This document shows, piece after piece, positions 1 to 64,000 of a stretch of 64,000 nt of DNA. The notes beneath the pieces are model-generated. The model made no database searches. It saw only the letters and a list, made by a program, of their open reading frames with translations, and was not told where the DNA came from. The position numbers and the translations under genes were made by a program. The stretch's first letter is position 1. Every line of letters starts with the position of its first letter. Source of the DNA: Trebouxia sp. TZW2008 (lineage: Eukaryota > Chlorophyta > Trebouxiophyceae > Trebouxiales > Trebouxiaceae); assembly GCA_002118135.1 (NCBI GenBank), contig BDIU01000395.1:1-64000 (forward strand), in the 5' to 3' direction.

Positions 1-601
1 CAAGGCGCCAGTGTTACCAGTGTGCGCTGTATGTTGTGGCAATCAAGGTTCTGCACAAGATTGTTCATAGGGTTCAGGGTTTATGATCTGCAACTTCCTC
101 CAGCCACAGACTATGCAGCTATCATCAGCAACTGCTGAGGGAAGTAACGAAGGTCAAAAGCTGAAGCAGATCTTGCACAAGCTTGGTGAGCTGCAATGAC
201 CAGCTGGGACAACATCGACCCCAGCTTTAATCTGCACCTCAGGTGCACATCACAGCAAATGTAATGCGCACACTGAAGCACATTCACGTGCAGCAATGCC
301 GGCACTCACATGCAGTTGATATTGGCCTGAGTCTGTCTGACATAGTGAGATGCACAATGCTTGTATGTGCAATGAGAACACTGTGCAAACCTAGGCACGC
401 CAGCCTTCCTGTGGTGCAGAACCTGGTCGCTTTGCAGACAGCACACTGAATGCCAGTGTTGCCGGGTACACAACAAGATTTTGAAACTCGCACACTGTTG
501 AATGGCAGACTTGCATGAGGAAGCAAAGTGCTTGACCCTGACCTGATGTCGCGTCAGGTAGAAGTGTGCGCAATGTTTTCAAAATCTCCAAAGGAGGACC
601 A
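1..601. other. Left edge, no supported gene
   Basis: I see no reading frame with splice signals, no recognisable protein and no RNA gene here. The stretch is TGCA-rich like the intergenic DNA elsewhere in the window. It lies downstream of the small minus-strand candidate gene that ends at 602, so it may hold that gene's 3' untranslated region. Confidence 0.5.
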
Positions 602-1402
602 TCAAAGAAAAGTGGCCTGTCCGCCGCTGGTAGCTGCAAGCAGCAGTTTGCCTTTTGAGACTGGCTTATCTGAAGCGCTGAGCCCTGTCACAGCTCCATC
701 AGGGATATCAAGCCAGTCCAGCAGTGTCAGCCATTCAGCCATGTTACGTTCGACTCCTGCATAAGGAAGGAATAAGTTGCAAAAGGGCCGTGTGCACGTT
801 TTGATGTCCTCGGTTGTAAACTGTGTTGCAGTAACCACTCTATGCAGTTAGCAAAGTCTTTCAGCAAGTGCTGCTAAGAAGCGACTACAGGCAAGCTCGT
901 TTCGAAACAGGACAGTAGAGCAACGACAGGGCAGGTTGTGCCACAGGCTGTCTTCACTTGCCACCAGACTACTTCACAGAAAAAGGCACATGCCAGGATG
1001 CCTACACTTTTACTTGGACTGTCAGTGCCACTGACAAACCTTCCTGCGCAGAGCTTTGCAAACTGGTACCACACGGGCACTCCGTGAGCAAGGCCTGTGG
1101 TAGCACAAAACGCTGACTTCAGCGCTGACTGCTACAACTATTTAGACGAGAAACTAAAGTTGGCAGGACAACTGCTCGATCCGGACCTTTAAGCTCGAGC
1201 TCTACCAGATTGTACCCGCAAGAGCGACATCGCCTCGCAAAGCGAATACAGTTCCTTCAGAGCCAGCCAAGGCCAGGCAATCTGCCAAGGCGTCCGACAG
1301 CCCTGTCTGCGATTCGTGAGCAAACACATCGCTGTGCAAATGTGAAGGTGCCAACGAGAATGGAACGCCGATACATGTAAAATAACTCTCTCTCTCTCTC
1401 AA
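602..1402 (-). CDS. Hypothetical two-exon small protein
   Basis: This is a candidate gene with exons 1402-1216 and 756-602. The first exon ends in phase 1 at a GCGG|GTACAA donor. The second starts after a pyrimidine-rich acceptor ending in TATGCAG and supplies the two missing bases, so the frame closes into a 113-residue product with a stop at 602-604. The product starts MRERESYF, has an Ala/Gly/Leu-rich middle, then EWLTLLDWLDIPDG and a basic, small-residue tail. I do not recognise a family. The start codon overlaps a short (GA)n run, so it is uncertain. The gene would diverge from CEP131 with about 150 bp between them. It could be a chance frame; phase agreement is the main support. Confidence 0.33.
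1380..1402. repeat. (CT)n microsatellite
   Basis: A run of about eight CT dinucleotides lies in the short divergent interval between the small minus-strand candidate and CEP131. A pyrimidine tract there could be part of a shared promoter or 5' untranslated region; this is inference. Confidence 0.6.
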
Positions 1403-1554
1403 CAGATGCCTGATTGTAAAGCCTCAGCTCGGTCAACTGTGCTTGTGAACTCATTCGCAACACGGTCTTGGCGTGTGAAACCGCGTCATGGTCGACGTTT
1501 GTCTGCGTCTTACACACTTAGCCCCTGCTGCATGAGCAAGTGACGAACTTGCCT

Positions 1555-4500
1555 ATGTTCGCGCCTGTCAAAGCTAAAAAGGCCAAACAAAAGACAGGCA
1601 GGAAGACCGCTTCCGCCAGCGCTGGTGACAAAGTTTCAAAGGGTTAGCCTGTGCGCGTTCATGCCTTGAAATGCCTCGTATGATGCGGCTCGGTTGTGCC
1701 TGGACTTGATCGGTTTGATCAACACCAACAGTAAGACTGTCTGGAGCAGGCGCTAAGAAGGAACACAAGACTGGCCTCCGAAGCTGGTTTGGAAAGGGTT
1801 TCGAGGCGACCGAATCAGCTGCTGAGGAGCTGAATGTGCAGGGCAAGCCAGCAACAAGTGAAGTTCCAGCTGACAGGTCTATAGAGAATGCAACAGATTT
1901 GGCCTCGGACTGTTCAGTCCCTCAAAGGTATGCTGCATCTGGTCTGTCAAGTCAGCCATGCTCACACTTTCTGCTGCTGCAACCAGCAAGCAGTATGCTC
2001 TACCTCAGTATCAACGGCACAAAAGCTTCATCCAATCATAACTTGTCTGACCTGTGCAGACACAACCCAGAGCAGGCACAGCCGCATGCAACTACATCGC
2101 AAGTAGAACGCCGATTGGACAGCCCTGTGCGCGGCATTGATGCACTGCTGCCGGCCTTGCCTAGGCAGGATCACGAGGGTGCAGCAGTGCGCATCCAGAG
2201 GTGGTATCGCGACAGGCAAGCAGAGCGACAGGTCAGTGTTGACTGCATCACCACCTTGTCATTCAGGGCTGCTGGAATCAAGACAGAAGTCTTGTTGTGT
2301 CACTGCTGGAAACAAACTTGTGAACTGCCTCATTAATCCCCTGACCAAACTTTTGTAACAAGGAGCATTGCATGCAGAGGCAATCCAGGGACTGGGCCAA
2401 TAGCTGCACCCAATTGTGCATGCTGGGTGCATCTCAATTGTACAACACTGGCCGCTACTGTGTAGCCTACTCATGCAACACCTTGATTGCTTGTCAGACT
2501 GCTGCATGTCCCCAAAAGAAACATCCAGATGTTGGGAAATAACTATACATGTTTGTGATGTAGCTCTTCCAGCTTTGTTTGATTGTTGCTGTACACAGCA
2601 GCACGTTTTGGAGAACATGCAAACCTCATGCATGCAACATACGGCCTGTGATTTGACACACTGCACTGGCATCATCACATTCATGGCGGCTTAAGTGTGT
2701 CTGCACGTTTGCAGGCAGCACGCCAGCATGTGAAGGAGTTTGTGCAGCAAAAGCGGCAGACGCTGGCTGCTGATGCTGCACTAGGAGAGGCAGAGGTGCA
2801 AGGCATTGCCATCAGACAGCTCCCTTCAGCTGCTGCTAGAGCTACTAGAGATGCCCATGACAAGCAGGTCAGCTGCTCACATTCCAACTTCACATCTATG
2901 TCAACGCTTTATTGAATGCCTTGGCTTGACTGGCTGATTTTGGTTGAAATTTTGGCGTCCACTTGGGCTGCGACAAGCTATTGTTGCACTAGATATTGAT
3001 TGCATCCAACTGCTTGTTGAAACCTTTCAGCATCTGCACTGGCTGTCAGGCTCCAGGACAATTGTCAATTGCCTCTGCACAAAGATCAGGACCATGACTG
3101 TGCTTTGGTCGAGCCACCTCAGCTGGCACATGAATGCAAACTCTGTATGCATGTGTTATTGTCATTGACTGCATGTTGAGTGCTGCAGCATATATATTGA
3201 GCATAAACAACAAGCGCATGTTCACATAAACAACAATTGCATGTTCAGCACTAAAGTGTGTATTCCACGTGAACAGTGATCAGATGTTTCATCGCGCAGT
3301 ATAGTCGTGACGTCAGCACCAACTGCATATGAATATTGCAGGAGGCCGAGAGGGCAGTGCTTGCCAGTCTGCAAAAGCATCGCAGCAGCAGTTTACAGGC
3401 TGAGCCCACTCTGCAGTGAGCACAGCCCCACATGCACCCCCCAAGCAGAGTCTACACACACTTTCTACAGATCCCTATAAACGTTAATTTTTGCAATGCT
3501 TTGAAACAATCAGTGCACCACTTGCAACGCTGTTGCTGTACAGCATTACAGCTTGCATTTGGCTTGTCTTGCCAAACTCAGGACGTCGCTTATCCAGCAT
3601 GTCATCTGATCCTTGTCATGCTCTTACCATCTGCCTGGCAAGCTTTGATCTGTCACGCGCATAAACAGGCCATTATAGCCTGCCAATCAGTTTGTGACAT
3701 GCCAACAAAGGCATGGCAGCATGCATTTGTTGGCTTGCCTGTCACAGCATGTGCGTCATGCTGTACATGTCATGATCTATCTGCTATAAATGCTTTGACT
3801 TGCCACTTGTGCCATGCCTAACATGGTCTGCCTTTGAGGCATGTCACCATGCCTGCTGCTTTGGACTGATGGTGCAAAGCTCATTGTATGGCAGGGACTT
3901 GAGGGAAGGTCTCAAGCAAGCTGCCAAGGCTGCTCAGCAGCAAGCCACACAGGCAGCAGCCAATGAGAATCTTCCGCCAAGCCGCAGTGACCCCACACAG
4001 CAAGGCCTCTTGCCCACAATCACCCTTTCAGCGTCACCCAGACAGTCTGTCCAAAGGGGCAAGAGACGCTCTCCCACCTTAGATGCTGATAAGGGTGACA
4101 GTCTAGGGCTGCCTTTGCTGAGAGCTAGCTCACCATCACAACTGGCAGCGACTTCTTCTCACAGGCATGACTTCAAGGCAGGGCATTCCAAAAAGGCCCT
4201 GAACAGGGCAGGGCAACCTGAAACAGGGTTTGACAGGGCATGGCGTTCTGAAGTTGACTTTGGCAAGGTGCCTGTACCAGATCAGAAGGGCGCGGTGCAT
4301 TTGACTCAGTCCCCTTCTCAGGATCCTGTGACTACTCTCACCACTGCACAGGATCAATGGCACTTTGCAGCAGGTCAGCCACAAACTGCCGTTGCAGCAA
4401 AGCACATTGAAAATGCAGTTATGCAGGGTTTGCCAGCTTCAGAAGCTTCTGCAAATGGCTATTTCAGCTGTCAAAGTAGTGCTTGTCATGATGCAATCAA

Positions 4501-7500
4501 TGCATGCAGGGGCGGAGATGTGCTTCGCTGAGCCCTTGTTGACGCTGCTTTGGGCATCTGCTTGTGACGCACAACATGCCGCCTCTGCAAAGTTCACAAT
4601 TTACCGTTTTGAGGCCCATGGACAGTGCTTTGTCAAGCTATCGTTGCTATATAGTGCCATGTGGAGTGTTCTTGGGCATTGTCATGGCATCTACCCCCTT
4701 CAACACCATGCAGACGTCCTTAGCATGCCATTCTGTTACACAGGCACAACCTCTTCAGAGGTGAAGGGTGTTGCCATAACTAATGTCAGTGCCCATCAAG
4801 TGTTGTTTGATAAAGCCATGACTAAGGGGCTGTCTCAGAACGCCCCAAGGGCAGCCGCAGTCACAGCCAGTGTTGCAGCGTCAGTCAGAGAGAGTCTCCT
4901 GCTGTCCATGCCAGCTGAAGCAGTCCTCAGCTCTGCCGTATTTGAAGACTTCACTCATGAAGTTGCTGCACGTATCATTCAGCACTACTGGCGAGAGCAT
5001 GCCAGCAGTCAAAGGGCAGCTAGGCAGTTTGGCACAAATCAACCAGCATCTCAGCAGCTGGACACAGGTCACTCAGAGAACAGTTCTCAGCCTGAACAGC
5101 GTGGGGGCCGTTTTGAAGGCCAAGTTGGTGCTCATTCTAGTGCAGACTTAGCCTCACAGCTTGCAGGAGAGCAAGACACTGCTGATCCTGAGCTGATCCA
5201 GGATGATTCCTTGCCACAGCTGATGATGCAATACCGCACCAACGCAGGTTCACACGCTGCACCGCAGCTTGCTGAGCCCCTGAGACAAAGCACAGAGCAC
5301 TGCTCAGTGAGTGCTGACAGGACAGCGCTGTCCAATGCTGATGCTCCACCACCCAGTAGCAGGAAGCAGCCCTCAAGAGCTAGGCACCAGGGCGCATCTG
5401 AGGTTTGCAGTAGCAGCTTAGATAGGCTAAAGGCTAGGCACAGCAAGCACAGAAGGCCGACCATGCCAGAGACCACTGCATCAGCGCAGTCCGTCAGGCA
5501 GTCAAGAGTCCAGCAGCACCCTGACAGCACGCTGAGTCAGCTGTCATCAGCCAACTTTGGACTTGCCGATGTGACAGAGCAAGCAGACACAGAATCATCA
5601 GGCATGCCCTCTAACAGCAAGGCAGGGGACTTGGTCTCTACACACGCTGACATAATCTTCAGCCAGTGCGCTGCCTGTCAACCTGGAAGGAGCACAATGA
5701 CAAGTCAACAGGCTGGGCTTGAGAGCAGTAGGGTTCAGTTGCCTGTGGGCAAAACAGCACAGGAGGTTAGTCTCAGCGGTGATGATGGTGACGATGCCTT
5801 GCTGCAGCTGCTGAACCGCCAACAGCAAAAGCCATGTGCAGTTCAGCATGCTACAGCTGTTGAGCCTAAGGCTGAAAGCAGACAGCGCCATCACCAGCAA
5901 CAACAGCAGCAGCATCACCAGCAGCGGCACCAGCAGCAGCAGCAGGCAGTGTTACAGAAACAGTTGCCTAGCTTGGACACAGCTGCTAGGGGAGAGGCTG
6001 ACCTGACTGGCGCTGAGAGCATGAGCCCAAATGTCAGCCCCAGCAAAAGACTGGACGCTGCTGATCGTGCAAAGAAGTTGATGACAACAGCTGCTCTGAA
6101 GCAGCAGCAGCAGCAGCAGCAGCAACAGCATACAGTCCCAGGCACAAACAGGACTGCTACCTCTGCATTGCTCATGCTCAACAACACTGTTGCTGCTGCA
6201 AGCTCCACTGGTGTCCGCAGCGGTCGGACAGACTGTCAGAGAAGCAATGCTGCTATACAGACAACAGGCATCAATACAGGCATGCACAAGATGGAGAAAG
6301 GATCACGAGACAAGCTTGCAGATATTTACGCTTTCCTGGACGATGTAGAAGCGCAAGCAGAGCAAGAAGCCGCCAGTCTGCTGTCACAAGCCTCCTCTCA
6401 CAGTCATGCTGTCTACCCTCATGGTAGCTTGGACAGACATGCTGTCCTTCATGACAGCAGACGCAATGCACATGTTGTCCACTCCACTGGCGGCCATGAC
6501 AGACCTGCTGTCCAACAAGACAGGAAACATGGCGCCAAGGGTGGACCATATCAGCTTCCACAGGAAGGACCCCTGCAGCAGCAGCAGCAGCAGCAGTTGC
6601 AAGGACTAAAGGCAGAAGCCCAGGGTAGGGCACAATCAGCTGAAGCAGGGCAGGCCAATGCATCTGTAGTGCCAGGCAGCATGGTTTTGGTAGCAGATGA
6701 CAGCAGCAATGCACCTGAGCTGTTCAAGTCACCTGGTAAGGTTGCCTATGTATACTGCTACTGTGCAGTAGCACATGACACCTGTTTGCAAAGTGATATA
6801 AGCAACATGTACACTGTGTTGAAATGATATCTTCATTCAAGATGACCATGGTGACATTCTGGTTGCGTATACTCAAGATAACATCATGATAGCTGCTGCT
6901 GGCTGGCGCCTGCCCTTCCTGTCATCGAGTGAGCGCTGGGGTCAGCACGTTTTCACATGCTATGCTGTTTTCAGCTGTATTAAAGCTGAATGTGTCAGTC
7001 CGACTGTCATTGCGTGTGTCAATGCATGTACCTGTTGCCACCCCGTTGCCCACACAAGAGCCACCATAAGCATCTCCTTGAGTACATCGTATCAAACACT
7101 TTGTTGCTGCATGCTGTGTTGTGTTCCTGCCTCTTCGCTCTCATCTGCAAGCTGCCCTTTTGGGAGCAGCACTATCGTCGTCCTGCACCCAATGACTTGA
7201 CATGGACTTTGTGAATGCCAATATGTAAGCTAGAGCTCAAAGACACAAGGGCTCTGCAAAGCTTTTGCTAGAGCTGTACAGCATGGCTGTACCTAAGCCT
7301 ATTTGCAGATGGTAGCGCCCAGACGCAGTCAGCTGCCTTCATGTGTGAACAGAGCTACTAGCTGGTCCTTGTCAAGTACATACAACGCCTACAATGCCTT
7401 TACATATGTACTGTTCCATCGTGCTTGGACCAGCTGGCCACAGTTACTGCCTGGTCTTCGTCAAGCACAGATTAGGTTACTGGTTGTAGCTGATGCAGAC

Positions 7501-10500
7501 AACACAGGGGCCTACTGACACTGTAGTCATGTGCGCTGTGCCTCTGTGTATCTGTGTATAAATCAAGTGATTCTGAGTGGTGCAGGGATTGCAAAGGGGG
7601 CCACTGACACAGCCTCCCTGCTGGCTCAGAATGTATACGAGGGTGTCAAGCAGCGCATGCAGCAGCTGCAGGCAGCAGTGCAGGCAAAGGAGCGCCAGAT
7701 TGATGCCTTGCAAGCTGAAATGACCACTGCTGAAGAACAAAGAGTGGCTGCCATGAAGCAAGCTGATGCCAAGCAGCAGGTGAGCCATGCATAGCAGCAG
7801 TCAACTGAACACCGTTGCAATGCTCATTTGCTGGGACGCAAGCAGATGCCAAGCATCAGGTGGTACATGCAAGGCAGCAGCCAACTTACCACCATTGCCA
7901 TCTTGACTTGCAAGCGGAAGTTGCTAGTGCTGAAGAGCACAGAACGGCTGCTTTGAAGCAAGTTGACGTCCAACAACAGGTGAGCCATGCATAGCAGCAG
8001 CTGTGTGGCTGCCGTTGCAATGCTGCCTTGCAAGCTGAAGGGACAACTGCTGAAGAACACAGAGTGGCTGCCACGAAATAAGCAAACTCCAAGCTGCTGG
8101 TGAGGCATGCAAGGCAGCAGTCAACCTAGTGTCATGCAAATCCCATTTGAGTGCAGTGATTCAGGCAGTGTCAGATGTGAAGGCCTTACATTTTCTGCTG
8201 GATTGCAGGCAGCGCTTGATGAGCAGAAGTCAAAGCTGGAGGGTGACATGACCCGCCATCTGGCTTTCATAGACCGTCTGCTGGCAGACAAGGATAAGCT
8301 GTCTGCCAAAGCGCTGCAGCTGGGCAAAGACATCAAGGTGCCCACTTTGCTCTGCTCTTGACGCTGAGCATCTGAAAATGTTGCTCAGCATCACCAGTCA
8401 TACTGCAAGTCACTTTGTTGAGCAGACTATTGGTTTCCACCAGTACGATGTATTGTACTGTATTGTTCCCTGCTGAACATTTGTCGTGTTCCTGTCTCAG
8501 TTCAAACCGGGGTAATTTCAAGTCAACATTGCAGGACAGGCAGCTCAAAGGCGTTATCTACATATTTAAATTGAACATATCAAGAACGACAGAATGAATA
8601 ATTTAAGGCAACATCTTGGTGGCCATACAGGCAGCAGAAGCAAAACATGCTGCTGGGGTGGAGTCCTTGAAGGAGGGCTGGCTGGCTGAGCTGAAGAAGC
8701 AGAAGGAGGGCTGGGCGGCAGCAGAGAAAGGAAGAAGAGACATCTGGCTGGCTGACAAGACCAAGCAAGTCAAGGAGCTCACTGTCAAGGTGGGCGAGGC
8801 AATCCTTGTGCCAGAAATAGGTTGTTGTCAACATTGATAAGGCTTTGACGATGCTTTCAAACAGATCAGTGGCGTTTTCTGTTCCAGAATCTGCAAGGCA
8901 GTAGGACCGGCATAGCAAGCCTGGCAGCATCAGGCACAATGGCATTATCCAGTACAGTAAACTCTCCTTATAACGACTGCTTTGGTTACCACAAAAAATG
9001 TCCTTACATCAAATTGTCCTTAATCAGAGGGACCGCTGCAGTCGGAAAGCATTGACTGGGTACCAACGGCGTTGTCCTTACATCAAGATTGTCCTTACAT
9101 TGAGTGTCCTTACAAAGAGAGTTGACTGTACCTCCCACTGCTTGTGGAAGTCCGGCTGAAGTGACACCGAAAAATGTGGAAGCTTGCCTTCATTTGCTGC
9201 CAACATCAGCTCGTTCTTCATTGCTGTCTCAGTCTCTGACAGCACTCATTGACGCATGTCTGCATCTTTCCTTCCCTCAGTCAGTCACCCGCTCCCTTAG
9301 TCGCTTGCTTGCTTGCCTGCTCGCTCTCGGTTCCTTTCCCTTCATCACTCCCTCTCTCACTTCATCAAATAACACATAAAGCACGCCAGAATTGAATCAT
9401 TGCCAATGAAGTTTGGTAGCAATGGTGCTGGAGTCAACAGCAGTTCCGCCTGGACAGAATAGTTGTGCGTCAAAAGTTCTGACATAAATAGCATGCTACA
9501 GGGCATGGAGCCAGAGATTCAGCGGTTGATAGGCAAGCACAAGGCTGAGCTGGAGACAGAAAGGGACAAAGCGCAAGCTCACACCAGGTAAGTCATGGCA
9601 GAAAGGTGTTCATTTCCAGTTTTCAAAGATGGGCTGACATGTTCCGACGCATCTTGCCAATGTGAAGATGACTGCGCTGCAACGGATCCTAACAGCACAG
9701 CATGATCAGAGCATGCAACATTTGCCACCTTCATTCGCATGCAGGCTGCAACTGGATAGCCCAAGTATTCAGCATGACCAGCGCAAACAACTTTTATCGT
9801 GTTGTGCAGGCTGCAGCTGGATGAGCTGACTAATCAGCATGAGGCATATGCTCGCCAGCTGACAATTCAACATGACCACAGCCTACATAATTTGTTACAT
9901 GTGCTGTTGTGTAGGCTGCAGCTGGATGAGCTGACTAGCCAGCATGAGGCGTATGCCTGCCGCGTGACCGTATCCAGAGCGTGAAACATTTCTCACCGTT
10001 CTTTTGACTGGTCAACAGCTGTCGGTTGTGTAGGCTGCAGCTGGATGAGCTGACTAGCCAGCATGAGGCGTACGCTCGTCAGCTGAGGGAGCGCCTTCTG
10101 CGTGACCAGGACCTGGCTGTGGAGCGCGAGCGTGCTGCCGCACAAGATCGCCTCAGGGAGGCTGCTGAAAGGTGAGTCCCCAGTATGAAGTCAATAGTTG
10201 CTTCATTAGGTATCAACAGGGTTCCTGTTGCTGCCGCTGCTGCGTGATCAAGATTTGGCTGTGGAATGAGAGCGTGCTGCCGCACAAGACCGCCGCAGAG
10301 AGGCTGCTGAAAGGTGGTCTTTGACCTCAATAGAATCTTGAACTGACATTCACACACGACCAGTTGGTGATCAGCAAATGACTGAGGTAAGCAGCAACAG
10401 GCTCCTGAAACGGAGACCACCTGGTGTACACAATGTGTATCAACAACACCTGGCTGTGGAGCAAGAATGCGCTGCTGCACAAGACCAACTGTTTCACCAA

Positions 10501-13500
10501 ATCCTTGCCATGGAGCGCAAGTGCACTGCAGCACAAGAACAATTTAGAGAGGCTGCTGGAAGGATAGTCCAGGCAGTACAAGTATCATGGACAAGTGTAA
10601 CCATGTGCTTGCCATGGAGCGCAAGCGCACTGCCACACAAGCTTGACTAACAGAGGCTGCTGAAAGGTAAATCCCCATAATCAACACTTTCATCAAGAAT
10701 TGTCACCAGGGTTTTCCATGTTTCCAAGGCGAACGCGCTGCAGTATCACATTGAGTCAGAGAGGCTGCTTCAAGGTGAGTCCACAGTATCAAGACTTACA
10801 TGACCAAGTATTGCCAAGTCCTTGCTAATGCTGTTTGTTGCCGCTGCGCCAGACCAACTCAGTATGGCCGTTGAAACATGAGTCCTCAGCAGCAACAGGG
10901 TTCCTGGACTAGGCATCAATAGCGGTTTCTGCTCCTGATGCTGCTGCTGTCGTTGCTTCTTGCTGCTGCAGTAAAAAAGATTAAAAACCTTCCTGCAAAA
11001 ACGAATTTTGCAGTTTCACCAGCAAGGAAGTTTCCAGAGAATTCCTGATGCTGCAGGTACGAAGGGCAGATGCAATCCCAGCGGCTGCAAACGGCGCCAG
11101 ATAATCAGCTGCGCCTAGAGCAGTTCCAGGCAGAGCACAAAGTATCATGCGTCAACTTGCAATCTGCTCCAGGGTTTGAGCCAGTTGCCTGCAGACATTG
11201 TTGCTTGAGTTTGGCAGACAATCGAAACAAATGTTGTTACTGCAGGTATGAGGGGCAGATGCAGTCCCAGCGGCTGCGCATGGTGTCAGACAATGAGCTG
11301 CGCCTGGAGCAGTTCCAGGCAGAGCGCAAAGCTGAGAAAAGGCGCTTTGAAGATGTCATTGACCAGCTCAAACAGGTACATTTTTACACGTCTCACCATT
11401 GCAGAGATGTTGAGCTTCAATGCATCTTACCTGACATGTGAGAGCTGCCCTGCACTGCTATGTGTGATGCTACATCTAAGATTATGTGCATGTGCAGTAA
11501 CAGCTACTTTTGTTGTGAGCAGCGGACATGCATTCGATGCAAAGTTTCTGTATCACAGCGGACATGGCAATGGCTGCCCAGTAAATGCTGACCTTTATCA
11601 ACTGTGCACCGTTAAGCTGCCTCTGCTTTGCACAGTCCACCTCGTCCAAGTGTGACATATGTGTCTGCAGTCTTGTGCTGGCTTGACACCATCTCCACAG
11701 TGAGATGTGAAGTGCCTGATGGCCAGCACAAATGACTTCACAGCAAAGAATGATCAGACATCATGTTGTCATGAGCCAAGGTCTTTTGCTGTATGGTATT
11801 CAACCTCCAAGCTGCCCAAAAGCATGTCACAGCATTGCCATCAGATGTTATGGCAGACGAGAAAGTGTCCTCTTGGTGCAGGGGTCAGGTGAGCATGAGC
11901 AGCAGATGCGCAGTGAGCTGAGTCTGGAGAAAGCCCAGATGCGACGCCAGCACGAGCAAGAGCTTACAGCTGTGCAAGATGCAGCAGCAGTTGAGCGGGT
12001 CTGCTTCCCTATTCATCGAAGTGATATCGTGTCTGTAGGTGCGTGTGTGCATTGCAGGGGTCAGGTGAACATGAGCAGCAGATGCGCAGTGAGCTGAGTC
12101 TGGAGAAGGCTCAGATGCGGCGCCAGCACGAGCGGGAACTCAAGGCTGTGCAAGATGCAGCAGCAGATGAACAGGCAGGATGGCGATTAGCAGTGGCCAA
12201 ACGGGCCAAGGAGGAACTGGCAGCCCGAGAAACTGCCCTGCGCACTCAATTACAGCAAGAGCGCGACCGCCAGCTGCAGGTCTGCCTTTGTTACTGCATG
12301 TCTGGCCCCATGTGACTTCAGTAACACACTGGCTATGCTTTCATGTACTGTTTTGCTTTGGGCACTAGCCCATGTCAATGCCTGTCTGCTGCCCTACTGT
12401 CCTGCCGTGTTCTTGCCTTCAATGGTGGAAATGGGGCCTGATACTGCATGCACTCACATGCAGCGAGAGCGCAACTGCCAGCTTCAGATCTGCCTTGCAC
12501 ACTCCTGCACTGCCTGTCTTTGCAAGAAGGCATCTGTTCAGCAACCTCAAGCAGGAGCAGGTCAGCCTGTGCTGCATTTCAAACTTTTAGTGGACTCATA
12601 TGCCTTTAGTAAACATTCGTATGCATTAGGCGCCATAAAAGAAAAGTCAATGCCTTAGAGCATGGTCACAGGAGACAGTGTGAATAGAGGCACACTAAAA
12701 TGCAGGTGGTCACTCAATGCACTTGTCATTGAAACGCAGTATGCTGCAGACACATGTCAGGATTGTCCAGAGTCTGCATCAGCAATTTGCCAGGGAAGAC
12801 TTCGCATTTTCTTTCTAAGGTAAAGTTAAAAATATGAACAAACAAGAAAATCTGCTGCAGGCAGTAGTGGAGCGTTTGGAAAAAGAAGCGGCAGACAACA
12901 GGCGCGCAGCCAAGCAGGAAGCTGACCAGCGGGATACAACCCTGAAGGGCCGTTACCAAGCTGCCCTGCAGGCTGCTCAGGGGTCTGAACACAAGCATGC
13001 TGAGAGGCAAGCATGGGTTCTAGCTCTGTTGTAACACAAGAACTCACTTACAGTCAAGAGCTCAGCAGGACAAGACTCTGCCGACAATGCTAGATTGTGT
13101 TGGGCAATGGCACCGTTGTGTATAAATCTATCCTTGTTTGTCATGTCTGCTGTTCTGTGGATTGACATTTGCACAAAGCAGTTCCCAGCACAGCGTCAAA
13201 CACAATGAATGGCTTGATTCATATGTCTGTGGGATTTTGTCTTGAGCAATGCACACTATGAATCTTTGATGGTGAGATTGTGGTGTGGTCTCTTTGATGC
13301 TTAGCATGTGAAACAATTGTGGTACGGAACTGCAGATTTAGGGTGGCAGCTGAGGCAGAAGCTGCAGCTCAGCAGCGCAATGAGCAGCTGCAGGAGCAGG
13401 TGCAGCAGCTGAAGGAGCAGGCTGAGGAGCGCAGCTTGGGCCTCTTTGATGCCCAGCAACAGGTAATGTACTTTTGTTTGCTGACGGATATTCCTGATCT

Positions 13501-14193
13501 AGGCTCAGCATATGCTCACGACTGTGAGCTTGATCTGCAAATCCGAAGCAAAGGTCCTCAAAACTAAAAAGAAAGGATTCAAAGGAGTCTTGAAATGGCT
13601 TAGTGGGTCTTGCAGGTGGGGCAGCTACAAGGGCAGTTGCAGCAGAAGGAGAGTCACATGCAAGGGCTGTTGCAGCAGCATGCCCAACACACCTCAAGCT
13701 TGTCCCATCAGCGCCAACAGCTGCTGGATCAGGTGAGCAATATCTCTTTGCACTTTTAGTATGCCTTGGAAGACTTGTATTGAATCACTTGCCCATGAAA
13801 CTCTCCATGCCAGCCATTGTTGAAACTCGCCTCCAACAAGCTGAGTGTACATGCTGACTTACATGCTGTAGCAAGCTTGCTGACCCATGCGTCTGTAATC
13901 GCAGCCTCTGTCTGCAGCACTACATGCACAAGATCAGCAACAGTACATGTCACTTACGTATGCACAGCAAAGCTACAGCTGAGCTTGCAGAATCCAAACC
14001 TTGTTTGCTTCAGATGACTGAGCTGCAGAGCAAGCACTCCCAGGAGCTGAAGCAAGTGCAAGCACGAGTGCAAACTGCGGTTGCCACCAAGGACGACACC
14101 ATTGCAGCACTAAAGAAGCAATTGGGTGATCTGACTCAGCGATTGCAATCAACAGAGGCTGTGCTGCATCAGCAACAAGCCGAGCTGTGTTAA
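1555..14193 (+). CDS. CEP131: Centrosomal protein of 131 kDa (CEP131/AZI1) homologue
   Basis: CEP131 is a centriolar-satellite and ciliary transition-zone protein. Exons: 1555-1642, 1750-2231, 2715-2867, 3342-3415, 3895 to about 4370 or 4427, 4759-6735, 7586-7779, 8209-8337, 8631-8789, 9502-9587, 10034-10171, 11246-11375, 12058-12279, 12861-13006, 13342-13462, 13625-13732 and 14014-14193. All phases agree except the unresolved 4.4-4.76 kb join. The product is about 1640 residues, longer than the roughly 1080 of animal CEP131. The N-terminal half is disordered and Gln-rich with two IQ-like motifs (AAVRIQRWYRDRQ at 2192-2230; AARIIQHYWREH near 4970). The C-terminal half is coiled coil and follows the family in order: RHLAFIDRLLADK, then RRDIWLADKTKQVKELTVK, then GMEPEIQRLIGKHKAE, ending in VQARVQTAVATKDD. 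The intron after 13006 has a GC donor. The 1750-2231 exon may hide an in-frame intron. Confidence 0.87.
5880..6600 (+). repeat. CAG-rich (poly-Gln) tracts in the CEP131 large exon
   Basis: Three CAG/CAA-rich runs (about 5889-5945, 6098-6130 and 6573-6600) encode polyglutamine stretches in the disordered N-terminal half of CEP131. They keep the frame open on both strands, which produces Leu/Cys-rich shadow frames with no sign of being genes. Confidence 0.85.
7701..8140 (+). repeat. 120-bp tandem array across the donor of CEP131 exon 7586-7779
   Basis: The last part of this exon plus its donor and about 40 bases of intron is repeated downstream. Matching blocks fall at 7706, 7906 and 8026, giving a 120-bp period. 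The second unit (7821-7900) has lost 40 bp of exon-derived sequence. Each unit keeps a GTGAGC/GTGGTA/GTGAGG donor-like site, but the exon parts carry stops or changed codons. The first copy belongs to the real exon, because it alone joins in phase to 8209-8337. Confidence 0.88.
8955..9128. mobile_element. Pogo/Tc1-mariner-like MITE, 174 bp
   Basis: The element lies in a CEP131 intron. It is bounded by TA on both sides and by terminal inverted repeats beginning CAGTAAACTCTCCTTATAA on the left and, on the opposite strand, CAGTCAACTCTCTTTGTAAG on the right. It has no coding capacity and contains repeated TGTCCTTACATC blocks. CAGT ends with a TA target fit non-autonomous Tc1/mariner-pogo elements. 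Related copies occur at 34946-35109 and 45662-45829, with fragments elsewhere in the window. Confidence 0.8.
9742..10033 (+). repeat. Acceptor-side exon relics upstream of CEP131 exon 10034-10171
   Basis: Three partial copies of the acceptor and first part of the downstream exon begin near 9744, 9810 and 9914. All carry the GCTGCARCTGGAT start. The first has a TAG right after it, and the second and third diverge after 16-20 codons. Only the copy at 10034 continues into a full exon that ends in the right phase. Confidence 0.85.
10172..10790 (+). repeat. Donor-side exon relics downstream of CEP131 exon 10034-10171
   Basis: Decayed copies of the 3' part of the exon (the Ala/Glu/Arg-rich end, GAGGCTGCTGAAAG plus donor) recur near 10240-10320, 10440-10570, 10605-10670 and 10725-10785. 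They contain stop codons and indels. This exon is therefore flanked by acceptor copies on one side and donor copies on the other. Confidence 0.8.
11050..11150 (+). repeat. Relic copy of CEP131 exon 11246 (acceptor side)
   Basis: This is a copy of the acceptor and the first 95 or so bases of the exon at 11246, lying 190 bp upstream. It has about ten differences and no donor before the reading frame breaks. Confidence 0.85.
11880..12000 (+). repeat. Relic copy of CEP131 exon 12058 (acceptor side)
   Basis: Here is a near-identical copy of the first 110 or so bases of the exon at 12058, with its acceptor (CAGGGGTCAGGTGA), about 172 bp upstream. It stays open through the copied part, so it is either young or under gene conversion. 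A short copy of the exon's 3' end lies at about 12460-12495, downstream. Confidence 0.85.
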
Positions 14194-15054
14194 GAGCACA
14201 TCATCAGTGTTGTTTGTATCTCCTGCTTGTCTGACTCGTGAACTAGGCCTGCTGAACATGTCAGCACTCAGCAGCACTGGTCATGAGCTCCCCTAGCACA
14301 ATTTGTCATTGATACTTTTTGCAAGTATGCAAGCCATCTTGTCTTTTGAGCTGATCCGAGTTTACATTATGCATGTCAGAATTCGAAATTTCAGGCGCAA
14401 AGTTCCAATTGAAGACTAGAGCAGAATATCAATTGACACACACTATATACATTGTATAGCCGGCAAGCTTTACCTTTGGCTTCAATTGCATATGGGGTGG
14501 TCGCAGAAGGGGCACAGGCTACTGAGAGTAAATTGGAACATTCTATGTCGACAACGCAGCTGGGCGTTCCTCAGCTGTGTGAAGTGCATGAGGGATGTTG
14601 CGCAAGCAATTGAAGCACCACAGTTTCTGCAAAATTGCAGGCTTCTCACAGCAGCAGTGAAAGCTGATGAATCATAGCTGTGCAGCTGTATCACAAGCTT
14701 GAGATATAACATGATTGACAATAGATTGGCAGCGATGGGCTTGCTGCCTTGTATGCGCCAGAAATGCCAATATTCAAATTGCATGTGTTGTCTGACAAAT
14801 GAATTGTGGTTTATTTGAACCATTAGATTTTTTTTGGATGGAAGAGCTCGCATCACAATGGGGATACAATGTTCAGCAGACATGACCTGACATTGTGTTG
14901 ACCTGACATCCCTTTTGGAGTAAACATTTAGATGATATGTCCACAAATGCCCCGATGCAGTGCAGATACTTCATTGACGGCCAATCCACATGGCTCACAG
15001 CAACAACAGGCACGGTCGTCTGCTGCAAGCTGTGTTGAATGCAGATAACATAAT
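14194..15054. other. Convergent intergenic spacer CEP131/TAAC
   Basis: This 861-bp stretch lies between the stop codons of the two converging genes. It should hold both 3' untranslated regions. I see no clear polyadenylation signal, RNA gene or supported coding exon. Confidence 0.6.
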
Positions 15055-18000
15055 TCATATGAGGCCTGATGAGGATTGCTTAACGCGTGTGCCGCGCTGC
15101 CATTTCACCAGCTCCTCATCATATGCCTTGCTGGCATGACCAAGCATGCCCTTGGCTGTGTCAAACGTTGCCAGCTTGATGCCTGCAGACAGCATTGTAC
15201 AGAGTGACTGCAGATACATGATAGTCCAGCCATGATCTCATGCATTGTCAGCTTGCTCAAGCCTTTCATAAGGCAACCAACAGACATTGCCTCACAAAGG
15301 AAGCTCCAAAATTATCTTTCTGACACAGCAGAACCAAGCTTGCTCACCTGTATTGGAAGGTTTTTGAGCACACTGTGTGAGAAGCGCAGATACAAGTCTG
15401 ACTGCTGCTGTGCACTGACAACAATGCAACTCACTACATTTGGGAGGTTCCTTAAGGCTGCTGCTGGTGCTGCTGCTGTACATCAGCAACAATGCAACTT
15501 ACCTTTATTAGGAAGATTTTTGAGGGCGTTGGGCAAAAAGCCCCTATACAAGCCTGGCACGCCGTCCCTTTCCAGCACCTTTTGCAGGGCTTGTCGCGCT
15601 CCCATCGCGCCCACACTCTGTAGCTGTATTTGCCGCCTGCATGTCATGACCAGGATTGTAACAACTCGCCGTCTCAGGGTCAACCCAGGGACTTATCCCT
15701 TGACACTGCATGTTGCAAAGACAATATCTTGATAATGCCCTTCAGTGAGCTCTTGGGCTGAAGCAGAGCTACCTGCTGGCTTGTGGTCAGCAACTGTTGA
15801 CAGCACAGATGCTGCAGCTTCAGCAACATCAGCAGCCGCACAAGCTCTCAACCTTGTAATAAACTTCTGCAATTTTATGCATATGCATATGCATGAGCTT
15901 CAGCCACAGCCAACGTCTTTGCACATTCCCTTGCCCAAGATATGAAAGCAGAAAGCCGAAACACCTACCCAGCTTGTGATGCAACCCAGGGCTGGTTGCC
16001 ACAACAAGCAAAGTAAAGCCTCTGATCATGCAAATGGCAGGGATTTGACAAGCGTAAGCAAAGCCCCTACCTGACAGTATCTAGTGGGTAGCAAAGAGAG
16101 GTGGCAAAGAGCGCGGCTGAGAACCCTTTGGCAAAACCTGGCACATCTGTTGGCATAAGGTCATATGACGCCAATTCAAGCGCCATGTAAGGAGCAATGC
16201 CTGCATTCACGTCAAAGGTCAGTCACCTGTTACTGTTTACTGCTTACATAAGACACGCTGTCAGAGACCCAACAGGGGTGGCTACAGGACACCATGCAAA
16301 CGCTACCAGAGACCCAATGTAGGGCCATATAGACTGTCTGTACTGTGGCTGATTATCACAAAGTCAAAAAAATCATGACATGGTGACACTACGCACTTGT
16401 GATAGTGGTAAACATGAGTGCCATGTAATGGGGAATGCCTGCCAACACATCAAGGTCTCAGTGACCTATGCGATTCATGGCTATGAGTGTCAACATCGTA
16501 ACCTTTGATGTTGTTGTTATGCAAAGCAGGTGATAAATGCATTTGTCAAAATGATTTCGCAGGAGATGGCGCTATTCAAACACGCTTGTCAGCTTTAACA
16601 AGCATATATATGCAAGGTGCATGACGTATGCATTGTGCTTTGTTGTAGTGACACTTGATACAGTGACATTGTCAGCGTAACAACAATGACAGTGGGAACT
16701 TGTCACTGCAATGGTAATTCTGAACGGTGACAACACAATGTGGTGACAGTTTTCTTGGTGACAAACACAATTGTTACATGCGGCAATCACAGTAACAAGT
16801 TTTGCACAAAGCCAGGCCACTTGTTGTGCAAGCAAGACTCATAAGTCATGTGCACTGAGCTGTGCTGCGGGGATGAAGCATAGCAAGAGTGCCACTCCAT
16901 AGATTGTATTCAGGCCTTCTCAAAACAGCCCATCAAAAGCTGCTGAAGACCAGACCCAAATTTGCCGTGCTGTTAGGTGCCAATGCAGGAGCTTCTGTGA
17001 GCAAAAGCAGCCCAGGAACAATTGCTAACCTATCAATGAAGCACCAAGTCCTCGGAAGAAGGCGTTGTAGGAGCCTTCCCTGAACAGGGCTGCAGAGGCG
17101 CCACGAATGCTGCGCATGCTGGGGTCAACAGCTATCCGCAGTCTCAAGGTGTCCAGTGGATATGTGACCTGCAGAGTGTCTTATTTCAGTGCAGGAACTG
17201 CTGAACTGTAAGTTGTGTGTCGATGCATGGTCAGGGCATGATCAGTTGCTAGGGTCCACAGCTATCCGCAGTTTCAGTGTGTCCAGTGGATATGTCACCT
17301 GCAGAATTTTTGTTTTGAGTACCGACATGGCTGAAACAAGTGAAGGCCCAATCTTCTCAGCCCAATGTATGCCGTCAACATGCCCAAAAGAGCTGCAACC
17401 AACAGCTATGTTCAATTTCACTGTATCCAGTGGGTATGTGCCCTGCACAGTTGATGGCTTCAGTGCTCATACTGCTGAAACAAATCTGCACCTTCTGGAG
17501 CCAACAGCTATGCGCAGCCTGGATTCAAGGCGACCTGCATAAAAGCTTTGGTGCCTGCAGATTTTGGTTGCCCTCTTGCACATTTAGTGGTAGTCATGTT
17601 GCTGCAGCAGAAGTGGCATGTCATTGCACTGTGAAGCAAATAATGCTATGCATGATGCTGACCCATTGAACGTTGTGGTGCATGTCTAATACAGCCATGT
17701 CTAGTGCAGTACGCCGGGCCTGAGCAAAGCATGCAGCAAGGACAGAAGTGGAGGGCATTTTGCTTTTTTTGTTATGCATCTAGCAGGCTCACTATCAAGC
17801 TGTGGGGATCACGACTATGATGCAGAGCAATAAGCACTGACTGTAGGGTGAAAAGGATCCCAAGATTCCGAGGGTCTCTGGATGCTATACCAAAGTTGCC
17901 GTGATGCTTCCCAGACATGTTTGGGATGGCTGCTTGGCATGGACATCTTACATGGACGCTTGCCATGAACGTGCTACAGGGACATCCTGTTCAATTCACA

Positions 18001-19076
18001 GGCACAGTATCAAGCATCCACTGCAGCATTGAAGAACAAGCAACATACCAGGGTTGCAGTCATGCCTGCCAAGCCCCCAGCTGCTAGCCTCGCTGAAATG
18101 CTGAGCTCACCTCGCTCATTCCCAAACTTCTTCTTCAACACCTCATAGGAATACAGCTGCGTGGCGCTGTATGGGACGACACGCAAGATCTGCATGCGAT
18201 GACCAATCATTTCATCAGCAGTCTGGCAAACGAGACATGTGTTTTGATGCGTGAAAGCGCATCTGGTGCTGTCCTTGGACTGGGGATCAACATCATGGCT
18301 CGACAACACACTGCATATAGCTTTGCCATTTGCTAGAATGCAGTGCTCTTGACACCTGGCAGCGTACACATTTTCGTGTGCAAGCTATGCAGATTTAGCC
18401 CAGTATGCATGCTGCAATGATTTGAAGCAGCCGTGGTATGCTGACATGGAAGGGCACTGCATGCAAATCAAATGCAATGCTAGACTCGACTTGCAAGAAT
18501 GTAGGACTGTACACGAGGTCAATGCTGATGCATGCATAGTCATACTTGTGGCAGATTGCCTTTCCAGTAGCCCCTGATTCCCTCTGTACGCCCTATAGCA
18601 ACCAAAGCCTGCCATACGCCTCCTTTTCGAACAGCATGCTTGACTGCTCCTTTCTGAAGGCCCCCACTGGTCTGCAGGAGTAGCTTGACCCTGTCGAGAG
18701 GAGCTGTTAAGGTTTTGCCAATAGCACCCGAGACTGCTCCTGCTGTGAATAGAACTGCTGGCCTTGGTATCTGTGACAGAGCGGCAATAGGCCGATGCGT
18801 AACCAGGTATCGCAGATCTGGCTTGTTTTGGACAGTGGTGCTAGCTGCTAGTTCGAAGCAAGGGCTGTGCCGCTGGCGTTTGTGTGTCGACGTCGAATAA
18901 TCCGAGGTCGATGTCTGGTCAACGCTTGCGATCAAGCCAGGGGCTGCAAAGTGGAACCGTGGCTGGCCGCAGACTTGACTTGCTGTTAGCACTGATTGAG
19001 ATGCCACGTCAAGATCAGAGCGCATTTCTGAACGCCTGCGGACCACTGTTAGTCTCCAGCTGCAACCTGCCCTCAC
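15055..19076 (-). CDS. TAAC: Thylakoid/envelope ADP,ATP carrier-like mitochondrial-carrier-family protein
   Basis: TAAC-type carriers exchange adenine nucleotides across plastid membranes. Exons: 19076-18546, 18189-18049, 17168-17030, 16200-16071, 15636-15503 and 15182-15055. All phases agree, giving 400 residues, close to plant TAAC. The three carrier repeats each keep the family signature: TAPLDRVKLLLQT, TYPLDTLRLRIA and CYPLDTVRRQIQLQ. GYWKGNLPQILRVVPYSATQ and LYRGFLPNALKNLPNKGIKL resemble plant TAAC more than the mitochondrial ADP/ATP carrier, which would have RRRMMM. About 100 N-terminal residues rich in Ser, Thr and Arg could be a plastid transit peptide. The Met at 19076 is the most upstream start in frame I could justify. 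A different carrier subfamily is possible. Introns 2, 3 and 5 hold relics of adjoining exons. Confidence 0.92.
15350..15502 (-). repeat. Donor-side relics of TAAC exon 5
   Basis: Two decayed copies of the 3' end of exon 5 and its donor lie downstream in transcript sense: about 15425-15455 (CAATGCAACTCAC around the donor) and about 15353-15407. They lack an intact frame. Confidence 0.75.
15872..15900. repeat. (ATGCAT)n short palindromic run
   Basis: A short ATGCATATGCATATGCAT run lies in a TAAC intron. No function is evident. Confidence 0.6.
16400..16475 (-). repeat. Acceptor-side relic of TAAC exon 4
   Basis: The segment GTGCCATGTAATGGGGAATG and its flank (about 16418-16470) match the start of exon 4 with its acceptor (about 16188-16235). 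It lies upstream in transcript sense. It is too divergent to be coding. Confidence 0.7.
17190..17540 (-). repeat. Acceptor-side relics of TAAC exon 3 (three copies)
   Basis: Copies of the acceptor and first 45-55 bases of exon 3 lie near 17243-17297, 17388-17450 and more weakly 17495-17540. Two still translate to the carrier signature (TYPLDTLKLRIAVDPS and TYPLDTVKLNIAVG), with a CAG acceptor in front, but then lose similarity. They sit upstream of the real exon in transcript sense. Confidence 0.85.
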
Positions 19077-19399
19077 TCGAAGACTTTGAAAGCCGTTAGG
19101 TTAAGGCCTCGGTAGGTTTGAATTCTCGAGGTCTTGAGTTCTCACTGTGCATGCACATTTGAGATTGTGTTTGCGGTCAACTTGTACTTGCAAATCATGT
19201 GCGAGAGTCGAGAGCTGGTTTGTGCTGCACAGGACAGTCGCAAAACATTCCATTTTATTTAGTGAGTTGGCTGGATCCACCAGAACTCATGTCCGAGCTG
19301 TGCTCTTTATGATGGCACAATTTGATGCACGTACGTATGTGCCCTGTTGACTTGATCCCTGCAAGAGGCACAGGATTCTGAGTCTTAACTATATGCCTG

Positions 19400-19776
19400 T
19401 TGCAAGGACACCTCATCACCACATGCGGCTTGCCCTCTGTAAAGAAATCTTGTGCTGGTCTTGCTTATAAGAAGCAGGGGCTGTCGAAAATGGCAATCTT
19501 GATGCAGGGTCAGGTGTATCAGCCACCATTTAGCCTGTCCTGTGAGGATGGACTGCATCTTGTCACTGCCAGCAAACTGTAAGGGTTGCTGTGATTGAAG
19601 AAGGTGACCGGCTACCCCTAACAAAGCTCTCCCTTGTCAACTTTAAAAAAGACTCCTGCCACAACATTTTGCTCCATGACGAGCCAGCTACATTTGGAGT
19701 GCTGACCCTGACCAGATGTGCTGTGCACAGTGACACAGCATGGCACTTCCTTAATTGGTCACATGTACGCAAATGA
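19400..19776 (+). pseudogene. Possible gene fragment of unknown family, frame broken near 19580
   Basis: Two consecutive frames read like one protein. 19400-19582 ends FSLSCEDGLHLVTASK and 19579-19776 continues VRVAVIEEGDRLPLTKLSLV then KKDSCHNILLHDEPATFGVL. The join needs a frame change with no credible intron between the halves. I do not recognise the domain. It may be a decayed duplicate of a gene elsewhere, or an expressed exon with an assembly error. It lies between the divergent TAAC and SBNO genes. Confidence 0.28.
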
Positions 19777-19959
19777 CTGCTTGCAGTCATGCATGAATTG
19801 TCCAGACATGGGAAGCCTTGGGAAGACAGCCTTGACAAGAACAAGTTGGCATGAGGTATCAAGTGCAGGCCAACCAGCAGTTCAGTGCCTGCAAGCGCAG
19901 ATCTGCACTATGTGCCAAAGCTCCTTGCTGTGCATATGCTGTTCTGTGCTCGCAAGACT

Positions 19960-20545
19960 TGCTAGAAAGAGCTACTACATTTGGGCATGCTGACTTCCTT
20001 GCAGTCCCAGCCCGATGAGCCGATCTTGAGTTTGCAATACAGGCTGCTACAGCAGAAATCCTTTCCTAGAAAGCAGCTTGTGTTTTGACCTTGTGCTTGT
20101 GATCAAACAGTGCTGGGGACGCAACTCTTCTCGAAGTGGCCACCATAGTGATACAAGACATACATGGCTGATTGGCACACTCTCATCCGCAGCATGCATC
20201 GGTTGACACTCTGCCGCAATCTTACAGGCCGTCAAAGCAGGCACCGAAGACTCTGTTGCACCGGCTGAACGACGACTGCCAAAGTCCTTTGACAGCATCT
20301 ACATACTTGTCAAGCGCTCTCCTGAACACGGCTGCAGTTTGTGAAAGAGCTGAGCGGCAGTGCTTACCCCCTTGGTGCAAAGAGAACTTGCCTTCACCTA
20401 CCTTTCTGGAGGTAGTCATCGCCCGGACGGTTTGAACTTTGAGCGTGGTCGTCAGCAGCAAGCTCTGCCGACGCGCACCCGCAGCACTCAGCTGCGACGC
20501 CCAGCAAACAACACCTTGACTCGAGGCGACATCGGGGCGAGTCAC
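19960..20545 (-). CDS. Hypothetical two-exon small protein
   Basis: Candidate exon 1 (20545 to about 20232) contains a plausible helical stretch, AAVFRRALDKYVDAVKGLWQ, and ends at a GGCCT|GTAAGA donor in phase 2. A fitting acceptor (CTGCTGTAGCAG) near 20048 restores the frame, and the product then reads CKLKIGSSGWDCKEVSMPKC to a TAG near 19960. There is no family match that I know. It would be head-to-head with SBNO, about 100 bp apart. Alternatively it is untranslated or promoter sequence of SBNO. Confidence 0.25.
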
Positions 20546-20645
20546 CAGCAGCTTGGCCCTTAGCAGCTTGCGATCTGCTTGTCGACCTCAGCACAGAATG
20601 CTTGTCCGCGCTTCCGCGAACCTGCGTGCTCCGCCTTGAAATGGA

Positions 20646-23600
20646 ATGATCCAGGCTGGCATGGCGCTGCTCGGTCAGGCTGCGTATAACATCGCGCAGA
20701 ACATCGCTCAGGACCCACAGCACGCAGCACAGGTTGCACAGGCAAGGCAGCAGCATGCAGCTCAGCTTGCAAAAGCACAATTGCAAGCGCAGGCCCATGC
20801 TGCTGCGGTCAAAGCAAAAGCTGCGGCTAAACAAGCTGCGGCTGCTCAAGAAGAAGCCGAGGGTGCTGAGAATTTGGTGACAGGAGCTGCGGTATGACTC
20901 GGTGCTGTGTGCTGTGCTGTGCTATGTGACGGGCACCTCTGAACATCCAATTCACCTTGGAACCTGTGATCTGTCTTTTGCTGAGCACCCACAAAAAGCT
21001 ATAGACAGCGACAGGGCACACTGATTGTGCTAGCCATTGCAGGGGCGAGATGAAGAGGATTCAGAACTGTATTCAAACTACAAACCTGCTTGGAAGGTGG
21101 ATGGGCGACCCCACCCTGATCCAATTGTTGAAACGGCGTCACTAGCTGGCGTCACTCCGCCAGAGCCCAAGTACCAGCACCACCTCCAGGTCTGTACTTA
21201 CGAGAGTGTGACAAGGGCGGCAAATAAATTTTGCCCTGGACCTGCAGTTCCTCTACCCAATTTTTTTGGCAGACACAAGCAGCCATAGACACCTTGCCAT
21301 CAGACTGAACAGAGCTTTGGTAACTGCAGGATTGTGTTGCTGCTGGGCAACTGTCCAATGCTCAGCTGGAGGCTGTGGTATACGCTTTCATGCGGTTTGA
21401 CAAGAATCTGCAGAATGGTAAGCCATTTCCGTTTGTTCTGCATGTCCTGGGCTGCCCTTTTAGACTCCAACTGTGACGCCTCATGCCGCTGACTTTCTTT
21501 CCTTTGTTTTGCATGGATGCTGTCCGTCCAGATCAGCCTTCACCTGGCAGCTGGACCACCCTGTGCATCATGAGTATCTGCTGTACATGCAACACGCATG
21601 GCTCAATCTGCTTGCTTCTAGATAAGCCACCCTTGCACTGGATGGCAAATGTGCTGCTGCCAACACCTGCCAAGAGAGTGTGCATTGTTTGGCATTTGTG
21701 CAATTGTGTGCAGGTTCCAAAGCAGGTTTCTTTCTGGGTGATGGGGCTGGAGTGGGTAAAGGCAGACAAATAGCAGCCATGATTAAGGAAGATCATGCCA
21801 GGGGTGGCACACGTGTCCTGTGGCTCTCAGTGTCTAATGATCTGCGCTTTGACGCTGAGAGGGACCTAGCAGATGTTGGTGCAAGGAACATCCCTGTGTT
21901 CCCAAAGGTGCTGCCATGTTGCATCTCCTGCATTGCAGATGTGTCATGCTGGTGTGTTCTGCGTGCTGACCACAGGCATTTGTGCATGCATTCTGCAGAC
22001 TCGGCTTGTTTGCTGAATGTCGTGGCTGCCGGGGATTCATGCTGACATCCAATCAACTTCAGTTGCACATCGGCATCAGAAGTTATGCTCCCAAGCAATT
22101 GAGCAGGTTGTAAGGCTTTGCCCATGCACATTGCAGGGAAGTTCAGGGCTACCAAAGGGCCGCATAGACAAGCACCACAAGCATGGCGTCATGTTCATCA
22201 CCTACAGCTTGCTCATAGCTTCCTTGAAGAAGACACTGAAGACAGTCGATGAGCAGAACGTGGACCCAAGCGACACAGCTCAGGGTAGTTTGCCAGACCC
22301 TAAGGATCTGGGTGTAGTCCCAGGCACTAGGCTGTTCCATGTGGTTGAATGGCTGGCTGGGCGTGACGGCAAAGGCAATTGCTTGATCATCCTGGATGAG
22401 TGCCACAAAGCCAAGAATCTGATAGCAAAAGAAGGTGAGCTCAGATACTGGGATTTCGTTTACACAGCTAATTTCTTTACAGCAGACCCCATTATGGCAG
22501 GCAAGCGATGGCAAAGGCACAAAGGTGCTGTTGCCCTATGGTTCTTATGCATACCTGGCACAACAACAGATGTAAGCAATGGGTGTGGCTGATGCCTGTT
22601 AGCAAAAGCAGGTAAGCTCAGAATTGGCCTTCTGTGTGCACAGCTGAGTCCTTGACAGAAATCCCTGCACTGACAGGCAATTGATGGCACAGATTTAATG
22701 TTTGATCAATGTTGTGATACGTACATCACACAGAGCACATGTGACCTATGGGTGTAGCCAAGGCCCAAGGCCTCTTTGTCTATTGTGTCGTGTTTCAAGG
22801 TGTGTTTCATATATTCTCTGTGGGTTGCAGGCAGTGCAACTTAAACTGGAAAGGCTGTTGGCGCTCTTCAGGATCTTCTGCCAAATGCCAAAGTGCTGTA
22901 CAGCAGTGCTACTGGTGCTTCACAACCCAACAATTTAGTGTACATGTACAGGCTGGATGCTTCGACTGAGTTATTTGAAGACACTTCTCTGTGGTTTGCA
23001 GGTGGTGCGACTCAAACTGGAAAGGCTGTTGGCGCTCTTCAGGATCTTCTGCCAAATGCCAGAGTGCTGTACAGCAGTGCTACTGGTGCTTCGGAACCCA
23101 ACAATCTAGGGTATATGTACAGGCTGGGTGCTTCTGGGTTCAACCATATGAAGGACATGATTGATACCCTCAACAGGTAGTAAAAGTTCCGACCTCTTGT
23201 ACAGTACTATGTCTGTATTATAGTTCTCTGTCTGAAGAGGATATCTGACTAAATACCAATATTTATCTCATCTCTTCATCTATTTGCATCAAATGTCTAT
23301 TCAAGAAAATATCTTTGTAAACAGCAAGTCAGTCCATTCTTGTCGTAGTGATACTGCAGCCAGGAATTGAACCGTGCATCTGACTGCAGTGGCCCTATGG
23401 TGTAAGAGCAGTCTGCATTGTGAGAAGCGCAGCCATTGCATCAAGAAACCACTGTGAAGGCTCACAGTGCATCTAAATGCCCGAAAGCCATCTGGACTGT
23501 GCTCTTGATCACCCTGTTTGAGGATATGTCTGTGTTGGGCCACGCACACACCTAGCACATATGCTGGAAAGTTTAATCAATTATTGTCATTATTATCACC

Positions 23601-26600
23601 CTGTTTGTGTTCAGGTCTGGTCTAGGGGCTCTGGAGCTGTTTGCAATGGGTCTCAAAGCAACAGGCAGCTACCTGAGCAGGACTCTATCATATGATGGCG
23701 CTGAGTTCAGCATAGCTAGGGTGCAAGTCGACCCTGTCTTTGGGTAAGGGCTTGACCCCTAGCTGCCAGTCACAATCAATGCAGAGCATGACTGCAGGGA
23801 ATGGTCACTTATTGAGCACCTGATCTCTGCGTTCCGTCCATTGACTATGGCTCAGCAGGCCTCTGTCACATGATGCCGCGGAGTTCAGCACAGCTAGGGT
23901 GCAAGTCGACTCTGTGTTTGGGTAAGGCTTGGGTACCAACTGCCAGTACACACTCTATGCATTGCATGCCTGTCATGATTTGTGAGCCCCAGCAGGACTT
24001 TGTCATATGATGGCACTGAGTTCAGCATGGCTAGGGTGCAAGTTGACCCTGTCTCTGAGTAAGAGCTTGACAGTCACAACTAGTGCAAAGCATGACTGTC
24101 GTGAATGTTTCGTCATCGAGCACCCGGGTTCTGCATTCCATCCACTGACTATAGATTAGCAGGAGTTTAGTATAGCCAGGTGCAAGTCGACCCTGTCTTT
24201 GGGGTAGGGCTTCACCACCACCTGCCAATTTCCTGTACAGAATGCGTGCCTGTGATGGTTCATGAGCTTGAGCAAACTTGCTGTAAACAACAATGGTGCT
24301 GCAAGAGTGCATCAATCTGTCATGACCTTACACATACATGCTGTACAACACATACAGTTGCTTCTTTGGCTTTGTTGCTGTGCTTGCAGCTTCAAAAGCT
24401 GTCAAGGACCATAGTTTGGCTCACTGGCGCTGACATTCTGCTTGTGCTGGCAATGTGATGTATGGCAGAAGTCTGCTGACCTCAAGCACAGCGAGCTGAC
24501 AATCCGTGATGCTATGCTATATGCATGCGGTGCACAAGTGAAAACGCTTCTTTGAACGCGTCATTGGGCAATCCCAGCTTGGCAGATGCAAAGAGACAAA
24601 GTCAGAACAAATTGGCGCTGACATGTTGCTGATGCTGACAGGGTGATGTATGACAGATCAACAGATTTCTGGCAGATGCTGTTTCACATCTGCTCTGGGC
24701 TGAGTATTCGCAACAAGCATTTCTGGTCTCAATTTTTTGGTGCTCAGATGCGCTTCTACAGACAGATGCTCATGGCCTCCAAGGTAGCTTCACCAACATT
24801 TTGTTATGTTGGTTGTTACAGCTGACCTTTCACCTCCAATGGCCATGTGATAGCTGCTTGTCACTGTGCTGGTAGTAGATCACACTCTTTGGCACAAGTA
24901 CTACAAATGCAACCTATGGATTGTGACAGACTAAACAGCGTTCATTTGTTGCGCTGATGATGCATCAGTTTGAAGATGTCTGATGGCTGAAGAAGCAGTG
25001 ATTGCATGTATACGTGCTGTAAGGACTATCAAAGTCTGCCTTGCAAGTCTTGACGCAATGTAAGGGTTTGCTGCATGGGCAGGTGCGGGACTGTACCAAG
25101 CTGGCTAATGAAGCAGTGGCAGCAGGCATGTGCCGCGTGATCAACTTGCAAAAATTGTTTCTTTTTTCCCAGATCAATTGAATTGCAGGACGCAAATTTG
25201 ACATCTTGCGCTGGTGGAATGATTTGGCATGATTTGGTCGGTGAGAGATTGTGCCAAGCTGGCGAATGAAGCAGTGGCAGCAGGCATGTGCTGTGTCACG
25301 GGCTGGCAAAGCTCGCTTCCTTTCTGAATCAGCAAATTTGCAAATTTGCATTGTAAACTGCAAGGATTTGGTATGCTTTGGTAGGTGAGGGAATGTGCCA
25401 AGCTGGCGAATGAAGCAGTGGCAGCAGGCATGTGCTGTGTCATCGGCTTGCCAAGATTGTTTCCTTTTTCACAAGTTAGTCTGCAGAGTCTGACATGTTG
25501 CACTATTACGCTGATTTGGTCTGTTTTGGTAGGTGCGTGAATGTGCCAAGCTGGCTAATGAAGCAGTGGCAGCAGGCATGTGCTGTGTCATCGGCTTGCA
25601 AAGCACTGGTGAAGCCAACACAAACCAGGCCCGTGACGAAGAAGGAGACAGCATGGACGACTTTGTATCGGCCCCAAAAGCAATTCTTCAGCTGTTCCTC
25701 ACCAGACATTTTCCCACTGATGACTGTGAGCTGATGCCTCACGAGTTGGATCTGCTTCAGCATCAGGTCATCGGCTCCAGCTTTGCTCATCCAAAGCACT
25801 TTGCATGTGTGAACCCTGTTCCTCGCAAGATGGTTGCCCACTGACAACTGTGAGCTGATGCCTCACGAGCTGGATCTGTTGTAGCATCAGGTGATTGTTT
25901 CCAGCTTTCCTAACCCAAAACACTTTGCATTTGTGCAATCCTGTTCCGCACTAGACACTTTCCAACTGACATATGTGAGCTAATGCCTCATAAGTTGGAT
26001 CTATTGCAGCAACAAGTGATTGCTTGCAGCTTTCCTAACCCAAAACACTTTGCATTTGTGCAATCCTGTTCCGCACTAGACACTTTCCAACTGACATGTG
26101 TGAGCTGATGCCTCATAAATTGGATCTATTGCAGCAACAGCAACAAGTGATTGCTTGCAGCTTTCCTGACCCAAAACACTTCAAATTTGTGCAATCCTGG
26201 TTCTCTCCAGACACTGTCCAACTGACGATTGTGAGCTGATGCCTTATGAGCTGGAATTGCTTCAGCGTCAGGTGCTTGCAGCTGAGTCATACGCCAACGT
26301 ATCTCCATGTGTTGCATAAGAGATCATCTATCAATGACTACAACTCTGATTGGATGGCTATTCTGGTACAATCGGGATAAATCCCCAAAAAAGGCAATGC
26401 CTGCTTGCTTTTCAGCTGGACAGTGTCGTTGGCAGCTGTCCTATCAGCTCTGAGCTTGGGCTGCGTCAACGTGCCTTGCCTATTGTGTGACACAAGACGT
26501 GTTCTACGCACTGTTGTATGATTGCGTGTATGCCCTGTCATTTGGATATTGGTATGCCCTTGAGCTTGGGTCTGCTTTGCTTATGCGCACCAATGCAGCT

Positions 26601-29600
26601 GGTCCATGTCCCCAAGTCATATTTGGCCTTGAAATTGCAGTTCTGGCCTTGCACTACAGGTGAGCCAAGCAGTCAATGCCTGGAGAAACCTGCCAAGCTC
26701 AGCTGAAGCAGCGCAAGCAGCAGACGGGGCAACCAGGCCTTCTCAAGACATCAGGTCAACTGTTGGCTTGACAGGAGTGACCACAGTCAGTTCACCAGCA
26801 GCACAAGCGCGTGGTGCACCCGCTGCAGCGTCTGGTTCCAGACCTGTGGCACCAAATTCTGCTGCTGCAGCTGATAGCGACTCTGATGATGGCTTAGAGC
26901 TTGTGGGAGAGCAGAGTCTGGATGAAGTCTTAGAGGTCAGTTTAGCTGGAAGAATTCTGATGAAGGTTTTCTTGCCATCTCAATAGTCTTTACATGTCTT
27001 ATCATTGTTCAAAAGGTTTCTGTATCATCCATTCTCTGAGAATGCAGTGGCTGATGTCGCTCTGTAGTCTACAGTCAGATGTCAGCATGCATGTGCACCT
27101 GCAACTTCCTGCAGCCTTCTAATTTGTTTTGCCATGGCATTACGCACATGCCACGTGCCGCTGTCATGCTCAGCAGCAGAGTGACGTTGTCTGATGCTGA
27201 TGCTGATGCTGATGCTGTTTCCAGCCTCACCTTAGCTGTAATCGATGTCAAACAAAAGCGCTGGCGCACCTGCTGTCACTGTGTCACACAGGAGCGGCGT
27301 CTACAAGCCGAACGCACTGGGCGCATGATAGACCTTACTATGGATGTCAGTCCCACAGGGGTGGCTGCAACAGCTGCTAAGCTTGAAGCGAAACAACAGG
27401 AACAAGTGTCACACATGCTTTGACTGAGCTCATACATGCTGGACCCGGGTCACATGCTCTGACTCTGATCTCACGTCTGCTGTCAATGCCGTCATGCAGG
27501 AGCGAAGCTTGCAAGCTGAGCAAACTGGGCGCATAATAGACCTGACTATGGATGTCAGTCCCAGAGTGGTGGCTGAAAGAGCGGCCAAGCTGTAGGCAGA
27601 ACAGCAGCAGCAGACGTCACTTATTCTGTGACTGAGCTCACACTTGCTGTGAATGGGCCCAAATGCGCCATCAGTGATCTCACAGCTGCTGGCGTTGATG
27701 TCACACAGGAGCGGCGGCTGCAAGCTGAGCGCACTGGGTGCATGATAGACCTCACAATGGATGTAAGCCCCACAGTGGTGGCTCAAACGGCTGCTAAGCT
27801 TGAAGCAGAACAGCAGGAACGAGATGCTGCAGAGTTCCAAAAGGAGTTAGAAGAAACTCTCAAGCCATATGAGCAGCGTGTGGTAAGCATTTCTTCAACA
27901 GCTGCAAGCAGCAGCAATGCCTATTATAGCTGAAAAGTGGATTGTCCAATGCCTACCAAACGATGAAGAAAAAGCTAAAATAGCTGGAACTTGGCTAAGA
28001 AAAAGCAAAACCAAAGAGGGACATCAGTCTTTACATGCTCTTTCCAGCCCTTGAGGCTGATGTTGTGTGTCAGACAGTGGCTAATGCAGGTGCAGGCCTG
28101 CTGCCATACCTAAATCAGTTTGCTGGTTGCAAACATGCTGTCACCTCAGACCCACTTGGGTCATGTGCAGTTCAACAATTGCTTCACTCCAAGCATACGG
28201 TTTGAACAAGTCAATCAGGCTTAATGCCTAATTGTAAAACATTAAGTCAGATGCACATGCGCTGACTGCATGCACATGTACTGACTGCATGCACAGTCAA
28301 AACAAGCTAAACAGGCTCTGCGCTTTTTTGCAAGACTCAAATGCGTGCGCACTGCATGCACAAACAGAGGAGTTGTCAACAGGCTTGACGATTCCTTTTT
28401 AATGGCAGGCTGACATTGAGGAGGACTTGGAGCGAGCTCACGCCACCCTGGCAAAAGAGCTGGAAGGCAGTGTGTCTCCTCCTGAGTCAGCACATGGCAA
28501 AGCCGGCAAGGGTGCCAGCACATCAGATCCTGCTGCTGGTCCAAGCAACTCCGGTAAGGCTGCTGTTACTGCTTCAATCATGATGCGCACCCTGGCAAAG
28601 ACCTGGAAGGCAGTGTGTCTCCTCCTGATGCTGCACAAGTCAAAGCCGGCAAGGGTGCCAGCACCTCAGGGACAGAAGCTACTGCTGGGCCAAGCACTTC
28701 TGGTGAGAACGCCTCTGACGCTGCTGAATACACAGGAAGCACAGCCACGTGCCACAACCCACAAGCACTTTGGTGAGAACGCCTCTGATGCTGCTGTACA
28801 CACATGAAGCACAGCTGTGCGCCACAACCCACAAGCACGTCCGGTGAGGACGCCTCTGACGCTGCTGCATACACATGAAGCATAGCCATGTTCCACAACC
28901 CACAAGCACTTCTAGTGAAAACGCCTCTGACGCTGCTGAATACACATGAAGCACAGCCACGTGCCACAACCCACAAGCACTTTGGTGAGAACGCCTCTGA
29001 TGCTGCTGTACGCACATGAAGGACAGCTGTGTGCCACAACCCACAAGCACGTCCGGTGAGAACGCCTCTGACGCTGCTGCATACACATGAAGCACAGCCA
29101 TGTGCCACATCCCATCTAATGTTGGCTGGTTTTCACCTGTAGCATGTTGTTTTGGTGAGTCTGCGCGCGCTAATGCCAGTTCTGTTGGAGAAGAGCTGTG
29201 CCCACAATGCTTTGCAAATGTGTGCCTGCATGGCCAAATTGGCTTGTACCCTGCACCATTCTCAAACACTGTGTGCACCAATCCTGTCAGGTTATGTTGA
29301 ATGCAACTGTCCTGAGTACAGGATCTTGACAGGTTCTTCTTCTGTACAGTCAATCATGCTGTTGGCATCCTCCATGCAACTTAAACTGTCCTGACTGCAC
29401 CACAACTCAACTCTTGGTAACAAAGTCCGCCTAGCAAACACATTCATGTAAGCATGAATGCAGGAGCCAAACCAGGCAGCAACTGCAGGTATACCCACAA
29501 ACTCAAACTGCAGCCTGCAGCCAAGATTGGTCGCTTAGTGGGACAGGGCTCTTCACCCATGCTGGACACAGCCATGGACATGCTTTCCCTGTCTGCAGTC

Positions 29601-32600
29601 AATGATGTTTACAGCGTCCCCTATGCATATCCTCACTATTCTGATTGTTGGAGTCATAACAGGCAGCAAGCGCAGATTCCATATGAGGCCAAACTTCAGC
29701 CTGCAGCCAAGAAGGGTCGCCTAGTGAAGCAGAGTTCTTCAACCATCAAGGACACAACCATGAGCACAGCCTCAGATGACTATCCTGCCAGTGATGTTGA
29801 CAGCGTCCCCTCTGCAGGAAAATCAGCATACTGATCTTGTGCAGGAGCTGTGACAGGCAGCAAGCGCAGGTCCTCACAGGAGCGCAACTTGCAGCCTGCA
29901 TCCAACAAAGGCTGCCTAGTCAAGCAGAGTTTCTCCATTTTCATTTATGCTGTCAGCGTCTCCTATGCATAACTGCACTATCCTGGTTGCAGGGGCTGTA
30001 ATAGGCAGCAAGCGTAGGTCGCCACATGAACCCAAACTGCAACCTGCAGCCAAGAAGGCTCGTTTAGTCAAGCAAAGCTCTTCACCCATCAAGGACACAG
30101 CCATGAACGCAGCCTCAGAGGATGATTCTGCTGATGATGTTGTCAGCCCAGTCAAAAGAGGCAGGAAACGCCTTGTTGACAGTGATGATGACGATGAGGA
30201 CTTTCAGCCAGGTCAATATGCATTGATTCGTTCATGCATCCAGTCAGTCAGTCAGTCGGTCGGTCAGTCAGTCAGTCGGTCAGTCAGTCAGTCAGTCATG
30301 CTTTCAAATATGGTAGTCTGGTGTGCTGCATCTTGAATTGGTCATGACGTTTGCTGCATCCTCCACCACAAAGTCGCCAGTGATGGTCTTGAGAGAAGAC
30401 ACAGCCTGTGAGTCGTGCAACGGCGCCAATGATGCAGATAACATGCTGTTGTGCGGCAAGTGCAACAGAGAATACCATATACACTGCCTGACTCCCAAAC
30501 TTCCAGCCATTCCGGAAGGGGATTGCTTCCGTCAGAGATGCACTGCTACTCATGTTGTGTGCTTCCTGTGATGCAGACTCCGCAATCAAGTCACCAGTGA
30601 TGGTTTTGACAGAAGACACAGCCTGCAAGTCATGCAACAGCGCCAATGATGCAGATAGCATGCTGCTGTGCGACAAGTGCAACAGAGGATATCATATACA
30701 CTGCCTGACTCCCAAGCCGCCAGCCATTCCTGAAGGGGAGTGGTTCTGCCAGAGATGTCAGGCTAAGAGGGCAGAGGCGAAAGGCAAGAGCAGTGTTGGC
30801 ACAGGGAAGAAGAGCACAGTGGTTGTGGACAGTGACTCAGATGCAGAAGAGTTCCAAGCCCCACCTAGCAAGCCTGCTGGCAGGATGACAGCCAGACAAG
30901 GGGCAATCCTTGGTAAGAATGCAAGTGCTGCTGGTGCCAAATGAACAAGGAAAAGAAAAGGGCACTCTATGCGGCCAACATCGCAAGAGAGAACTTTGTG
31001 AGAATATGCAGCGTGTGAACACAGTCATTGCACCAGCAATCATGAATTTGGCTGACTACAGGTAGTTCAGCGCCTTCCTATGCCTCACGAGTGTGTGTGC
31101 TTTCATCACCTTGTTAGCTGCACTACGTTAAGTGCCTTCTAGATGTGGGCTTCGTCTGCTGTGTGTCCCGATATGACATGATCCCTGGGGCAGGACGGCA
31201 AGTGCTCGTCTGTTTGAGCATGTCTGTGACAACACAGCAAGTGCTTGTCTGTCTGAGGACAAGTGCGGGTCTATCTGAGGGTGTGTGTGTGCCTGCAGAT
31301 GCCTTTGCAAGGCAGAGTGCTCTGTCTAGCAATTCCAGCGTACGCAGACTTGCAGCTGAAAGGAAGGTGAGTGCGTGCGAAGCAATGCTGGAGAGGGCCA
31401 AAGAGGACTTAGAAACAGCCAGAACAAGGGCTCAGCAGCCCAAGCGTGATCTTGTCAAGGTAAGTTGCTGCAAAGGACACTCCAGGCATCACTCATGCAT
31501 CATACCACTGTTTGTACATTGCATCAAAGTCCCTTGTTGCTGTTATGATGTCTTCCATGTCTCTCTTTGAAATCACGTGTACTCTTGAAACGCTTGTGAA
31601 CCCGTACGCAAGCGTGAGGCCTTTCCATGCATAGAGTGGCGGTCTGATTGCAGGAGCTCATCAGTAGTAGTGTGTATCTATACATGTTCAAGCTTGTGTT
31701 CATGCTTGGTTGGGCGGCTGCCTACCTGTCTGTTGCTCTGTCTCTCTGATGGGTGTCTTGTGTGCCAGCTGTACCAGCAAAATGTGCACTCATAGTGATT
31801 CATGTGTGCGAGTTCTCCTCGGCTCACTTTACTGCATGTCATGTGCTGTACTTGGTTGCCTTGTCACATGCTTTCAGGCAAGGCTTCAATGACAGTTTTG
31901 CCTGTTATGCTGCAGGCCACGCGCTCTAACAAGGCTGCTTCGAGCTCACTGCCAGCCATCACTCCCAGTGCGTCTGGAGTGCGTGTGAAGCCAGAGCCTG
32001 GCACTGCAGCAGCAGCAGCAAGCAGTTCAGGGGCCAAGCAAAAGGAGCCTAGCAGCAAGGCTAAGCGTACTGGTGGTGGGCGTGATGGCTATGCTGTCAA
32101 ACAAACTGTACTCGATGATGACTGGGAGGACGAGTTTGAAGAGGAAGCAGATGACGACCTCAGTGAGTTTTCTGCCTTTGCTGAATTCTCTGTGTTATTA
32201 TTGATGTTTGCTGCTGACTGTATTCTTGGGAAGATGAGCTCAAAGTGCACATAGACGACGTCAGTGGGTGTTCTGTCTTTGGTAAACTTGTGAGCAGCGC
32301 CTTGTTGTAATGGTCAACCTTATGGATTGTTTGCTGTCTTCCATATATTTTTTGCTGTCAATTGACTGTCTGGGAAGATCGACTTTAAGAGGAAGCAGCT
32401 GATGACTTGAGTGAGTGCTTTGCCTTTGCTGGAGTTCTGAGTAGCGCTTTGAAGTTGCAGCCGCAATGATTAGGGTTCATGTTGCATACTGTTTGGCGTG
32501 ATCTGTTTGTTTGGTAAGATGAGCCTTCTAAGGATGCAGATGATCTAAGTGGATTGTCTTCCTTCTCAAACTGAATAACATATGTGAAGAAGACAGCATC

Positions 32601-35600
32601 AGACTTGAGGCATCCTCGTAAGATTACTGACCTGCGATTTCAATAGATCACTGCTTTGTTGGCAACCCTGATTACCAGTGAGCGCAATATGCATGCTGCG
32701 TACAGTATTGTCACAACATGGGCAGCAGTCAAGGCCGCCAGGTTGCCTTACACCCAATTTATACTGTTTCTGGGGCGTGATTCAGTCTGTGACCTCAGCA
32801 TTGGTTCTGCTGTGGTTGTGCTTGATCTGTTCTAGAGTTTGCAAAAGCCAGCAGATAGCAGGCAGCAAGAGGCACATCCAGAAAATCTTGAAGTCCAGAT
32901 GGAAGTGAGGGAAATAGCGGTTTGAACCTTTGCCCTTGGCATAAGCAGGGCAGCAGCTCAACAGGCACTGACACACTAGGCTATTGCAGGCGGACCACAG
33001 AGGAGTGCTCAGATGGTGCGCATTAGGGGCATGCTGCTGCGTCTGCTAGACATCATGGAACTGGCGCCCAACCCCCTAGACCAGCTCACAGATCTGATGG
33101 GCGGTGAAGAGAAGGTGGCTGAGATGACGGGTCGCAAAGGTTTGATGACCAGGAACGAGGATGGCACTGTAGAATGGCACCGCAGATGTCCTGAGGTATG
33201 CCATCCCATCAAGCATGCTTAGTTCCAACTATTGAAGGCAGCTGGGAATTGTTTGCCTGACAAGCAAATTAGAAATGCCTTGGGGAGTGTATTTTGCCTT
33301 TGGCCTACACCAGTGAGATGCACCCAAAGCTATTCGTCATGCATCCACACAGCCTGCGGCCTTGGAGCCGCGGTGGGTCAGCAGCCTGAAGGATAAGCTT
33401 GTCCTCATCTAGCTTTTGCTGGGTACATCTTGCAATGTGCCTGACTCACTGCAGCATCTTAGCATCTGTGCACAGCAAAGTGCAACGCATGCTTCCTCAC
33501 TGGGCGCTGTATTCAGCTGCTTGCTGTACCCAATGCCAACACCAAGCAGAAGTTGAAAGCAGCGCCTGCACTTCAAGTGAACCATAAGCGTATTGTTGCC
33601 TCGTATCAGCGCAGTGCATGAACGAGCAGCTTGCTGCAATGCAGGAGGCACAGAAGATGATCGATGTGAAGTAGAAGCAGGCCTTTATGAAGGGCTGCAA
33701 GCTGATTGCCATCATCAGTGATACTGCCTCAGTGAGCATCAGCCTACAAAGAGACAACGGGTGGCCGATCAGAACTCAGTCTCAATGCAGTGCATGAATA
33801 GGCAGCTTGCTGCAATGCAGGAGGCACAGAAGATGGTCAATGTGAAGGAGGAGCAGGCCTTCATGGAGGGCCGCAAGCTGATTGCCATCATCAGTGATGC
33901 TGCCTCAGTGGGCATCAGCCTACAAGCAGACAAGCGAGTGGCCAAGCAGCACCCAGTCTCAATGCAATGCATGAATAGGCAGCTTGCTGCCATGCAGGAA
34001 GCGCAGAAGATGATCAATGTGAAGGAGAAGCAGGCCTTCATGGAGGGCCGCAAGCTGATTGCCATCATCAGTGACGCTGCCTCAGTGGGCATCAGCCTGC
34101 AGGCAGATAAGCGGGTGGCCAATCAGCGTCGCCGCTGTCACCTCACACTGGAGTTGCCTTGGAGTGCTGACAAGGCCATCCAACAATTTGGCCGCTCCCA
34201 CAGGTGCAGTCCCTTGACTATCTGAAGTCCTGTAGACTATGGGTCTAGAGTTGCGCCCAAATGTTCAATAGCTTGATTCCAGTGGCCGTGTGATTGCTTG
34301 GGGCTTGACATTGTCAAGAGCCAAGCAGCACTGTGGTTGTCACCTGACATTGGAACTGCCTTGAAGTGCTGAAGGCCATTCAGCAGTTTGGCCGCTCACA
34401 TAGCTGCAGACCTATGCTTTGAAAGAACTGCTCTTTGTCTTGCACACATTCACTCTGTAACCTGCGCATCAGGCTCCACAGTCCCTGTGCTGACGAGACC
34501 ACTCAGCAGGTTAGCCTTTCCCACACGTGCAGTTTCTGATCATACACTTGCTTTGGAAATGGATTTGCGTTTTGTGCGCTCCTTAGCCATGCGGGTTTCC
34601 ACATCAAGCTGCGGTAGCTTGTCGCTTTTTGAATGCATTGCCATGACATCAGCAATGAGAGCTGACTGATGCGTGCTAGTGTATGCTTGCCAGTCCAACC
34701 ATACAAGTGCACCCATTTACCCCATTAGGGTCAGTGGACATGCTGTGCTTGCAGGTCCTGTCAGACCAATGCACCCGTACATCACAGTGTGGTGACTGAA
34801 TATCCTGTGGTTGCAGGTCCAATCAGACAAGTGCACCCATATACCGGATTGTGGTCAGTGAATGTGCTGGGGAGTTCCGCTTTGCTTCCTCAGCTGCCAA
34901 GAGACTGCAGTCTTTGGGCGCTCTGCTTAAGGGCGACAGAAGGTACTTTGTAATGACTGCTTTGATTCCAAAGAAGTTTGCCCTTGTAACAAACTGTTCT
35001 TAATCAGAGGTTTGACTGCAGTCAGAACGCAGTCATTGGTTCTCAATTGCATTGACTTAAGCTTGAAAATGACCTTAAATCAAGTGTCCTTACTAAGGAG
35101 AAGTTACTGTATTGCTTTCCCACTTCATCAACATGTCAACAAACTGTGCCTGCCGTCAGTACGATCACTAGCAGGGCTCACATGCAACAGAAGCTGTTGC
35201 ATTGATTCCTCATCAAAACATGCACTGACTGATCATCCATTGTGGGCCTGCTGCTAGTATGATCACAACTAGGGACTAAAATTGACTCGCATCATGCCTT
35301 TTGTGCCTGCTTGCACCGTGATTGCTACAAGACTTGCGACTGATGGACGCTATAGGTGCTAAGGTGTGTTGCTAAGCTGTTGGTCTTGACTACAGGCTAC
35401 ACTGCTTCAGCTTTACGATGCAACCTCACTAGTTTGCCTGCTGTCAATGTGACTAGAGAGTCATGGCAATAAGATATGCTGAAGGGGGTTGGGCTCTGGG
35501 ACTAAGCTATGACTTTTGCTTGCAGGGCGCTTGGTGCGGGTGAAGACCTGAAAGGCTTTGACGTGGACAACAAATGGGGCAGATCCGCACTTGAGAGGAT

Positions 35601-38600
35601 ATACAGGGACATCCTTGGAGAGTCTGACAACATGCCTGGAGTACAGGTCAGCAGCTGCACGTACTACTCATATGCACCTGCAAGTGTCTACTTTGTACAT
35701 CAGATCTGAGACTGTGCATGCGTGAGAAGCCAATCAAGGTGGCATGCGTACAGGCCTGTCATGAGATTACTTAGCCAGGTAGCAAAGTCACTGCAACAGA
35801 TCAGTCCCAACTCAGGGACGGAACAGCCAGCAGGTAGGGTATGCAACAAAACACAATAGACGACCATTGAGTGGTCCCACCGATCTTGAACACAGTAACA
35901 ATCTTTGCGTTATTTTTTTTCAGGTTGAAAAGATTTCTGCGCAGGTGCCTCACTTGCCTGCAGCCTGGGCACAGACAGCGGGTGGTCTCGCCCTGCCACC
36001 ACCGCATACCACACTGCACAGAACTTCTACAGACACATGCGCTCTGCCCTGACAGCTACCAGTACCTAAGGACAATGTTTCTGGCAGCAAATGCAGCCAG
36101 TTGTTCAGATCTGGCTGTACACGTGTGCAGGTGCCTCACTTGCCTGCAGCCCTGGAGGGCCGTGGCACATCTACACCAAGCATGAACATGCAAATTGCAG
36201 GCTGTATACAGACAAAGAAACGCGCAGAAAATGTAACGGGTAGCTAAATCTCAAGCAAGTGAGTACGTCATATGTGCACAGGTGCCTCACTTGCCTGCAT
36301 TTCTGGAGGGCCTGGGCACAGACAGCGGGTGTTCTCGCCCTGCCACCATCACAATCCAAACTGGGCAGGACTTCTGCAGACACATGCACTCTGCTCTGAC
36401 AGCTGTCAGCATCTGACAAAAGTGTTCGGCAACAAATGCAGCCGGTCATCAGCAACTTGCTGTCTATGTGTGCAGTGCCCCACTTGCCTGCAGCCCTGAA
36501 GGGCGTTGGCACAATAGACAAAGCACGAATATGCAACATACCAGCTGTATACAGACAAAAAGGAACGCAGAAAATGCCAAGAGTAGCTGCATCTGAAGCA
36601 AGTTATATGTCTGCAGGTGCCCCACTTGCCTGCAGCCCTGAAGGGTCTGGGCACTGACGGTGGGTGGCCTCGCCCTGTCACCACAGCAAACCGCACTGGG
36701 CAGATACATGCGCTCTGCTGTGACAGCTTTTGGTATTTAAGGACAATTATCCTGGCAAGAAATGCAGTTAGTTGTTCAGATCTGGCTGTACACGTGTGCA
36801 GGTGCCTCACTGACCTGCAGCCCTGAAGGGTACAGATACACAAAGTATGAATATGCAATACATAGGCTGTATACAGATAAAGAGGAACGTGGAAAATGAC
36901 AAGAGTGGCTGCATCTCAAGCAAGTGAGTAAGTCATATGTCTGCAGGTGCCCCACTTGCCTGCAGCTGTGAAGGGTCTAGGCACTGATGGTGGGTGGCCC
37001 TGTCCTGTCAACACCACAGCAAACCGCACTAGACAGGACTTCTACAGATGCATGCTCTTATTCCCCTCCCAGCTTTTGGCATATCAGGACCTTTCATTGG
37101 CAACAGATGAGCCAGTTTTGTAGAGAAGTGTACATGTGTGCAGGTGCCCCACTTGCCTGCAGCCCTGAAGGGTCTAGGCACTGATGGTGGGTGGCCTCGT
37201 CCTCGCACCACAGCAAACCGCACTGGTCAGGATTTCTACAGATACATGCGCTCTGCCCTGACAGCTGTTGGCATCTTCAACAAGCAGCCCCACAGCTCAG
37301 GGTGAGAGCAGCTGACATCTTTTCCAGACGCATTTTGCCAGCTGTTCCTGCTGATTGGGTTGAACGCGGCTCACTAGAGGCTTGGCTACAAACTCATGTT
37401 GCAATGCATAGTCCTAAACTGCTTCTACTAACACAGGCTCCCGTCATGACACCTGATATTATAGACTGTTCCTTGCTTGGCAGCCTGCAATGCCAGCCCT
37501 GTTGTGCAACCTCCACCTTATCTGTCTGGCTTTCTGACTTACTGGTGTTGTGTTCATTGAAGTGACAGGCTGACAGGCTAGAAAGCATTGGTGTTCATTG
37601 ACCTGACACAAGGCAGCTTTGACCTTGAGCCTTGCTATACCTGACCATGCATGTCTTTCATCTGTGTCGTGTGATGCAGTGGGCAGCGAAACAGTGCATC
37701 AAGGTGTCAGCCTGAACGCACCTCCTATGCAGTTTGACTGCAGCTAACCATCTGCACCACTGTGGTAGCAATGCAGTGAAAAGCAGCCTCATAGCATAGC
37801 TCTGGCGAGGCAAGACTTGTGCCGCACACACCTAGCGCTCTTGCTGGCACGTGTAGCATTGTTGTTATCACTATTATTATAGCAGCAGCTATTGCAATTA
37901 CATGAAGCATTTTTACAGGCAGCCAATGTTCATGCCATTAAGCACACAATCTTTTCTCAAACAAATGAGTGAGACCCTAATCTACAGTGCTGAGCTCTTG
38001 CAAACAAGTCTGAATTGCTTCTGCACATATGCCTTGACAGCTGAGCCCCTCTCAAACATTCCAAGTTTGCGTGCTGACATTTGACTGCGCGTTTGCAGGC
38101 CCATCTTCAATGCTCCAGACAAGAGCAAGAAGGTGACCAAATTCCTGAACAGGATGCTTGCAATGAGCTTGCTGGACCAGAAGCTGCTGTTTGCCTACTT
38201 CAGTGATACCTTGGTAAGTTTGGCTGCTGTACAAAGACCTCTGTTAAATCACTGCCTTGGTTCCCAAGCAAGTTGGCCTTGTATTGGATGTCTTTTACTC
38301 AGAGTTCCTGAACAGGATGTTTGCAATGAGCTTGCGGGACCAGAAGCTGCTATTTGCCTACTTCAGCGACACCTTGGTACCTGTACTACTGCAACAGGCA
38401 CAGATTGATCACATCACAGATCTGTTGGCGCAGGACATGCTGCAGGCATTGAATCTTCATCTCTGTCATCACTGAGACTCGTCAATGCCAGTCATGTCAG
38501 CACTGATGTGTTTCATCATGAAACAGATGGCACATATGTCATGTGTGCTACATTGACCATTTTCTTTAAGCATATGGCAACTCTGCAGCCTGGCTGATTG

Positions 38601-41600
38601 CCGGATCTTTGGCACACAACATTGAACTTCTCCATACATGTATCAAGCAGTATTCCCTCAAGTATGCAAGCGGTCTCGTCACTTTCCAACAGCTGTGTGC
38701 ACACAGCAACGTGCAGCTATGTGTTCCTTTTGGCTTGTTGTTGGAGCTCAGCTGCTATGCTGACTTGCAGCATATTCAACAGAAGATGCTGTCTGCATCA
38801 TACACGCACTCTGCACTAACCAGTACCTGCATGAATACCAGCAGAAAATCACCAGCGCTACAGCATTGTTGTTACAGCTCATGCTGCATTGACAAGCTTT
38901 TCTGCATAGCAGTGTTTGCTGTGATAGAGACATGACTGCCAGACCTGTTCTGCAGGACGCGTTGGTTGAGATGGCCAAGAACAAGGGCAAGTATGAGAAT
39001 GGCATTGTAAGCTTACAAGGCATGCAGAGCATCAAAGTGATTTCCAGGGAGCTGATACATGTAGACTCTTCATCAGGTAACGCACTGATGCCTGCCATGT
39101 ACATCCACAAGCACTCCTTTCATACTGACCGTAATCCAATGGAGGAGAGGCAGAACATTGTCATCAATTCATGGGCTGGGCTTACAGAGGTGATCCCGCC
39201 TTGTCATTCGAAGGAAGAGAATCAAAACGCCTTTGGGCACCTGTGCACACTGACAAAATAGCTCAAAGCTTTGGAAGCATGACTGTGGATGCTGGGATCT
39301 TGGGTGCGCGGTGCCACAGCATCTGAAAGGACGCATCTGCTCTTCAGCAGCAATCATATAGCAAGTCATGCGTCTCATTGTGCAGATACAGTGGTTTTCG
39401 ACTTGCACATTCTGTGGCTCACGTGGCAGATGCAGGGCTGATACCAATCAGAATGCATGTCCTATGACTTGCTGTGCAGATGCAGTCTTGCTCATAGTAT
39501 GAGGCATATGATTGGCTGTGCAGATGCTCACACCTACCTGTCCAGACTGCAACTGAACCATGGTGTGGAGTTCAGCGAGGCCAAGCAGTACAGGGATGTA
39601 TTTGGAGCAAGAACACAGATGCAGTGTTGATCAAACTTTGAGTCATGTGACTGGCTCTGCAGATGCAGTGTCGCTACTGATTCTGTTGCATATCTTGTGA
39701 TTTGATGTGCAGATGCCCGCACCTACTACTCTAGGCTGCAAGTGAACCATGGTGTGGAGCTTAGCGAGGCCAAGCAGTACAGGGATGACTTCATCCAGAG
39801 CAAGAAGGATGCTGACTAGTTTCTGTCAGACAAGAGTGGCTTCTACATGTCCAGCACTATGTCTTATGACCGCCTGAGCAGATGTAGTATCGACCTAGCT
39901 TTAAGTCATGTGACTTGCTGTGCAGATGCTCGCACCTACTACTCTAGGCTGCAAGTGAACCATGGTGTGGAGTTTAGCGAGGCCAAGCAGTACAGGGATG
40001 ACTTCATCCAGAGCAAGAAAGATGCTGGCCAGTTTGTGTCAGACAAGAGCGGATTCTACATCTCCAGCACCATCAAGAATCAGGGCCAGACAGGTTTGCT
40101 CTACTGCTAAGCAGCAGGAGTCTTGAATAAACATGCACAGTTGGCAAAAACTGTGACCACCATGTGTCTCTACATGTGATGCAGCTCTCACACCAAGTTG
40201 GCAACAACATCTTCTTTGTCACAAACTCATGCTTGCTTATGAGAGCAAGATCTGCTGCTGTGCATGCTGTGGAGCCCGCCGTGGGACCCTTTTGTAGCAT
40301 AACAAATGCAAATCCTTGCATCTCATGCCAGTTTTTACTTTTGTTGTCACTGCCAGCTTGCTCATTTTGCCAATGACAATGTCCTGTGGCTTACAGTCCT
40401 GCTCCTTTCACTAGCAACCTTTGCCTCCACAGTACAGGTGAAAAGTAGAGCTTGTATGCACAATTGCATCGTTCCGATGATGCCAGTATACTGCTATTTG
40501 GCTGATGATAATGTCTTGGGTGCAGGGCATACATGGGTGTTGCTTGCAACAGCAGTCAGGAAAAGTTCAGGCGGCCACAGCCAGTACTACCGCATTCAGC
40601 GCCCCAACAACATCACTCTTTCTGATATGTCTGAGGATGCTCTCTTGCTGGTATGCGCTCACTTGACTTCAGCCTAGTCTGTGGTAGCTCAATAACAACA
40701 AGCATTGGTTACACTTTCCAGCACATGTGCTCCGTGTGTGTGACGCAAGTCCTATCTCACCAGGCTGGCTTGTTCTGAGCATCATGATAAGGATGATTGA
40801 TGTTTGGCTGTTGAAATTCAGACAAAGCTTCATACACAGCACAAACAGCATACAGGCATAGCCATGCAGAAACATGTCAGTGTTACAGGGAACATTTCAT
40901 GATGTAATCAGAAGCTGGTTCTGTTGATCAAAGAGTGGATTGTGCTCTTTGAGACTCATAATTATGGATACGTTGAATCCCATCCTCTGTCAAACAAGAC
41001 TCTTTTGGCTGATGATGCATGATTGCAATCAGCATGCAAACAGCATCATGATTTCTGCAAGTGCCAACAATCATGCTATATGCTGTCAGCCATACAGTAT
41101 CTTGGGCTGTGTATGTGTGAAAGGTTCAGCATTGTGTTATGCGGCTCTCAGCCATACAGTAGTCGTTGCCACTGTGTGGCATATACAATCAGCCTTGTTG
41201 GCTGGCTACAGCTCCATTTTTCGGCACATGCAATTAGCCTTGTTGGCTGTTGTAAGTATTGTTCTTCTTCTTTGGCGCATGCAATCAGCCTTGTTGGCTG
41301 GCCAAAGCATTACTCTCCTTCTTCAGTATACAATTCCGTGCCTCTGCTGTTTGCAGGCAAACAAGCGCTGCACTGATATGCAAGCCAAGAAGCAGTGGGA
41401 CTTCTGGTATACCCACTTAAAGAGCGGTTGTGTTCACGGCTTGAACTGTAGCAGGTGAGCTTCCATTCATTTCATCTACATGTTTGCCATCCAAAACAAG
41501 AAGAAGTGGAATTTCAGGCACCCCCACTAGAAGAGCAGCTCTTTGCATGGCTTGACCTGTAGCAGGTGAGTCTGCTTATACAGGTCATTGACATTGTCTT

Positions 41601-43641
41601 GGGCTGCTTTTGGAGAGAGTATGTCCACTTCAAGAGCAGTTTTTCTCATGGCTTGAACTGTAGCAGGTGAGTTTGCTTACAGTGCTCATTGACATGGTTT
41701 CACACTGCTTCTGGAAAGCATTATGACTTGGAGAGCTTCTATGTGCATGGCATCAATTGTAGCAGGTCACTCTGCTTATGGTGGTTGTTGACAATTCCTT
41801 AAGGCTGCTTCAACAACAATCCTCAAATCATCACACGTTTCAATGCATTGACTTTGAGTTCTTCTTTTACTTTCATTCCTCCACATATGCTATCCAAGAT
41901 TGGGAAAAATTTCATTGCCATCATGAAATGTATCAGCGGAATGAGGTGACTTCTGAACCATCTGAGCCTACATATTGGCATTGGTACATAATGCATCCAT
42001 CTGCATGGCAGCCTTGGACATGGTCAAAACATGCCAAGCAAAACATAGTCATGCATGTGAACGTCAAAACAGTGTCAAAGAAGATGTAACAGAAATGTGA
42101 TGGGAGCAAGTGCCACATCGACAGGCATGCCATGTGTCAAACAGTCTGACCTTGCAACTAGTGCCTGTATAGTTCACATAGCATGGTATAGGTACAATCT
42201 AAATGGAGAGTATGTTTCACCCATAACTTCGTTAAAAAATGAGCCATTTGACGCATATATGCATTCAAGGTCCATGCAACGTGGCTCATAACCTTCGAAG
42301 TCGTTGGCCCCTGTCATTTTAAGTGTCTGGGGACAGCACCAAGCATTGTTTCTGATGCATGTTTCCCTGTGTAGGAAACGTCAAGGTCAGGAGTGCTACA
42401 CTGGAACCTCCACAACGACGATGCACATGATGCACGGTGAGTCTCACACTCTCTGTAATCTGAATACACACATCACATCGTTGTTTCTTCCGTTTAATGT
42501 TTCGCCTCAATTGCGTTCTTGATGAATGATGTCACCAGAATGGATGTGGCGTTCCGCATTTCTGCTGTTGATGCTGTCATCTATTATGCCAGATACTCTG
42601 TCAGCTGGTCATGTGACTACTCCTATACGGTCATGAACCAAGTTTTGGTCCTTTATCATGATCATCGTTGTCATTGTTGTTGCTGTTGCTGTGTTTCCCT
42701 GCTGAAACTCATTCCACTGTTCAACTTATTTTGTTGTCTCTAGTAATTCCAAATACCCTCTTGCAATAAATCTGATGGTGCAGGTGCTGTGCTGCCAATC
42801 TGGAAGGTGCTGTCAGACATGGTCATCCCACAAGAAGACAAGAAGGCCAAGTCCACTGACTACCAAGACGGCCCCAAAGCCAAGGATGTCGCACGCGTTG
42901 TGCGCCTCAAGCTGGACTCTGGAGAAGGCATCATTGGTCTCTCACTGCTCACACAGGATGTGCACAGGGTGAGGCTTGCGTAGATAGTTGCTGTATTTGA
43001 TACGACTCATGCAGATTGCAGCTATGCATACTTGCTGCGTCAAGTCATCCAGTGAGTGATGCGTGACTAGAACAACAGCTACACTTTGAGTGCAAGCAAA
43101 GCAGCAAGGCAAGTGTGCACACAAGTGTGGTTGCACGTTGTTTCCATGCTGCATTGCTCCGCTGTTCTGACCAGTCAAACACACATTGCACCAAAATGAT
43201 CAGCCGCGTGTTCTATGCTTGCATCATTCAAAAATTGTTGCCTGGTGCGTTGCCGAGGCGCTATGGCAGACTACATGTACAAATGACATTTGCCATCAAA
43301 TCTGGCAGGTTCTAGAGGCTGTGGAGATGAACTTTGGTGAAGTGAACGAGGATGTGAAGGAGGCTGATGCGCAAGAGTATGACTTGCACAACGAGCAGCG
43401 CAGGCTAGCAGCAGCGTCCCAGAGCAACACGCCTGCTAAGGCTGGTGCAGAAGCTGCATCATCAGCAGCAGCAGCTGCCGCATCATCAGCAGCAGCAGCA
43501 GCAGCAGCTTCAGCAGCAGCAGCAAAACCATCTGGGTCTGCTGTGTCAAGAGGAGTACAGCCGGCTGCTGCGAGGCAAAAGAGGCAGTCACGACCTTTGA
43601 CAGATGCCTGGCCGCCAGAGGACGTCATTGAGCTAGACTGA
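20646..43641 (+). CDS. SBNO: Strawberry Notch / FORGETTER1-like helicase with PHD finger
   Basis: SBNO proteins are nuclear SF2 helicase-like regulators; plant FGT1 supports stress-gene memory with chromatin remodellers. 29 exons: 20646-20891, 21043-21189, 21330-21417, 21714-21907, 22137-22434, 23002-23176, 23615-23743, 24642-24783, 25533-25766, 26660-26935, 27709-27882, 28409-28553, 29993-30211, 30577-30912, 31299-31459, 31916-32162, 32990-33195, 33998-34203, 34817-34942, 35526-35646, 37144-37301, 38099-38213, 38956-39076, 39926-40093, 40526-40650, 41357-41454, 42375-42436, 42784-42968, 43309-43641. Every phase agrees, giving 1744 residues. Motifs: Walker [14 protein letters not shown] (residues ~170-182), DECH (~312), [10 protein letters not shown] (~351), Cys4-His-Cys3 PHD finger (~831-880), AEMTGRKG, motif V-like [18 protein letters not shown] and QFGRSHR (~1201). 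It ends in a poly-Ala tail. Only about 23% of the gene is coding; most introns carry exon relics. Confidence 0.95.
22435..22700 (+). repeat. Donor-side relic of SBNO exon 5
   Basis: About 175 bp downstream of the exon 5 donor, the segment TTAGCAAAAGCAG|GTAAGC (22597-22616) and its flanks repeat the exon end and the first 80 or so bases of the intron. Confidence 0.8.
22830..22985 (+). repeat. Acceptor-side relic of SBNO exon 6
   Basis: This is a roughly 150-bp copy of the acceptor and most of exon 6, lying about 170 bp upstream. Similarity is very high over GGAAAGGCTGTTGGCGCTCT and the SATGAS region, but the copy has an in-frame TAA at codon 5 (relative to exon 6), and it diverges after YMYRL. 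Exon 6 at 23002 is the intact version. Confidence 0.9.
23340..23610. repeat. Dispersed repeat with B-box-like motif
   Basis: Part of this segment (CGCACACACCTAGC followed by an ATT-rich ATTATTATCA end) recurs at about 37690-37890 in another SBNO intron. On the minus strand it contains GGTTCAATTCC, which resembles the internal B box of tRNA-derived SINEs. No convincing A box or tRNA fold is seen, so a SINE origin is only possible. Confidence 0.4.
23744..24215 (+). repeat. Donor-side relics of SBNO exon 7 (three copies)
   Basis: Three copies of the 3' part of exon 7 with its donor occur at about 23855-23930, 23993-24062 and 24150-24212, repeating AGGGTGCAAGTCGACCCTGT with progressive decay. 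The period is about 135-155 bp. Confidence 0.88.
24420..24480 (+). repeat. Acceptor-side relic of SBNO exon 8
   Basis: The segment GCGCTGACATTCTGC through GTGATGTATGGCAGA matches the acceptor and start of exon 8 (24616-24660) about 205 bp upstream. Confidence 0.75.
25070..25532 (+). repeat. Acceptor-side relics of SBNO exon 9 (three copies)
   Basis: Copies begin near 25080, 25245 and 25386, with the intact exon at 25533, so the spacing is about 140-165 bp. All keep AARCTGGCNAATGAAGCAGT and the following GGCAGCAGGCATGTG almost without change, while the rest decays. Two of the three copies retain an AG before the copied exon start. Confidence 0.9.
25767..26285 (+). repeat. Donor-side relics of SBNO exon 9 (four copies)
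   Basis: Copies of the exon end, read as [14 protein letters not shown] in the intact exon, recur near 25845-25895, 25970-26020, 26095-26150 and 26225-26275. Stops or substitutions interrupt them. A GT is kept at the donor position in each. The period is about 125 bp. Confidence 0.88.
27185..27220 (+). repeat. (GATGCT)n microsatellite
   Basis: About five GATGCT units lie in SBNO intron 10, just upstream of the first exon 11 relic. Confidence 0.8.
27280..27708 (+). repeat. Acceptor-side copies of SBNO exon 11, one still open
   Basis: Two copies of the acceptor and first 115 or so bases of exon 11 (27709) occur at about 27291-27405 and 27500-27612, about 209 bp apart. The first reads cleanly ([18 protein letters not shown] then [11 protein letters not shown]) with a good acceptor but no obvious donor before a stop. 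The second has a stop inside. Confidence 0.85.
28554..29115 (+). repeat. Donor-side relics of SBNO exon 12, then a 70-bp minisatellite
   Basis: A copy of the 3' part of exon 12 (about 28588-28705) leads into six units of 70 bp. The GGTGAGAACGCCTCTGACGC-type unit starts fall near 28701, 28771, 28841, 28911, 28982 and 29053. Each unit begins with the donor-like GGTGAG (varied in one) and contains CACAACCCACAAGCAC. It appears that a donor-containing segment was amplified further into a minisatellite. Confidence 0.88.
29450..29950 (+). repeat. Acceptor-side relics of SBNO exon 13 (three copies)
   Basis: Copies of the exon 13 start (AAACTGCARCCTGCAGCCAA and flanks) occur near 29460-29620, 29655-29815 and 29835-29945, with the intact exon at 29993. 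Spacing is about 150-190 bp. Frames are partly open but broken by stops and indels. Confidence 0.85.
30236..30298 (+). repeat. (CAGT)n tetranucleotide repeat
   Basis: About 15 CAGT/CGGT units lie just after the SBNO exon 13 donor. Confidence 0.95.
30340..30560 (+). repeat. Relic PHD-finger exon copy (SBNO exon 14)
   Basis: This is a copy of the first 190 or so bases of exon 14, about 230 bp upstream of the intact one. It still reads [20 protein letters not shown] and [15 protein letters not shown], but the last zinc pair is damaged: the intact FCQRC has become CFRQRC. A stop follows. The intact finger has all eight ligands. Confidence 0.9.
32228..32565 (+). repeat. Donor-side relics of SBNO exon 16 (three copies)
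   Basis: Decayed copies of the acidic exon end and donor (intact GAAGAGGAAGCAGATGACGA) lie near 32230-32290, 32376-32440 and 32515-32560. They are too divergent to code. Confidence 0.75.
33600..33997 (+). repeat. 177-bp tandem copies upstream of SBNO exon 18
   Basis: Units start near 33610, 33787 and 33964, an exact 177-bp (59-codon) period, and each encodes the motif V-like block [14 protein letters not shown] or a variant. The first has stops. The second is open and in frame with the third, which runs into the intact exon. By phase the exon most simply starts at 33998. Use of the equivalent acceptor near 33820 would insert a 59-residue duplication. Confidence 0.9.
34330..34425 (+). repeat. 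Donor-side relic of SBNO exon 18
   Basis: A frameshifted copy of the exon end, including a CAGTTTGGCCGCTCACATAG version of the helicase motif VI region, lies about 200 bp downstream of the intact donor. Confidence 0.8.
34675..34816 (+). repeat. Acceptor-side relics of SBNO exon 19 (two copies)
   Basis: Two copies of about 63 bp precede the exon at 34817. Each begins with a TTGCCAG or TTGCAG acceptor, then the CARTGCACCCRTA region of the exon start. Neither has a usable frame. Confidence 0.85.
34946..35109. mobile_element. Pogo-like MITE adjoining an SBNO splice donor
   Basis: This relative of the element at 8955 shares the GACTGCTTTG, CTTAATCAGAGG and TCAAGTGTCCTTAC blocks and a right end GAAGTTACTG followed by TA. 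Its left end is eroded and coincides with the exon 19 donor (exon end 34942, GTACTT). The intron's 5' end may therefore derive from the element. Confidence 0.65.
35940..37143 (+). repeat. Higher-order array of SBNO exon 21 acceptor copies (seven relics)
   Basis: Copies of the acceptor and exon start (GTGCCYCACTTGCCTGCAGC) begin at 35945, 36131, 36282, 36475, 36617, 36802 and 36946, then the intact exon at 37144. Spacings alternate long and short: 186, 151, 193, 142, 185, 144 and 198. Long units carry much of the exon 21 body; short units carry instead an intron-type tail with CTGTATACAGA. This forms about three and a half dimers of roughly 335 bp. All seven copies keep an AG in front, but the exon bodies are broken. 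Confidence 0.9.
38232..38303. mobile_element. MITE fragment
   Basis: A short piece of the same pogo-like family (ACTGCCTTGGTTCCCAAGC to CTCAGAG) lies between SBNO exon 22 and its relic copy. Confidence 0.5.
38290..38380 (+). repeat. Donor-side relic of SBNO exon 22
   Basis: This is an 80-bp copy of the exon end ([20 protein letters not shown] in frame), followed by GTACCT. It is nearly intact but lies after the real donor, with a MITE fragment between. Confidence 0.88.
39515..39925 (+). repeat. Acceptor-side relics of SBNO exon 24 (two copies)
   Basis: Copies begin near 39524 and 39713, with the intact exon at 39926. The second reads as far as [15 protein letters not shown] then hits TAG. 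Both keep GTGCAG|ATGC at the acceptor. Confidence 0.9.
41085..41310 (+). repeat. Short-period minisatellite in SBNO intron 25
   Basis: AGCCTTGTTGGCTG recurs near 41191, 41236 and 41287, and TCAGCCATACAGTA near 41087 and 41148. Unit spacing is about 45-60 bp. It does not match an exon. Confidence 0.75.
41455..41775 (+). repeat. Donor-side relics of SBNO exon 26 (three copies)
   Basis: Three copies of the exon end (AAGAGCRGTT to TGTAGCAG) occur near 41500-41568, 41600-41670 and 41700-41770. Each is followed by a GT donor, GTGAGT, GTGAGT and GTCACT in turn. Exon-derived parts carry stops or frameshifts. Confidence 0.88.
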
Positions 43642-44674
43642 TCTGTGATACTTCACCTGATTGCCCACAATTGATGGCAATGTCATCATCTATGACGGCT
43701 AGATCTAATTGTGTGACCAGCTGACAATATGTGAGGGAGGGGATGCAGCACCTTTCGACAGGCTGCAGAGTTCCGTAAGCTGCCCCTGCAGCATGCAGCA
43801 ACAGGCACAGCCTGAGGTCTGCAGAATCAGATGTAGATGTCTGCCTTGTTTGCCTGTCTTTGCAGTATTGATATGCTGTTGAAGACCAATCATACCTTGT
43901 CCTCGTCTTGTTCAGCAAGTCCTGTTCGGTATTTTGTTCAGCAAGTCCTGTTCATTGCAGAATTGACAGCCATAAAGCGGTGGAAAGGCTCTGGCGAAAA
44001 CATCATGGCGTAGCTCTGAGTGACGGTGCAGTGCCTCTGAAACGCCCCTCACTCTTGAGTCAAGTCCTGCATGTATAGGCACATGCACTTGTGCCGATAC
44101 AAGATACACAACAAAGTGTCAGTGCAGTCGCGTCTTCTGATGTGCTGTTGTATGTGACCTGTACCAGATGTGACTAGTGCGTGCCACAATACTGTTCCGC
44201 TTGGTATTGATAGGGGACACTAGGCTTGTTACTGTGACAGTGTCATGTTATGACATGCTGTGCATGTGGGAGGCTTGCAGCTGGATCAAGGCGTGCCTTC
44301 AGCTGTAAACATTTTCAGTCCAGCCTCTTCTACCCCTTTTTGACTGTGACAAAGGCTGCATGACATTTTCATCATGTGTGCACGCTGACAGAATCATGAC
44401 TGCAATTTGGCGCCAAGCCTGTGCTGTTTGCCTGACCAATCGAGCGACGCTGCGCAATGGTGGAGACGCAACAATTGCTCTTGTTGCGCAAACGTGTGTC
44501 GCTAGGTGCACACAGGATCGCGGTGCTGCGATCATTTGACTGTCATATGCTCGGAGAACGGATCTGATCTTGCTTAACAGAGCTGCACCTGCTCGCTGCA
44601 GGCACATGTGATTGCGTGATCTGTGCCTAGCGCAGCAAAGTCATACATATCATTTGAAGTTAAGTGCTTCATCG
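43642..44674. other. Interval SBNO/ARPC1
   Basis: This 1-kb spacer should contain the SBNO 3' end and the ARPC1 promoter. The one coding candidate is the minus-strand pair of exons at 43938-44607. The block TTGTTCAGCAAGTCCTGTTC is present twice (43908 and 43934), copying that candidate's stop region. Confidence 0.5.
43938..44607 (-). CDS. Hypothetical small protein with mitochondrial-like N-terminus
   Basis: Candidate exons are 44607-44437, ending at a TTG|GTCAGG donor in phase 0, and 44036-43938, starting after GCGTTTCAG in phase 0. The product is about 89 residues. The first 50 residues are rich in Arg, Ala and Ser with almost no acidic residues, as in mitochondrial targeting peptides. The end reads MMFSPEPFHRFMAVNSAMNR. 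No family is recognised. The start is only 67 bp from the ARPC1 start codon, so the pair would share a bidirectional promoter. Donor choice is uncertain: GCA|GTCATG would also fit. Confidence 0.35.
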
Positions 44675-47409
44675 ATGGCAACAGTGTCGTACCAGCTCAC
44701 GCCTCAGTTGTCCTGTCATGCTTGGTCAGCAGACCAGCAGCACGTAGCCGTCTGCCCCAACAATCACGAGATATACGTATATAGAAAAGGTTCTGCTGGC
44801 CGGTTTGACCGCATCCACGTCCTCAGCGATCACGATCAGCTCGTGTCTGGGCTGGACTGGAGTTGGAACAGCAACCAGCTGGTCTCTTGCTCACATGACA
44901 GGAATAGCTATGTCTTCACCTGGCAGGATCAGACACTGAAGCCACAGATGGTGATCACACGACTCAGTAAAGCAGCCACTTGCGTCAGGTGGAGCCCATG
45001 CGAGCGCAAGTTTGCCATTGGCAGCGCAGCCAAAGCCATTTGCATTTGCTACTATGAGCAAGAAAGTAACTGGTGGGCCAGCAAACTGATCAGAAAGCAG
45101 CATGATTCTTCCATCCTCCAAGTTGCTTGGCACCCTGACAGCATTCTGCTAGCCACCGCGTCCAGCGATGCCAAGTGCAGAATATTCAGCACAGCCTTGC
45201 CAGGTAATGTCTCGCCCCAGCATGTTGCTATAGTTATTTCTCTTTGCAGCGGCTGCTTTGACAAATAAGTGAATTGGTCTGATATCACATTGTCCTTATT
45301 CAAAGGTACCACTGCAAACATTTGCTTGTGATTGGTTCCCACTTGCGCTGTCCTTACACCGAGAGGGTCACATTGAGTGACGTATGAGGACAAATTGCTG
45401 TACCTGCCTTGTCTCGCCAAAAACATCGCTTGACTTGCCTTCACTAAGTCAGGTGCAGCAACAATTGTGCTATGCAGGCATTGACCCTGACAGCAGCCTA
45501 GCTGGTACCTCAGCAAAGTTTGGCGATTGTGTGCTGCAAGTGGACAGCTTGTCTGGCTGGTGCCATGCAGTAGCTTGGTCACCATCAGGTGCTCTTGTGT
45601 TATAACTCCTGCTGTCACAGTCTCATTTACTCAGTCGTGATTATGCACACACCTCTCATTGCAGTATTTTCTCTTTATCGCAACTGCGTTAATTACCAAG
45701 AAGAATGTCTTTATTCAGAGATCCCACTGCAGTTACAAAGCAGCAATTTGTTCCCAAATGCCTTGTGCTTACACCAAGAATCTGCTTTTGTCCAGCATTC
45801 TCCTGAAGAGAAACTACTGTGCTTTCAGGACAACTGCCCAACAATCTGTTAATGCCCCCATCTTTGTTGTGCCAGCCCTTCCTCTGAATGACACTCAACT
45901 ACACTTACAGCTAAGCTGGGTCAAGTGCAAAGCCTGACAGTGGAGCACAGGGTTGTGTACAAAAGGGCATGCAATCAGCACGCAAGGAATGCAGAACTCA
46001 GAAATTACGTTTTACATTGGCAAGATGTCAGCAATGATGGGAGCCACTGTTTTGCAGGTACACACTTGTGCTTCACCAGTCACGGATCTACCACACACTT
46101 CATATCAGGCTTGGATGGCACAGCCTTGCTGAACAGCAGCCCACTGAGACAAGACCAAGCTACAGGTGCTGACAAACCAATGCAGCATCAGCTGCCACAT
46201 CAGCTGCAGCAACAGTGCATACCGCACAGACAGCTGCCTTTCAAGGTGAGGTAGGTTACACCTTCTAAAGCCTGTAAAAGCAGCCACACCGCGCTGCAAG
46301 GACCTCACCTCCCTTCATGCACAGTTCAAATGGTTTAGGATAGCACCAGACCAAACTGGTTGGAATCAGTTGATTGGTTCAGTACATACCTAGCTGGGCC
46401 TGATGAGCCTAACTAGCATACGCTTAGAATGACTTAATGAATGAAAATCTAATAACGCTGTTTACCTCTGCATTCTGGCAGCAATGTCTTGGCGCATGCA
46501 AGGTGTGTACCCCACGTGGTCATGAACTTCTACATTTTGCAGGCTACAAATCCCCAATGGGTGCAGATTGTGAGTCTGCTGTGATTATCAGCTTCACCAG
46601 ATGAGCTTTGGAAAGCCCTCTACAAGAGAAACAAAGAACTGCACTGCTGCAATGTCTCAATGCAGGTAGCAGCCTTTGTTCAGGAGGACATGCTTGTTGC
46701 TGGGGGCTTTGATGGGGAGATGTACTTGTTTGTACGCAAGCGACAACAATGGCAGCTGAGCACAGCCCTTGAAGGTACGGCTCAGATATATCTGCTGTCT
46801 ATTTGGTACCAAGCATTGGCCCAATCCTATCCACATTGGTTGCTGCAGGCTGTACAGTATGATGCTGCAGATTGGCCATGTTACAAACAATTTGTGACCG
46901 TACCACAATGTCTTACATTTCTGAGACATGTCCTCACAGTCGCCTTTTACTTTCAAATGTGTTGACCTTCAAGGATATACTCTGAGTGCAGGAAATCCTA
47001 AACACTCACATGCCCAGACGAAGAAGCAATTGTCTGCTGATTTTCACAAAAAGTTGGACATGTTCAAGCAACACAGTGCTTCACCTGATACCAGCAAGGT
47101 GCGATTTAGTTCATGTTATGCATCCCTGAAGTGGCTGCATTGCTGCGACTGAACAACAGCATGAGCAGCCTGTGATGTCTTCAGTGGCCTGAATAAACAA
47201 GACAATTTGACTGTGCTGCCTGCTTTTGCTAGGTTGCTCAGAGAGGAATACAATCTCGTGACGCTGGGCCTCACAAATCAGCCCACACCAACTGCATCAC
47301 TGATCTTCACACCTTCATGGATCAGCACAGAAAGAGCCTATGCACATTCTCGACAGCTGGCCTGGATGGGCGAATTGTACTGTGGGATGCTCCACAGAAT
47401 GCTGTTTGA
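44675..47409 (+). CDS. ARPC1: Actin-related protein 2/3 complex subunit 1 (ARPC1/p40)
   Basis: ARPC1 is the WD40 propeller subunit of the Arp2/3 complex, which nucleates branched actin filaments. Exons: 44675-45203, 45478-45588, 46058-46245, 46666-46774, 46992-47098 and 47233-47409. All phases agree, giving 406 residues against about 370 in animals. The N-terminus shows the expected family order: HAWSADQQHVAVCPNNHEIY, WSPCERKFAIGSAAKAICIC, the VAWHPDSILLATASSDAKCR blade, then SGWCHAVAWSPSG and a GLDGRIVLWDAP final blade. Exon 3 has a Gln/His-rich insert (about 25 residues) not typical of the family. The start ATG is the first in frame and gives the normal N-terminus. Introns 1 and 2 carry MITE sequences; exon relics are far scarcer than in neighbouring genes. 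Confidence 0.95.
45285..45412. mobile_element. MITE fragment in ARPC1 intron 1
   Basis: TGTCCTTATTCA, GCTGTCCTTACACC and a terminal GCTGTA match the pogo-like family at 8955. The left end is missing. Confidence 0.5.
45662..45829. mobile_element. Pogo-like MITE in ARPC1 intron 2
   Basis: This 168-bp copy has terminal repeats CAGTATTTTCTCTTTATCG on the left and, on the other strand, CAGTAGTTTCTCTTCAGGAG on the right. The interior matches the element at 8955 (AATGTCTTTATTCAGAG, CTGCAGTTACAAAGCA, GCTTACACC). No flanking TA is left, so it is an old insertion. Confidence 0.68.
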
Positions 47410-47607
47410 GCAAACTTTCAGCTTCATGTTGTATGAACCGCAGCCCTTTTGCTCTAAGAAGTTGTTGCTGTGGATACTGGGGGAGCTGCAACAACGCCTT
47501 CACCAAGGCAATTGAGGCATTTTTGCTGTCCAGTGGCCTGACAAGCAGGGCATGCAGTGTTCCTTTGTATCAATGGATCTTTGAAGGGGGACCAGTCCAA
47601 AATCTGG

Positions 47608-48137
47608 TCACCTGCATGTGCAACCAGAGAACGAGCTCAACTTAAGATCATCTAGGGCTATTTCATTTGCCTGTGTGTCCATCTGCTGACCTTTGCAAAT
47701 CTGGCAAGCCTGAGTGGTCCTTCTGGCACAGACTGGACAGCTCACTCCATGCGTTTGCTGCACAGATGAACAATGAGCTTCTTGCTCATTAGAATTTCTC
47801 AGTGTCGGTACTGTAAACTCACCAGATGCCGTTTGACTCCTCTGCGCACTCCAGCTCTTGCAAGCTTGATCGTGATGTGACCACCAACGCTGACTAGCCC
47901 TAACGTGCCCCCTGTGACAGCGATGAATACCACGCCAGGTGATCTCACCAGCGATCCGAGCATAACAGTCGTTAGTCCAACTGCCAGCCGGCTGTCAACA
48001 CTCAATGCTCCTGTAGTATGTATGTACGAGCCGAGCTGGATGAAGCAATGAGCACGGCTGCGACAGAGTGAAACTTTGCACAGCGAAGGGGGTTGCTCCG
48101 GAACCAATCTCAGCGTTGATGGAGAAAACCAGTTCAT
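47608..48137 (-). CDS. Hypothetical small membrane protein with C-terminal zinc-ribbon-like motif
   Basis: Exons 48137-47823 and 47757-47608 join in phase 0 at CATCTG|GTGAGT and GTGCAG|CAAACG, giving 154 residues. The N-terminal 40 residues are Ser/Arg/Cys-rich and could target an organelle. The middle has two hydrophobic segments (LAVGLTTVMLGSLV and VVFIAVTGGTLGLVSVGG), then a basic stretch. The end carries two CxxC pairs, SCPVCARRTTQACQICKG, like a small zinc ribbon, with an acidic tail and a TGA at 47608. No family is recognised. It converges on ARPC1, with stops 198 bp apart, and lies downstream of the kinase gene on the same strand. Confidence 0.5.
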
Positions 48138-48802
48138 TACCCGAATCTTGGCAGCTCTTTGTCATGTTATCTCGAATTTTCAGTATGAGACTTCGCGAGT
48201 GGGTTTTTGCAGAAGACCAGTAAAGGCACCAACAGCACCGTTGCATAGCACCTTGAGAGCAGAGGAAGCAACATCATTACAGCTATTGATTGCAGCTCTA
48301 GCCAGGTGGCCATGCGCATGCGACAATCTTTACCCTACAAAGCAATACGCCAGGTGTTGCAACTTTTCTGCGTCATGTAAAATCGTGTTGCATTTTGGCA
48401 AACTAAAATCCCTTCCCTGAGCAAGGGCAAGTTATTACATTTTGCACTTGCCAAAGTTATAACACATCCAGTGGCCTATCATCGGACTACTTCATTAACG
48501 TGAACAGGTTCAGCATCTGATTGCTGCGCAGTGGCAAAACCAACAGGATAAAGGCCTAATCTGGAAAAGAGAAAAGTAAATGTAACGTCAACTACTTACA
48601 TGAACCAGATACACAGGTTGCTTGTACAAGTACATGTGAAACTGAGCAAACCCGAGCTGAGATTGCCAAGTTGCGCGCTGAAAATGACAGTCAGGAAATC
48701 ACTGCTTGAGCTGGTCAACAGCAGGAGAACTGCTTCATGCACAGACCTCAATTTGTTCTCCTGCCAAATTTGAACACTGCACAAACTTCAAGCAATGCAT
48801 AC
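48138..48802. other. Spacer between kinase and small membrane-protein gene
   Basis: This 665-bp stretch between two minus-strand genes should hold the kinase 3' end and the promoter of the downstream gene. No further feature is supported. Confidence 0.5.
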
Positions 48803-51800
48803 TCAGTGACTTTTAGTTGAATTTTGCTGTGCAGGAAAATGTGGAGCTGTCTCCAGCATATCCTGAAATGGCAAAGTCCCCCCACTAAACGTGTGCCGTC
48901 GAACGAGGTTTTGGTTCTTGTGTCGTAGTCTTCGCAGCTTCTGCTGCGACTTGGCGCCAGACAAAGGATGGTACTGGACATTCTCAAGCTGGTCATGTTG
49001 GTTGGCAGCACCTGAATGTTTCCACAGTCAGCGTTGAGCTCATGTGTAACACAACAGTTGCAAGAGATCATGCGACCTGTCATCTGTTTTGTTTGCACCT
49101 GGATCTTCCCAAACTTGGTGTCGAGCTCATGTGTTGCAACAGATCATGCATGCGTGAGCAGTGCAGTTGACGTGCCAGCTGCTTGAGATTTCGACGTCCA
49201 AAATTGAGCAGGTCATGAAGACATGCAAGCTACTAAATATGCAAATAGACAAACAGCCCGTGTCAAAGCGCAACAGCCACTTGCCTTCACCAGCCCTGAG
49301 ACGATTTTCTGCAGAGTTGACTTGCTGAAGCATCTGATTGTTTGCAGTTGTGGTGACATTCAATAATGATGATTCCTTGATGCAGAATCAAGGATTGCAA
49401 TTTCAAACAGGCAAACATCAACTGCCGATAGAGACACAAGACATGAGCAACTTACTGGACAAAAGCTCTAGGCCACCAACAGGTGCACTGCCAAAGAAGG
49501 GCCGATCTGTCTCATAGATCTGCAGCGGCGTGCGCTTGGATTCATCACCAGGGTCCTTCCTGAGGGGGGTGGGGGTCTGCTGGGGGGCGGGCCCTGCCGC
49601 CCTGTGGGGGGTCTGACCCACCACAGGCAGCTTGTTCAGATTTGGAGGCACCATGCTGCTGGTTGCCAACCTTGGCACCTCTGCAATCAGCAGACAGCCA
49701 GGTGAGACATGAAGCTGCGTTTTGATGAGCGGTTGTTGAATGCATCAGAATCTGGTTCAAGTGTATCAGGGTGGCTGCAAGGCAGCTTGTGCAGTTCTCC
49801 AGCCCAAAGGGGGTGTAGGACTCCTTAGTGCCCTGTGATTGGTGCTTCCAGCCCTGAGTCCTCGTCCCAGGCCAGCTGCTGAAAGGCAAAGGTTTAACAG
49901 CCAATTGGCAACAAACTGTCATGCCCAAGTGTTCAAGCTCACAGGCAACATGCTTTTAGTGGGCAACCTTGGCAGCTCTGCATTGACAACAGCTTGCTTG
50001 CAGTTGGCACATGCACTGTAAAGGCAGCAACAAGAGATACTGCTGAGGCGTAGGCCCTGCTGCCCGCGGGGGGCCCTGACCCCCACCAGGCAGCTTGTTG
50101 AGGTCAGGCGCCATAATGCTGCTAGAGCCAAGCCCCAGCCAGAGGGAACCTTTGCATTAGCAGACAGCTTTGGTGAGACAAACCACAATGCACTGAGAAA
50201 GCAATAGCAGGAGTGCCTATGCAAGACCTTGCTACAATCCAAAATGGCAGATGAGCCTTTTAGGGGCAGAGCCATGTCACAACATGCTTTTACTACAGAC
50301 ACCAACTTGTTCCTAGCCCCTGTCAAGTCAAGTCAGCCGCTGCAAAAATGTGTATTGCAGCTGCATGGTGGGATGGTGCTTGATGATATGTCATGCTGGA
50401 GGGTGGCCATACCAGTGAGAGTCTTCTGCAGCTTCTGCTTGCTAGTGGCTCCTTCTAACAGGCCCCGTATGGACACTATCACATGCTGAAAGCTGGGGCG
50501 GTCACTGGGCTCCTGATTCCAGCATGCCTGCGATGCAGCAGCAATATAAGTCTGAAGCGGTTGAGTGGTCAGTGCGTCAGCTGAAAGGTTGCGTGAGTTG
50601 CAGAAAGCTGGGCCGGTCACCGGGCTCCTGGTACCAACATGCCTGCAAAGCAGAGTCACTTCAGGTCCATTGTCAATCGCTAACTGATTGATTGATTGAT
50701 TGATCGATCGATCGATCGATGGACTGATTGGTTGGTTGATTGATTGATTCATTCATTGGTTGGTCAACTGGGTGTGTGTTAATGATTGCATGACATGCCC
50801 AGAACTGGGGCAGTCACCAGGCTACTGACTGCAGCACACCTGCAAAGCATATTCTGGTGATGGACAAGCATATCGGCCTGTAGATGCATGAAAGTAGCAT
50901 CAGATTGTCTTGTGCAATCAAGTGGTGACTGCTTGTTGATCAGTAGTTGAGTTCGGGTGTAATTTGGTTGATCAAGTGCTTGCTCATTTGATTCCTTAAA
51001 CAGTTGGTTATTCAGTCTACCACTTGCTTGATGAGATGACTGAATGATGATTAGCATGATTGACATACAAGTAGATCAAGGCGTACCTTCATGAGGTCGA
51101 TGTACTCTTTGATGCCGGGCAGTGGTTGGCCAGGCAAAGCTGCCAAGTCTGGGATGGCTGGCCGATCCTGTGCTGCCAGTCTCAGCATGATCTGCAACAC
51201 GTACAAAGCTGCTAAGAAACAGACTCTGAGGCAGCAGAGAGTGTTCATCAAGCATGTGTGCAACACAAAACAGGCGTTTGATAATGATCACCAGTTAAAC
51301 AGCATGATTTGAAACATGCAGAACAGCCGGTGGAGGCACCAATTGTGTTCAACAATACCATGCTGGCTTGACTTGCACCAAGCATGCATCTATCACTAAC
51401 AAATCACAGGTCGCAGACAGTCAGTACAGTAACCTGATGAATGCAGCGAATGCCTGACAAGATGGACATTCTGCCTGCATGCAAGCTCATCAGACATGGC
51501 GTCCAGGCTCTGACCAAACAAAACAATGGCATCAAGTACAAGACTTGAACCCAAGCAAGAGGCGCTTGATATTGCATGAAGTCACTGACCTGAAAGGGGT
51601 TGAGCTCCTCCCAGGGCATGTCCCATGTCATCATCTCCCACATGATGATGCCAAAGGAGTACACATCTGCTGCCTTGCTATGGTCATGGTTCTCCACCAC
51701 CTGTAGCGCATGCGCAGTCAAGCATTTGCAAATTTACTGTGCTGCATAACATATGTGTGTCTGCAGCCTTGCTCTGATCATTCTCCGCCACCTGTAGTGT

Positions 51801-54800
51801 GTTCACAGCTGTGTCAAGTCAGAGACTCAGCGTTGGCAAAGGCACTCTGCTCCTTCATTGTCACGTGAGTACACGTCTGCAGCCTTGCTATGATCATGGG
51901 CTTCCACAAATTACATTGCATGCAGTTCTTTTGAGAGGTGCGATACACTTCAGCTGATCATGATGATGACGATGATGACAATGACTACGATGACTACAAT
52001 GACGATGGTGAAGATGGTGATGAAGAACATGATGATGGTGAAGGTGATGAAGATGGTGATGGTGATGGTGATGGTGATGGTGATGATTATGGTGATGGCA
52101 GTGAAGATGATGATGCTGGTGAAGATGATGATGATGATGATGGTGAAGATGGTGGTGAAGATGGTGATGACGATGATGCAGTGTGCAGGATGTGGTATGC
52201 AAGTTGTCAAGGTTGCAGCCTTGCTGTGGTCATCATTCTCCTCCAGATGTGTTGCATGCACAGCTGTCTCAGATCAAAGTCAGCATGAGCCAAGACGCTT
52301 TGGTACTCTGAGATATGGTGTCTGCTGCCCTACTATGGTCCTGCTTCTCAGCCACTTGTTGTGGCTATCGCTACAAACCATAGTAAAGCAGCATAACTTT
52401 GACAAATAGGCGCCATACATCAAACAGACAGGTCTTTTATTTGAAGGCAAACAGGTATTGATATCTGTACAGCATGCGCACCTCAGGAGCAAGCCATCTG
52501 GGGTTGTTGGCCAGCAAGGAGTTGACAGAGGAGCCAGAGCCGTTGGTCTGCACCATGCGACTCAGGTTGAAGTCCGTCACCTTCACACGCCAGTGCCGCT
52601 CCACCAGCATGTTGGGCGATTTCAGGTCCCGGTGTAGAATGGACGGCTTGTGGGAGTGCAAGTGTAAGACACCCTGCAAAGGCACAGACTGTCCAGACAG
52701 GACCGCAAGGAGAAGTCACCTTGACCCGCCAGTGCCGCTCCACCAACATGCGACAGACTGCAGTGCAGAATGGATGGCTTGTGGGAGTGCAAGTGCAGAA
52801 CACCCTGCAGGAATGCAGCTTGTTAAGGGCGCTTTTGGGCAACTTTGACCTTTTGATACTATGGCCATCAGCATGCTGGGCAACTTCAGGTCACGATGCA
52901 GAATGGACGGCACGTGAGATTGCAAGTGCAAGACATCCTGCAAAGACATAAACAGTCAGAAAACTCATGTGTTGGAAAACAACATGTGCCTTCAGGGCCT
53001 CTGCTGATCACATGTGTCATATGCTGATGTGTCCTGTGTACCAGCATGTTGGATGACTTCAGGTCCCGGTGCAGAGTGGATGGCTTAAGGAAATGCAAGT
53101 GCAACATGCCGTGCAGAGACACAGACTGCTTGGTGGGACTTTGGAGAAGCTTGGGTCTTGCATGAACGCTGCGTGGACACAGAATGTATAGCTGTACGCC
53201 TTGACATGCCAGTGGCGCTCCACCAGCGGTTCCATTCAGGAAGCCCTTGATGCAATAATTGTATATCTCCAGAGACACTGGTCCTTGCATTTGTTCTTGA
53301 CTGCAAGAATCAATGCAGTCAGATCTGATTGTGTCCCAATTGCATTGTCTGCCTTGATAATGTCTTCATATCGGAAGTCTTGTTATCAAGACTTCATCAC
53401 ACAGGATTGATAAGCTTTCTTCTACCTTAGCAGCATCCAGAGCAATGTTGAGGCGACTGCTCCAGTCCAGCTGCTATGCACAAGCAAGGCTGGTAAGTGC
53501 CTTCCTCAGCACAACAAACAGGGACCCACAACCACACAATTTGCCACAAATGGGACCGTGCTGCGACAATTGACCAGCTATCAAGTTGCATGCTTGCAGA
53601 GGTCAGTTCAAGTTGATGCCTGCACCTTGGCAGCATCCAGAGCCATGCTGAGGCGCCGACTCCAGTCTAGCTGTTGGGCAAAGGCGGGGCTAGTACGTGC
53701 CTTCCTCAGCACGTCAAACAGAGACCCTCGGGCGCAGAACTCGGTCACAATGCATGGGGGCTCCAGGCACATGCCCATGAACATGACCACGTTTGGGTGG
53801 CGCAGGCTTGCCATGATAGACACCTGCGACATGCAAGGCGGATCAAAATGGGTTGTCTAGGTGCAGAACTCAGTCACAATGCAGGGGCCTCCAAGCATGT
53901 GCCCATGAACATGACCACGCTTGGATAGCGCAGGCTTGCCATGATAGACACCTGCAACAATGAAAGGCGGATCAGAATGGGTTGTTTAGGCGCAGAACTC
54001 AGTCACAAGGCAGGGGTGCTCCAGGCACATGTCCATGAACATGACCACATTTGGGTGGCGCAGGCTTGCCACAATAGACACCTGCGGAAGGCAGATCAGA
54101 ATGGGTTGTCTAGGTGCAGAACTCGGTCACAATGCAGTCGGCCTCCAAGCACATGCCCATGAACATGACCACGCTGGGATAGCGCAGGCTTGCCATGATA
54201 GACAACTGCAACAAAGAAAGGCAGAGCAGAATGGGTTGTTTAGGCGCAGAACTCAGTCACAATGCAGGAATGCTCCAGGCACGTGCCCGTGAACATGACC
54301 ATATTGGGTTGCCGCAGGCTTGCTATGATACAGACCTGCCACTATAGAAAGGACATTGAGAGGATGCACAGGCATCAAAGCCTGCAGCATGAGTCAATTT
54401 GTTGATGACAAAACATTCAGCTGCTAGTCACATGGCAGCCCATGTGAGTTGCTGGCAAAGAAAGAGACCGCTGCAGCAGCACAGACTAAGAAGCTTTGTG
54501 GCCTTTCCACTCTCCCTGCATGTCACCGCACATTTGGCTCACACTGCATGTCACCGCACATTTGGCTCACAGCGAGCTGGGAATACGGCAAATTGTTGCA
54601 GAATTACTGTCACTTCTCCGTGTATGGACATTGGACATATGGACATGCTCATTTTAAGCACAATGCAATTGGGTGTTGAGCACTGCAATCTGGCAGCAGT
54701 GATGCCTGTGAGGAACAAAATTGTGTGATAAGAATGTTGTTCTGAATTATCAAAGAGAGTTGTTATCAAGAGAATTACTGTATCAGGCACAGACACAAAC

Positions 54801-57800
54801 CTCTCTCTCCAAAGTGCGCATAGCTGCTGTAGCAGGCTTGTCTAGTGAATCAACAGTCGGCTGTCCATCATCAACAACAGCCTCTGCATCAGTCACCCCT
54901 ATCAAGCCCTTGGCAACCTTCTTCTTCTCGCCGCCTTGCTGTGGGTGATTGTCATCAGAGCTTTCAGTCCAAGGCTGTAGGGTTGCTGGATCCTGGGGCT
55001 GAACCTCGCTGTTTGGCGCCAAATGCTGCATTTCTATCAATACCTTGATAGCCACGTCTGTCTCCTGCCATCTGCCAAGATACACCTGCAATGCTAAAGC
55101 ATCTAGTGAGTCACTGTGAGCTGTCAGTCCAAGGCTGTAGTGTTGCTGGATCCTGGGGCTGAACCTCACTTTTTGATGCCAAATGCTGCATCTCTATCAA
55201 CACCTTGATAGCCACGTCTGTCTCCTGCCATCTGCCAAGATACCCCTGCAATGCTGGTAGATGTTTAGTGACTCATTCTGTGCAGAGTGCTTGCTGCCAG
55301 GCTATAGCTGGGTCCTGGGGCTGAACCTCACTATTTGACGCCAAATGCAGCATCTCAATCAACACCTTGATGGCCACGTCTGTCTCCTGCCATCTGCCGA
55401 GATAAACCTGCAATACTACCGCATGTCAGTGACTTACCCTCTGCACAGCACATGGTACAAGCCTTATGCTGCATACATTGTGTCATGCATGTTTTGGTCT
55501 GACTGCCAACTGCGAAATCTGTATCTCTACACCATGATAGCAACATCCGTCTCTTACCATGTGCCGAGATACACAAGCAAATCCCTGGACCCATCAGCCC
55601 AATCATGCAGCAGAATCTCTGGCGCACAAAGGTATGAGCAGCGAGCAAAGGTCATGGGCACTGCAAATTCCCCGGCTTGTTAGCCCAAACATGCGGCAAA
55701 ACGATGAGCACAAAGGTATGAGCAAAAGAAAACGGATATATAGCCCTACAGTATGCGCTCAGAAGGCAGCTCATTGCGCATGTATGTACCGGGTCACTGC
55801 GTAGTCAAAGCCTGCCTGACAAGCACTTGCAGTGAAATTATGATTGTACTCACCAGGCCAATGGAGCCATCGCCAATTTTGCGCTTGATTTGCAGCTGAT
55901 TGTACTCGATCACAGAGCAGTTCATGGCCTCCAGGACCTCCCAGCTGCTACGGCTAGACACCTGGTCGTCCCTTGACCTACGATATGGCGAGGGGCTATA
56001 GCCTGAGTATGACTGTTGCCCACTGCCGTGATGCAAAGGCTCTGCAGTTGCACGTCTCCTGGGCACTGTTGTGGCGTCAGATTGCATGGCCTGTGCATGC
56101 AGATGTGCCTGAAGCTCTGACTGCGTGATGGATGACAGCTGCCTCCCTTCATGACTCCTACGTCTCTGCTGTGCCTGCTCATCTGTCCAGCGTGGAATGC
56201 GTTGGGATTCCGAAGAGCTGCGGGGTCTAGGGGTGATTTCAGGGGGCCGCAGAGGGGAGTCCTCATGCGTCCACGTATGTCTGCGTCCTATGTCAAACGG
56301 ACTGAGCCTGGGATCAGCGTTTTGCTCTGTCTGTTGTGCTGATGCTGACCATCGCGATGCATCACTGCTCACCGGCTGACTGTCATAGTCCAATGATGTC
56401 CCCTGCAGGTGCTGTGGGTTGACTGAAGTCTCTGAAGCTTCACGGGACACCAGGGCTGACTGTGGCCTTTGAACAGAAGCTTGCAAAGCGTGCTCAGCAT
56501 GGTTGCTTGGCGGAGGGGCAGCACGCTGCACTTCAGATGAAGAGGCGGCAGACGTGCTGGGTTGTGTGAAACTGTCCCCAGATGGACTGTCAGCTGGGTC
56601 TGTCATGAACGCCTCTTCACGAGACCGTGCTGAGTCAAAGCTTGCAAGCTGTCTGGGGCTTGTCTGTGTAGCACTGTCAGTTGTCTCTGCTGACGACGCT
56701 TGCTGGGAAGACGAAGCATCAGCTGTTGCAGGTGGCATGATGTGCAACAGCCGGCTAAGCTGATTGATAACATGCACAGCCTGCTCCCGGTCCAGCGCAC
56801 AAGCTGTACCTACAGATAAGTCTTTGTTGGTGTTACTTTGACTGCCTGCGTCATGACTGTGTGACTATTACTGCCAATGGACTGCTGTACCCTGCAGGAA
56901 TTGCCTCATGGCATATGTACTTAGCCATGCATTAGTGCAGCAATATTTGATGCTTGCAAGCAGGGACAGAATGCTGCCGGATGAAGATGCCTACATGCTG
57001 GGAGGCACGCTGTTTTCACAATGTGTGCATACCACCATTCCATGTGAACGCAAAGATCACAGCTGCTTCTTTTGCAGGCACCCAACGCTTCATGGCAAAC
57101 TGTCAGGGCTGAGTGTATTATCTATTTTGTTCTGCCGCTCCTGTTAGCAAATTCAACTTCAGCTTGCACCGGCAGCATTGCCGATTGCAGAAACACAGCC
57201 CCCTAGCTGAAGGCATGAGAAACATGTGTACCTGGCTGTGTGATCTGCACGCTGGCGGGCTCAGCATTGCTGTCAAGCCTGCCAGATGCCAGCTCTCTAG
57301 CCAGAAAGCCTAGAGCATGTGTGGTGCGAGCGGCAGACTCAGGAGTCAAGCCCTGTTCCAACAGATTGCAAACACCGCCGGAACGCCTGCACAGACATGC
57401 ATGCAGCTGAAGATTAGCAATTGATGTTACACCACAGACACCCCCAGAACATCTGCACACATGTATGCATGCAGCTGAAGGACAGCAATTGGTCAAGTGC
57501 AAAGCATTTGCCAACAGAGCGCCCCTAGCATCTGAAAGAGCAGATCACAATGACCTGCTTGCATTGAGACAAATTCCACGTCCAGAACAGGTGTAAGCTT
57601 GAGCATGAGCCTGGTCGTACAAAGCATTTGACATTGACCAGCACCTGTCTATAAGACGCACTGCCTGGCGCACACTTTGAAGGCAGAGCTGTGACAAAAC
57701 ATATAGAAGTGCAGCTGAGGGTACAAGAAAGTGTCGAGCAGAAGATACCTGGGCGAGCCTTGTTCTCCAATTTGCAGGTCCCAGACTTGCTGTGTCAATT

Positions 57801-58432
57801 CATCAAGGCGCAAAGTGACCTCGCTGAACTTTCTGTCAACAGTCTCTTTGTTCCTGTTGGTGGCAAGTCTGATGATGCTAGGCCTTGTGCTGAAAGCCTG
57901 AACAAGCAAGATTGGCATTTGGAAGCTATGTCCATGACAGGACTTGCACATTCAATCAGCAAGGGAGGGAACTGCCATGTTATTCTGCGACACGTTCTGC
58001 TGGCAAAGGGGCACAGGTTGCAAACGAGTAGCTATGCTCATGCATCATCAACTCCTTTTTGTGTTTCACTGCTGATGAGGGAGGCTTGCAAGCAGACTTG
58101 GACAACATGCAAGCAGCATGCAATGCAAACCATGCAGGTTGCAATGGTAGCAGAAGTCGTTGTCAATAGCTTGGCAGATGTCTGACCTGTACATGCTGAT
58201 GAGCCAACTCCACAGCAGCAACTGTCAATGCAGACAGCTTGTGCAGCCTCTGAGCCTGGCCGGGGCTGAGTTCGCCACTGTGAAGAGCATGCTCAAGGGC
58301 AAGAGATGCAGCTAAAGCTGCAGCCAAGACCTGGCAGCATCTGGCTCTATGCGACTTTGCTTGATGCACTTCTGCTCTGAGACTTTCAACAGCAGCTCTG
58401 CAATGGCCTACGCACTCCTCGTACGGCTCCAT
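48803..58432 (-). CDS. Raf-like (MAPKKK group C / EDR1-CTR1 type) protein kinase
   Basis: This is a Ser/Thr kinase of the plant Raf-like class. Exons: 58432-58187, 57897-57749, 57386-57232, 56809-55854, 55085-54801, 53823-53626, 52673-52482, 51700-51590, 51191-51087, 50527-50413, 49680-49456 and 49011-48803. All phases agree, giving 981 residues. An N-terminal helical region is followed by a Ser/Arg/Pro-rich linker (most of exon 4). The kinase domain follows: IGDGSIGL-VYLGRW loop, DVAIKVL lysine, about 70 residues of acidic insert, then LERE-VSIMASLRHPNVVMFMG, HRDLKSPN, VKVTDFNLSR, RWLAPE, ADVYSFGIIMWEM and DRPSF. The usual DFG is DFN; other catalytic residues are present. The tail is Pro-rich then basic (QQKLRRLRHKNQNLVRRH). 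Most introns hold tandem relics of the next exon. The start is the first ATG in exon 1; further 5' exons cannot be excluded. Confidence 0.9.
49060..49150 (-). repeat. Acceptor-region copy upstream of kinase exon 12
   Basis: GAGCTCATGTGT with its flanks and a CACCTG acceptor block occurs twice, at about 49010-49075 and about 49093-49150, about 90 bp apart. The copy covers mostly intron and only the first bases of the exon. Confidence 0.6.
49950..50175 (-). repeat. Relics of kinase exon 11 (acceptor side)
   Basis: About 50045-50170 copies the first half of exon 11 and its acceptor (CAGGCAGCTTGTT, AATGCTGCTAG), and about 49950-50000 holds a second partial copy. Both lie upstream in transcript sense and are frameshifted. 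Confidence 0.8.
50590..50850 (-). repeat. Relics of kinase exon 10 (acceptor side) and (GATT)n run
   Basis: Two copies of the exon start (intact ACWNQEPSDRPSF) lie at about 50595-50645 and 50795-50845. Between them, 50682-50765 is a GATT/GATC tetranucleotide repeat. The nearer copy still reads ACWYQEPGDRPSF, then a frame change ends it. Confidence 0.85.
51740..52365 (-). repeat. Relics of kinase exon 8 (acceptor side)
   Basis: Four decayed copies of the acceptor and exon start (the VVENHDHSKAADV segment) lie near 51755-51795, 51860-51915, 52205-52255 and 52320-52365, upstream in transcript sense. Confidence 0.75.
51957..52185. repeat. Long imperfect (GAT)n trinucleotide block
   Basis: About 230 bp of GATGAT/GGTGAT repeats sit between two exon 8 relics. 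All six frames are open and of low complexity (poly-Asp, poly-Met, poly-His), with no sign of a gene. Confidence 0.95.
52690..53225 (-). repeat. Relics of kinase exon 7 (HRDLK exon), four copies
   Basis: Copies of the acceptor and exon start lie at about 52715-52815, 52870-52940, 53040-53115 and, as a fragment, 53200-53225. They read as variants such as ILHRDLKLPSMLM and TLHRDLKSSNMLV. Deletions remove the catalytic Asp context or the frame in each. All lie upstream of the intact exon in transcript sense. Confidence 0.88.
53293..53412. mobile_element. MITE fragment in kinase intron
   Basis: AATGCAGTCAGATCTGATTG to TCTGCCTTGATAATGTC resembles the pogo-like family interior. No intact ends are present. 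Confidence 0.4.
53425..53565 (-). repeat. Donor-side relic of kinase exon 6
   Basis: This is a 135-bp copy of the 3' half of exon 6 with its donor end, about 200 bp downstream in transcript sense. It carries small indels. Confidence 0.85.
53824..54350 (-). repeat. Acceptor-side relics of kinase exon 6 (four copies, ~128 bp)
   Basis: Copies of the acceptor plus the first 90-100 bases of exon 6 start near 53950, 54080, 54203 and 54333, with the intact exon starting at 53823, so periods are 123-130 bp. All four keep an AG at the acceptor and much of the SIMASLRHPNVVMFMGMCLE coding sense, but they carry indels, and no donor follows. Confidence 0.92.
54725..54781. mobile_element. MITE right-end fragment
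   Basis: GAGAGTTGTTATC followed by AGAGAATTACTG and TA matches the right end of the pogo-like family. It lies just beyond the kinase exon 5 donor in transcript sense. Confidence 0.45.
55086..55580 (-). repeat. Acceptor-side relics of kinase exon 5 (three copies, ~160 bp)
   Basis: Units repeat at about 160, 161 and 169 bp (matching points 55081, 55241, 55402 and 55571). They copy the acceptor and the strand carrying the catalytic lysine, plus intron between copies. The two nearest relics keep a TTGCAG acceptor; the farthest has lost it. Confidence 0.9.
57400..57540 (-). repeat. Acceptor-side relics of kinase exon 3
   Basis: One clear copy (about 57438-57492, sharing ATGCATGCAGCTGAAG and the CTGCACA acceptor) and a weaker one near 57510-57540 lie upstream of exon 3 in transcript sense. 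Confidence 0.72.
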
Positions 58433-59066
58433 CACGCAGCCTACTCTAGGGTGCTGCTGCTCCTATGATTCCATGAGACTCCAAAACAGGCGTCCAAGGC
58501 CGAACTGGCTTGGAACTCTCTGAAAGCTGTTCGTATCGTCTCTTGAACGGAGTCGATTAGGCGTCTGGCAGATAGACTCCAGGTGCAGCAGCCGTAGTCG
58601 CCACAACAGAGTCGCACGTTACCACAAGCGTCAAGCTGATAAGAACAGGCTAGTAAACGAAAAGCCAGAAAAAGCTACACCGACTGACAGACAGCAACAG
58701 CTTCACAAGCGTTGCGCGTTGAGACGACTGAAGCAACGAGCTAACTTTCACCGTGGCACAGCTACAATCACACCAACAGGACAGCTGCTGCAATCAAATG
58801 CTTGAGCACACGGCAAGCAGCGATGCAGGTTCCCGAGCTTAAGCTGGTGTTCATATCAGAGGCATGTTAGTCATCATGCACCAGCACCTTTGTGTTAGCG
58901 TCCGGAATGTCGCTGGCTTCAATAGGCATGCCATGTTAATCAACGTGAGAATCTTGACGCTATCAGTTTGCATAGAGTGTGCCACGATTTGTTCAACGTG
59001 TTGCTGCTGATGTTGACATCGTGTGATCTCAATATGGCTGCTCCCCGCCTACAACCATAAGCCTGT
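58433..59066. promoter_or_regulatory. Divergent intergenic region kinase/EIPR1
   Basis: This 634-bp interval between two start codons on opposite strands is the likely promoter region for both genes. I see no defined TATA box or repeat. It is called from gene geometry only. Confidence 0.4.
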
Positions 59067-61891
59067 ATGGGGGATCGGGGAGTGACTCATGGTCTAAAAT
59101 ATCAAGCAAGGTCGCTAGTTGCTTCGCCCACATCGCAGCAAAACCGCTGGTTTGCGGGGACCAACGCGTTAAGAGAAGAGAATGTGGTAAGTACAGATCG
59201 CTGCCGGTACCATCGCAGTCACTCTCACATCGGAACAGCCCTATATCTGTATTGGTACCTGTACCTTTTCAGGTACAAGTGCTGGACTTCGATACGGAGA
59301 CCGACACTGTGAAAATAGTCGCATCCTATCTCCATGGACAGGAAGTGTGGCACATTGCGCCTCACCCCACAGACTCAGCTTCTTTGGTTACCATTGGCAA
59401 TCAAGGTGCAAACTAAGCAGCCACCAAGATCATATATCTGTGTCAAACCCCTCATGAAATCTTTCGCTTGCACAGGCGGCTCCTTTTCAGCCACTTTGTG
59501 GGGCATCTCCGCCAAGGATCAGCTAGAAAAGAAGGCAGAGCTCAAAGCTGGCAGCGGGACACCCAGAGCAGTTCTGTGGCATGCACAACGTCCAGACGAG
59601 CCTATTAGCATTGAGGACAGCCGCTGGCGCCTGTGGAATGTCAAGGGCCAAGCAAATGTGAGGTGATTGCAATAGCAGCATGACATGTGCTACACCTATG
59701 TTGTCTATGTCTTCATACATGTCTACAGCCTGCACATCTATGCGGCACATCAGCAGTAGCCTCTGTGTGCTAAGATATATGGATACATGCAGCTTTTGAC
59801 TGCAAACAGCACATAACATTGCTGACATGCAACACTCAAGCTTAGACGCAACTGCTGCCTCTACAGTCAAGCTAATCAGCGATTTTGACTCACAAATGCT
59901 ACTGGGCTGCTCTAGCCTGGCATCATTGCTGGTACTCTGCAACAGCGTTGCCTTGCCACCATGCTGCAAAGCGCAACAAACAAGGGAAAGGAATCTGTTA
60001 TGCCACTAGGTGTCATAATGGAAGCCTCTGAGGGCAGAGGCAGCTATTACACACAAAATGACTGCAGTCAACTTGTGATGCCAATTTGTGTGCATCACTT
60101 GTGCAGATGACTCATGATGTTGGAGCAGGCGATCTGTATACCCTTTGGGCTGGTGCATGGGACCCTCATGACCCAAACAGGCTATGCACTGCTGGCGGCA
60201 ATGGCGTTCAGGTACATTTGCATTGCAGCAAGGCAGCCAACCACTTGACCACAAAAAGAAACCAACCAACATCCTGCAAACAAATAGCAAAACCAACAAA
60301 AAGAGATTAATGCAAAGAAACCAACCAAAAGGACAAGTTGAGAAGAGGGAAGGCTTTGTTTGCATCATCCCTGATGTCTCAGTCATCATGTGCAGTGATA
60401 TGCAATGGCAAGGCTGCTGCGGTCTGTTCAGCAACAGTATGCAATGGCAAGGCTGCTGCGGTCTGTTCAGCAACAGCATGCAATGCACAACTGTAAGTGT
60501 GTCAACCTTCATCGTCATGCATGTGTTGACCATGATCATGTCTCACAAAGCTTGCGTATCAGTTGCAGCATGTGTTATCCATGAACAACTTTCAGGAAGC
60601 TTCTTGAACAGGTGTGGGATGCGCGAAGTATGAAGCGAGTTGGGGAGATCCCAGACGCGCATTTGATGCCTGTCAGAGACATTGACTTTGCCCATCAGCA
60701 GCAGCATATGATTGCGTCAGCAGGCGATGACTGCAAGCTGTGCATCTGGGATCTCAGGTGAAGCTAAGCACATCCACATACAGAGTGTATTGCTGATGCA
60801 GCTCACCTGCCTCTTTGACTTCCATTGCTGCAGAAGCCTGAATCAATGTTTGCTTTGTACGCTGGGCCACACCAGTCAGCTTGTGCACATACTGCAGTTG
60901 ATTGCTGCATGGGTCTTGTAGCTGAGTACTTCAGTTTAGTCCGAGCAACCTTAACTGCATCTGGTCAACTGGTATGAAGATTAGAGTACGCAGAAAGCTT
61001 GCTTGCAGGACACTGAGCTTCGTCTGCCTCTATGATGGTGTTGGTGGGACACAGTCACTGGGTATGGCAGGCAAAATTCAATCCGCAACATGACAGCTTG
61101 CTATCGTCAGCCTCAAATCATGCACTGGTAGAGCTGTATATGAACAATGTGAACATGCGGAAAGCTTGCATGCAGGAAATTGGGCTTGTCCGTCCCTCTG
61201 TTGGAGTTAGTCGGTCACAGCCACTGGGTGTGGCAGGCAAAGTTCAACCCACATCATGACAGCTTGCTCTTGTCAGCCTCATCTGATGCGCTGGTCAACC
61301 TGTGGCATCTTCCAGTCACTGCCGGAAGAGACAGCAGCAACAGCAGGGGTGCTGGGGGGTCCAAGGGGGGTAAAGCTGGGGGGGTCAGTCAGGGCAAAGG
61401 CTTTGGTAAAGAGGTCCATGATGGCAAGGCATGCACCTATGATGATCATGAAGACAGCGTATATGGTAACGCAGCCTGCTGCCCATGCTGCATGTTTGCA
61501 CTTGCACCTGATGTGCCTCAACTTGCTATACTCGAAGAAAGGAAAAGTCTACACCGTTAGGCATCATAATTGGAGCCTCTATCTAAAGAGGCAGCCTGGG
61601 AATGCTGCTTTGAAAGCACCAACCATACTGATATAGGCTGTTGTAGGCTGTGTCAGTGCTGCACGTGTCTGTCGTTGCTGCATTTGCGTTTGTTTGTTGC
61701 ATGTTTTGTTTGTTTATTCAACTGTGTGTGTATTTGGTGTGAGTGTAGCATTGATTTCTGGACACTCACTTGTCCTTGCAGGTGCTGCATGGAGCCCCTC
61801 AGATGCATGGACATTTGCAACTGTGTCGTATGATGGCCGTGTTGTAGTCAACAGGGTGCCTAGTCACACAAAATATAAGATCTTGATCTGA
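59067..61891 (+). CDS. EIPR1: EARP and GARP complex-interacting protein 1 (EIPR1/TSSC1)
   Basis: EIPR1 is a WD40 protein that partners the GARP and EARP tethering complexes in endosome-to-Golgi transport and recycling. Exons: 59067-59186, 59273-59405, 59476-59657, 60107-60211, 60612-60757, 61176-61465 and 61782-61891. All phases agree, giving 361 residues against about 387 in humans. Family landmarks appear in order: [47 protein letters not shown] then [55 protein letters not shown], and the ending [18 protein letters not shown]. Exon 6 adds a Gly/Ser/Lys-rich linker before the last blade, as in animals where this linker is acidic. The region before exon 4 is shorter than in animals. Confidence 0.95.
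60003..60052. repeat. Short dispersed hairpin element
   Basis: GGTGTCATAATGGAAGCCTC with a GCCTCT...AGAGGC inverted repeat recurs at about 61557-61602 (GGCATCATAATTGGAGCCTC). Both are in EIPR1 introns. Confidence 0.5.
60399..60478 (+). repeat. 39-bp tandem duplication
   Basis: Two near-perfect units (TGCAATGGCAAGGCTGCTGC start at 60401 and 60440) lie in EIPR1 intron 4. It is the freshest tandem duplication in the window and does not touch an exon. Confidence 0.93.
61000..61175 (+). repeat. Acceptor-side relic of EIPR1 exon 6
   Basis: This is a copy of the acceptor and the first 120 or so bases of exon 6 (GGACACAGTCACTGGGTATG block), about 160 bp upstream. It has a one-base shift relative to the intact exon and so cannot code. 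Confidence 0.88.
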
Positions 61892-64000
61892 TTCAGAAAG
61901 TCTCTAGCGCCAGGCTGGCAGGAGAATGCTGGCATATGGGACTGAACTGAAAAGTACTAGCTGTGCTGGTAATGCAACTTGGCTCATTCATGTTTATGAA
62001 GCAAGGACAACGGACTTTGGCTGAGAACAGCTGTTGTCAGCCAGAGTTCTGGTCAAAAAGTCCGACAACTTGCCTCTGTAATATGGCCTTGGTCATATGC
62101 ACTATAATCCCCACAACACATTGCTGATGAGTGTTCTCAACATCAGTAATTAGCACTGTGCTTCAAACGAGGCAATGCTGCTTTGTGTCATACGAGCCAA
62201 GAGAGCCAGTCACAGCTTCCTCAAGCACATGAATCAGGCGCATTCCGTTTTGCCTAGGCCAGCTGCTGCAGTACTTTAGTCTGTTTGCTAGTTGTCAATG
62301 TGCAAGCCTTTCCTTGGGCCACAATGGTTATTTGGTTAACGCTGCTCAGAATGGGACCAAACGTAGCAGACATGTGTGAAACAAGTACAAGCACTGTACG
62401 TAAACAAGTGAGCAGCCTTCCGCTCGAGAATGACCAGAATGCTGTGCACAACATTTGCCTGCGAATGCAGAAAGCTGTTGCTGACAACTCTACCACCAAA
62501 AGTGACAGCTTTGCAGCATTATGTGTTAACAGGAATCAGAAGGCTTTCATGCATCATGCCGATACTTCACTGTTGAGCTCCAAAAGACAGCATACAACAT
62601 GTTGACAACCAGAGCACAATAGTGGATGACAAGGTGGCCTGAAACAATACTCCTGACTGTATGATTTGACAGCCAAGACAGACAAATTGAATCGCGTACA
62701 AATACCTTGGTGCAATATAAGCAGCACAATCCAACAGACAGCGCCAGAGTGACAATATTGATGCTGCAAATCAGATAGCATGTGTTAATCCAAAGGCTGA
62801 CTGGTAAAGAAGACTGTGCAGACTTACAGCAAGCCATTATATGTCCTTGTCCACAATGCAACAAGGGGGCCAAACAGACCATGAGCCTCTGCAATAATAC
62901 ACAAGCCGGGAACGAAAACTAGCCTAAGAAGAGAACAGGCCAGCCAACTCAGATGTGAATGCCCGTTCTCATCATTTAGGGTCGCAGACTGAAGTTGAGT
63001 AGAGTCTCACACATGGCTGAACAGCTGAGCAGATGCATTGATGCAACCCTTTATCAATACATCTCTGACATAGGCAGCAGAAAAGGCAACGAGCTGCTGT
63101 GATCTGATCTGATCTGAATGGGCCAGATCCAATGGCAAACTGAACACAAGAACAAATTCACTCCTGAAACTTGACGTGGTGTGCTGTGCTGCGCTGTGCT
63201 GTACGAACACTCATCATGGTTATGCTCATTCCAACAGCTGTCAGTCTTGACCAGTCCTTGCCAGATACATAGAGTACGCGGCACTGTACATGCTGGACAA
63301 GACAACCATGAAATTTTGTAGGGGCCTGGCACTGATAGAGGTAGTCAACAGAAAATTGGGAGACCACATGTGTACATGCCTTGCTCCACTGTGTCAGAGT
63401 TGCTGGTTGAAAGCAAAACTACCTGCAGCAGGATACAGGCTCTGTCAGACTTTGCATGAACAGCTACAGCGTCCTAACGGACAAGAGAGCATACACAAAC
63501 AGAGCTTGGGCAAAACAGACAATGTACAAAATTTACTGCTTGACTGAGCAGGAGAAGCGGACCATGCACAAACAAAAGCATGCAATCAAAGTTTGGGCAC
63601 AAGACAACACTTCAAAAGCATGGTTCGAAGCCGATTTGCAAATGCATGTATCTAAGGCAATGTCAGCTGCATCTAGCATGTGTCAGCCTTTGCACCAGGC
63701 AGCGTCAGAACCAGGTTTTGCTGTCTTGCATAATCTATGCCCAATGCTGCTAGGTGCAAGAGTCTGCCAACATAACAGGTGACAAGCATAACAACTCACA
63801 ACTGCACTAGCAGGATATGTCAGCTCACAGCACACCTTGATCACATGACTTGCATGCTTAGAGCAATACTTTGCAGTGAGAGACGTATTGCTAGATGAAC
63901 TGAAAGCATTTCAGCAGTCAACTCCCCTCAAAAAGTTACAGCGTGACAGCATGCCATTGAACGGCTTTGTTCAGTCAGCATACCTCAGAAGCAAATGACC
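61892..64000. other. Right edge, no supported gene
   Basis: I found no recognisable protein or well-phased exon pair on either strand. A 109-codon plus frame at 63456-63782 is Lys/Gln-rich and ends without a family match. 63101-63116 is a short GATCT run. Part may be the EIPR1 3' end or introns of a gene continuing beyond the window. Confidence 0.5.

Follow-up and report, generated by a model that had tools for sequence, protein, structure and literature searches.

Locally duplicated half-exons at splice junctions in introns of the lichen alga Trebouxia

Genes and repeat arrays in the window

Trebouxia is a lichen alga. The stretch of DNA analysed here, referred to as the window, comprises bases 1-64,000 of one contig of a 68.5-Mb genome in 527 contigs. 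An SBNO (strawberry notch) gene occupies the plus strand from about 21 to 40 kb of the window. On the minus strand, Pfam matches mark a protein kinase (near 52.5 and 53.7 kb) and a mitochondrial-carrier exon (near 18.5-19 kb). A further match, near 61.2 kb, is to an EIPR1-like propeller, with an E value of 4e-11 and 43 bits, below the curated cut-off of 54. A further gene is called CEP131-like after the original prediction; Pfam returned no match for the frames tried, and the name is unconfirmed.

Self-BLASTN of the window (E<=1e-4) returned 88 direct pairs, 84 of them within 1 kb, and grouped into 34 arrays. The same search returned a single inverted pair in total and none within 1 kb. Arrays with several copies run head to tail in Tandem Repeats Finder (125 bp x 4.5, 177 bp x 2.9 and 130 bp x 4.8 among them). 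We call an array acceptor type if a copy of the acceptor plus the 5' part of the exon lies upstream of the intact exon, and donor type if a copy of the 3' part of the exon plus the donor lies downstream; the extra copy with its look-alike splice site is the decoy. By these definitions, 30 of the 34 arrays could be placed, 20 as acceptor type, 10 as donor type and none in the opposite order. Protein-homology gene models placed 12 of them, all in SBNO (7 acceptor, 5 donor). The remaining 18 were placed by eye, according to which copy is continued in frame by the remainder of the exon, and are distributed, as acceptor plus donor, over the SBNO linker (3+2), the CEP131-like gene (3+2), the kinase (5+1), the carrier-type gene (1+0) and EIPR1 (1+0). 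These counts agree approximately with the roughly two dozen acceptor-side and about a dozen donor-side arrays of the original prediction, and its report that the opposite order is absent holds for every placed array. The arrays are listed below with the basis of each placement.

7701-8125, plus strand: CEP131-like, donor type; frame continuity
9800-10086, plus strand: CEP131-like, acceptor type; frame continuity
10095-10816, plus strand: CEP131-like, donor type; frame continuity
11051-11331, plus strand: CEP131-like, acceptor type; frame continuity
11877-12170, plus strand: CEP131-like, acceptor type, homology starting at TGCAG; frame continuity
17117-17483, minus strand: putative carrier-type gene (after the Pfam carrier exon near 18.5 kb), acceptor type; frame continuity
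22419-22692, plus strand: SBNO, donor type, end of exon 22137-22434, decoy 22596-22692; gene model
22814-23134, plus strand: SBNO, acceptor type, decoy 22814-22963, functional copy 22985-23134 in exon 23002-23176 (17 intron nt + 133 exon nt); gene model
23673-24267, plus strand: SBNO, donor type with several copies, exon 23615-23743; gene model
24425-24657, plus strand: SBNO, acceptor type, exon 24642-24783; gene model
25059-25604, plus strand: SBNO, acceptor type with three decoys, exon 25533-25766; gene model
25692-26279, plus strand: SBNO, donor type with four decoys, other end of exon 25533-25766, head-to-tail 125-bp unit; gene model
27267-27823, plus strand: SBNO linker, acceptor type; frame continuity
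28444-29114, plus strand: SBNO linker, donor type, 71-bp unit x6 in second part; frame continuity
29455-30147, plus strand: SBNO linker, acceptor type; frame continuity
30352-30757, plus strand: SBNO PHD-finger-like exon (about 30577-30783, 4/8 profiles), acceptor type; by eye
32119-32431, plus strand: SBNO linker, donor type, spacer homology kept (z 6.8); frame continuity
33603-34127, plus strand: SBNO, acceptor type with two decoys, exon 33998-34203 (acceptor approximate); gene model
34118-34412 (to 34533 at a looser threshold), plus strand: SBNO, donor type, other end of exon 33998-34203; gene model
34684-34872, plus strand: SBNO, acceptor type, 62-bp unit, exon 34817-34942; gene model
35938-37276, plus strand: SBNO, acceptor type, 1.3-kb array, exon 37144-37301 (end set by hand); gene model
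38142-38379, plus strand: SBNO, donor type, exon 38099-38213, decoy 38305-38379, 93% identity, 88-bp spacer without homology; gene model
39457-40073, plus strand: SBNO, acceptor type, exon starting at 39926; gene model
41378-41810, no strand: array unplaced relative to a gene; self-BLASTN
49577-50123, no strand: array unplaced relative to a gene; self-BLASTN
50484-50653, no strand: array unplaced relative to a gene; self-BLASTN
51657-52302, minus strand: kinase, two acceptor-type arrays (51657-51907, 51762-52302); frame reading
52576-53128, minus strand: kinase, acceptor type; frame continuity
53424-53727, minus strand: kinase, donor type; frame continuity
53731-54352, minus strand: kinase, acceptor type, 130-bp unit x4.8; frame continuity
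54958-55580, minus strand: kinase, acceptor type, 160-bp unit; frame continuity
57369-57491, no strand: array unplaced relative to a gene; self-BLASTN
60990-61303, plus strand: EIPR1, acceptor type; frame continuity

The gene models were made with a spliced protein-to-DNA aligner written for this analysis, with splice-site matrices trained on PRP8. The PRP8 model itself consists of 30 exons aligned to the protein of Trebouxia sp. C0010, to which the draft protein is 97% identical across the 701 residues compared, an identity that puts this genome in Trebouxia or close to it; the model gives the consensus donor CAG/GTAAGC and acceptor TGCAG/GT (slash at the splice site). SBNO exons were kept if at least 5 of the 8 guide profiles supported them; for exon 37144-37301, whose end varied, that end was fixed by hand. 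For chaperonin genes, 12 pieces on ten contigs were modelled, guided by same-subunit proteins for two subunits and by paralogues only for the rest, and 11 were used. The remaining piece, C308:5880-9122, was excluded from model-based counts because its spliced model apparently took a decoy as an exon.

Arrays beyond the window

The observation is confirmed beyond the genes in which it was first made, as arrays are present in every locus set sampled (PRP8, chaperonin, kinase and unselected stretches), and the genome-wide figures given here rest on these sampled loci. Across 241 kb (window, PRP8, chaperonin and kinase loci), we counted 91 arrays, with 196 direct versus 2 inverted local pairs; the closest copies lie 60-240 bp apart in 87 of the 91, with a median of 140. 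Five 10-kb stretches picked by position only each contain arrays, 29 in all, with 57 direct and 0 inverted pairs, units of 63-230 bp throughout and 16.7% of bases within copies. Local shuffling of these 50 kb left no arrays. When units were planted, those of 60-700 bp were detected at rates of 0.80-1.0 and those up to 50 bp were missed. The upper end of the size range is therefore genuine, but units smaller than those seen could escape detection.

In the unselected stretches, 25 arrays were scored for their flanks, four of the 29 being omitted for lying near stretch ends. Exactly one flank is coding-like in 15 of these 25, versus 32% of random spans (P=0.004), and both are coding-like in none, versus 4% of random spans. 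A splice-consensus word occurs in the first copy of 19 of the 29 arrays; it has no background rate, so we give it no weight.

Among 30 kinase loci (of 134 matches), there are 94 direct versus 4 inverted pairs at 30-1000 bp, and 20 of the 30 have local direct pairs. The anchor exon is involved in 13 pairs from 4 loci, 9 of them of acceptor type, 3 of donor type, 1 inside the exon and none opposite. One unit compared with the whole genome matched its own array only, in a search that leaves very frequent words out and scores the top candidates alone.

Polarity and junction content of the copies

Gene models for SBNO, PRP8 and the chaperonin genes yielded 37 arrays, three of which were dropped before counting (one 16-bp match and two pairs 613 and 833 bp apart). 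The resulting 34 divide into 13 acceptor type, 13 donor type, 8 intron-internal and 0 opposite. By gene, the acceptor/donor/internal split is 7/5/0 in SBNO and 6/8/8 in PRP8 plus chaperonin genes, so that the 2:1 acceptor excess of the window is absent elsewhere (6 versus 8). All 26 exon-touching arrays contain a splice junction inside the duplicated segment, although two donor-type arrays cross it by 3 nt only and two arrays also hold one pair whose block is wholly exonic. If copies were pasted at random nearby, with block lengths and distances unchanged, 15.8 of 26 arrays would be expected to obey the rule, 7.6 to be purely exonic and 2.5 to be opposite or whole-exon; the probability of 26 of 26 would be 9e-8. 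Local copying from random sources is thus rejected on the junction content of these arrays.

In a separate test, on the lines of the check suggested with the original prediction, each of 105 introns was compared with its four adjoining half-exons. The halves expected from the rule, namely the 5' half of the next exon and the 3' half of the previous exon, were found in 11 and 12 introns, respectively, at z>=6 and in 12 and 13 at z>=4. These prevail over the wrong halves, but the latter do occur, in 4 and 0 introns at z>=6 and in 7 and 2 at z>=4. All 4 wrong-half introns at z>=6 also contain the right half of the same exon, and we read them as long acceptor-type copies that extend beyond the exon midpoint.

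The fixed polarity that had been put forward as a rule is therefore seen in all placed arrays, but it is no separate rule. The functional copy lies downstream in acceptor-type and upstream in donor-type arrays because in-place duplication of a segment with one junction leaves it joined to the rest of the exon. Polarity is accordingly the signature of in-place duplication across a junction combined with survival of the protein, and as an independent law it is rejected.

Fate of the extra copies and their splice sites

Aligning functional and decoy copies gave 43 pairs, in which the exon part is identical at 2351 of 2755 positions (85.3%) and the intron part at 3202 of 4005 (80.0%; P about 1e-8). 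The pairs are non-independent, and P values for them are too small because multi-copy arrays contribute several pairs each. Differences by codon position are 0.108, 0.134 and 0.197, and the third-position value matches that of the intron part (0.20). Drift of the decoy at about 0.12 per site, together with changes in the true exon mainly at silent or third positions, would produce this pattern. An in-frame stop or net frameshift interrupts 20 of the 36 decoys with at least 8 codons, and 211 of 316 codon changes are nonsynonymous. Judged from these alignments, the extra copies are free of coding constraint and appear to end up as decaying intron, in keeping with the near-neutrality that had been proposed for such duplications.

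The core dinucleotide is kept in 31 of 43 decoys (16 of 23 acceptors and 15 of 20 donors, the latter falling to 14 in a count with one position gapped). Compared with a neutral expectation of 0.77, this proportion gives no sign of selection to destroy decoy dinucleotides (P=0.47). Many decoys still resemble working sites: the lower quartile of real sites is reached or exceeded by the scores of 13 of 23 acceptors and 6 of 20 donors, a pair of proportions between which we claim no difference (P=0.12), and 9 of 43 score at or above their own real site. Use of the decoy would shift the reading frame in 27 of 43 cases, and splicing probably ignores them. If decoys are indeed unused, then the exon-proximal site of each pair would be the preferred one, as recognition across the exon predicts; exon definition and intron definition are explained in a review (PMC3488318).

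Contribution to intron length

Intron lengthening is usually credited to transposons and small indels. Here, introns with a straddling array are longer than those without, with medians of 776 versus 367 bp in SBNO and 584 versus 315 bp in the other genes. Arrays make up 47% of the 9,200 intron bases in the modelled parts of SBNO and 7.2% of 33,459 in PRP8 and chaperonin genes, a straddling array being present in 12 of the 99 introns of the latter set; both shares are lower bounds, as arrays too old for recognition go uncounted. Gain of intron sequence probably exceeds loss. The proposal that introns lengthen from their ends is consistent with the longer array-bearing introns, although plain head-to-tail duplication is incomplete as its cause. 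As for the stronger proposal that such duplication is the dominant mode of intron growth, the share is large in SBNO but small in PRP8 and chaperonin genes, and dominance is unproven.

Origin of the duplicated half-exons

We propose that local direct duplications are frequent and that those spanning one junction survive, with the spare half-exon turning into decaying intron, and we consider this account probable. As regards the mutational mechanism, we infer that direct duplications would arise often in this genome and leave copies about 60-240 bp apart (median 127-140). Those within an exon would disrupt the protein and be eliminated, and segments with exactly one splice junction would persist, the exon still being made if the exon-proximal site is spliced. 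The other copy, a look-alike site with half an exon, would become part of the intron and decay without coding constraint. Exchange between two copies would then multiply the unit into head-to-tail arrays, and the ends of introns would grow. Finally, the intron-side sequence beside many decoys would later have been lost or replaced.

This last step addresses the spacers between copies. Among 50 two-copy arrays at all positions, 9 are head to tail, 10 have a spacer with homology, 27 have one without and 4 are between these states. In 9 of the 15 two-copy arrays with at least 85% identity, the spacer has no homology beyond either copy. Planted head-to-tail duplications lost the homology in 0-2 of 40 cases at divergence 0.08-0.12 and in 9 of 40 at 0.15, and were still recognised as head to tail in 37-40 of 40 and 29 of 40, respectively. 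Strict head-to-tail duplication as the sole explanation is rejected on account of the 27 unique spacers. Homology ends 3-9 nt beyond the splice site in 9 of 16 two-copy reaches listed by hand, an outcome not predicted by duplication with random ends. The 93% pair at 38142/38305 has 72 exon bases plus GTA in common and nothing further, and in the 91% pair at 11877/12053 homology begins at TGCAG. The unique spacers could have arisen if the decoy lost its intron side once duplicated (a loss that would silence it as well), if gene conversion maintained similarity between the exon parts as the intron parts drifted, or by local templated insertion. The simple tandem-duplication model of the original prediction is therefore partly supported; it is right in outline but incomplete on mechanism, as it leaves the unique spacers unexplained.

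Local templated insertion could also be the general source of the arrays. In this scenario, break repair or replication pastes a nearby stretch into an intron 60-240 bp away, the original flanks form the unique spacer, and later exchange gives rise to multi-copy arrays. Unique spacers, present in 27 of the 50 two-copy arrays, fit such an origin, as do the sharp block ends of the young pairs inspected. Harmless insertions from purely exonic sources would, however, be expected in 7.6 of 26 arrays, yet a junction is present in all 26 (with the caveat of the wholly exonic pair in two of them), 19 of the 50 two-copy arrays are head to tail or retain spacer homology, and local inverted copies are nearly absent. 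We regard templated insertion as an unlikely general source.

Alternatively, junctions could be hotspots of mutation because the duplication machinery is targeted to them or is coupled to transcription or splicing. Straddling arrays number 26 of 34 against 12.8 expected from random placement, including 12 of 12 in SBNO, and homology often stops close to the splice site, as targeting would predict. Exon-anchored copies, however, should stay recognisable about twice as long, and doubling their odds under this assumed correction raises the expectation to 18.6 of 34 (P=0.007) and to 7.5 of 12 in SBNO (P=0.004). Outside SBNO, the corrected enrichment is not significant (14 versus 10.9 of 22, P=0.14), and 8 of the 34 arrays are intron-internal. 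Junction targeting thus seems quite improbable.

Functional alternative exons or protein repeats are a highly improbable reading of the copies, for although 16 of 36 decoys contain neither a stop nor a net frameshift, and of the 23 decoy acceptors 13 reach the lower quartile of real ones, the other 20 decoys are broken in frame, two thirds of changed codons are nonsynonymous and decoy use would shift the frame in 27 of 43. Tandem repeats are also a known source of misassembly, but an assembly artefact is scarcely credible for arrays on many contigs, in one orientation, in which most copies differ by 7-30% and show a codon-position pattern.

Relation to known systems and implications

Duplication across one junction followed by decay, as we propose it here, shares features with several known processes. 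Introner elements are dispersed mobile units that create introns, and they too account for bulk intron growth in algae. The Trebouxia copies, in contrast, are local, in a single orientation and derived from the neighboring exon; rather than the dispersed genome-wide copies of an introner, the window has 88 direct pairs, of which 84 are no more than 1 kb apart. Whole-exon tandem duplication is also a local duplication of exon sequence, and duplicated alternative exons are complete, with both splice sites and the frame kept. In contrast, the copies described here are half-exons with one splice site that are unusable as extra exons, with one junction per copy and 20 of 36 broken in frame.

The genome paper of the trebouxiophyte alga Chlorella variabilis NC64A, by Blanc and colleagues in Plant Cell in 2010, is reported to describe "repeated half-exons", tandem repeats that overlap intron-exon junctions. 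A half-exon repeated with its splice site at a junction, as in Trebouxia, would correspond to that term; a literature search for the term returned no relevant match. If the Chlorella repeats are indeed of this kind, then a related alga already provides a precedent, and the novelty of the Trebouxia arrays lies in their scale, the test of neutrality and the analysis of decoy sites.

A literature search for the phenomenon itself returned nothing closer than a potato RdRp gene, for which one duplication across a splice junction is in print (Ma, Lan and Niu 2016, PMC4974935), so that this kind of duplication already has a published example. As far as the available text of that paper describes it, the potato duplication is a single case that created a new intron and added a piece of exon. 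Trebouxia differs in that copies lie in existing introns, involve both junction types, form multi-copy arrays and occur among 29 local arrays of all kinds per 50 kb. Introns of Coccomyxa average 240 bp according to its genome paper (PMC3446292), the available text of which makes no mention of such repeats.

The source of intron growth is still readable here as the neighboring exon, and such growth is therefore datable. Decoys supply paired real and look-alike splice sites within one transcript; if unused, they would offer a natural test of exon- versus intron-based splice-site choice in a unicellular alga. More tentatively, 60-240-bp duplications might occur genome-wide at about 0.6 recognisable arrays per kb (extrapolated from 29 in 50 kb), those that straddle a junction might be a main source of intron sequence outside the most conserved genes, and the thousands of decoys that this would imply (also extrapolated), often as strong as real sites, might show that splice sites are picked across the exon and not the intron.

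Finally, gene finders may call false exons in such genomes, as our own aligner seemingly did in the excluded chaperonin piece. The repeats of that piece, read by eye, comprise three acceptor-type patterns and one donor-type pattern.

Spacing and density of the arrays

Copies within an array, that is, a local group of direct repeats, lie about 60-240 bp apart. This distance held in all 29 arrays of the five unselected 10-kb stretches, picked by position only (L072-L076), and in 87 of 91 arrays across 241 kb comprising the window and the PRP8, chaperonin and kinase loci. In the planting control, artificially inserted units of up to 700 bp were detectable, yet distances were confined to this range. 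The spacing is roughly that of a nucleosome or an Okazaki fragment.

Array density varies strongly from region to region: a single 10-kb stretch (L074; contig C193, 100001-110000) carries 12 arrays, with 42% of its bases in copies, and the other four stretches carry 3-6 arrays each.

Ends of homology

In many two-copy pairs, homology runs only 3-9 nt from the splice site into the intron before it ends (GTA or TGCAG), as at 38142-38379 and 11877-12170 of the window and in PRP8 exons; in some of these pairs, identity is still 91-93%.

Other repeats and features

Inverted and more distant repeats occur on contig C431 (merged locus 36312-43883) in the introns before model exons 3, 4 and 8. Their appearance is that of small mobile elements, which sets them apart from the half-exon arrays.

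Two further kinds of feature were recorded in the window:

4365-6827, + strand: open frame of 820 residues upstream of the arrays in the CEP131-like gene
30241-30298, 50685-50762, 51955-52178: simple repeats of CAGT, TGAT and TGATGATGATGA units

A Pfam search with the open frame returned no match. The linker of SBNO (strawberry notch; 26000-32500) is long, weakly conserved and itself full of arrays. It contains a PHD-finger-like exon near 30.6 kb, and a PHD domain is also present in several of the plant homologues listed.
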